The notes below the pieces were generated by a model. It was not told where the DNA came from. It was given only the letters and a program-made list of their open reading frames with translations, and did not search any database. A DNA stretch of 44,825 nt from Cytauxzoon felis (Eukaryota > Apicomplexa > Aconoidasida > Piroplasmida > Theileriidae). Below, piece after piece: positions 1 to 44,825 of the stretch (the stretch's first letter is position 1; each line of letters opens with the position of its first letter). Where the stretch lies: NCBI GenBank assembly GCA_020283715.1, contig JAIQCW010000320.1, positions 1-44,825 on the forward strand, in the 5' to 3' direction. Made by a program: the position numbers and the translations under genes.

Positions 1-112
1 CATTAAGATGCATAACATATAATAAATACAGTAAACAATTAGGCTACATTTTAAAATAATATGTGTGTTTCTATGGGTATTTTCCCATGCGTGATTTTTT
101 ACAAATTAAAAA

Positions 113-2510
113 CTACATTCTGTGATAAAGTGTGTTGAACCATCTTTTTAAAATATGTTCCATAATTGGAAAATCTGATGGATTTGTAATAACGTGTATT
201 TTACCATCTAATTCATGTAATTTTACAATTTCGCTATCCTTGAAGAATGTATCCATATATTCTCTCGGACCCTGAAGAAAAGAGGTGTGATATATCGAGT
301 GTCATCAACTAACATTTATGCTACACATTTGGTCATCTTTGGAGTGTATGAATAAAGTGGGTAAATCTTTAGGGTAGTGATTCATCTTACTCTTCAAGTC
401 TATAGTCGCATCATAGGAAATAAAAATCATTTTCAAAGGTGTTCTCTTAGAATAATATAATGGGTCCTGAAGAAGAAATATGAAGTTGAACGAATGTAAT
501 GAGTGATACAGTTGAGGTCCAGTGACTATACTTCCGCCACGATCTCTGGGAGTGGCTATACTCTTTAGAGATAGGTAATTAGAGAAGCCTCCACGGCGAG
601 TGGAATAGTCGTTCTAACCTCAGGTGATAGTTGCAACATTCTTTGGATCAACTTACATTATATCTCATGCATAAATCGAGACCGTTTTCGTATCCGCGAT
701 CTGACTCGAATATAAGTGTTCCTTTTGGGGAAATCTTTGAGTATAGCCTTACAAGGGGCACTATAATGCGGTTTATACCTTCGTAAAGATACTCGAGATT
801 GAGCATGGTACTTAAACAGATCATACTATCAACATATTTCATATTAGCCTTGGCATTCATGCTGAATAATACTTGCGATTTCATTGCAATATTACCACCT
901 AATGATATCCCGAGCATATAATATCTATTACCATCATGGCGATCATCACTGTAGACCAAATGTTCATCCCATACTTCACTAGGATCATCAAATTTACCTC
1001 TCTTGATGATACTTGTGAATTGCATGAGTTCTAATGCAAAGTCATCGAACTTATCAACGTAAGATCTCTGTTCACAAATACCACCAGATAATCCATGGGA
1101 CTGTAAATCCAGGCCATATGCTGAGTATCCTAATTTATTCATTAAATGCAGAAAACTTCCTTCATATTTAAATCTGGGGGTTACATCAAGAATATTTTTA
1201 CCGTGTAGCAGATCCTCATAGACTTCTCCATCTTTATTTAACGATTCCAAATCAGGGAATATATCCTTTGATTCTCTTTCAAATAATTCTAGAGCATCTG
1301 GATTTGGATACTCTGTAACATTTTTCGTATACCATTCAAGATTATATGAACAAAATACAGATCTAAAATGGGCACGAATGCCATGTATCATTATTATATG
1401 TCCCTTTGGATTATCTACCCTTGAGGCATACGTTCTTATCCTAATCCCCTGTTTATTAAGGAAGCTGCTCATTATAATTTTACCATCATCACCAATAGCC
1501 AATCCGTGTCTTCTTACATCAGCTTCTAGCTTACGTACTCTCTGTTCATTTACATCCACGTCAACATTCTTGACGATTCGTGGTACATTGTCATCAGATC
1601 CAGTGGTAGGCGATTTAGCATCATCCAATTGAGTATTTTCATCCACAAACTCTAGGAATTCATTGATTATTCCATCCACATCAGCCTTTTTCAATTGATC
1701 ATTAAAGTTCTCCCTTTTTATTTGACCATAATTACCCTCGGATGTCTTTCCACAAAAGATCAAATTCATACCTGCAGGACCCTTTACTGCTAATATAATC
1801 AACTTATCATCTTGTGGTAGGTAACATACTTTAAATTTATAACATCCATATTCACCCCCAGCCCTTTCCCATATTTCAACATTTCCATTTACAACTTTGG
1901 AGATGATAGTCTTTTCATCAACAGTATATGTACAAGTCCGTATATCATCTTCACTTCCATCCTCCCTTATTATTCCGGACGCAACTTCATCCTTCTTTGA
2001 CAAATCAACTTCAACCTTCTGTTTATCTACTTCTTCAATGTGTTGATTATACTCATTAAATACAGTACGCCTGTTAATTAGTTTACAAGTTTGCATCTTT
2101 TCAACAAGGAAATTGTAGAAACGATCACTTATTATCCCCCAACCATCCTCAAAATAAAAGTAGTTGTATGAAATTATACTCTTAAATAAGCCACGGGAAT
2201 GGCACAATGATACAATAACTGGTTGATCTGTAGATTTAAGACATCTAACTTCGAGGTAGTTGTTTTTTTCATTATCTCTAGGTACATAAATTACCTCATT
2301 TTCATCGACAAATTTACCAACTTTACATTTACCCTTTGGTTCAATCTTATATATTATTATGTTACCTTCCTCTTTAATACCGACTTTAACTCTATCTGTT
2401 CCCTTCCTAGTCCGCACATCTAAATCTACAGTCTTAACTTTACTTGCATCATCACCAGCCGTTGATGTGTATTTACACAATGCGATGATGATGAGTGGAA
2501 GGACGTACAT
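113..2510 (-). CDS. Secreted alpha/beta hydrolase (lysophospholipase/PST-A-like)
   Basis: Three-exon gene, exons 2510-657, 466-314 and 271-113, all joined in phase 0, giving 721 residues. The protein begins with a hydrophobic signal peptide (about residues 1-18). About 350 residues of unrecognised, charged sequence follow, and then a serine hydrolase domain. The oxyanion/HG region is visible as MIHGIRAH, the nucleophile elbow as GISLGG (Ser about 536), the acid as HSKDD (Asp about 662/663) and the base as KIHVIT (His about 695). The acid and the histidine lie only in the two small downstream exons, so the first exon alone would be catalytically incomplete. The HSKDD-then-His arrangement matches apicomplexan PST-A/monoglyceride-lipase-like proteins by family knowledge. 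Donors are GTAAGT and GTTAGT, and both acceptors are TTCAG. Intron 1 (467-656) holds a mosaic repeat. Substrate and final location are unknown; export or surface placement is inferred from the signal peptide. Confidence 0.82.
510..626. repeat. Mosaic repeat copy in hydrolase intron 1
   Basis: Module order is A (GTTGAGGTCC), C1 with its CTCTTTAGAG hairpin at 561-570, B1' and A'. It lies wholly inside the 190-nt intron. Confidence 0.85.
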
Positions 2511-3249
2511 TCTTTAAACAATGATTAAAATATTCATATGCTGTGTATATTTATGAGCATATCGTCATATTAGTGAATAAATATGTTACATGATGATTTA
2601 TTTAAGGCTGCCGCCAACAATGAGAGATAATAATACACAAAATTATAAAACAACAAACAAACACAGGTAACAATACTATACTATAATAATACCATTACAA
2701 CAACATTGAGTTTTTCAGTAAACTATCCCAGTACTCCAACGTTCATCGCTTTTTTGAAAATTCAGGGATGGGGCAAATTATCAATAATGGGGTGAGGAAC
2801 GTATTACACATTATAAGATTACAATGTATTAGCCCAGGAAACAAGAGAAAGAAATTTTCAATTTGATTCATCGATCGAAGGTCTATGTTACCCTGTTATC
2901 CACTCACCTTCAAAGGTAGGTCTAACCCTACTACCAATATATTAAGGTAATATTGTCTTCCTTCCACCGCAACACCAAAAGTCCGTTTATTTCTACAATA
3001 CCACAACCTTCTCTTCCACTCGCCGTGTAGGCTTCTTCCAATTACTTCCCCCTTCGCTTCCCTGAGATCAGCTACGGGTTTATCGCCACGATCTCCGGGA
3101 GTGGCTATACTCTTTAGAGATGAACAATTAGGAGAGGCCTCCACGGCGAGTGGAACACTGGTCTAGACCTCAGGTGGAAGGTAAGGTTGTAACTTTGCGT
3201 GGAACTATACAAAAGATGTGCATTAAATTGAAATGAGATTATATAAATT
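2511..3249. other. Intergenic region between hydrolase and adenosine kinase
   Basis: This stretch is upstream of the hydrolase start and downstream of the adenosine kinase stop. It is AT-rich without a supported ORF, apart from the mosaic repeat at about 3001-3180. A short open frame over 2896-3144 is mostly repeat sequence and is not a gene. Confidence 0.7.
3001..3180. repeat. Mosaic repeat copy, intergenic
   Basis: Module order is B1 (variant CGCCGTGTAGG), C2 in reverse, C1, B1' and A'. It is one of the few copies outside an intron and sits about 70 nt beyond the adenosine kinase stop. Confidence 0.85.
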
Positions 3250-4299
3250 TCATGAGAAATTGGGTTCCAAATCCGTAATTGTGGAACCTATCTGTTTAAC
3301 AACTATATTTGCTGCATAATGTCCAGCTGCGATACATTTATTTAATGATTTCCCCTGTACAAGTTGCGATAAAAATCCTCCAGCAAATGCATCACCAGCA
3401 CCAGAGGTGTCGATGATGTCCTTTTCATCTACAGGTATAACTGGATGTTTAGTTATACCTTTCACAGTAGCTACTATAGTATCATTGGATCCACATGTTA
3501 CAACGACTACTCTATCCCTTGTCTTATTCACCTTCGGTAATTCCCTCATCCATTTAGCCACATCTTCGAGATCATCCGATGGGTATCCAAAAGCCTCAGC
3601 AAATGCTCTTGCCTCTTCGTCATTACCAAATATAAAGTCGACATACTTTAACAAGTCTATCAAGACATCCTTAAAAGTTGTAACAATACCTGATGAAGAG
3701 AGATTAAATGATAAACACCTGTCATTTTCCGCGGCATATTTTGAGATTTTGAATAGAGGACCTGTTGATACATTTAAAAAGTATCCACACAAATAATAAT
3801 ATTCGGCCTTTTCTACAACCTTCCAATTCTCTGGTAAATCTAAATGCTTCTCTTTACTATAATGTTTCGCTGAATCAAATTTGCCAATCAACGAACGTTT
3901 ATCACCATTAATTAATACTATACATACGCCAGTAGGCTTATCATTTACCTTGTAGAAATATCCATCGATATTACGTTTCTTGGCATCTTCCATCAACATC
4001 TTACCCGTTTCATCATTTCCAACACTACAGAAATATGTACAGACGTTTTTAGGCTCCTGCAACATCCATTGAAATATTTTCAATGTAATGTATACACTAC
4101 CACCTGTGCCGTAAGTAATTTCATACTTTTCATTCAATTCCTCGAGTAATCCCTCAAAATTATCATGATATAATCGCTGATCATTCCTTCCTATACCATA
4201 CTTTGTCAAGAATTGTTCGTCAACCTTGGCAATTACGGCCAATAATGCATCGCCAAGTGAGAATAGCAAATTCTCTCTAAGTCGTACCTCCTCCTCCAT
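3250..4299 (-). CDS. AK: Adenosine kinase
   Basis: Single-exon 349-residue member of the PfkB/ribokinase family. It phosphorylates adenosine to AMP with ATP, a purine salvage step these purine-auxotrophic parasites depend on (established knowledge). It matches animal adenosine kinase along its length: NDQ near residue 39, the GTGGS substrate-side motif, TYFCSVGNDETG, NDKPTG, KEKHLDLPENW, FIFGNDEEA, VVVTCGSNDT, and the PfkB signature DTSGAGDAF with the catalytic Asp at residue 303. It ends with GHYAAN and a short tail. Length is normal (about 345-360). No targeting signal is visible, so a cytosolic location is expected. The start ATG is supported because the N-terminus aligns with family members almost at once. 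No intron is needed, unusual among these neighbours. Confidence 0.96.
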   Translation of the reverse strand: MEEEVRLRENLLFSLGDALLAVIAKVDEQFLTKYGIGRNDQRLYHDNFEGLLEELNEKYEITYGTGGSVYITLKIFQWMLQEPKNVCTYFCSVGNDETGKMLMEDAKKRNIDGYFYKVNDKPTGVCIVLINGDKRSLIGKFDSAKHYSKEKHLDLPENWKVVEKAEYYYLCGYFLNVSTGPLFKISKYAAENDRCLSFNLSSSGIVTTFKDVLIDLLKYVDFIFGNDEEARAFAEAFGYPSDDLEDVAKWMRELPKVNKTRDRVVVVTCGSNDTIVATVKGITKHPVIPVDEKDIIDTSGAGDAFAGGFLSQLVQGKSLNKCIAAGHYAANIVVKQIGSTITDLEPNFS

Positions 4300-4718
4300 T
4301 AGTCACAACTTCTCTTTATCAAATCATCATTGAATGAGGGATGGCTTTAAGACTTAACCAGTAAAAATGATGACCTTCCTCAGATCTGGAGATATCTCAT
4401 CAAGTCAATGCCAAGCGAACTCACCCAACGTCATGTAGTCTCCACAATTACGTCTAAACTCGTAAATATCATAAATGTGTAAATATTAATATGATATATT
4501 ATAAGGAATAAATTCTCCTCTATTTTAAAGTGATCATAATTGTTATAATAAATTAAAATCTATGGAAGGTTACCACACCGAAGATAGTTCAGCCTATATT
4601 GTCCACCGAAGCACATTGCTTGTCTTCTTCCACTAAGCGCGAAAGCTCCTCCTATTGACCTCTCCTCGGATTCCCGTAGATCATCATCGGTATAATGTCT
4701 ACCCGGAAGAAAGAATGG
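4300..4718. other. Upstream region of adenosine kinase
   Basis: Non-coding, AT-rich sequence between the adenosine kinase start and the degenerate family gene. It should hold the kinase promoter. The mosaic-repeat fragment at about 4628-4714 abuts the pseudogene stop. I see nothing else in it. Confidence 0.6.
4628..4714. repeat. Mosaic repeat fragment (C4 + D)
   Basis: Contains the C4 module (CTCGGATTCCCGTAGATCAT) followed by one D unit (ACCCGGAAGAA). No clear A end is visible. It ends a few bases from the pseudogene stop codon. Confidence 0.75.
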
Positions 4719-6560
4719 TTAAGGAATATCGTTGTTGAATGTGCCGTTGTTAAAACTAATTCTACCAGTTGCTTTACCATCTTGTAGAAATGGTTTATTT
4801 TTATTTTGAGTGAATACATCAGAATTATAATCTCTGTGGTACGGTTGTGGATTTGTATACGTTATCGAAGCATTGAATGCCTTCTTTTTAGCTTTTACAT
4901 CTTCAGTACCAACAGTAGCATCCTCTTCAGCATGTTGTGCAGTTTGTTCAGCGTCTTTTTGTATTTGTGCTCAGCACCGGCAAATCCAATAGATTTATGA
5001 AAACACCAGAAATCCAACCGATTAAATGCCAATGCCATCTGCCTCCACCATTGTTATTCCAATTCTGAGCAGGAGGAACAGCTGTAGCAGCAGTTAGATG
5101 TGTATTGATTCCAGTAAATTCATTAATTAACGTTTGGATCCATGCAATAGTTTTTTCACGATCGGCTTGAGTATCAGGATCTGTATCTCCTTCAGCAGCA
5201 TCTTTTGCACTATTAATATGGCCCAAAGCAGTTCGTATTCTTCCAACATCTGCAGATTGGTTATCACTTGCGGAAGTACTGGTAATTTTATCAAGTTCAG
5301 TTTTGGCGTTACCAAGATGAGTTTTAACTCCACTACCACTATTGCTATTAAGATAACTATCAATAGTAGTTTTATTTTGTTCAGTAGTAGGTGCTTCACC
5401 ATTTGCCGCAATCTTGCTTCTGGCATCACTAAAACTAATTTCCTTTCCGTTATCATTAATATTAATCTTCCCCCAATTCCCTGGACCAGTTCCTCCAGGC
5501 CCTAAAGTCCATTTATGTTCAGTTGCGTTATCAACTTCATCCAATAACAGTGATGAAAAGAACATAATAGAAAATTATGTAGTAATATTGTTCCCATAAT
5601 ATTTTAGGTAGTCTACCATTATTATTTGTACCGGTAGGATGTTGACCTTCGTCAAGTTTATCGGTATCAGTAGTAGTGGCACTATGATCTATCGCGTTCC
5701 AGTTATCTTTATTCTCCAATGGCCATGTATATGGAGCATTAGGTTTAAAGTATTTGTATTTCCCATCATTTTGTGCAACACAAACTAAAATCGGTATACC
5801 ACCGAAATGATACACATAGACATATTTGACATCTCCATTAACACTTATACCTGTACCTTCACCTCTATTTTTAAATGACAGTCCACTATTGTTCATTTTT
5901 ATATACTTTGGCTGACCACCAGGCATAAATTTATAATAGTAATGGGTATAGATTCTTATTAAATGGAATGGAGTATCCAGTGTTTCACTAACTGAGATAT
6001 GTTTTTTATTAGTAACAGTAGTTTGACCACTACCTGTATAAACCTGTGTGGTACCGGATGAATAACCATTTGTTTTATCTATGCGTATCTCAACATTGTC
6101 AACAGTATCCTCTTCAGTACCTGGGTTAGTATCAGGTTTGGTATATTGCCCTCCATCTGCCATTCCAGGTTTGGTAGCATTTAATTCTCCTTGTTTACAT
6201 GGAATGGAAGACTATAAAGGTTATCTATAAATCATCCTCATGTCTACCAGTGAAACCAGAATAATATTTAGCCGTGGAAGCATCAATACCCGTTTGCCAT
6301 TTATTTCCATTAGCATCAGTCTGACCACCAGTATCAGGATGAGTTGCGGTCATATGATTGTTTCCACCAGGTTTATCATCAGTGGAATCATTGTCTTGAG
6401 TTAGATTAGCCTTACCACCACCAGCTGTTGCACTATAAGTGTATTGACAATTTTGTAGTTTTGTAACGGTAAAAGTTGAATTATGATCTCTATGATTAGC
6501 ATAATCAGGTTGACTATGACCAGGAGCTAATGTATTTTGTACCTCTTTATTTGTTGACAA
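4719..6560 (-). pseudogene. Broken member of a piroplasm low-complexity surface/secreted family
   Basis: Protein-like sequence continues on this strand but moves between frames at about 6220, 5570 and 4970. Open segments run 6560-6225 (Asn/Asp/Thr-rich, GGQTDANG), about 6215-5540 (MADGGQYTKPDTNPG, then IRIDKTNG and a Tyr-rich stretch), 5565-4960 (polar helical region, then a hydrophobic HWHLIGWISGVFINLL segment) and about 4985-4719 (KDAEQTAQHAEED, then a Tyr/Asn-rich tail ending FNNDIP). The segments are complementary, as if one gene had suffered several small indels, and no GT-AG introns bridge the breaks. The first segment has no in-frame ATG (TTG only) and a stop just upstream, beside a mosaic repeat at 6571. 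The composition resembles large lineage-specific T. equi families from memory, which is a tentative assignment. Sequencing errors are the alternative explanation for the frame breaks. Confidence 0.6.
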
Positions 6561-6570
6561 TACAATTCAT

Positions 6571-6646
6571 CACCCGCAGCTGATCTCAGGGAAGCGGAGG
6601 GGGAAGTAAATAGAGAAGCTGTCTGCAAGACGACCTCAGGTGTAAC
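6571..6646. repeat. Mosaic repeat fragment (C2-B2'-A')
   Basis: Module order is C2 (CTGATCTCAGGGAAGCGGAG), B2' (GCTGTCTGCAAGACG) and A' (CCTCAGGTGTAAC). It abuts the 5' end of the pseudogene and may mark where its N-terminus was lost. Confidence 0.85.
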
Positions 6647-6838
6647 GGCTATTGGGAAGAATGTGCAGAAGAAAGTTATTAGACATCAGTTGAAAGTCGT
6701 TACATTCCTTCGTCTAATTTCATTAATTAAATGATGATAGGCCTAAGTTGTGTCTATTAAGACTGGTAATTAATTCTATTTGAATTGTATTTATGGTATA
6801 TGTATAGTCCTAATGAAGCGAGTGAAAAGGCTAATGGT

Positions 6839-7288
6839 TTATGGATATGGGTGTGGTATGAAATTACCTAAAACTGTAGCCTTTGATGATGTATTCAAAG
6901 ATGGTATATATCGTTTATTTTTAGCATTTGATGGTTGTTTGATATTTACAACATTTGTTTTTTTGGTCCTTTTGGATTTCAAGACAGCGATGTAAGGTCC
7001 TACATTATCACCAGCCTCGACAAGTGCCTAAGATGATATGATATGATAAATTTCATATAAAAATTACTTTATGTGCACCATCACAATAAGGAAATTTTTT
7101 AGATTGCCAACATCGGCATACTTTGATAGTTACATCGGTTGTATCATTTGGTGGGAAAGCTTCAATGATCTAAGTATATAGAAATAATTATATATAAAGA
7201 AAATTTTTTAAAATTAAATTACATGTGAATATCTAGGGAAATTTCTGGTATTAAAATTTAATTGATCTATATAATCTAATGGTTTCAT
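6839..7288 (-). CDS. CDGSH iron-sulfur domain protein
   Basis: Three exons (7288-7223, 7169-7068, 7027-6839), all phase 0, giving 118 residues. The CDGSH signature is complete: KVCRCWQSKKFPYCDGAHK supplies Cys40, Cys42, Cys51 and His55, the three-Cys one-His ligand set for a 2Fe-2S cluster. After the second intron the sequence continues ALVEAGDNVGPY, which matches the conserved GDNVGP tail and confirms the splice. The C-terminal ~45 residues are Lys/Asn-rich and unassigned. The family acts in mitochondrial or ER redox/iron handling; location cannot be read here, and no strong transmembrane segment is visible. The start ATG lies only 15 nt beyond the CDC73 stop on the same strand. A 71-residue open frame on the opposite strand (6780-6995) is a shadow of exon 3. 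Confidence 0.9.
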
Positions 7289-7303
7289 TATTTTATAAAT
7301 GAA

Positions 7304-9349
7304 TTATAATTTCTTATTCATGTTACACTTCTTCTGACGGGGTTGTAATAAAAAACTCTCCATATATTGCCAGAATTCTTTTGCTATAGCAGCATCATTG
7401 TGTCTATGAGAACGACTTATACGTAATACCTATAAATGATATTAATTTATAATCTCATAGTCAATAAACTCACTTTAATACCCCAACTACCCATCTCTCC
7501 AGGTACAGTATCAGCATCATGAACAAATAATACACCTCTATAAAATATATTAAATAATTATATAATAAAACTTACTTCATTGTCATAAATAAATCAATAA
7601 ATGAATCAAATGGATAACCATTAAATTGCCAACGCTCACCCTTAACACTCAATATAACACAAACCACAGATATCCAATCCATATTTGTAAAACGTGATAT
7701 ATAAGAATTCTCAATCACACGAAATTTTACCGGCCTCTTTGATATATTATGAACTATCTCTATCGCATTCATCGGTAATGTCGATACTATCGAACCATCT
7801 ATATAATTAAGTTATAATTAAATAATATAATAATTACTCCACTAGAGATCTAATCCACATCACCTGAGGTTACCTCTTCCATAAGTCCAACCTCTCTTCC
7901 ACTCGCCGTGGAGGCGTCTTCTAATTACTTCCCCTTCCAGCTCCCGTAGATCGCTTCCAGGTATTCCACCTCCACCTGAGGTCCAACCACTATACTTCCG
8001 CCACGATCTCCGGGAGTGGCACTACTCTTTAGAGATAGGTAAATAGAAGAGCTGACGGCAGGACTAACCTCAGGTGGAGAGCCTCCACGGCGAGTGGAAC
8101 ACTGGTTGTAACGTCAGGTGGAGGTCTGTTCCTCCGGGTAGAATTCCTGTTCTTCGGGGTTGAACATCTTCGTTCTTACGGGTTGCCATCGCCACGATCT
8201 CTGGGAGTGGCTCTACTCTTTAGAGATAGGTAATTGGAAGAAGGCTCCACGCCTAGTGGAAGGAGAGTTGGATTAGACCTCAGGTGGATGGACCTCGAGT
8301 GGAGTGATTGTTAAATTGGTTTTGGACAAACTTTCTCTGAGTGATTTTTGTGGATCAATGAATTGATGATCTTCGAGTAATTGTTTGATATTTTGTCTTG
8401 CGATAATGGAGGTAGTACCGCTGGGTACGATTATGATTGGTTTTTTTCTATATTTGGAGCATATTTCATCTAGTACTCGTAATTTTCGTTCTATAGATTG
8501 ATTATTGTATTAATAAATAGACATACGTGTTCCTATAAAGCTACCGATAGAATTTGTTTCTCTATGTTTTGATGAAGAGGATGATGAAGAAGGTGTATTA
8601 GATTTATTTGAGGTTGCAGATTCTGCTTTTTGTAATATCCTAGAAAATCCTTCACCATGTACAGTAATTAATGAATTTCTAGTTCTAATTGGTCGTTCAT
8701 GTATATTTGTTATAAAAATTAATGAGTTTAGATAATTATGTTTAGCTTTTTTAATAATATGTTGATCATTTATTAAATTATCATTAAAATTTTTATATTT
8801 ATTATTTAAATCATTATATAAATCATCTATTAATTTTTTAAATGTAATTTTATTAGATGTTGAAGATAATTGTTTATCAATTGTTTTTCCGGGTATAATA
8901 ACTGGTTCATTTTTATTAATAGGTATATAATTAACTTTAGCTTCTAATAATTCTGTATTAACTTTTGGTTCATCTAAAATAGATTTTAAACGATCTCTTT
9001 CTAATATATTTATATATCTAAAACCACGTTTAGTTATAGAACTATATGTATAATCATCTCTTTTTATAGTTATAAATAATAATATATCACCAATTACATA
9101 TGATTCACCTCTTTTACTATATAAACCACTAGGTGATAATACATTTAATTCTAAATTATAATCTGGTAATTGAACAACTAAATATCCATCATTATTTTTA
9201 TTAAATTTTATTTTATAATGATTAAGTACTATTAATTTTAATAATGATATAGATTCTGTTGTAGGTTTATTCTCCCAAAATATATCATTCTCTTCAACAT
9301 TATCTTTTATACACCAACTCTCATCAAATATATCATCTGTACCATCCAT
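7304..9349 (-). CDS. CDC73: Paf1 complex component CDC73 (parafibromin-like)
   Basis: Five exons: 9349-8527, 8490-8332, 7798-7576, 7537-7474 and 7429-7304, giving 464 residues. The complex acts on RNA polymerase II during elongation and in histone modification (family knowledge). The C-terminal Ras-like domain is clear: VKFRVIENSYISRFTNMDWISVV..WQFNGYPFDSFIDLF..GSWGIKVLRISRSHRHND..FWQYMESF aligns with the human WQFKGWP and HKRHLDRPVFLRFWE region. Exon 2 supplies KKPIIIVPSGTTS.IARQNIKQLL, matching the human PIIIIPAATTS segment. The N-terminal part (KRGFRYINILERDRL) is more diverged. Intron 1 is 36 nt. The intron 2 donor (GTTTGT at 8331) was chosen by phase and homology and is the least certain join. 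That intron (7799-8331) carries two mosaic repeats in tandem. The upstream 157 nt is shared with the divergent Ap4A hydrolase gene. Confidence 0.88.
7838..8306. repeat. Large composite mosaic repeat in CDC73 intron 2
   Basis: Module order is A, B1, C3rc, A, C1, B3', A', B1', A', three reversed D units (8107-8175), a second C1, B1', A'. It looks like two elements fused through a D array, and fills nearly all of the 533-nt intron. Confidence 0.85.
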
Positions 9350-9506
9350 TATTTATATAATAATATAAACTTTATAAATAATATATATTATATTTTATTT
9401 ATATCATCTCATATATTTATTAATTATAGTGTAACATTATAATTTATTCATTATATAATAATCATATTTTAAATGTAGTTTAATAAAATTATTTTAAATA
9501 TACATA

Positions 9507-10533
9507 ATGATTAAAGCTGCTGGTATCATTATCTATAAAAATATCGCTGATTCACAAGATTTCAAATTCCTTCTACTTAAAGCATCTGATAAACCATTCC
9601 ATTGGACACCACCAAAAGGTTTATTCTTATATATACAATATTCATATAAATACAATAGGAAAATTAGATCCAGGAGAAGATAATATACAAGCTGCATATA
9701 GAGAAACACTCGAAGAATCCGGACTACATAAAGATGTCATTCAACTAGATGATAACTTCATAGAAGTATGTTTATACAACAATTTAATAAACATATATTG
9801 TTCACTCTAATCGAGGTCCAATCACTACCTTCACCTTTCCTTCGTCCTGCCGTCAGCTTCTCTATTTACCTCCCCTCGGATTACCGTAGATCATCCTCGG
9901 TATTTGTCTACCCGGAAGAACGTAAATGTTCAACCCCTGAGAACAGGAAATCTACCCGGAAGAACAAACATCTCTCCCACCTGATGTTACAACTACTGTT
10001 CCACTCGCCGTGGAGGCCTCTTCCAATTACCTATCTCTAAAGAGTAGAGCCACTCCCGGAGATCGTGGCGAATGTAGAGGATAAGACCTCAAGTGGAACC
10101 CGCAGCTGATCTATGGGAATCCGAGGGGAAGTAAATAGAGGAGCTGTCTGCAAGACGACCTCAGGTGGAACAGCGAGTGGAATACGAGGATCTAACATCA
10201 GATGTAATGTTGACTCTAGGAGATGTAATGGATGGTGGATTTATTTCTATGGCGTTTGATTGTATCTTCGTTATATTATTTTAATATAGACACTGCATTA
10301 CCAAGCTCATGGAGATGATAAGGAATGTATTTACTATCTCGGTAAACTATTGGATGATAATGCAGAGATAAAATTATCTGAAGAACATCAGAACTATGCG
10401 TAAGTCACTTGAGATTTTGTATATATTCATGTATAGATGGGTGGATATTAAAGAGATCCCTGACTACTGTACTAAGGAATCACTATGTAAAATGTTTACA
10501 AATGCACATAACTATTTAAAATGTAAAAAATAA
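9507..10533 (+). CDS. Nudix bis(5'-nucleosyl)-tetraphosphatase (Ap4A hydrolase)
   Basis: Four exons (9507-9618, 9659-9765, 10290-10399, 10437-10533) give 141 residues. The Nudix box is perfect once intron 1 (40 nt) is removed: G at residue 38, then KLDPGE, RETLEESGL to residue 60, fitting GX5EX7REUXEEXGU. WTPPKG before the box and EEHQNYAWVDIKE after it are the hallmarks of the animal/plant NUDT2 asymmetrical Ap4A hydrolases. The enzyme splits diadenosine tetraphosphate to ATP and AMP, a cytosolic housekeeping role. Intron 2 (9766-10289) is 524 nt and almost entirely mosaic repeat. The gene diverges from CDC73 and converges on LSm2, with 36 nt between the two stop codons. Length is typical for the family. 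Confidence 0.94.
9808..10208. repeat. Composite mosaic repeat in Ap4A hydrolase intron 2
   Basis: Module order is A, B3, C4, three D units (ACCC starts near 9910, 9933, 9954), A, B1, C1rc, A', C2, B2', A', then a weaker A' at the end. This is one of the longest copies. Confidence 0.85.
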
Positions 10534-10569
10534 TCAGTTAAATTATACTGGAATTTACAAAATTATATT

Positions 10570-10978
10570 TTATTTATCCTTCTCAGCATTCTGTTTCATC
10601 GCTTCTCTTCTACACAGCTCTTGTAGTTCCTCTGTGTTTATATCCGATGGGTTGAAGAATACGTATCGTACTACCGATCCTCTAACGAAGCAGTTCATCA
10701 CCGATAACTATATAGAATGAATTGAGAGTAATGAAATAGTAAACTTACTAGATGTGGATAACGCTCAGTATCGTTAGCTGTAACATCACTCAGTTTAATA
10801 TTTAAATATTGATCAACTGAATGTAACTTCCCAGAGATTTGTAGGTCGTTCTTAAGCTCCACCGTGACATTGGCGTTCTTTTCAACCAAAGTTTGGAAAA
10901 AATTAAAGAATAACTAAAGATATTGTTGTGAAATAGTAATTTAATGATGCCAAATGGTGATGTATGTAAACTAACCAT
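10570..10978 (-). CDS. LSM2: U6 snRNA-associated Sm-like protein LSm2
   Basis: Three exons (10978-10976, 10913-10749, 10707-10570) encode 101 residues. LSm2 is part of the LSm2-8 ring on U6 snRNA and the cytosolic LSm1-7 decay ring. The Sm1 motif (VTVELKNDLQISGKLHSVDQYLNIKL) and the Sm2 motif (NCFVRGSVVRYV) are nearly identical to the human protein. Exon 1 carries only the ATG codon, followed by GTTAGT. Removing a 62-nt intron gives M-LFFNFFQTL, the expected N-terminus (human MLFYSFFKSL). Without this splice no suitable start exists in exon 2, because no ATG precedes the conserved region. Intron 2 (10708-10748) has a GTAAGT donor and a TATAG acceptor. Confidence 0.93.
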
Positions 10979-11794
10979 TTCTGCTTAGAAACCGATTCTT
11001 AAACTTGGGATAAATACATGTTATTACTTGTGTATGATGAAATTGGAAATTCCACTACATTATAGCGTCATAAATTTATTGATAACTATTTTAGGACTAA
11101 AATGTGAATATAGGCAGAAATTTTATAGAGGGATAGATATTACTCTCATCATTGTACCCTAGGAATTTGTAGTGGATGGATTAATGACAAGACATAGAAA
11201 TAAAGACATTATATACATTTATAAACTTTAATAAAATGATTAGTATAAGATTTTTATGATGATTTAAATATCTTGTGTATTTTTTGTTACATCGGTAATA
11301 TTTGTCCACTGGGAAGGATGGGTACAAGACAGCCCATATAATACAAAATTTGGCAAAATCTCGTATGAAAATGATTAATATATCGCTATTTTATATTTAT
11401 TTTAATGTCTATATGCGTAAGCATGTAAAAATGTCTAGAATTCATTATCATCCATCGCATTATCTCTGTTAGTATGGAGGTATTATATTTGCGCATTATT
11501 TGTGATGTATAGTACCATTTTACACGGATGATATTTATCATGGCAAATTATATGTATTATTTAGGAGTTATAAGTCGATTTTGTCCAGAAAATGTGTAGC
11601 ACTGGGTTGCCTTCTACTTTGCACCTGTGTATCTTTGATATATACCGGTGTTTTGGGTCGTTGCCCCTTAAGCATACCGTTGTTGTGTATGGATTGTTCT
11701 CCGTTTCATTATATGTTCTTATTTAAATAATTGTTTTTAATTGATGTATTTAATTGGATTTGTGTATTGGAACGTATAAATAGGGGTTTAAAAT
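10979..11794. other. Divergent intergenic region upstream of LSm2 and TRAP copy 1
   Basis: 816 nt of AT-rich sequence with no ORF and no mosaic repeat. It should hold the promoters of LSm2 (leftward) and TRAP copy 1 (rightward). I could not recognise a defined apicomplexan promoter motif. Confidence 0.6.
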
Positions 11795-14166
11795 ATGATG
11801 CCTAGTTTCGCAATATTTTTTAATTTAATATTGTTGTGGGCTTCGGTATCTAAAGGTGAGTTATAGAAATGTTGATAATTATCTGATGTGTATGTTGAAT
11901 TGTATATAATAATATATAGGACGTGATACATCGGGGGAAAGTTTATTGGAATCACGTGGTGTTACGGTTAATACTCCTTCTAACCATGGTACTAATCCTT
12001 ATAATACACCTAAATATGTGAGGACAAGAAGGCTTGATACTACTTCATATTTATCTAATGGTAGACTTCCTATAATGCGTTTTAATCCTACTTCATATTA
12101 TTCTAAACCATTGGACAAGACTTTTTATGTAAAAGAATTGGAGAATGTTCTAACTGAACAGACAAGGAAGGCTTTGGCTGTTTGTACTAAAGTTGCTCAT
12201 GATTTTGTTTTAATTGTAGATGAATCTGGTAGTATAACATCATTTAATTGGAAGGATAAAGTATATAAATTTGTGAAGCTTTTGGCTAATGCTATAGCTG
12301 AAGCTGATGGTAATAATCGTGTAGCGATTGTAAAGTATGCATCTAAATCTAATATTATAACAGAATTTAAGACTGTAAATAAATCTACCATATCTTCATT
12401 TAATGATGAGATTGATAGGATGTTTGAATTACCTAGGACATATGGTTTAACAAATACAGGATCGGCTCTTCAACTTGCTAGGAAGAGTATATTGGATAAG
12501 GAAGGTACATTTATTGTTGATTTAAATTCTGATAATAGAGCTGGAGATAAGAGTACTGTAACTCTTATAATAACGGATGGTGAATCTACGGATCCACAAT
12601 TAGCTTTAACTGAGAGTAATATTTATAGATTTAATGGTATACATTTATTTGTACTTGGTATCGGTAATGTATCTGAAAATGAATGTAGAAAACTTGTTGG
12701 TTGTCCTGAAGACAATCAAAATTGCCCGGGTTTAATAATGTCTGATTGGACTGGAATGACAAATTATGTTAGTGCTATATTAGAATCTTTATGTACACCA
12801 ACTGGTAATAATGCTATCTGTGAGAGTACATGGACTGACTTTGGAGTATGTAGTAAGCCTTGTGGAGGTGGTCTGAAGACTGCTACTTTGGTGAGTGTAA
12901 GGACTACTAGAGAGGCTACTATTGGTTATAATGGTGTTAGGGGTTTAACATGTGAAGAACAGTATAAGAATAATACGGTTAAAACTATGGATTGTAATAC
13001 TCATGAATGTACTGAGACTCATGAATATGAGATTAATCCACGTGTACCAACTGTTGAAGCACTTGAGGAACCCGTTTTAAAACCAGTGGAAGAGGATCAA
13101 GAAGAAGAAGAGGAAGAGGAGGAAGAGGAAGAACTAGAAGAAGAATTGGAAAGGGAACTGGAGGAAGGAGAAGAAGAGTATGAACCTGAAGTCGATCTCG
13201 GGCAGGCTGAAGGGGAAGTAAATAGAGGAGAAGAAGGAGAAGAAGGAGAAGAAGAAGAATTGGAAGACTTCTTTACTAATGAAGAGGAGGAAGAAGAATC
13301 TGTTAGATTTTCACCACTAATTCTAGAACCTGAACCAGTATTGAAGCCAAAATTACCAACTCATAGGACAAGGCATACTAGAGTTATTATAAAACCAGTA
13401 CCAGTAATTGTACAAGCTCCAACATTAGTATCAGATCCAGCACCAGGATATGAAGATGATGAAGTTGAACAACCTGAAGATGTACCTTTAGCACATGTTA
13501 AACATGAGCATCAAGATGAATCCTTCTTTAGAAAAGCCCAAAAAAATATGAAAACTATAGGTGAGTTCAATAATCAAAATATAAATTATTCAATTTAGGA
13601 GCCGCTGCTGCTGTAGTCACGTTAACCGGCTCTAGTATCGCTGCTTGTTGGTATATCTTCTTCAAAGAGTAAGTTACACAACATACAAAATTTAACCACC
13701 GAAATGTTGTATAATCCACCCCTCGTTCTCTTGCAGACAGCTCTCCACCTGAGGTCCAATCCAACTTTATTCGTCCTGCCGTCAGCTCTCCTAATTCACT
13801 CCCCGTAAACGGTAATGCCACTCCCGGAGATCGTGGCGATGTTGAAGGTGTAGATGGAATCAAGAGTAATACTAGACCTCAAGTGGAACCCGTAGCTGAT
13901 CTCAGGGAAGCGAAGGGACAACTAAATAAGAAGGCTGTCTGCAAGACGACCTCAGGTGGAATAGCGAGTGGAATGGTGGATGTCAACTCGGAAGAACGGG
14001 ATGTATGCTTTGTAACATCCTTTATAATTCATTATATAGGAAAGCATTGTCTCCATTAGTGGCAGACCCTGGTGATTTGGAATTTATGAATGCAGGTGAT
14101 GGTGACGATGTAGAGCCATCTGAGAATTTCCAAGTTTCAAATGCAGATGATGGTATATGGGCATGA
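11795..14166 (+). CDS. TRAP: Thrombospondin-related anonymous protein (TRAP), copy 1
   Basis: Four exons (11795-11855, 11920-13560, 13599-13668, 14040-14166) give 632 residues. TRAP-family adhesins are micronemal type I membrane proteins that couple host or substrate binding to the gliding motor (family knowledge). A signal peptide spans residues 1-20. A vWA domain covers about 113-310 with MIDAS residues in DESGSI, TNTGSAL and ITDGES. One TSP1 repeat covers about 318-387 (STWTDFGVCSKPCGGG). A very acidic Glu-rich stretch covers about 405-480, followed by a Pro/Val-rich stalk. The membrane segment (GAAAAVVTLTGSSIAACWYI) is encoded by its own 70-nt exon. The tail is acidic and ends DDGIWA, with the penultimate Trp expected for aldolase/actin coupling. 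Codons for about residues 442-456 are a mosaic-repeat C3 module. Intron 3 contains another copy. Confidence 0.94.
13184..13228 (+). repeat. C3 mosaic-repeat module inside the TRAP copy 1 coding sequence
   Basis: From ACCTG through GGAAGTAAATAGAG this 45-nt stretch follows the C3 module seen in introns, with an exact run of 18 nt (AAGGGGAAGTAAATAGAG) at its end and small offsetting indels earlier. It is read in frame as EVDLGQAEGEVNR within the Glu-rich linker. Confidence 0.75.
13730..14000. repeat. Mosaic repeat copy in TRAP copy 1 intron 3
   Basis: Module order is B2, A, B3, C5-type core in reverse, A', C2, B2', A', and one D-like unit. The intron spans 13669-14039. Confidence 0.85.
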
Positions 14167-14340
14167 GATTAAGCCTAAAAGTGTTGTAATATAGTATTTA
14201 AGTTTTATATCTCTATATATCTAGATAGTTGATGGGGAGTGATTCCATAATGTGTTGATTAGAAGTTGATACCGTTTTAATATTTCATCCTTCCACATTG
14301 GTGTATTTATATATTAATTTATAAAATTCATGTAATATAA

Positions 14341-14979
14341 ATGGTTATATTTCGTCTAGTAAATAATGTCCTACGTGGGCGTAGGAATCCCATGTTGGAT
14401 GGTATAGTGGCCCTTAGCAGGCATAACATATCACTTTACACGGGAAACAATCGCAATAATAATATAACTAAGGAATATTTACGTTTTAAATCTGAAGCTA
14501 CTTGTACTAGAAAAGTATACAGTGAAAATGGCATTATTACATCAGGGTCACCCACATTTACGCTATTCTCAGCTGATGTTTGCCTTACGTTGAAGTTAAA
14601 AGCTGACGATCTTACAGGAGAAAATGGTCTCTTGCTTTCAGCAATGACGCGCCTTAAAGACGGCTCTAATAATTTCAATAAAAATTCTCGTGTCTCTTCT
14701 CTATTACCAGTTGAACATATCAACAAATTATTTGAAGCTCTAACCAATAAAACAGACTCACAAGTATCTCTACAAGGTTCAGATGGGAGTAGCGTTGATG
14801 TTTCATTCAATGGTGATGCATTTTCTATCAAATTGAATCCGAGTTTGTTGCCAGGTCTCAATCTCAATATCAGCAACATGCCAACAGTAAAGGGCAAACA
14901 GAATATAGAATTTACTGGAACAAGCAATGAACACGCTTTGGTAATTCATGTGCTACGAGAAATTGCTGCTAGCGTTTAA
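14341..14979 (+). CDS. Protein of unknown function, possibly organellar
   Basis: Single-exon 212-residue protein between the two TRAP genes. I do not recognise it with confidence. The first 30 residues are basic with few acidic residues (MVIFRLVNNVLRGRRN), compatible with a mitochondrial presequence. The rest alternates short beta-like segments (FTLFSADVCLTLKL, VSLQGSDGSSVDVSF) and ends with a helix (NEHALVIHVLREIAASV). This pattern loosely recalls Whirly/MRP-type nucleic-acid-binding folds, a speculation only a structure prediction could test. Base and codon composition match the neighbours. The long overlapping frame on the other strand (14927-14436) is less protein-like. The 174-nt upstream gap should hold its promoter. 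Confidence 0.6.
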   Translation: MVIFRLVNNVLRGRRNPMLDGIVALSRHNISLYTGNNRNNNITKEYLRFKSEATCTRKVYSENGIITSGSPTFTLFSADVCLTLKLKADDLTGENGLLLSAMTRLKDGSNNFNKNSRVSSLLPVEHINKLFEALTNKTDSQVSLQGSDGSSVDVSFNGDAFSIKLNPSLLPGLNLNISNMPTVKGKQNIEFTGTSNEHALVIHVLREIAASV

Positions 14980-15407
14980 TCTAGTACTCATTTATAATTT
15001 TTATACTCTCAATTTCTTACAGATTAGTCAGTGTTCCTCTTTAACTCTCTAACCTAGGATTTGATATTCACTGTAAATTACTGTGTTCTTCTTGTAATGG
15101 ATAATATGTTCGTGGTTTTATTCAGGAACATGGAATGATTATTTCCAGTGGGTAATGCAAACCAATTCGTTTATTTTTTTATTCTATTCACATGGAAAGT
15201 GCCAATATGTGTAATACAAGTGGTAAGAGTAGCGTTTACAACTGTATACCACGTGGAATTAGAATCAGCAGTTAAATTAAGGCGTCGATGAGTCAAACTT
15301 GTAGATGACAGTAGTAAAAGAAATAATATAGGAAATAGGAACTTTATATATCTGTGTATTAAATTTTATGGTACTGATATTAATTTATAGAGTTCTTAAG
15401 GTAAATA
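14980..15407. other. Intergenic region upstream of TRAP copy 2
   Basis: 428 nt, AT-rich, with no ORF and no mosaic repeat. It presumably holds the TRAP copy 2 promoter. Confidence 0.55.
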
Positions 15408-17659
15408 ATGAATCATCTCAATATACTCTTGGCATTTATGCCCATTATTATAAACATTAATATTCTCCATATATTTGGGCTATCTCAACGTGAGTTTATT
15501 ATCTATGTATGATGCATTAAGATTATATCGTTTGGAGTGATGAAATTACTTTGAAATAATCTCTTCTCCATTTCTATTGGTAACCCCCTTGTGAATTTAT
15601 TGGAGTAACGTCTTCGTATTTCCACATGAACTTAGCATGTCCTAATTAAATTGAGGTGGATTGACATTGACTTTGTGATAAATTAGAAATTGTATGATGT
15701 AACAACATCTAATCTCTATTACTTTAGATTCGGGTCTAGAACTCTCCTCGAACAGCGCAAAGCCAAATGGATACTGTAAAATTCAGTTGGATTTGGTATT
15801 GCTGGTTGATGAATCTGCGAGTATATCTGGTAGTGAATGGAATAAGCTGATTCCATTTTTGAAAAAGTTAGTAAGGTCATTGAACATTGAGCAGAATGGT
15901 GTGCACTTATCCCTGGTTACCTATGCCACTGCGATACGTAGATTTATAGGATTTTTGGACCCAGCAGCCAAGGATGAGAAGTTAGCGCTGGAAATTATTG
16001 ATAAATTTGGTAACAGTAAACCGGCCAATGGTTGGACGTATACTGGACAGGCCTTGACATTTGTACGAGAATCGGTATTTCCAATGGGTGGTCGCAAGAA
16101 TGTGCCAAAGGCTATCATTTTAGTTACCGATGGAGCATCAACTGAAGTTGATATTACAGTACAAGTATCATCTTTACTACATGATGATGGTGTGACTATA
16201 TTAGTCGTAGGTGTTGGTAAGGCTAGAACTGCTGAATGCCGTAGTGTCGTTGGATGCCCACCTCGTGGTACATGTCCATCATTTGTAAAGACTAATTGGA
16301 ATGAAATGATTGGTATTGTTGGTGGTTTGATGGCTGAGGTTTGTGAAACTATACCAAAGGATGCTGTTTGTGATTTCCATTGGAGCATGTGGTCCAAATG
16401 TAACGTGCGTTGTGGAACCGGTACCAGAGCCAGGAAGATTATGGGAGCAACTACCATTGTTGAAGAGACGATTGGATCCAGTGGTAAACCTGGACGTACG
16501 TGCAAAGAGCAAGAAGTAGACTATCCTGAGGAAGTTGAGGGATGTACAATCGAGTGCGAAGTTGAGGATACCGGGGGTGAAGGAGGTGAGGGAGAAGAAG
16601 GAGGAGGAGGAGGAGAGAATGAAGAATGGATGATAGAACATGCTGGGGGTGATGTGATTGCCAACGATATTAGTGGCGATGAATGGAATGACAATGGTGA
16701 TGAAATTTCAGTACCAAATATATCTGAGGAAGGTGATAATCCAATCGGTGGTACAGTAGAAGATATTGATGATGAATATTCTGAAGATTACATGGATGAT
16801 GAAGTCAATAGTCATCACGACATTGTACATCATGATATCGATGCTCACTCATCGAGTACCCTAGAGCACCTTCTTCCTTCCCATCATAAGGTATCGATTC
16901 CAAATGCCAGAGAAGGTATAATGGATATGAATGCAAATGAAATGCATCTAGATGAAGAAAATAGTAGGTTGTAATAAGAAAGAGAAATCATCTTTTTAGA
17001 ATGGAAGGAGGAAAATCGTTCAGAATACAATAAAGACAGTACAGAATCACAGTCTAATGAATCCTCAGGTAATTAATCCAAAGCCATCGATGACTTTTAA
17101 ACTTGTGGATAGATCCTCTGTTCCATCTGAGGTCGTCCTACCGTTGCCACTCGGCGTGGTGGCCTCTTCTATTTACCTCCCCCTCCGCTTCCCATAGATC
17201 GTCTCGGGTTCCACTCGAGGTCCAATCTAACTCTTCATTCCATCTCACCTTCATCTCCGCCACGATCTCTGGGAGTGGCTATACTCTTTAGAGATAGATA
17301 AATAGAAGAGGCCACCACGCCGAGTGGAAGATATGGTGGTAACCTCAGGTGGAATAGACAACGACTTGCTTATAAATTTTCTTTAGATCGAGTCGAGGGT
17401 AATACAACTAAGATAGCTGGTGGCGTGATTGGTTTATTATTGGTTCTTGGTGCGGGTGGTGGTTACATGTTGTATAAGAAGTGAGTTTATTGTATGGAAC
17501 TGAATAGAAACTTCCAGGAAAAATTCCGGTGTAAATGATGCGGGTGATATTAATGGCGACTTTGCTGAGGGTGGCGTTAGACAAACTAATGAATCCGATG
17601 GTGGTGAAACGTATACAGTAGCAGATTTAGATGATGGCCTTTGGGGTGTATCAAATTAA
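15408..17659 (+). CDS. TRAP: Thrombospondin-related anonymous protein (TRAP), copy 2
   Basis: Five exons (15408-15489, 15728-16963, 17000-17068, 17387-17480, 17518-17659) give 540 residues. The signal peptide is residues 1 to about 27. A vWA domain covers about 47-235, with MIDAS residues in DESASI, TYTGQAL and VTDGAS. A TSP1 repeat covers about 240-305 with the classical WSMWSKC and RCGTGT. A Gly/Glu-rich linker and an acidic, His-containing stalk follow. The membrane segment starts IAGGVIGLLLVLGAGGG, a rhomboid-protease-type cleavage motif known in micronemal adhesins. The tail is acidic with Trp in DDGLWGVSN, near but not at the penultimate position. It is a tandem paralog of TRAP copy 1 with the same domain order but diverged sequence and a different exon layout near the membrane. 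Intron 1 (238 nt) is the only long intron here with no clear mosaic repeat; intron 3 has one. Confidence 0.94.
17117..17356. repeat. Mosaic repeat copy in TRAP copy 2 intron 3
   Basis: Module order is A, B1 (CACTCGGCGTGGTGG variant), a C2-like module in reverse, A, C1, B1' and A'. It lies in intron 17069-17386. Confidence 0.85.
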
Positions 17660-17684
17660 AAATAAAAATGTTAATTGAAATTTA

Positions 17685-19351
17685 ATGATTTTATCCATGA
17701 AATTTTGTGTTTTTATATTTTTTATAAGTTTTACATCATGTCGGATTTTGAAGACTAGTTGCCTCTACACATTCCCCAATCTCTTTAGGGACGACAGCCA
17801 AGTCAAATCCATCGTATACAAATTATCACTTATTAAAGACGTTAAACATAACGTTGATCGCATAAATAACCTAGATGTTATCAAATTCCATATTAATCAG
17901 TATCAAAATCTACTCGTTAACCTTTTAACACCGTGTATCAAAGACAAGATTCTAGTTAAGACTGAAAAGAAGGAACCTTCCAATGAATCAAATTCAAAAG
18001 AGGTATGATTGTATTTGATATTCACTCAAATTCAGGCTCCATTCGACTGGGAATATAAAATTTCCACCGAGAAAGAACCCATCACCTGTTCCATCATCTC
18101 CAATGTCTCACCCGGTACGTTTCCCGAATGAACAGGGCGAAATGAGCGAGCATAATGAATTCCACCTGATGTTAGTATGGCCGTTGCCACTAGGTCAGTC
18201 CTGCCGTCAGCTGTCCACCTGAGGTTACAACCACAGTTCCACTCGCCGTGGTGGCTTCTTCTAATTACCTATCTCTAAAGAGTAGAGCCACTCCCATAGA
18301 TCGTGGCGGTGAAGAACGTACAGATTGACCTCGAGTGGAAGTGGACTACCCGTAGCTGATCTCAGGGAAGCGGAGGGGGAGTAAATAGAAGAGGCCACCA
18401 CGGCGAGTGGAAAGACTTCAGGTGGAGAGCCTCCACTGCGAGTGGAAGAGGTAAATATAACATCGGGCGAAATAGAGCTACTTATTTGTCATACGGACAT
18501 ATATATATTATTAGGTACTGTAATGATGCGTCCTCGTGGTACTGATTATGACTATGTGGCATTGACAGCTTTGGCGAATTTATATCATCAAAGACCGGGT
18601 ATACTAAAGACTTTATATCCTAATAACGATATTAAGAATCTTAATGAAGTCTATAAATATGCATCAAGTTACGTAAGTTTTCATAATTTCATCACTCTTA
18701 AATTAATTACGTTATGTAATGAAAAGTAAATAGAATTCTTGTCCCTCTGGGTAGAATATTTTATGTTCCTACGGGTTGACAAATTCTGTTCCTCTTCACT
18801 ACCTTCGCCACGATCTCTGGGAGTGGCTTTACCCTTCAGGGATAGGTAATTGGAAGAAGGCTCCACGCCTAGTGGAAGATAAGGTTGTAACCTCAGGTGG
18901 AAGAGATGTCTATTCTTATGGGTTGGCACCTTCGTTCTTCCGGGTTTATAATAATAATAATATATAGACTTTATTGATGCGTTTATTAGTGGTGAATATG
19001 TACATTAGAATGTTGATATTATTGTCTGTATTATACGGTGGTTTACAATTATCATATGATTTTATATTGGATATAATGTCTGCAATTATAAGATCTAATA
19101 TATTATGGGATCCAAGGGTTTATAATGTATGGTCGAGAATATATCATTCACCAATGCCAATGTTTATACTTACATTGAGGAAGATTTTATATACACTTAT
19201 GGATGGATTATTAGCATTAGATGATGAATTCAAAGAATTATTATTAGATTTAGAATGTACTATGCTCAATCATGACATTAAAACTAGAAAAAATATTGAA
19301 TATGTAATCGATAATAATGGTAGAATATTAAAACATAATAAAATATTTTAA
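17685..19351 (+). CDS. Secreted protein of unknown function
   Basis: Four exons (17685-18002, 18036-18114, 18515-18672, 18968-19351) give 312 residues, phases 0/1/0. The N-terminus (MKFCVFIFFISFTSC) is a good signal peptide. The remainder is helical and moderately charged with a hydrophobic stretch (YIRMLILLSVLYGGLQL) near residue 200, which may be a membrane helix or a buried one. I recognise no domain. Introns 2 and 3 (400 and 295 nt) each contain a mosaic repeat. The exon 3 acceptor at 18514 was chosen by phase and is less certain than the others. The stop codon interlocks with that of the convergent FoP-like gene. It begins only 25 nt after the TRAP copy 2 stop, so promoter space is minimal. 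Confidence 0.65.
18160..18452. repeat. Mosaic repeat copy in intron 2 of the 17685 gene
   Basis: Module order is A, B3, A, B1, C1rc, A', C2, B1', A', B1'. It lies in intron 18115-18514. Confidence 0.85.
18737..18948. repeat. Mosaic repeat copy in intron 3 of the 17685 gene
   Basis: Reversed D units flank both sides. The interior is C1 with variant hairpin CCCTTCAGGG (18832-18841), B1' (CCACGCCTAGTGG form) and A'. It lies in intron 18673-18967. Confidence 0.85.
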
Positions 19352-20199
19352 CTCTCCTCACCCTGAGTAAAATAATTAGCTAAATCCGCATCCAATCTAC
19401 TCTTCATCGCATCACCACCCATGTAATTATCCAACTCCATATCCTATAATATACATTTAAACATTTATTAATATATAATATCTACACAATGTACAATCCA
19501 ACTCTACTTTGTCTTGCATACAGCTCACCACCTGAGGTCCTTGCACTAGGCGTGGCGCCTTCTCTATTTATCTCCCCTTCCAGCTCCCGTAGATCGCTTC
19601 CAGGTTCTCCACCCGAGGTCCAACCACCAGACTTCCGCCACGATCTCCGGGAGTGGCTATACTCTTTAGAGATAGGTAATTAGAGAAGCTGTCTGCAAGA
19701 CGAAGGAAAGGTGGACCTCAGGTAGAAGAGTTGGATTATACTTCAGGTGTAAGACCTATCGGTGGATAGTATCTTATTCCTTGAGTTCGTTAACATACCA
19801 TTTGATCTTTAGTTTTGTTATTACTATTGTTATTGAATTTTTTTCGATTGAATCTTTTGAATGGTCTATAGAATCTTCTTTTGAAACTTGTATTTCTATT
19901 GACAAAGTTTCTTCTGTATCTGACTACAAATCCATTGTTTTTAGATCTTGTATTAATCCGATTATTATTATTATTATTGTTATTATTATTCGATAGATTT
20001 TTAGGAATCCTTTTAGTACCTTTTCTAAAATTTTTACGAACGTTTATATTTTCTGGAATATTGAGATTTTTTTTTTGTAAAAAAAAAGTTAATTGAACTT
20101 ACGATTGAATCTATTACCGGGTTTAGTTACTCTAGTAATTTTTAAATTATTATTATTATTATTATTGGGTGTTTTAAACAAATTATTTCTTCTAACCAT
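19348..20199 (-). CDS. Arg/Lys/Asn-rich FoP/CHTOP-like mRNA export adaptor (tentative)
   Basis: Three exons (20199-20103, 20052-19799, 19443-19348) give 148 residues. The body is rich in Arg, Lys, Phe and Asn with Asn runs encoded by AAT repeats, and the C-terminal exon encodes DMELDNYMGGDAMKSRLDADLANYF. This LDxxLxxY pattern resembles the C-terminal FoP duplication motif of CHTOP/ALYREF-type adaptors, which links spliced mRNA to export factors. No RRM is present. The assignment rests on composition plus the short tail and is tentative. Intron 1 contains a long A run; intron 2 (19444-19798) carries a mosaic repeat. The stop codon overlaps that of the convergent gene in a shared TTAA. Confidence 0.6.
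19510..19752. repeat. Mosaic repeat copy in FoP-like gene intron 2
   Basis: Module order is B2, A, B1-like, C3rc, A, C1, B2', A', A'-like. It lies in intron 19444-19798. Confidence 0.85.
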
Positions 20200-20491
20200 T
20201 ATACAAATTTTAATAATTGATTTAATAATTATATTTTATTAAAAATCCATCTCTATAATAAGATTTTTATTATAAGAATTATAATATGTTGTGGGGACTT
20301 GATATTTAATTCTACACATTAATAATATAATTCTATAAGTATTATATTATAATTAATGTATAATATAATCTTATTATTATAGGGTATATGGATATGAACT
20401 GATTATAACAAATAAAATAATAATAATACTCATATATATAATCCAAAAAGATTAATATCAATTAAATTTAATAATAATATCATTAAATTAA
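20200..20491. other. AT-rich spacer between the FoP-like gene and RPS9
   Basis: 292 nt, extremely AT-rich with short simple repeats of ATT/TAA type. No ORF or repeat module is visible. Confidence 0.55.
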
Positions 20492-21480
20492 TTACTCACT
20501 TGTACCTGATCTTAATGTCTTTCTCTTAACCCTTCCAGGTCTAGCTCCACCAAATGGTGATGTCAATGCAAATTCTATATGCTTCTCTGAATCAACACGT
20601 ACCATAAATGATGGAATGTCAACAATCTGACGATCAACACATACATGACGCTGTCTAATCAAACAACGTGCATGATGTATAGACTTTGCCAATCCTAATT
20701 TAAATACCTTAGTCTGTAACCTCCTCTCCATCAATTTAGATAATGTCAAACCCAATACAAAATCCAATTTACACTCATTCTCCGTCATTAAACCATAACG
20801 CATCATACGCCTCAATAATGCATCACCTAAAATTATAAATATATATATAATAAATTAAATTTATACAATCCACTCGAGGTCCGCCGTCAGCTCCTCCACC
20901 CGAGGTCCAATCCACCCCTGTTCCACTCGCCGTGGTGGCCTCTTCCAATTACCTATCCCTGAAGGGTAGAGCCACTCCCGGAGATCGTGGCGAAGGTGGA
21001 GTTAAGGATGTGTTGTACATGACCTCGAGTGGAGAACCCGCAGCTGATCTCAGGGAAGCGGAGGGGGAAGTAAATGGAAGAGCTGTCGGCAGGACGAATA
21101 GAGGTGGAAGTGGGAGGAGCTGTGGATTGGACCTCAGGTGGAATGGAAGACATATAGAAACATTAGATGGATTGTATTTCAATCTAAGTTGTTGTTTTAT
21201 TTGTGTTGAACATACCTTGGAAGACTCTTTTAGAATCTTTTTGATCGAGTGTGAGTAGGTAACGCGCGACGGATCTGATTTTTGAAAGAACATATTGTAC
21301 TCTCCAGACTTCACGTTTATTTTTAAGTCCGTATTCACCGATTAATTTAAGTTCTTGATCGAGGCGTTCCTAAGGTAGAAGATGATATGACGTTAAATTG
21401 GTGATGATATTCCATACCTTTTCAAAAGGCCTTTTAGGCTTTCTTGATGTTCTACTATAAGTTCTATAACTTCCTACCAT
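20492..21480 (-). CDS. RPS9: 40S ribosomal protein S9 (uS4)
   Basis: Three exons (21480-21418, 21369-21216, 20826-20492) encode 183 residues. The protein is a small-subunit component at the mRNA entry side and part of the decoding accuracy centre. Conserved blocks are [17 protein letters not shown] at the N-terminus, [36 protein letters not shown]-like [15 protein letters not shown], and the S4 RNA-binding core [26 protein letters not shown]. It ends in a basic KRKTLRSG tail. Length is close to other eukaryotic S9 proteins (about 185-195). The splice phases (0 and 1) agree with the protein alignment. Intron 2 (20827-21215) contains a mosaic repeat. Confidence 0.96.
20871..21144. repeat. Mosaic repeat copy in RPS9 intron 2
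   Basis: Module order is A, B3, A, B1, C1rc with compensated hairpin CCCTGAAGGG (20957-20966), A', C2, B3', A'. Confidence 0.87.
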
Positions 21481-21661
21481 TTTTATATTAAACAAAAATT
21501 TAAATTGAATTCAAATCTCAACTGATGCTGTGATCATAATCATACTCTACAATGGGGTATGTTGCGTATCATCAACTACTATACTGAATGGGGGAATGAA
21601 ATATACACAGATGAATTATTAAGTATTATTAACATAAATATATAATATAATAATTATGAAA

Positions 21662-22846
21662 TTATAATTTGTTTACTAGTACGAGTGTATATTGAAGGAA
21701 ATCGTCGAGTAATTTGACATTTTGTAAATTATTTTCAAATACTTGTCTTTTCCAGTATTGTATGACCAATAATCTTAAATATGTAACTACAGTCTTCCAA
21801 ACTACATCGCCAGTCTCGGTGTAATTTGAAGAGTTGTAATTAACTTTGATCATAAGTTGGCCATCATAAATATACATGATTTCCTCAGAAGTAACATATT
21901 TAACACGGAATTTATCATACAAAATCTCTTGTGATTTCAGATATTTAAATGATTGTTGTGCTAATATTATGAAAATCAGCCGATCTACCAGACACATTTG
22001 TGCCTTCCTAAGTTGATATAATATATTATTACCTTCTTTAGTAAAGACAGGTAATGTAGATGAATTAATTGAAATAATAAAATCATTTTTAATAAAATAT
22101 GATACATTAGTTGGAAATGTTAATTTTGTCGATAACTTATCATATGATTCATAATAGGATAATAAACATTGTTGTGGTATGAATGGAGATGATAATTTAT
22201 GTATTTCCCAAATCTCCCATAATTTTATATCTTCATCCAATAAAAAATTTATGTCATAAAATATTATAACAACACTGAAACTAGTTGGATAATCTAAATC
22301 TAGAGATGATATATCAACAAAATTGCGTTGATTTGTTAATACCTTGAAATGACATCTAATATTCGATAGAATATTCAGAAATTTTGTTTGAATTTTCAAG
22401 GACTTTTTTAATAATTCATTTATACTTTTTAATCTACTAATACATTTACTTAAATATTCATTCCTATTGAATATTGAATACTTTAGACATTTCGATTCAT
22501 GTTTTGCTACTATATGCGATAATTGTAATCTATTTTCTGTTGTTAAATAATCAAATATTGATTTTAATTTCGTTAATATATTATGGCCATTTATCTGATC
22601 TAATTTAGCTTCATTCCATTCTAGAGATGTATCTTTGTCTAACCATAAACTTGATGCCATACATATTGTAGATCCTAATAAATACCAATTCTCACAATTT
22701 AATCGATGTAATTCATCACTATTCTCTATTGATACATCTTGATTATATATATGTTTAATCATAGGCTCCTTTATGATGTTACCATCAAGGTATCTAATCA
22801 CACGATCATCTCCTACACCATATGATTCCAAACGAAATCCTACCAT
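21662..22846 (-). CDS. Conserved-looking protein of unknown function
   Basis: Single-exon, 394 residues, no signal peptide, predicted largely helical. Features visible: an aromatic stretch NWYLLGSTICMASSLWLD near residue 55, a Lys/Leu-rich helical middle (about 95-165) that could be coiled coil, and hydrophobic beta-like segments (FSVVIIFYDINFLL). I do not recognise a family. The start ATG is followed by a plausible globular N-terminus. It lies downstream of SPT16 on the same strand with a 567-nt gap. Confidence 0.65.
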   Translation of the reverse strand: MVGFRLESYGVGDDRVIRYLDGNIIKEPMIKHIYNQDVSIENSDELHRLNCENWYLLGSTICMASSLWLDKDTSLEWNEAKLDQINGHNILTKLKSIFDYLTTENRLQLSHIVAKHESKCLKYSIFNRNEYLSKCISRLKSINELLKKSLKIQTKFLNILSNIRCHFKVLTNQRNFVDISSLDLDYPTSFSVVIIFYDINFLLDEDIKLWEIWEIHKLSSPFIPQQCLLSYYESYDKLSTKLTFPTNVSYFIKNDFIISINSSTLPVFTKEGNNILYQLRKAQMCLVDRLIFIILAQQSFKYLKSQEILYDKFRVKYVTSEEIMYIYDGQLMIKVNYNSSNYTETGDVVWKTVVTYLRLLVIQYWKRQVFENNLQNVKLLDDFLQYTLVLVNKL

Positions 22847-23413
22847 TTTTACATCATATCATCATTATTATAATCTATATTTACAAGTTATAACGCCTAG
22901 ACATTTCCATATCAAGGTTAAAAGTGATGCGCGATGAAATAAATAAGTCGTATGGTGACTTGATATTATGTGATTTATAATTTACAAATTAAATGGATGA
23001 AATTGAAAAAAATAAATTTTTATATACCTAAAATCATTGGGTATAGGTGATTGAATGATAAGGAATAAATATAAAACATATTTAAATATTGGGCGTTTTA
23101 TGGATTCCAAATGTGTAGATTGTACCTACACATCTGATATCTATACGTTTCAAACACTATAATTACAATACTAAATCTCAACCCTATAAGTTTCCCTGAT
23201 CCTAAGGTATCAACTATAAGAAGTACTGTTCCCTTACCTCTAAGAAGATCAAATACCTATAAATCTTAGATTATAACATAAATCATCCATATTTATAAAA
23301 TATTAAAGTCATGTGTGTATTAAAAGAGTGAGTACAAATTGACTTCATCGCTACTATACCAACTTCTATCTTCATTGTACAAAATGACTCAATTGTCCTC
23401 ATGTAATCATTCA
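22847..23413. other. Intergenic region downstream of SPT16
   Basis: 567 nt, AT-rich, with no ORF and no mosaic repeat. It contains the upstream region of the 394-residue protein gene. Nothing else is recognised. Confidence 0.55.
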
Positions 23414-26400
23414 TTATCTTCTCTTCTTTTTTGGTTTCCTTTCATCATCATCATATGAGATGTTATCATCATCTTCTTTAGCTCGTTCTTCTAATTCATC
23501 CCATGAAAGACCTTCTTCATCATCTTCATCTTCATATTCTTCTTCATCATCATCCTCATCAGCAAGTGATTCATCATCTTCATCAAACTCATCATCATCA
23601 TCCTCTTCAGCATCTTCATCTGAATCATCAGCTGAATATTCTTCATCATCATCACCTAAATCTTCATCCTCCTCTTCTTCCTCTTCTTCACCTAAAAATC
23701 CATCAAATCCACCATTCTCTATAAATGATTCCACATCTTCCAATATCGTCTTTAATATATTCGTCCATTGAAGATTATTTTTACCCTCATACCATACAAT
23801 CTCCAACTCATTCAACCAACGCTATATAAATAGATATGATTCAAAAAAAATTAATATACTCTATATTAAACTATAAATTCCTCCTATAAAGTTAACTACC
23901 TTCATTCAACTAACCTTTATATTATCAAGAAATTCTACAGGTATTAAATCTACCCTTTTAACAGGTTTAGAATAATCCTTATGTATAAATACCATATCAA
24001 AATTCCTCAAACCATGTTGAATACGCTCCAATGATATAATCTCTATATCATTCAATGATAATATAAACGGTGGCCATTCAACCAAATGAACCAAACAATT
24101 CGCCGTAGGTAATAACTCCACATTCGATTTCAATGGCACTCCAGTAAACATCAATTCTCTAAAATAAATATATATAAGAAGAAATATGAAATAAAACAGA
24201 TAACCACGTTTTCATTCCATTCGCTGTTCCACCTGAGGTCCATCCGACGTCCATTAGGTCTAGGTAAATACACACCTTCTTTCGTCTTGCAGACAGCTCT
24301 CCTAATTACCTATCTCTAAAGAGTAGAGCCACTCCCAGAGATCGTGGCGGAGGTTAGTGAGGATTGGACCTCAAGTGGAACACCCGTAGCTGATCTCAGG
24401 GAAGCGAAGGGGGAAGTAAATAGGAGAGCTGTCTGCAAGAGAATGCGAGGTTGTAACCTCAGGTGGAACGACGAGTGTAAAGAGTATTGAATTTTTGTTG
24501 TGTAATGGGACGAACCTGTATGGTAGATCGATATTGATTTTGGAGATTTCATATACTTGTGTAACGAAATGTTTGAAATCGGTATTTAATTTTCTTCTGA
24601 GTTCACGTTCTCTCATTTCTTCCATGGTTTCATCTGGATCATTGTATGATCGGCCTCGGCGATTATCTAGATCATCAATTTGGGTACCAACTTCGCAATA
24701 GAATTGTACATCGAATGTTTTACGTTTACCAACCATAATAGGTGATTTTAGGTGGAAATGTAAAAGTACAATCAATTCACGTTCACAAGGTTGAAAAATA
24801 GCATGTTTAATATTAGAATATGTTATATCAACATTATCAACACGATCACGTGTATTAACTAAATATCTATAATAGTAATGAGTTAGATCAATAGAAGATG
24901 TAGAAATAATTATAAGTATAAATTATATATATTAATATAAACATACCGAAGTCCATTGTTATGTGCTTCAAGGAATCCAATAATTCTACGTGATCCATGT
25001 ATATTTGGTCTAATCATTAAATCTTTTAATACTATTCTTCTACCAGATTTATTAAGCTGCAATTTTTCTTGTTCAGCTAAAAGTATAGTTGAATCATCAC
25101 TTTCACGTTGTTTAATTTGTTTAAGTAAATCTTTAATACTACGAAAAACATCTTTAGAAAAAAAATTATAACACTAAATAATAATCAAAACATACTTTGA
25201 ATATGCTTTACATCTTTTGATTTATATAATACCTCTTTAATAAATAAAGAATTCTCCTCAACCAAATCCGGTAATGGATTGAAATCACCACGTGTACTAT
25301 AAGTATTCGAACCAGGTACTTGAAAATTTATACGTAATGTAAAAGTATTATTATCATCCTCCGAATTACAAGATACATTCTTTATTATCATCATACTAAA
25401 TGGTAAATGATAACCATTCACAGGCAACATCACCACCTCATTACGCCAATCAACAAATATCTATATATATGATATATCCCAAATAATGAATGAAATAAAT
25501 TTATCCATCGAATGTTATCCACCTGAGGTCCTTTCATTGTCTTGCAGACGGCTTCTTCTATCTAGTTCCCCTCGGATTCCCGTAGATCATCCTCGGTATA
25601 ATGTCAACCCGGAATAAAGAAGGATTTCAACCCCTAAGAACAGGAATTCTACCCGGAGGAACAAAATATGTTAACCCGGGGAATAAAAGATATCTACTCC
25701 GAGGAACAGAAAAACTTCAACCCGGAAGAACAGACCTCAAGTGGACTACCCGCAGCTGATCTCAGGGAAGCGGAGGGGAAAGTAATTAGAAGAGCCACCA
25801 CGGCGAGTGGAATGACCTCAGGTGGAGAGCTGACGGTAGGACGAAGGGAGGTGAATTGGACCTCGAGTGGATGATGGTTATTTGTGGAAATGAAAGAACA
25901 TACTTTATGTGGTACTAGATCTGGTGAGAAAAGTTCTGGTCCGGAAAAGACGTGAATTTTATCCATTTTAATGACTTGTTTTTCTTTGTTTGTATCACCG
26001 AGGCCTCCGGTTTCTTTAAATCTTTTACTGATTTCTTCGATTTTTTTATTTCTGAGATCTTTTTGTTTAGAAATGAGTTCTAAATGTTCTTCTGATCCTG
26101 GTACTATACCTGCACGATCACGACTACGTAATCTAAAAATTATAAAAATAATTATATTTTATAATTATACCTTTCTTTAAGTATAACAGAATCAGCATCT
26201 TTTAATATTTGTGATGAGACTACAGGTTTTTTTTCAGTTTCCTCTTCTCCATCATCACTAACTTCATCCTCAAGTTCATATGATACATTCTCCAAACTCT
26301 TACTAACAGATGATGTCAATACATTCGTACCATCAGCTGATACATGTACTGTATCCGCTATCCAAATAGCAAACTTCTTCAAATCACCAATCTCAATCTC

Positions 26401-29019
26401 ATTAAAACCAATTGATATATGAAATACCATACCATCCTCAATTATACACCTAAAATTATTAATTATAATATAAAAAATATTAGCTAATAACCCAAATAAC
26501 TCAACTAATAAACAAATATCCACCTGAGGTTACAACCACCTTCCTTCATCCTGCCGTCAGCTCTTCTATTTACTTCCCCCTCAAGCTCCCGTAGATCGCT
26601 CTCGGGTATTACACTCGAGGTATCCACTTGAGGTCCAGTACTACTCTTCATTACATATCCACCTTCAACTTCGCCACGATCTCCGGGAGTGGTATTACCG
26701 TTTACGGGGAGTAAATTGGAGGAGGCCACCACGGCTAGTGGAAGACAAGGTTGTAACCTCAGATGGAAGCGAGTGAAAGAGAGTATGTGTATGTAATTTC
26801 TGTGTGATATTGAATGGAGCAAACGAACTTGTCATTGGTTTCTATGAGTGTGTAGTTATTATCTTTGAATTCTAGACCTATTGTGTGTCCTAGTGATCTT
26901 ACAAGATTATTTTCAAATCCTTTTTTTTCTTTAGATACAAAATCAAATACACTTTTATATACAGAGGCAAATGTTACTCCTACTTTTAATTTATTCAGTG
27001 TGTAATCAAAAACTTTCGTAGCAAAATGATACATCTCCTTATGCCCCTATATTAATATATGTAAACCAACTCAAAGGAATATAACGACCGAATTATTATT
27101 CCATCATCTATCAACCTTTCTTCGTCTTGCAGACAGCTTTCTCTATTTAGTTGTCCCTTCGCTTCCCTGAGATCAGCTACGGGTGTAATTTTTAATAGAA
27201 GGATTAACGAGATTAAATTTAATTGTATGTTTATTTCCTTAAACATTCCCACATGTCCATTATATGGAATCCGTTCTCTAGCTTCATCAGGATCATTTTG
27301 TTCATCTGGACCTTTTATTTTAATAACTGCCATTCGATTACTGTTCCACAGTCTAGATAATATGAAACGTATTTTTTCAAATCTTCTATTAAAAATGTCA
27401 CCCGTAGCTGATCTCAGGGAAGCGGAGGGGGAAGTAAATAGAGAGGGCACCACGCCTAGTGGAAAGACATCAAATGGAGAAGCTGACGGTAGGAATGTAA
27501 CCTCGAGTGGAATACCTGGAAGCGATCTACGGGAGCTGGAAGGGGAAGTAAATAGAGAAGGCCACCACGGCGAGTGGAAGGAAAGGACCACAGGTGGAAG
27601 TGGAAAACAAGGTAGATAATGGTTTGATGTTTTGTTTATTCGGTTGATATATAAACTAACCTGAGTACCATCTAAAATGAGTGTTCTGGTAAGGCAGGCA
27701 CAGAGTTCGGAATATTTGGTGCAGACTGAGATTAGTATACTACCGGGTTCATGTGAGAGATTATCGATAGTAGGTTTGACACCAATTCCGAGTGTGAATT
27801 TATTACCACTTTGAACATTACTATAAATGACTTCCATATCATTACGATTCATCTGAGATTATATGAGATGATGATTAGAATTCAAATTACATTATAACGT
27901 CGTTCCATTTTCTCTAAGAATTTATCATCATTATGTAATTCATATGATGATGATGTTATTGTTGCATGTGGTGTCTTAGCTTCAGAGTCTAAGATATTCT
28001 CAATTTGATTAATAAGATATGTCTTCATTACACTACATGCCAATTGAGATGCTTGTTTTTGTATTTCCTAATATATCAAATTCATTATTACATACTTCAA
28101 TATACCAATTCAAAACTTGTACGTATCGATAGCATATTAGAGATATGTCGAGTCAAATCACGCTTTGTAAAACCCTCTACTATATTGTAACAACCATTCG
28201 CAAAATCACCCAATGGTTTCGGCTCATTGAATACACCAACCACTGGATTCTATAAAAAAAATGAAATAATAAAGAAGGGAGCAAACATAGTTAGCGCTCC
28301 ACTCGAAGTCCAATCCTACTCTTCATCCACTAACCGTTCCACCTGAGGTTACAACCACCGTTGGTCTTGCAGACAGCTCCTTTATTTACCTACCCTTCCA
28401 GCTCCCGTAGATCGCTTACAGGTAGTCAACTTGAGGTCCAATAACTAACATCGCCACGATCTCCGGGAGTGACATTACTGTCTACGGGGAGGTAAATAGA
28501 AGAGCTGACGGCAGGATAGACCTCAGTTGGAGCACTTACTGCTTTTGTTAGGAAAACTAACATTGAAGTTGTCGAATATGTTTTTTAGCAATTCATCATC
28601 AGGTTGTCCGGGGACTCTATTAAATATCTTTACATTTTCGTACTTTTCTTTGATAGGTTCGAGATATGTGGCTGAATTATGCATCGTTGACGAGTATTGT
28701 CTTGGACATTACCTTTCTTGGCGGATGTCAAAATGTACCAAGTGCCATCTGTGGAAAATACGAATAACGTTTCAGGAAATTGGAACCCAGTGAGCCATAG
28801 TCTGAAATTTTTGGATTAGCATATTGGAAATACAGCAAAAATTACATACTGGAACATTTCTGATGATGTAGCATTGGCATCATTTTGTGTTTTACCCGTG
28901 CACACGAAAATCAAATCGACTTTATCATCAGTTAATTTATTGAATAATTCAGATAATTTCTTTAATTTCAGTACAACTTCTTCAAAGTTTATGGATACGC
29001 TGCGTTTAGCATCCGCCAT
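23414..29019 (-). CDS. SPT16: FACT complex subunit SPT16
   Basis: Fourteen exons: 29019-28850, 28801-28713, 28671-28562, 28249-28106, 28067-27891, 27852-27661, 27046-26829, 26449-26171, 26132-25904, 25460-25196, 25151-24947, 24866-24516, 24158-23915 and 23821-23414. The phases are all consistent and give 1026 residues (human about 1047). FACT is a histone chaperone that loosens and rebuilds nucleosomes during transcription and replication. The order is N-terminal lobe (FQLWLTGFQFPETLFVF), peptidase-like domain (SLGHTIGLEF, EDGMVFHISIGF), middle domain (VVMLPVNGYHLPFSMMIIKN, LKDLMIRPN..EAHNNGLR, IKHAIFQPCERELIVLLHFHLK, KRKTFDVQFYCEVG), NFDMVFIHKDYSKPVKRV, then an Asp/Glu/Ser acidic tail and a KKKRR end. 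Five introns longer than 300 nt hold mosaic repeats; the others are 37-93 nt. The exon 7 donor (GTTCGT) is unusual but fixed by homology. Confidence 0.95.
24228..24470. repeat. Mosaic repeat copy in SPT16 intron 12
   Basis: Module order is A, B2, C1rc, A', C2, B2', A'. It lies in intron 24159-24515. Confidence 0.85.
25519..25872. repeat. Composite mosaic repeat with D array in SPT16 intron 9
   Basis: Module order is A, B2, C4, six D units with ACCC-type starts near 25607, 25630, 25651, 25674, 25696 and 25720, then A', C2, B1', A', B3', A'. The D units recur every 21-24 nt. Confidence 0.87.
26519..26769. repeat. Mosaic repeat copy in SPT16 intron 7
   Basis: Module order is A, B3, a C3-like module in reverse, A, A, C1 start with C5 hairpin, B1' and A'. 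It lies in intron 26450-26828. Confidence 0.85.
27118..27605. repeat. Two oppositely oriented mosaic repeats flanking unique sequence in SPT16 intron 6
   Basis: The left part (27118-27190) is B2 plus C2 in reverse. The right part (27397-27605) is C2, B1', B3', A', C3, B1', A'. The inward-facing C2 modules extend into a shared ATTTTTAATAGAAG, giving inverted arms of about 46 nt (27155-27202 and 27383-27428) around about 180 nt of unique, protein-like sequence. Confidence 0.8.
28297..28534. repeat. Mosaic repeat copy in SPT16 intron 3
   Basis: Module order is A, A, B2, C3rc, A, C1 start with a C5-type hairpin (CTGTCTACGG, partly unpaired), B3', A'. It lies in intron 28250-28561. Confidence 0.85.
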
Positions 29020-29334
29020 TTCCAAATTTTAGGTATTGTACTATAGAATCTCAACAATAGAATCAGACCTACATAACGACATATTCCCAGCTAATGTAAC
29101 GATGATATTCGATCAACCCTTGTAAATATCAAAGGTTCTGTAGTGTTAAATCAATAAAGTCATGAAAAATAATTTGTGATTTAAAATTCATTGATTTTTT
29201 TAATATTTATACCCCATTGTCTAATTATTTAAGCTGCTAAGAGTATCCATAAATTTCAAGCTTGTCCATTGATATACATTAAATTAGATTCTACACATAC
29301 AACATAACAAATAGTGATAATAAATATTTAAAAT
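29020..29334. other. Divergent promoter region, SPT16 and SR protein
   Basis: 315 nt between two divergent start codons. It is AT-rich, with no ORF or repeat, and must carry the promoters of both genes. Confidence 0.6.
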
Positions 29335-30091
29335 ATGTCATATGATGGTTCTGGTCGTATATACGTTGGAAATCTACCGGATAGTTGCACGGAGGATGAT
29401 TTAAAAAGATTATTTAAAAAGTACGGTAAAGTGTTAAAATATCACATCAAACAATCATCAGCAGGTTTACCTTATGGATTTGTAGAATTTAGGGAACGGC
29501 GGGATGCTAAAGATGCTGTTAGAGGTAGGGACGGTTATGAATTTAATGGATGTAGATTAAGGGTGGAATTCCCGTTTAAATCGCTAAGGGCTACTAATAG
29601 AAAGGTAGATTTTAGATATTTCGTAGAGGTGTGTTAATATTTATGTATTATATTCATGTATCAGATAACGGGTCTACCGGGTAGTGTCAGTTGGCAAGAA
29701 TTAAAGGATTATTTGAGTATCAGAGGTTTACGTTCACATGTCAATGTATTTCGTGATGGCAAGGCTGAAGTAGCATTTTGTTCCAGGGATGATATGGAAT
29801 GTGCTATAGACAAGTACGATGGATCGAATTTTAGATCGCGCAATGGTAAATTGATTAATATTGATAAAATATTATTATTTAGGTGATAAAAATAAAATTC
29901 GTATTAAAGAAAAGGTAAAATCATGGAGAGATTCCGATGGACGTCGGCGTTATTCACGTGAACGTCGTCGACACAGGTCAAGATCTAGTAGTAGTCGGTG
30001 TAGTACGCATAGTTATTCGAATGATTGTCGTAATATGTCGCGTAAAGAAGATAAAAGACGCTCGAGGTCAGTGTCTCATTCGCGAAGATAG
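29335..30091 (+). CDS. SR-family splicing factor (SRSF1-like), copy 1
   Basis: Three exons (29335-29628, 29665-29845, 29883-30091) give 227 residues. RRM1 spans about residues 8-80 with RNP2 IYVGNL and RNP1 GLPYGFVEF. A pseudo-RRM2 spans about 99-160 with SWQELKDYL, the SRSF1-type signature normally SWQDLKD, and FRSRNG. A basic Arg/Ser tail ends SRSVSHSRR. SR proteins bind exonic enhancers and recruit U1/U2AF. That is relevant in a genome with many tiny introns. Between the RRMs there is no Gly hinge as in human SRSF1, only a short charged link. Splice phases 0 and 1 agree with the RRM2 alignment. Confidence 0.9.
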
Positions 30092-30307
30092 GTAGTTTAA
30101 AGAAATTGTACCGAGTGTAATATTGTATAATAAATGTGTATTCATTTCAATGGACTAATGGGTGCTTGTCATTGAAATGTATAAAAATAAATCGAGATAA
30201 AGTAATAAATAATAGAGTTTGAAATTTTTTACTCATTTGTAATCATTTGAGATTCATTATAGCTCGGCTTGAGGTACATTGTGATATGAATTGGGAAAAC
30301 ATTAAAA

Positions 30308-31411
30308 ATGCGGATGTGTAAGATGATTGAAGGTGAACAAAACTTATCTGATAATATTAAGATGAGTAATGTAGAATGGGATAAGAAATGGCATTCAATG
30401 ATGGATCATCATCGTACAAAAAAGGAGCAGACGGCTATGTTGTATGAGAAGATGAAGGAGAAACAGGAGATGGAAGAATGTATTGAATGCACTTTTAATC
30501 CTAAAAGTTTTACAAAATCATTAGTATCTTCTAATGAATTTAATGAGGAGTTGTTCTTACCTTTGATTAAGGAACGTGAGAATATAATGAAACAGCTTTC
30601 TAAGATAGATTCAGATGAGAAGAAGCGCATATTTGAATTGAGTCAAAAGATTTATAATGCTATTAATTCATGTCCTTTGGAAAAGTATAATGAGGAATTA
30701 ACAAAAGTTTGTGAGTATTATCGTGATGAACGTCTAAAGGACATTTCCCAAATTAAGGGGTTACGCCTCGATATCGTAGGATTAATCCATGAACTTGAAA
30801 GGAAGTTTAATTTATTGTGTTGTAAAATATCAATCACACCAGATGAAGCTAATAGTATGGGTTTTAACATCGATGAATGCAAGAGGATTAAGGGAGAAAT
30901 TTTGGAATCCATTGGCGGTTATGATTCATTGAAAGATAGATCGAAGATTACAAGGGAAATTGAGCGAATATTAAAATCTATTGATGTAAATAGAGGTAAT
31001 TTATATAGAGGAGCCAAGTTGGTACCCAAATCAACCACTACATCTATAAATGAACCGAATGTAGGAAGAATGGTGAATGTACCATCTTTCGATGGTGGAC
31101 GGGCGAGTGGTATGCCATCTTCTGATGTATGGAACTCTAGTAATATGCCATGGACTTCAGGTAATTTAGGATGGACATCGGGAAATGTAAAAACTGGGGT
31201 ACCTCCTCATGGGTTCAATCGCCAAGTACCATTTTATCCAAATCAGCGACAATTTACTGCACAACAACCATTAGTTTATAGGTACCCCTCATTCCATACA
31301 ATGAACAAGCGTCAAATGCCAATATATTACAATGGACAAGTTAAACAACCATTTTATGTACCAGTAGCACCTCATGGTAACATGGTCAATCGTAATGTAA
31401 ATAGAAGGTGA
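30308..31411 (+). CDS. Protein of unknown function with low-complexity C-terminus
   Basis: Single-exon, 367 residues. Residues 1-240 are charged and helical (WDKKWHSMMDHHRTKKEQ, ELTKVCEYYRDERLKD, REIERILKSIDVNRGNL), likely coiled-coil in parts. Residues 260-367 are low complexity, rich in Pro, Asn, Gln, Tyr and Met with repeated MPW/GNLGWTSG-like phrases. No signal peptide or known domain is recognised. A disordered tail next to an SR gene suggests RNA-related work but does not prove it. The ATG used is at 30308; ATGs at codons 3 and 6 are alternatives. Confidence 0.65.
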   Translation: MRMCKMIEGEQNLSDNIKMSNVEWDKKWHSMMDHHRTKKEQTAMLYEKMKEKQEMEECIECTFNPKSFTKSLVSSNEFNEELFLPLIKERENIMKQLSKIDSDEKKRIFELSQKIYNAINSCPLEKYNEELTKVCEYYRDERLKDISQIKGLRLDIVGLIHELERKFNLLCCKISITPDEANSMGFNIDECKRIKGEILESIGGYDSLKDRSKITREIERILKSIDVNRGNLYRGAKLVPKSTTTSINEPNVGRMVNVPSFDGGRASGMPSSDVWNSSNMPWTSGNLGWTSGNVKTGVPPHGFNRQVPFYPNQRQFTAQQPLVYRYPSFHTMNKRQMPIYYNGQVKQPFYVPVAPHGNMVNRNVNRR

Positions 31412-32381
31412 AGTCTCAAGTCTTTCAGTTGCAATTTTACACTCTATAAATGCAGTTTTAATATTATTACTCTATTTTCTATATATAAATATAGGGTACT
31501 ACCGTGAAGATATTAGTATATTGTTCATATATGAATGTAGTGTATTGAGTTTATACTAATTTTACTTATATAAAGTTTATTTAAAATTAATATTTAATAA
31601 TAACATTTAATTTAATACTTGTAAATGATTATTGTGATACAATAAACATGGTATATTTATATTATAACTTGTATTCACTTCATTTACATGACAGGAACAG
31701 TACATTTGTCTATGGGGATAATTACCCAATTATTAAACTGGGTATAAAATAATTAAATTTGGAATGACATATACCTCAATTTATTTCTGATTCAATAAAT
31801 TGCATATTAAAATGTTAAATTCCCTATAGTTCAACTGGTAAACTTATATGGCTGCAACTAGTATACTATACGACATGGAATTTCAGCATTTTAAAATGTA
31901 TATAGCATTGTATAATTTATTCAACACTTGAAAATAATATATCATAGTTGGAGATTTTAAATATAGATTTAGTACGGAATGAAATTCATACGTCATCGAG
32001 ATTTTTTGTAGGGCGGATTTGATGAGATCACATTATATAATTTGTTGTTTAATGTATTAAAGAATAATTTAATTGATATTCACTCTTGTAATGGAATTTT
32101 ATATCATGGGTTATATTTTATGTATTTAATACACACTTATTAAATACTGAATTTTAATGTTATGGTGCACCCCACCATAAATATCGGGTTGTAAAATACT
32201 AAATTACATTTGATCAATAATGGATATTTTAGTAACATAAACATATACTATAGTAATAATAATATCATCTAATGGTACAAGGGTGATTATTATACAACTT
32301 CCACTTCCATCATCACATCTACCGTATACAGAATAACTAGGTGTTGGAGAATATTATAATTTACATGAGATTTTAGAAATT
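31412..32381. other. Convergent intergenic region
   Basis: 970 nt between the 3' ends of the 30308 gene and the disulfide isomerase gene. It is AT-rich with no supported ORF and no mosaic repeat. The one clear structure is a perfect 7-bp stem-loop at 32161-32179. A tRNA A-box-like string near 31812 was judged not to be a tRNA. Confidence 0.6.
32161..32179. other. Perfect 7-bp stem-loop
   Basis: TATGGTG and CACCATA enclose a 5-nt loop (CACCC) in the intergenic region. Function is unknown; it could be part of a 3' end or a small RNA. Confidence 0.4.
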
Positions 32382-34134
32382 TTATAATTCATCATTAGAT
32401 AGAGTACCTTCTTCAGTCAATTCTTGTGTTAAACGTTCAGCATATGCTCTTCCGGTCATTATTGAATTTATGAAACCAGATATAGAGTCCTATTATAAAT
32501 GTTTAATGATTCATTTAGTAAAATACCTCATCAAAACTAGTTTTCATATGTAGAAATACACCCTTTGTTAAATTTAATCCCAATAAGGCTGGAAAATTCG
32601 ATAACCCAAAAACTTGTTCCCATTGTTTATGATCATTTGCTATTAAAAATATGAAATTATATACTTGAACAAACCCAAAGTATAACAAAAACTAAATGGG
32701 GAATTAGAATTACGTTCCATGGCCTTTGAAATTATAGATAAATAATTATCCTTAGATTCAGATGGTAAGAAAAACAACAAACATAAAGGCCCACCGCATT
32801 GTTTTTTAAGGTCTTGTAGGTTATTCACCATAATGGGTGGCCCCATATTCTTGTAATATTTTCTAGCAAATGCTAATATATCCTCAGCATTTCTCTGACC
32901 ATTGTAATCCATAACCTTCAACTTAGATTTGTCTCCTTGAGGGAACAACTTTATTGTAGGGTAACCCTATATATAATAAAATGTATATCATCCAAACAGA
33001 TAGACTCAACAAAATATAGTCTACCTATAGATCCCCAACCTGAGATTACGTCCACTGTTCGTCTTGCAGACAGCTCTTCTATTTACCTATCTCTAAAGAG
33101 TAATGCCACTCCCGGAGATCGTGGCGGAGAGAAGTATAGTGATAGGACCACAGGTGGAACCTGGAAGCGATCTACGGGAGCTGGAAGTGGAAGTAAATAG
33201 AATAGGCCACCACGGCGAGTGGGAAGACAAGGATAGGACCTCAGGTGGATTATATAAATGCTTGCTAATACTTCGCTTGTGTAGACGTACTTTGATATTG
33301 TAATCGCTGGCGAGTGCCGTTTCTACGGTACAATCAACCCTTCCAACTTTTACTTTTTCAGCAACATTGGCCATTCTTGTCCATTCAGGTTCTAATTGTT
33401 TGCAATGACCGCACCAAGGAGCGTAGAACATAATTAACCTGTAATGTTCTAATTTGACAACGTTCAACTAACCATTGGTTATATTTATCATCCAATACGG
33501 TATTGAAATTGGAGGATGTCAACTGAATAACCGTACCAGATGCTTGAGATCCTCCAGAACCTTTAGGTTTTGAGGCCTTTGATCGAGCTGTATAAATAGT
33601 TACAAATAACCTTTCATCAACTCACCTTCACTTTGTCCAGTCAACTTTGACACTTTATCTTTCACATACTTATTCAACTTTTTCATGGCAAATGTGACTA
33701 AGGCGTCCAATGTTCTATTCTCATTATAATCTACAACTGTAGGATCATCGTATCCTAAGGGATGAAATGATTAAAACTATAGATACTGACCATTCCCTAC
33801 GAAAATTTTGACGGTAGGAAATCCCTGCACATTATACTTCCTAGCTAAAGCCTCATCATCTACGGCTATAACTGGTATCACATCCTTCAAAACTTTGGCT
33901 ACATCCTTATAGACCTTGGAGAAGTCTTTACAATGCGCGCACCTATAGATATAAATTCAAACCACAGGCATAAATATACCAATCCGCATAGAATTCCACA
34001 ATTGATACACCATTTTTCTTGACTCTATTTAGAAACTCATCCGATTTTAACGAGAGCACATTCTGGTCCCCGTCATAGAGTGAACACTCAACAAGTTTTA
34101 GAGTAATGTACAGTAGACATGAACAAAGCTTCAT
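32382..34134 (-). CDS. Protein disulfide isomerase, P5/PDIA6-like
   Basis: Eight exons: 34134-33980, 33942-33791, 33754-33626, 33587-33473, 33438-33291, 32966-32693, 32639-32527 and 32489-32382, giving 397 residues. A signal peptide (residues 1 to about 18) is followed by thioredoxin domain a with active site WCAHC (Cys53, Cys56). Thioredoxin domain a' has APWCGHC (Cys193, Cys196) and the cis-Pro loop NIKGYPTIKLF. A C-terminal b-like domain ends SNDEL, a recognisable KDEL-type ER retention signal. It forms or rearranges disulfides in secreted proteins. The first CxxC is CAHC rather than the usual CGHC. Homology places every splice; the exon 6 donor GTTTTT is weak but gives the only consistent frame. 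Intron 5 (32967-33290) contains a mosaic repeat. The start lies 123 nt from the divergent 34258 gene. Confidence 0.92.
33036..33250. repeat. Mosaic repeat copy in disulfide isomerase intron 5
   Basis: Module order is A, B2, C1rc, A', C3, B1', A'. Confidence 0.85.
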
Positions 34135-34257
34135 TTTAACCGATTAAAAGTATTGAAATTTTATAATTCCAACAATTAAACTATAAATGTGTATGATATA
34201 GCGTAGAATCCAACGGTATATGTGTCACGGCCACACACTTGGGTCAGTAAATAAATA

Positions 34258-36443
34258 ATGTATGGTAGCTCTGAATCCGAGGAAGATTATGATGATTTCG
34301 ATGATCTTCCCAAATCATTAGAGCAAAAACAATACTCATCGCATAAATCTCGTGGTTCAAAAGTTTCTTATCGCAGTATTAAAAATCAAGTTGCTTTACG
34401 GTTACTACACCTGGGTAAACGATTATTGGCTGAGAACACTACAAGTAGTCATAATGAAGCTATAGATATTGCTACGGTATTTCTAAAGAGTATACCTCCA
34501 AGGGGTTATATACCTGAGGATCTGTTCACATTTATTGTATCGATTTTTCACATGTATGACTTAAATATATAACAATTCATAACTCAATAGGCATATTAAT
34601 GATGATGCATCGTATAAATTATTCAATAAATTCATGTATATGGCTGCTGCCACCACTCCTCATCTGGTATTTGGATTTGCACATTAATCTAAGCTTCATA
34701 ATTCAGCGTCCGTTGATTTTAGAACATACTGTTAGAGCATTGGCATTGAAGGGTAATATATCTAGTATAACTGATGAAGTTCAGAGGTATATTCAATTTA
34801 TTCTATCCAAGAATCTTTAATTTATATATATAGGCGTTGTAGTGAATGGAACTTGGAAAAGCATGAAATTGCCAAGCATATGAAATGGGTTGTTAAGCAT
34901 TTGGAGAATATAACAGATGAAGATTATATTTACAAGTCACAGGATTTTATGTATGCTTCACATTTAATAATCATAAATATTACTATAGAATTGAATTAGA
35001 AGACGTATTATGTACATATTTAAATCATAAACGTTTACCAAATCCTATTCTACTGGAATTATATATTAAAGTTTATGAAGTTAGAGCGTTGAAATTATTG
35101 AATGATTATATTAACACATTCCCAAAGATATCATTCCTACGTGTATATAGAATTGGTCTTGTTAATGTATGTTTCTGTATATTTAATTTAATATTTTTTT
35201 TTCAGAAAATATCAGATGCTATAGTGACTGAACAACTTGTAAGTTATTGGAAGTTGTATTATTTTTATATTAAAATAGGAAGATGATTTAACTATAGCTG
35301 TACAACAATCTGGGTATTTTTTTTATCTATAATTTATGTAATAATTAATTTATTAGATATTCTATAGAGACATTAAATCTATTAATTACCAATAAAAATA
35401 ATATATCAAGGAAGTTTTTATTGAATTTATTATTTGAATTTATAGTTTGTTTATTATTTTTATACTTTATAAATTCTATAGATTGTAAAACCTAATGTAA
35501 TTTTATTATGGAAGACATTACTCGAACATTTATTAGACAATACTTATAATTTTAATGGTATGCTCTTAATTATATCAATAATAACCACCAGATACTATGC
35601 AAATCGTCAATGATATCCTCAAAGAATCAAAATATAATCTATACAATAACTTCAAATGTAAGTCACAACCTATATTCCACTTGTAATTCCACATGAGGTC
35701 GTCCTGCCGTCAGCTTCTCTATTTATCTCCCCTTCCAGCTCCCGTGGATCGCTTCCAGGTTCCACTTGAGGTTTAAATCTAATCTCATCGAGATACGTCT
35801 AAAGTGATGAAGTCTATGTTTATGAGGATATCTCAATGAATATAAATTGGAATGAAGCAAGGTTTCTTAAACTCAATAAAATCATCAAATTCCTTTTGAA
35901 TGAGATATTGACATTTAAATTTCATTAAATAATCATTCTTCAATCTTCATGAGTTTCCCCAGAAATTAAGGTTTTTCTTCAAATTTTCGAGGTAAAAATG
36001 AAGTAGTGGAATACAGTGATTGGACCTCAAGTGGACTACCCGTAGCTGATCTCTGGGAAGCGAAGGGGGAGGTAAATAGAAGAGGCCGCCACGGCGAGTG
36101 GAAAGGAACGACCTTAGGTGGAATGTTCATACGTTCGTTTATGTTATATTGTTTAAATTAATTTAATGGTATATTTGATTAGATCCGATTACTGGTCGTT
36201 TGGATTATGAATGTATTTATTATTATATGTTGGTTGGTTCATTTATATTAGATGAGGAAGATTATATATTATTTATTAGAGAATTGGAGAGGTTAGTTTG
36301 ATATATTATTTAAGATTGATATTAATAGTATATATGATATAAAATTAAATAATAATGAGGAGTGTACAAAAGAGATTAATATATGGGATCGATATTTATT
36401 ATTCCTTAAATATAGATTTAATAATATATCAATTATAATTTAA
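34258..36443 (+). CDS. Twelve-exon helical protein of unknown function
   Basis: Exons 34258-34553, 34591-34666, 34707-34786, 34834-34950, 34989-35166, 35206-35238, 35279-35313, 35357-35444, 35482-35557, 35592-35657, 36183-36291 and 36329-36443 give 422 residues with consistent phases. The start is acidic (SSESEEDYDDFDDL). After that the protein appears all-helical with regularly spaced Leu (NQVALRLLHLGKRLL, PLILEHTVRALALKG, NPILLELYIKVYEVRALKLL), suggesting an alpha-solenoid. A VPS35-like trafficking protein is one guess, unsupported by any motif. Eleven introns make it the densest here; ten are about 34-48 nt and intron 10 is 525 nt with mosaic repeats. The final exon acceptor was chosen among two; the other would end after about 9 more residues. 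The stop interlocks with the convergent SR gene stop. Confidence 0.65.
35684..36122. repeat. Split mosaic repeat in intron 10 of the 34258 gene
   Basis: The left part is A, B3, C3rc, A (35684-35777). The right part is A', C2, B1', A' (about 36021-36122). About 240 nt of unique AT-rich sequence lies between them, including a 40-codon open frame at 35806-35928. Confidence 0.8.
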
Positions 36444-37944
36444 TCTTCATGATTATGATTATTTTCTTCTACACTTCTAGTACGTGATCTTTCAGAATAT
36501 GATCTACTACCTCTTGATTTACTTCTACTATCATCACGATGATATGTACGTTCATTTGGTGATGGACTTCTTCTACGATCATTATGTGATCTACTTCTAC
36601 TGCGTTCATTTGGTGATGCACTTCTTCTACGTTCATTAGGTGATGGACTTCTTCTATTACGTTCACTAATTGATGGACTTCTTCTACGTTCATTATCAGA
36701 TCCACTTCTTCTACGTTCATTATCAGATCCACTTCTTCTAATACTATCACGACTTCTACGATCATCACGATGTCTACTTCTACGATGATAACCATCACGT
36801 GATCTACTACGATGATATTCATCACGACGAATCTTAAATTAATTAAATCATTATATATATATAATAAAACATACTCTAATCCTACAAGAATCATCCGGAG
36901 TTACTAATTCTGTACCATCAAGTTTACGTAAAGCATATTTCATATCTGATTTATGAATAAAATCTACATAACCACGCTATAAAAATTATATTTATATATC
37001 ATTATAATCATCAAAACTTACTCCATGATCTATATTCACATAACCAACTGGACCTGCCCTCCTCATATGATCCTTCAAATGCTGCCAACGACAACCATGA
37101 GGTAAATTACTTATTATCAAACGATAATCAGTCCTATAATTTCAATATATAATCCAATCAAATAAAATCTATATTATATCGTACATCTCTCCACCTGAGG
37201 TTACAATCCACCTTTCCTTCGTCTTGCAGACAGCTCTTCTAATTACCTCCCCGTAAACGGTATAGCCACTCCCAGAGATCGTGGCGAATGTAGTACTGGA
37301 CCTCAAGTGGAATACCTGGAAGCGATCTACGGGAGCTGGAAGGGGAAGTAAATAAGGAAGCTGTCTGCAAGACCGACCTCAGATTTAACGGGTGGTGGAA
37401 GAGGTGAAGGTAGTTGTTGGACCTCGAGCGTAGCGACGAATAGAAGGCATTATCAATTGAGTTGTTATGGTATATTGGTACAAACCTTGTTGGTGGTGGG
37501 TATCTGGATCCGCGATCGTCATGATTACTATAGGATATGTTGATATGTGTTTTTGTGTATTACCTGATGTATCGGCGTGGTTTCTTTTCTCCAGCAAATT
37601 CGACACGTAGACGATACTTATCATATTCATAACCATCACGATGTTCTACTGCATCTTCAGCGGATCTGTAAAAATATGATAGATAAAGTTATATATAATT
37701 TAGATCATACCTGACACTATGGAATTCAATAAAAGCATATGAGGTATAATTTGAAGTTTTGCCATGCTTAATATCGATATCACGAATTTCACCATACTAT
37801 TATAGAAATTTGAAGATAATATAATTATAATTAGTATACCTTATCAAATAAGTCACGGATATCACGTTCATCAACTTTCTCAGGTAAATTACCAACAAAT
37901 ACACAGGAAGGAGAACTATTACCTTTGCCACCTTTATAAACCAT
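36440..37944 (-). CDS. SR-family splicing factor (SRSF1-like), copy 2
   Basis: Seven exons: 37944-37840, 37796-37711, 37665-37564, 37527-37486, 37133-37022, 36976-36875 and 36832-36440, giving 313 residues. RRM1 has RNP2 VFVGNL and RNP1-like YAFIEF. A 14-residue hinge exon (NHDDRGSRYPPPT) stands where SRSF1 has its Gly hinge. RRM2 has LIISNLP, RWQHLKDHMRRAG and GYVDFIHKSDMKYALRKLDG. The C-terminal 130 residues are an RS domain with imperfect NERRRSPSP / DNERRRSGS repeats, encoded by the final exon. It is more like canonical SRSF1 than the copy at 29335. Intron 4 (37134-37485) carries a mosaic repeat. The stop codon overlaps that of the 34258 gene. A 141-residue open frame at 36469-36894 is an out-of-frame shadow of the RS repeats. 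Confidence 0.92.
37190..37431. repeat. Mosaic repeat copy in SR copy 2 intron 4
   Basis: Module order is A, B2, C5-type core in reverse, A', C3, B2', A', A'-like end. Confidence 0.85.
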
Positions 37945-38396
37945 TCTTAATACTAATAGACTTGACTTATTAATTATTATTATTATCGTTAGATTCCATT
38001 CATCTATCAAATATATTAATATAATTAAACTATATATGGAACCTGGATCAAAATTAAATCTAAATTAAGACCAATTATTCTCCTTTATGGTAAATGTAAT
38101 ACAATACTCTATAGAAAAACCATTACATTAATGTTGGGTCAATACCTTGGGGACCTAGATGGGTAACAATAATATGGATCAACTATTACATGAATTTTAA
38201 AATTCGGATAAATTTTCTCGAAAATTAATTATTTACAATTTATTTATCGATTATAATTTCTATAAATTGCACATAATTATTTTTTTTAATGAATTTCTCT
38301 CTCATTACACCCATCACTCCATAATAACTCAGTCCCACAATTAGATTCTATCGAAGATCCTTCAATTACTAACTTCTCTCCATCTTATAGATAGCT

Positions 38397-38775
38397 CTCC
38401 CACCTGAGGTTACATCTACTGTCTTCTCCAGTTGTCTTCCACTCGCCGTGGAGGCCTCTTCTATATAGCTCCCCCTCCAGCTCCCGTAGATCACTTCCAG
38501 GTATTCCACATGAGGTCCGATGACTACTTTCTACACACATTACTTTGTCTTGCAGACAGCTTCTCTATTTAGTTATCCCTCCGCTTCCCTGAGATCAGCT
38601 GCGAGTACTCCACTCGAGGTTACACCACTACCTCCGCCACGATCTCCGGGAGTGGCTTTACTCTTTAGAGATATGTAATTGGAAGAAGCATCCACGGCTA
38701 GTGGAAGAGAGGTTGTAACATCAGGTGGAGAGCTGATGGCAGGACGAAAGAGTTGGTTGTAACCTCGGTGGAGTT
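38397..38775. repeat. Composite mosaic repeat, intergenic
   Basis: Module order is A, B1, C3rc, A, B2, C2rc, A, C1, B1', A', B3', A'. It is one of the most complete copies and the only large one outside a gene. Confidence 0.87.
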
Positions 38776-39005
38776 GCAAGAAATGAGAGTTATATGGACA
38801 TACGTAAAGGTAACATAAGTTGTAATGGTGAGTGGAACATATTTCAATCACTTTGTTCTTCCGGGTTCTGTGAGATTGATTTGGTTTCCTAATTTTACTG
38901 AAGTTTCGAGTCCGGTGTCAATACTGATGGAATAATCCAGCTCCCTTAATTTACTGGATCAATTAGATTTGACCTATTAAATCCATACGATTTGACAATT
39001 AAACC

Positions 39006-39039
39006 ACGAAAAATTAGGGTTTGTGCCTCGATTTTTCGT
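39006..39039. other. Perfect 9-bp inverted repeat (hairpin)
   Basis: ACGAAAAAT at 39006-39014 and ATTTTTCGT at 39031-39039 enclose 16 nt. It is unrelated in sequence to the mosaic repeat. Confidence 0.45.
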
Positions 39040-39564
39040 TAGAATGTGTATTAGAGTGAGTGATTTCAAATGCCTCCGGGGTAGACGCTGAGTGTTTAGA
39101 ATCGAAGAGACGTCCAATTGAGTGAATGAATATAGATAAAACTTAATAATTGATCTAGGTACCCGTAATTTATGTTGAATTTATCGATTACGATAGAGAT
39201 TTTTGATGATTCGATGACATTATAGGATGAGTTGGCGATAGAGAGATGTGATGATGATATTGTGGAAAATATATCGATAAAACTTTAATAATGTGCGTAA
39301 ATAATGCAGAAAATAGAAAATATATCGATGAGATGAGGTGAAATGATGATAAAGAGTTTCGATGATAGTATAGAGGTGATGATGACATTATAGGTACAAG
39401 TTGATATAAGTGAGAGTGGGATAGGGTTGGAAACAGGGTGAGATGTATAAGATTGAGGGTTAAATGTATAAAATTTAGTATGTTAAAGGGTATAGTGAGT
39501 AATAAGCCACCACAAATGATAAGAGACATGATACTGGGATCAACCCAATAATCTAGTATGATAT

Positions 39565-39582
39565 AAGGCTAAGTATAGCCTT
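39565..39582. other. Perfect 7-bp hairpin
   Basis: AAGGCTA and TAGCCTT enclose AGTA, followed by GGGCGGCAATATCC. It could be part of a structured RNA; no family is recognised. Confidence 0.4.
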
Positions 39583-40022
39583 GGGCGGCAATATCCATGG
39601 GACTTTGTGTAATGCGTCGTAAAGGAGACTAATAAAAAGACGTTGTTATAAAGTCAATTAAAACAAATAATATTGTATAATTGTATGTATAACGATTGAA
39701 AAAATTATATCGTAATTAAATTTTTAAAGTGTTGTTTGTATATGTTTATTAAAAGTAGTCTATTTAATGTATAAAATAACAACTTGAAAGTATTTAAAAT
39801 TATTATTAAATCATATTAATATTATCACACACTCGATATTGTTTTTTTTATTTCTAATAATTATTTCATCTTACTACATCCATCAAAGGTTATCTATCAT
39901 AATGTTCTTTGTTCTTTCATCTCTTCCAATGGATGTTTTCTTTATTATTTCTTTGATAAAATAGTCTATTCATCCTTATTTGTTTACAAAAAAAGAATTT
40001 TTTTTTCATCATTTCGTTCAAT

Positions 40023-43000
40023 ATGAACACGAATAATATCAATCAATCTGTTGATATCAACAATGGAGCTAATGATGCTATCAATACAGATGTAATAAAA
40101 AGCGAAGATAATAATGAATCGCATGGGAATGAGCAGGGTGATCAATCAAATAATCCTCCTACTCAGACTGGTAATAATATACCACAACAACCGATGTATT
40201 ATCAAAATCCAATGATGTATGCATATATGTATCCTCAAGGTCAGATGATGGGTAATCAAATGATGATGAATAATCCACAGATGATGAGAATGCCAAATGG
40301 AATGAGGCCGGGTGGAATGTATTATTATCCGATGCCTGTTTATAATCCTATGGGTGGTCAAGCGGCTACTCCTGGAAATACACAGCCGATGCATTCGAAT
40401 ATGCCTCCTCAGCAGGTGCAAAATTCACAGATGCAACAAAATCCTCAACTTCAGAATCCACAAATGCAGCAGCAGCAGATGGTTGGTATGAATCAGGGTC
40501 ATGTACCTCAGTCGATGATGGTATCTAAGTTTATGCCTCAGTACAATGCATATTTGGATAGGATGCATGGACAGACTCCTACTGCAGGTCCTTCTACGAA
40601 TGGTGGTGCTGTTACTGCTCCACCCCAGGATGCTGTGAATGGAACTCCGGAGGTTAAGGAGGAGGGTGAGAAGGAGGTAAAGGAAGAATTAACCAATGGT
40701 AATGCTCAGCGTCAGTTTCCATTTCCAAAGGGTCAGAGGATGCCGATGCCATTTGGTATGCCTATGCCTGGGTATGGTGTGAATATGGGTATGAATCCGA
40801 TGATGTTTTATGGTCAACCTAGATTGATGGTTGGTAATGCTATAGAAGGTATTCCTGCTTTGAGATTGGCTAGTAGTCAATTTCAGAATGTTACTCAGAT
40901 GTTAGATGCATTAGCTACTCAGCCTAAGAGGAGGCGTAAGCCTCAGCGTAGTAGGGATGATTCGAAGTCGGAGGATCCTGATTTTAAGAATGTATTACAG
41001 GAGTATTTTTCTGCTGATGGTAAGGATGAGAGTGACGATGAGTTTTTATTGGGTAGGGGTGTAAAATTTGCTGAATCAGGTAGTGTTCGTAGGAGTGGTA
41101 GGACTAGGGCTAAGAGTATGAAATATGATGATTATGCTGATAGTGATGCTGATATAATTGAGGAGCCTACTGTAAAGGTTTCTACTGCACCTAGGAGGAA
41201 GCGTGGTCCTGCTACTACTCCATATAAGAGGCAGCCTAAGCCTGTTGGTAATCCTTATGCTAAGCATAATTTTGTGACATATGAATCATCATCTGAACAT
41301 TCTAATCAGGAATTTGATGTTGGTTATGTTGAGGGTGGTTCATTATCATTACGTAATCGTAAGCATCGTGTTAATTATGCTGAGATGGAGGATCAGGATT
41401 GGTCAGAGGAGGAGATGGATGATGAGGAGGGTGATTATCAGGTACAGAAGGAGCCGACTGGTGGTATAGATAGGATAATAAATCATAGGGTGAATGAAGA
41501 TGGTGAGACGGAATATTTGATAAAATGGCAAGGATTTGCTCATATTCATAATACATGGGATGTATATGAGAATTTGAAGGAATATAATGGTATAAGGCGT
41601 TTGGATAATTATATTAAGAAATTGAAGCATTCTGAAGAGCGTCAAAAGTATATGAGTTTGGATGAGATAGAGCAAGAGAATATAGCTATAGGTTTACAAC
41701 GTCAGATAGATGAGGATTCATTACAGGCTGAGCGTTTGGTATCACATTATATTGAAGAATCGACTGGTAAGACTATATATTTAGTAAAATGGCGTAGTTG
41801 TCCTTATGATCAATGTACTGAAGAGGAGGAGGATGTATTACGTGAGCATGGTTTTGATAATTTAATAAAATTATATCATGATAGAGAGGATAGGATATGT
41901 GGTGAGGGTGCACGTAATATACCATGGAATACACATTCTATTAGTTTAACAAAATTTGAGCCATATTTGGAGACACCATCATTTTTATGTACAAATGAGA
42001 CTAGATCATTACGTGATTATCAATTAACAGGTTTGAATTGGATGGTGAATCGTATGAAGAGAGGATTAAGTGTATTATTAGCTGATGAAATGGGATTAGG
42101 TAAGACAGTACAGACTATAAGTTTGGTTGGACATTTTATGTATAAAGAATATTTGATAGGTCCATATTTAGTAATAGTACCACAATCTACTATAGATAAT
42201 TGGATGCGTGAATTTGAGATGTGGTTACCACAAGCAAATACAGTATGTTATTATGGTAATGCTACAGCACGTGAGATAATACGTCATCGTGAATTAACAA
42301 AAGTATATGTACCAGGTAAAGGTGAGCGTTATAAATGTGATGTATGTATAACAACACCATCGATAATAAATGCTCCAATAGATTTAGAATTTTTACGTAG
42401 GATATCATGGCAATTGATGGTAGTAGATGAAGCTCATCAATTAAAAAATAAGAATTCTAAACGTTTTGTAGAATTGATGCAATTTATGGCAGATTATAAA
42501 TTATTATTAAGTGGTACACCATTACATAATAATTTAGAAGAGTTATGGACATTATTACATTTTATAAATCCACAGATATATACATATTATGAAGATTTTA
42601 GACGTCGTTATAATGATGTAGAGAATCCATCAGCTATTGGTGAGAATAAACAGAAGCAATTATTATCATTACAACAAGAATTACATGAATTTGTATTAAG
42701 ACGTGTAAAAAAAGATGTAGAGAAATCATTACCTAATAAAGTAGAACGTATATTACGTGTAGAATTAAGTCCTATGCAGATAGAATGGTATAAGAATATA
42801 TTAGCTAGAAATTATGAAGAATTAGCTAAGAATAGTGGTGGTTCACGTAGTTCATTACAAAATATATGTATGGAATTAAAAAAAGTATGTAATCATCCAT
42901 TTTTATGTTATGAACCAGAAGATCGTCAACAATGGTTACAAGGTTTAGTATATGGTAGTGGTAAGATATGTTTATTAGAAAAATTATTATTACGTTTAAA

Positions 43001-44825
43001 AGAGAAGGGTCATCGTGTATTAATATTTAGTCAAATGGTTAGGATGTTAAATATAATAAGTGAATATTTAACATTAAGAGGTTTTAAACATCAACGTTTA
43101 GATGGTACAATGGGTAAAGAGGTTAGAAAAAAAGCAATGGATCATTTTAATGATCCAAATTCTGATGATTTTTGTTTCCTCTTATCAACAAAAGCTGGTG
43201 GTTTAGGTATAAATTTAACAACAGCTGATACAGTTATAATATATGATAGTGATTGGAATCCACAAAATGATTTACAAGCTGAAGCACGTGCACATAGGAT
43301 TGGACAAACAAAAACAGTACAAATATATAGATTAGTTACAAAAGATTCAATAGAACAAACAATATTAGAACGTGCTAAAACAAAAATGGTATTAGATACA
43401 CTTGTTGTACAGGGGTTAAATAAAAAATCTGATGCTGTTGTATTTCAAGATGATAATAATAATAATAACAAAAGTGGATTTTCAAGAGAAGAATTAGCAA
43501 AAATATTAAAATTTGGTGCTAGTAAATTATGGAATACAGCAAATCCAAATACAGATGATAATTTTGATAGATTAGATATAGATTTAGATAAAGTATTAGA
43601 AGAAGCTGAAATAACAAATAATAATGATAGTGATTTAGCAGCTGATTTATTAAGTTCATATACAAATATAACAGAATTTAGATATGAACCACCAGAAGGA
43701 CAAATAGAATTAACAATGGAAAATGATAAAGAATTTTGGGAAGCAACAATACCATTAGAAGAACGTGTTAAATTAAAAAAGAAAAAAGAAGAAGAATTAT
43801 TAGTATTAGGACCTAGAAGAACAAGAGCAAAAGATGTTAGTGGTACAATGGAAACTGATGATTTTACTGATGATGAAGGTGATTTAGATTTTCAACCTAG
43901 AAGACGTGGTAAATTATTAACATTAGATGATCAAGATATAGAAAATAATTTAAAAAAACGTGGTCCAAAAAGATCTAAAAAAGTTATACTTACTATTAAA
44001 GATAAAATAAAAATACATCGTTCATTATCAAAATTTGGTGTACCAGAATTAAGATTAAAAGATATACATAATGATTCTAAATTACATAAAGTTGATGCTA
44101 GAGTTGTATTAAATGAATGTCAAAATCTTATTGATATGTGTAAAGCTAAATTACAACAAGATGATATACATGATGATAATCTATCTATTATAGATGATGA
44201 TGAATCTAGTACATCTGGTATTAAAAAAAGACCTAGAAGATCAACTAAAACTATTGAAATTGGTGATGTTAAAATATCACCAATAGATTTCTTAGAAAAA
44301 ATGAAATTATTAGAATCATTAGAATATTGGGGTAGAAATCAAGCTGGACCTAATTGGGCCAAATTAGATTCTAATGAATTATCTGTACCACAAATCATCA
44401 TCGATCATATGTCAGAAGGTAAAGAACAATGGAATAATAATGATTGTGTCAATCTACTCAAATTAATACATTTACATGGTTATGGTTATTGGACACTCAT
44501 GTGCGCTGATAAACAATTATGCACAGGGATACTCAAAGATCTTAAACATGATCGAGCCAAATCCAGATGTATACGATTACTCAAATTACTCACCGAATGG
44601 AAAGATGGAGAACTCAAACCTAAACCACCCAAATCATCCAGAAAACGTAATGAACATATCGATAACTATGATATATCCAATCCATCCGAGGTCCAATCCA
44701 ACTCTGTTCCACTAGACGTCCCACCTGATGTTACAACCTCGCGTTCTCCTGCCGTCAGCTCTTCTAATTTGTTATCCCCAAGGGGTAAAGCCACTCCCGG
44801 AGATCGTGGCGAAGGAGAGGGTAGA
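40023..44825 (+). CDS. CHD1: CHD1-type chromodomain helicase/ATPase (partial at window end)
   Basis: One uninterrupted frame from ATG 40023; the first exon probably ends at 44646 with donor GTAATG (phase 1), about 1541 codons. It is an ATP-dependent nucleosome spacing enzyme of the nucleus. Residues 40-300 are low complexity, rich in Met, Gln, Asn and Pro, followed by a basic/acidic stretch. Chromodomain 1 is about 480-536 (YLIKWQGFAHIHNTWD); chromodomain 2 is about 568-620 (IYLVKWRSCPYDQCTEE). The SNF2 ATPase has DEMGLGKT (688-695), DEAH (802-805) and LLSGTPLHNN. The helicase C lobe has VLIFSQMVRML, LLSTKAGGLGINL, NPQNDLQAEARAHRIGQ. A SANT/SLIDE-like region follows (HLHGYGYWTLMCADKQL, about 1480-1500). 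The frame stays open into a mosaic repeat at 44686, but that extension is probably intronic. Lack of introns over 4.6 kb contrasts with its neighbours. Confidence 0.93.
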   Translation, partial: MNTNNINQSVDINNGANDAINTDVIKSEDNNESHGNEQGDQSNNPPTQTGNNIPQQPMYYQNPMMYAYMYPQGQMMGNQMMMNNPQMMRMPNGMRPGGMYYYPMPVYNPMGGQAATPGNTQPMHSNMPPQQVQNSQMQQNPQLQNPQMQQQQMVGMNQGHVPQSMMVSKFMPQYNAYLDRMHGQTPTAGPSTNGGAVTAPPQDAVNGTPEVKEEGEKEVKEELTNGNAQRQFPFPKGQRMPMPFGMPMPGYGVNMGMNPMMFYGQPRLMVGNAIEGIPALRLASSQFQNVTQMLDALATQPKRRRKPQRSRDDSKSEDPDFKNVLQEYFSADGKDESDDEFLLGRGVKFAESGSVRRSGRTRAKSMKYDDYADSDADIIEEPTVKVSTAPRRKRGPATTPYKRQPKPVGNPYAKHNFVTYESSSEHSNQEFDVGYVEGGSLSLRNRKHRVNYAEMEDQDWSEEEMDDEEGDYQVQKEPTGGIDRIINHRVNEDGETEYLIKWQGFAHIHNTWDVYENLKEYNGIRRLDNYIKKLKHSEERQKYMSLDEIEQENIAIGLQRQIDEDSLQAERLVSHYIEESTGKTIYLVKWRSCPYDQCTEEEEDVLREHGFDNLIKLYHDREDRICGEGARNIPWNTHSISLTKFEPYLETPSFLCTNETRSLRDYQLTGLNWMVNRMKRGLSVLLADEMGLGKTVQTISLVGHFMYKEYLIGPYLVIVPQSTIDNWMREFEMWLPQANTVCYYGNATAREIIRHRELTKVYVPGKGERYKCDVCITTPSIINAPIDLEFLRRISWQLMVVDEAHQLKNKNSKRFVELMQFMADYKLLLSGTPLHNNLEELWTLLHFINPQIYTYYEDFRRRYNDVENPSAIGENKQKQLLSLQQELHEFVLRRVKKDVEKSLPNKVERILRVELSPMQIEWYKNILARNYEELAKNSGGSRSSLQNICMELKKVCNHPFLCYEPEDRQQWLQGLVYGSGKICLLEKLLLRLKEKGHRVLIFSQMVRMLNIISEYLTLRGFKHQRLDGTMGKEVRKKAMDHFNDPNSDDFCFLLSTKAGGLGINLTTADTVIIYDSDWNPQNDLQAEARAHRIGQTKTVQIYRLVTKDSIEQTILERAKTKMVLDTLVVQGLNKKSDAVVFQDDNNNNNKSGFSREELAKILKFGASKLWNTANPNTDDNFDRLDIDLDKVLEEAEITNNNDSDLAADLLSSYTNITEFRYEPPEGQIELTMENDKEFWEATIPLEERVKLKKKKEEELLVLGPRRTRAKDVSGTMETDDFTDDEGDLDFQPRRRGKLLTLDDQDIENNLKKRGPKRSKKVILTIKDKIKIHRSLSKFGVPELRLKDIHNDSKLHKVDARVVLNECQNLIDMCKAKLQQDDIHDDNLSIIDDDESSTSGIKKRPRRSTKTIEIGDVKISPIDFLEKMKLLESLEYWGRNQAGPNWAKLDSNELSVPQIIIDHMSEGKEQWNNNDCVNLLKLIHLHGYGYWTLMCADKQLCTGILKDLKHDRAKSRCIRLLKLLTEWKDGELKPKPPKSSRKRNEHIDNYDISNPSEVQSNSVPLDVPPDVTTSRSPAVSSSNLLSPRGKATPGDRGEGEGR
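44686..44825. repeat. Mosaic repeat copy at the window end, probably in CHD1 intron 1
   Basis: Module order is A, A-like (CCACCTGATGTTACAACC), B3, then C1rc with hairpin CCCCAAGGGG (44776-44785); it runs off the window. Confidence 0.82.

What the first reader, a model, noticed from the sequence alone, without database searches (positions are those of the whole stretch)
510..44825. A combinatorial mosaic repeat family built from interchangeable modules
About 20 GC-richer copies in 45 kb share a grammar. The ends are inverted A modules (CCACCTGAGGTTACAACC type). Inside, one of three B modules is joined to one of at least four C modules through a common junction (TCTATTTACCTCCCC or TCTAATTACCT), and sometimes to D units. 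Different copies combine the same modules in different orders, orientations and pairings, for example B2-C1rc, B3-C3rc, B1-C2. That is cassette swapping, not simple divergence from one master element. No transposase-like protein is encoded in the window. The inverted ends suggest MITE-like elements, but recombining modules of this kind are not a family I know in piroplasms.
Basis: partly seen in the sequence, partly recalled or inferred. Interest (0 to 1): 0.88.

Follow-up and report, generated by a model that had tools for sequence, protein, structure and literature searches.

The report
Self-shuffling hairpin repeats in a piroplasm
The genome of this piroplasm (a relative of the parasites Babesia and Theileria) is peppered with thousands of short GC-rich hairpin repeats whose parts have been swapped between copies while the copies stayed where they were.

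Summary
The window holds 24 clusters (10.3% of its bases, GC 0.48-0.59 against 0.34); the core loop GATCTNNGGGA occurs 7,145 times in the 8.6-Mb genome, reversed control 14. Modules B and C are joined at random (n=191, p=0.81) and left and right B are independent (20 of 69 equal, 20.0 expected). Other joints are fixed: J goes with C, units face outward (70 of 94 neighbour pairs, 2 inward), C4 pairs with a non-C4 unit (55 of 70). The decisive test was one intron shared by 17 related genes: 16 carry an element, with 14 to 16 different module strings depending on how A is counted, and 7 keep exactly the same right-hand junction. So modules are replaced in place. Pairs sharing at least 60 identical bases are enriched among neighbours (5 of 9 within 10 kb, 4.9% expected). 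C, D and most B modules are hairpins with covarying stems. Best explanation: ectopic short-tract conversion or template switching anchored in A and J. Nearest known kind: yeast mitochondrial GC clusters; here in nuclear introns and spacers. Three transposase/recombinase profiles gave no match.

The parts
467..656 (-). intron of a FAINT/hydrolase gene holding element A-B1-J-D-C4-A (module hits 538-627)
   Evidence: GT..AG with flanking exons conserved in paralogs; modules
3016..3177 (.). B1> J> C1> C4< D< B1< A<
6579..6643 (+). single unit C1< J< B2< A<
7860..8302 (.). A> B1> J> C2> A> C4< D< J< B3< A< B1< A< C4< D< J< B1< A< A<
9845..10168 (.). B3> J> C5> A> B1> J> D> C4> A< chimeric C (GCT/ATC)< J< B2< A< A<
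13728..13959 (.). B2> A> B3> D> C4> A< C1< J< B2< A<, inside inferred intron 13669-14039 near the first VWA/TSP1 gene
   Evidence: intron read by eye, GT..AG ends checked
17123..17352 (.). A> B1> J> chimeric C (GAC/AGC)> A> C4< D< J< B1< A<, inside inferred intron 17069-17386 near the second VWA/TSP1 gene
   Evidence: intron read by eye, GT..AG ends checked
18162..18445 (.). A> B3> A> B1> J> D> C4> A< C1< J< B1< A< B1< J<
18809..18900 (+). C4< D< J< B1< A<
19511..19725 (.). B2> A> B1> J> C2> A> C4< D< J< B2< A<
20870..21141 (.). A> A> B1> J> D> C4> A< C1< J< B3< A<; contains the query (20895-21110) of the first genome search
24229..24466 (.). A> A> J< B2> J> D> C4> A< C1< J< B2< A<
25519..25870 (.). 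two clusters: A> B2> J> C5> (25519-25591) and A< C1< J< B1< A< B3< A< (25734-25870)
26520..26766 (.). A> B3> J> C2> A> A> C4< D< B1< A<
27124..27597 (.). two clusters: B2> J> C1> (27124-27177) and C1< J< B1< A< B3< A< C2< J< B1< A< (27407-27597)
28299..28530 (.). A> A> B2> J> C2> A> J> C4< J< B3< A<
33061..33248 (.). B2> J> D> C4> A< C2< J< B1< A<
35689..36121 (.). long composite of two clusters: A> B3> J> C2> A> (35689-35772), core X (~280 bp, AT-rich), A< C1< J< B1< A< (36024-36121)
   Evidence: 13 copies aligned
37191..37373 (.). A> B2> J> D> C4> A< C2< J< B2<
38400..38744 (.). A> B1> J> C2u> A> B2> J> C1> A> C4< D< J< B1< A< B3<
44682..44808 (.). A> A> A> B3> D> C4>, near the window end

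Best explanation
This is a very abundant family of short, apparently non-coding, GC-rich repeats in the nuclear genome of a piroplasm. In the sense orientation each unit reads C hairpin, (D hairpin), J, B hairpin, A. Two units usually face outward around a core: C4 with a non-C4 unit and a short spacer, or two non-C4 units around a ~280-bp core X. The insertion site is inherited with the gene, but the interior is repeatedly replaced in place by short-tract copying between dispersed copies. I infer gene conversion or microhomology template switching, with the conserved modules A and J (and the C loop) as joints. B, lying between A and J, is therefore exchanged freely while C and J stay linked. 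Hairpin pairing is kept mainly because whole hairpins are exchanged; the covarying stems suggest that the fold, as RNA or single-stranded DNA, matters for spread or exchange. Shown: abundance, grammar, random B-C joining, differing interiors at a shared junction, neighbour bias of long identical tracts, covarying stems. Inferred: conversion or template switching, A and J as anchors, and the role of the fold.
For: Genome count 7,145 against 14 control. C class against B class n=191, p=0.81, V=0.13; C against J p=0.0002, V=0.42; J against B p=0.30. Left B equals right B in 20 of 69, random 20.0. 17 family members: 16 of 17 introns carry an element with 14 to 16 different strings; C163, C164 and C166a all differ though their exons beside the intron agree at 272 of 290 and 259 of 290 bases with C163. 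The junction TGTATCACTCATT is exact in 7 of 16, near-exact in 1, alignable by eye in 4 more and not seen in 4. C166a and C11, whose exons beside the intron agree at only 173 of 290 bases, share a B2-J-D-C4-spacer tract with 87 of 88 bases identical (my count on the alignment). L017: two elements 1.1 kb apart share 156 identical bases with unrelated left flanks; the tract starts at A and ends inside the C1 loop. Region pairs sharing at least 60 bp: 5 of 9 within 10 kb against 265 of 5,460 of all pairs, p=2.8e-5. C stem: 182, 185 and 184 of 192 Watson-Crick at the three positions, shuffled means 98, 71, 68. Chimeric stem GCT/GCT: 25 in the genome, about 400 expected if arms joined freely at the frequencies; 21 of the 25 carry AC or AT in the loop, as C2 mostly does, so the joint lies mostly in GATCT.
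Against: No reads were available, so assembly chimeras between repeats cannot be excluded; most shared exact tracts listed are under 50 bp. The neighbour bias appears only from 50 bp upwards (none at 30-45 bp; 2 of 5 pairs, p=0.02, at 70 bp) and rests on few pairs. Only one gene family gave the in-place test; one attempt with a second family gave no usable flanks. Four of the 16 introns lack the shared right-hand junction, so a single ancestral insertion is not shown for all. A is only about 12 bp, short for classical homologous recombination. G-U against A-C counts in the stems (29 against 21) do not show that the fold acts as RNA. Class B3 (41 of 207 classified B modules) lacks the B stem of the other classes, so that stem cannot be essential.
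Confidence: 0.6

Rival explanations
1. Nested transposition: units insert preferentially into existing units at A, and deletions between A copies remove old modules. Shuffling is then the result of repeated insertion and excision, by an unknown transposase or an RNA intermediate.
For: A flanks non-C4 units as direct repeats; strings such as A-B-A-B-J-C occur; C164 has an extra C5-J-B1 unit that C163 lacks.
Against: Phage_integrase, DDE_3 and Y1_Tnp gave no match, and the only RVT_1 gene found reads as a TERT (TERT named from recalled motifs); other enzyme families were not searched. Insertion alone does not replace B while A and J-D-C4 on both sides stay.
Confidence: 0.2
2. Site-specific cassette recombination at the quasi-palindromic A site (ACCTNAGGT) by an unrecognised recombinase, integron-like. 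The near-symmetry of A would allow both orientations.
For: A is a near-constant connector, and outer A is ACCTCAGGT in 77 of 142; cassettes occur in both orientations.
Against: No Phage_integrase match. The inner A is usually not palindromic (ACCTCAAGT 54, ACCTCGAGT 20 of 102). Many joints lie at J|B, not at A.
Confidence: 0.1
3. Assembly artefact: true elements are more uniform, and the assembler joined short repeats wrongly.
For: 181 contigs, no reads to check; modules are repeated thousands of times.
Against: Elements differ in spacers as well as modules. The hairpin arms tested are rarely mis-joined although the loop is shared by thousands of copies. The outward grammar and C4/non-C4 rule hold. 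Random misjoining would break these.
Confidence: 0.07

Closest known systems
Yeast mitochondrial GC clusters (e.g. GC42; PMC4478555, abstract, introduction and section list seen)
   Same: Short GC-rich palindromic elements in an AT-rich genome, dispersed; [quoted passage not shown]
   Different: Organellar there; here nuclear, thousands of copies, an ordered multi-hairpin grammar, and different interiors at one intron site in 16 paralogs.
Bacterial REP/BIME mosaic elements (PMC3733652, passages seen)
   Same: Small palindromes combined in pairs and clusters.
   Different: REPs carry GTAG or CGTC at one end, and GTAG REPs are tied to RAYT transposases; no Y1_Tnp match in this genome and a different domain of life.
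Sponge mitochondrial hairpin elements (PMC2800124, abstract seen) and Volvox organelle palindromes (PMC2670323, listing with start of abstract)
   Same: Repetitive hairpin-forming or palindromic elements in non-coding DNA.
   Different: Organellar; no comparable two-unit core with free end modules appears in what I saw.
Foldback/Galileo elements (PMC2775673, passages; PMC4079207, listing)
   Same: Inverted-repeat elements that become chimeric by ectopic recombination.
   Different: Galileo is placed in the P superfamily (a cited title) and has target-site duplications; here the profiles tested gave no transposase and no duplication was shown.
Amoebophrya introners (PMC7789003, passages seen)
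   Same: Alveolate; intronic elements with inverted repeats and hairpins.
   Different: Introner repeats lie at the intron ends; here the element lies inside an ordinary GT-AG intron, about 30-40 nt from both splice sites in C163.

Membership tests
MITE (non-autonomous DNA transposon) | terminal inverted repeats | tested here: inconclusive
   Outward units in 70 of 94 neighbour pairs, but left and right B agree only as often as chance; A occurs inside too.
MITE (non-autonomous DNA transposon) | target-site duplication | tested here: inconclusive
   Shared junctions seen, but the only empty paralogous intron (C88, 41 bp) could not be matched to the site by eye.
MITE (non-autonomous DNA transposon) | related transposase in the genome | tested here: inconclusive
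   DDE_3, Phage_integrase and Y1_Tnp: no match; other superfamilies not searched.
MITE (non-autonomous DNA transposon) | copies derive from one contiguous consensus | tested here: not met
   B-C linkage equilibrium; reassorted paralogous introns. A core is contiguous.
GC-cluster type mobile hairpins | GC-rich palindromes in AT-rich DNA, merging and shuffling | tested here: met
   Clusters GC 0.48-0.59 in 0.34; stems pair; shuffling.
GC-cluster type mobile hairpins | organellar location | tested here: not met
   Elements lie in a GT-AG intron of a 17-member gene family spread over many contigs.
REP/BIME | RAYT (Y1) transposase | tested here: not met
   PF01797: 0 matches, control rings in 5 of 14 genomes.
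Introner | element repeats lie at the splice sites | tested here: not met
   In C163 the GT lies 31 nt before the first A and the AG about 41 nt after the last A.
SINE | mobilised by a LINE-type reverse transcriptase | tested here: inconclusive
   The only RVT_1 gene found reads as TERT; Pol III boxes and tails not tested.
Known structured RNA | match to an Rfam family | tested here: not met
   No gathering-level match in the window; in 18100-21200, searched up to E=5, only one sub-threshold miRNA match, outside the clusters.

The most novel reading that the evidence does not exclude
A dedicated, continuing shuffling system in a eukaryotic nucleus. Thousands of hairpin cassettes with shared connector sites are recombined genome-wide at fixed locations, faster than the surrounding DNA mutates, by a structure-guided or site-specific enzyme not yet known. 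That would be a nuclear counterpart of integron cassettes or GC-cluster shuffling.
Probability: 0.15. Interest if true: 0.92.

Novelty: new variant of a known kind. Interest (0 to 1): 0.78.

Why it matters
A survey of 64 apicomplexan genomes reported no Class II elements, found no TEs in T. parva, T. annulata, T. orientalis and C. felis, and removed its MITE candidates as likely false positives; it also mentions one unclassified RepBase repeat from T. parva, which I could not compare (PMC9141347, passages). A family with 7,145 core loops in 8.6 Mb, about 10% of this window, changes that picture for at least one piroplasm. Because insertion sites are inherited while interiors are replaced, paralogous and orthologous introns become natural records of exchange events. 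How short dispersed hairpin repeats exchange sequence (conversion, template switching or a dedicated enzyme) becomes directly testable. The hypervariable introns might also serve as strain markers.

Tried and rejected
Structured-RNA reading: stems covary and RNAalifold finds the C hairpin, but the wobble test (G-U 29, A-C 21) does not single out RNA, so RNA against single-stranded DNA is left open. Alignments A1 and A2 were made from units already filtered for canonical C stems and well-matched B modules other than B3, and then picked by hand with rare classes favoured (47 of the 92 non-C4 and 40 of the 53 C4 units listed), so their near-complete pairing is partly by selection; the unselected figures are.

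Possible H-type pseudoknot in B1 (GCC-N-CCAC-GGC-NA-GTGG): the second stem is complete in 74 of 87, shuffled mean 44, maximum 59. It has essentially two states, so linkage can explain it; kept as a suggestion.

tRNA or known RNA family: none. Translation of an open frame across three units: no protein match at E<=1. Exact pattern scans, one of prokaryote genomes and another of viral contigs: 0 matches; no other piroplasm genome is held, so spread among relatives is untested. COX1 search to name the species: no match. A coding-potential measure meant to place all elements in introns or spacers separated coding from shuffled DNA poorly and was not used. A second gene family gave no usable paralogous flanks, and a third gene is single-copy by that search. 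Paper searches for such repeats in piroplasms (broader and mostly off topic) listed none by title and start of abstract; apart from PMC9141347 and PMC7789003 the listed papers were not opened.

Full report
What is there. The window is contig C163 of an 8.62-Mb, 181-contig genome. Its mitochondrial HSP70 matches named Babesia proteins at 80-84% and Theileria at 76-81%, and a FAINT domain occurs in the window, so this is a piroplasm without a close relative in that protein database. Twenty-four clusters with at least two B or C modules lie in the window, 4,606 bases or 10.3%, GC 0.48-0.59 against 0.34 overall. The core loop occurs 193 times in 244.8 kb (1.8 expected) and 7,145 times in the genome (reversed control 14).

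Grammar. Read in the sense orientation, a unit is C hairpin, optional D hairpin, J, B hairpin, A. C is a conserved 11-base loop GATCTNNGGGA on a short stem of eight complementary types, two seen once, the main ones CAC/GTG, GCT/AGC and AGC/GCT. On 192 exact loops, 182, 185 and 184 pairs are Watson-Crick at the three stem positions (shuffled means 98, 71, 68). On a selected alignment of 47 units, cells with changes on both sides are 73 against 28.5 shuffled, and slid structures reach at most 62% paired. D is a 3-bp hairpin with stems CTC/GAG, CCG/CGG or CCC/GGG. B has stems CCAC/GTGG, GTCT/AGAC, CCAT/ATGG and CTCT/AGAG; class B3, 41 of 207 classified B modules, does not pair this way. Of 238 units, 197 with a J-like motif were used for neighbours: 94 pairs within 400 bp face outward in 70, the same way in 22, inward in 2; C4 with non-C4 in 55 of 70 (random 33.8), C4 with C4 in none. 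A longer type carries a ~280-bp core X between two units (13 copies aligned).

Swapping. Of 238 units with at most one loop mismatch, 191 had both a named C class and a B class. C and B are independent (p=0.81), J and B also (p=0.30), while C and J are strongly linked (p=0.0002). Left and right B of a pair agree as often as chance (20 of 69, 20.0 expected). So the free joint is between J and B. Chimeric C hairpins exist but are rare: GCT/GCT 25 times in the genome, where free joining of arms at the frequencies would give about 400.

In-place replacement. A search with the FAINT/hydrolase exon at the window start found 17 genomic places including itself; the same intron was read in all 17. One (C88) has a 41-bp intron without element. 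The other 16 carry elements; intron lengths are 190-533 bp in the 14 where the script found a plausible donor (not in C152 and C160). The annotator printed 16 different strings. Counting degenerate A by eye makes C163 and C166b agree (15), and ignoring A altogether also makes C166a and C11 agree (14). The three closest genes all differ, although beside the intron C164 and C166a agree with C163 at 272 and 259 of 290 exon bases. The sequence TGTATCACTCATT right of the element is exact in seven, near-exact in one, alignable by eye in four and not seen in four (C9a, C71, C165, C152); in six of the seven it directly follows an A-like module. For at least these genes the insertion is shared and its interior has been replaced. 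C166a and C11 have only 173 of 290 exon bases in common beside the intron, yet share a B2-J-D-C4-spacer tract with 87 of 88 identical bases (my count), while C163, much closer to C166a, has a different B and spacer.

Copying seen close up. In L017 two elements 1.1 kb apart share 156 identical bases, from A to within the next C1 loop; the left flanks are unrelated, and on the right the related C1-J stretch runs on into different B modules. Among region pairs in the 21 sampled stretches, those sharing at least 60 identical bases are within 10 kb in 5 of 9 cases against 265 of 5,460 overall (p=2.8e-5); at 50, 55 and 70 bases 7 of 40, 6 of 18 and 2 of 5; at 30-45 bases there is no enrichment. Many of the 45 printed tracts end at the J|B boundary or at hairpin ends, though this is partly expected because B is the variable part.

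Mechanism. I favour short-tract ectopic conversion or template switching anchored in A and J. No match was found for Phage_integrase, DDE_3 or Y1_Tnp, and the one RVT_1 gene reads as TERT (named from recalled motifs). These are four of many possible enzyme families, searched without regard to introns. Whether the fold acts as RNA or single-stranded DNA is open.

Comparison. Yeast mitochondrial GC clusters are the nearest description: short GC-rich palindromes that merge and shuffle (PMC4478555, abstract and introduction). REP/BIMEs, sponge hairpin elements, foldback elements and Amoebophrya introners share single features. Nothing I read combines nuclear location, this density, a fixed core with freely exchanged ends, and replacement at an inherited site. 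The literature seen is limited to listings, abstracts and passages of the held open-access papers, and the one T. parva repeat mentioned for RepBase was not compared.

Limits. No reads, no transcripts, no second piroplasm genome, one informative gene family, hand-read introns, and module thresholds that miss decayed copies.

Noticed in passing
window 3250-4299 (-): Open adenosine kinase frame; the 120 listed of 527 protein matches are vertebrate (mostly fish) or unnamed proteins at 43-47% identity, with no piroplasm named among them. Possibly a host-like or laterally acquired enzyme.
   Followed up: no
window 35689-36121 and L009, L010, L011, L013, L014, L017, L019, L023, L028, L031: Core X, about 280 bp, AT-rich, lies between two outward units; composites are roughly 75-93% alike; its nature is unknown.
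   Followed up: partly
window 11913-17650 (+): Two neighbouring VWA genes with weak TSP1 matches (TRAP-like, name recalled), each with an element in an inferred intron near the 3' end.
   Followed up: partly
window 18700-18960 and several loci: A further repeated word of the type CCCGGAAGAAC / CCCTAAGAACA, often next to C5 or C4 units.
   Followed up: no
P0138 (protein hit): A protein labelled Cervus hanglu yarkandensis matches the parasite's mitochondrial HSP70 at 80%; probably piroplasm DNA in a deer assembly.
   Followed up: no
G000:C56:73693-74436: The only RVT_1 match found in the genome, a ~1010-aa open frame that reads like telomerase reverse transcriptase.
   Followed up: partly
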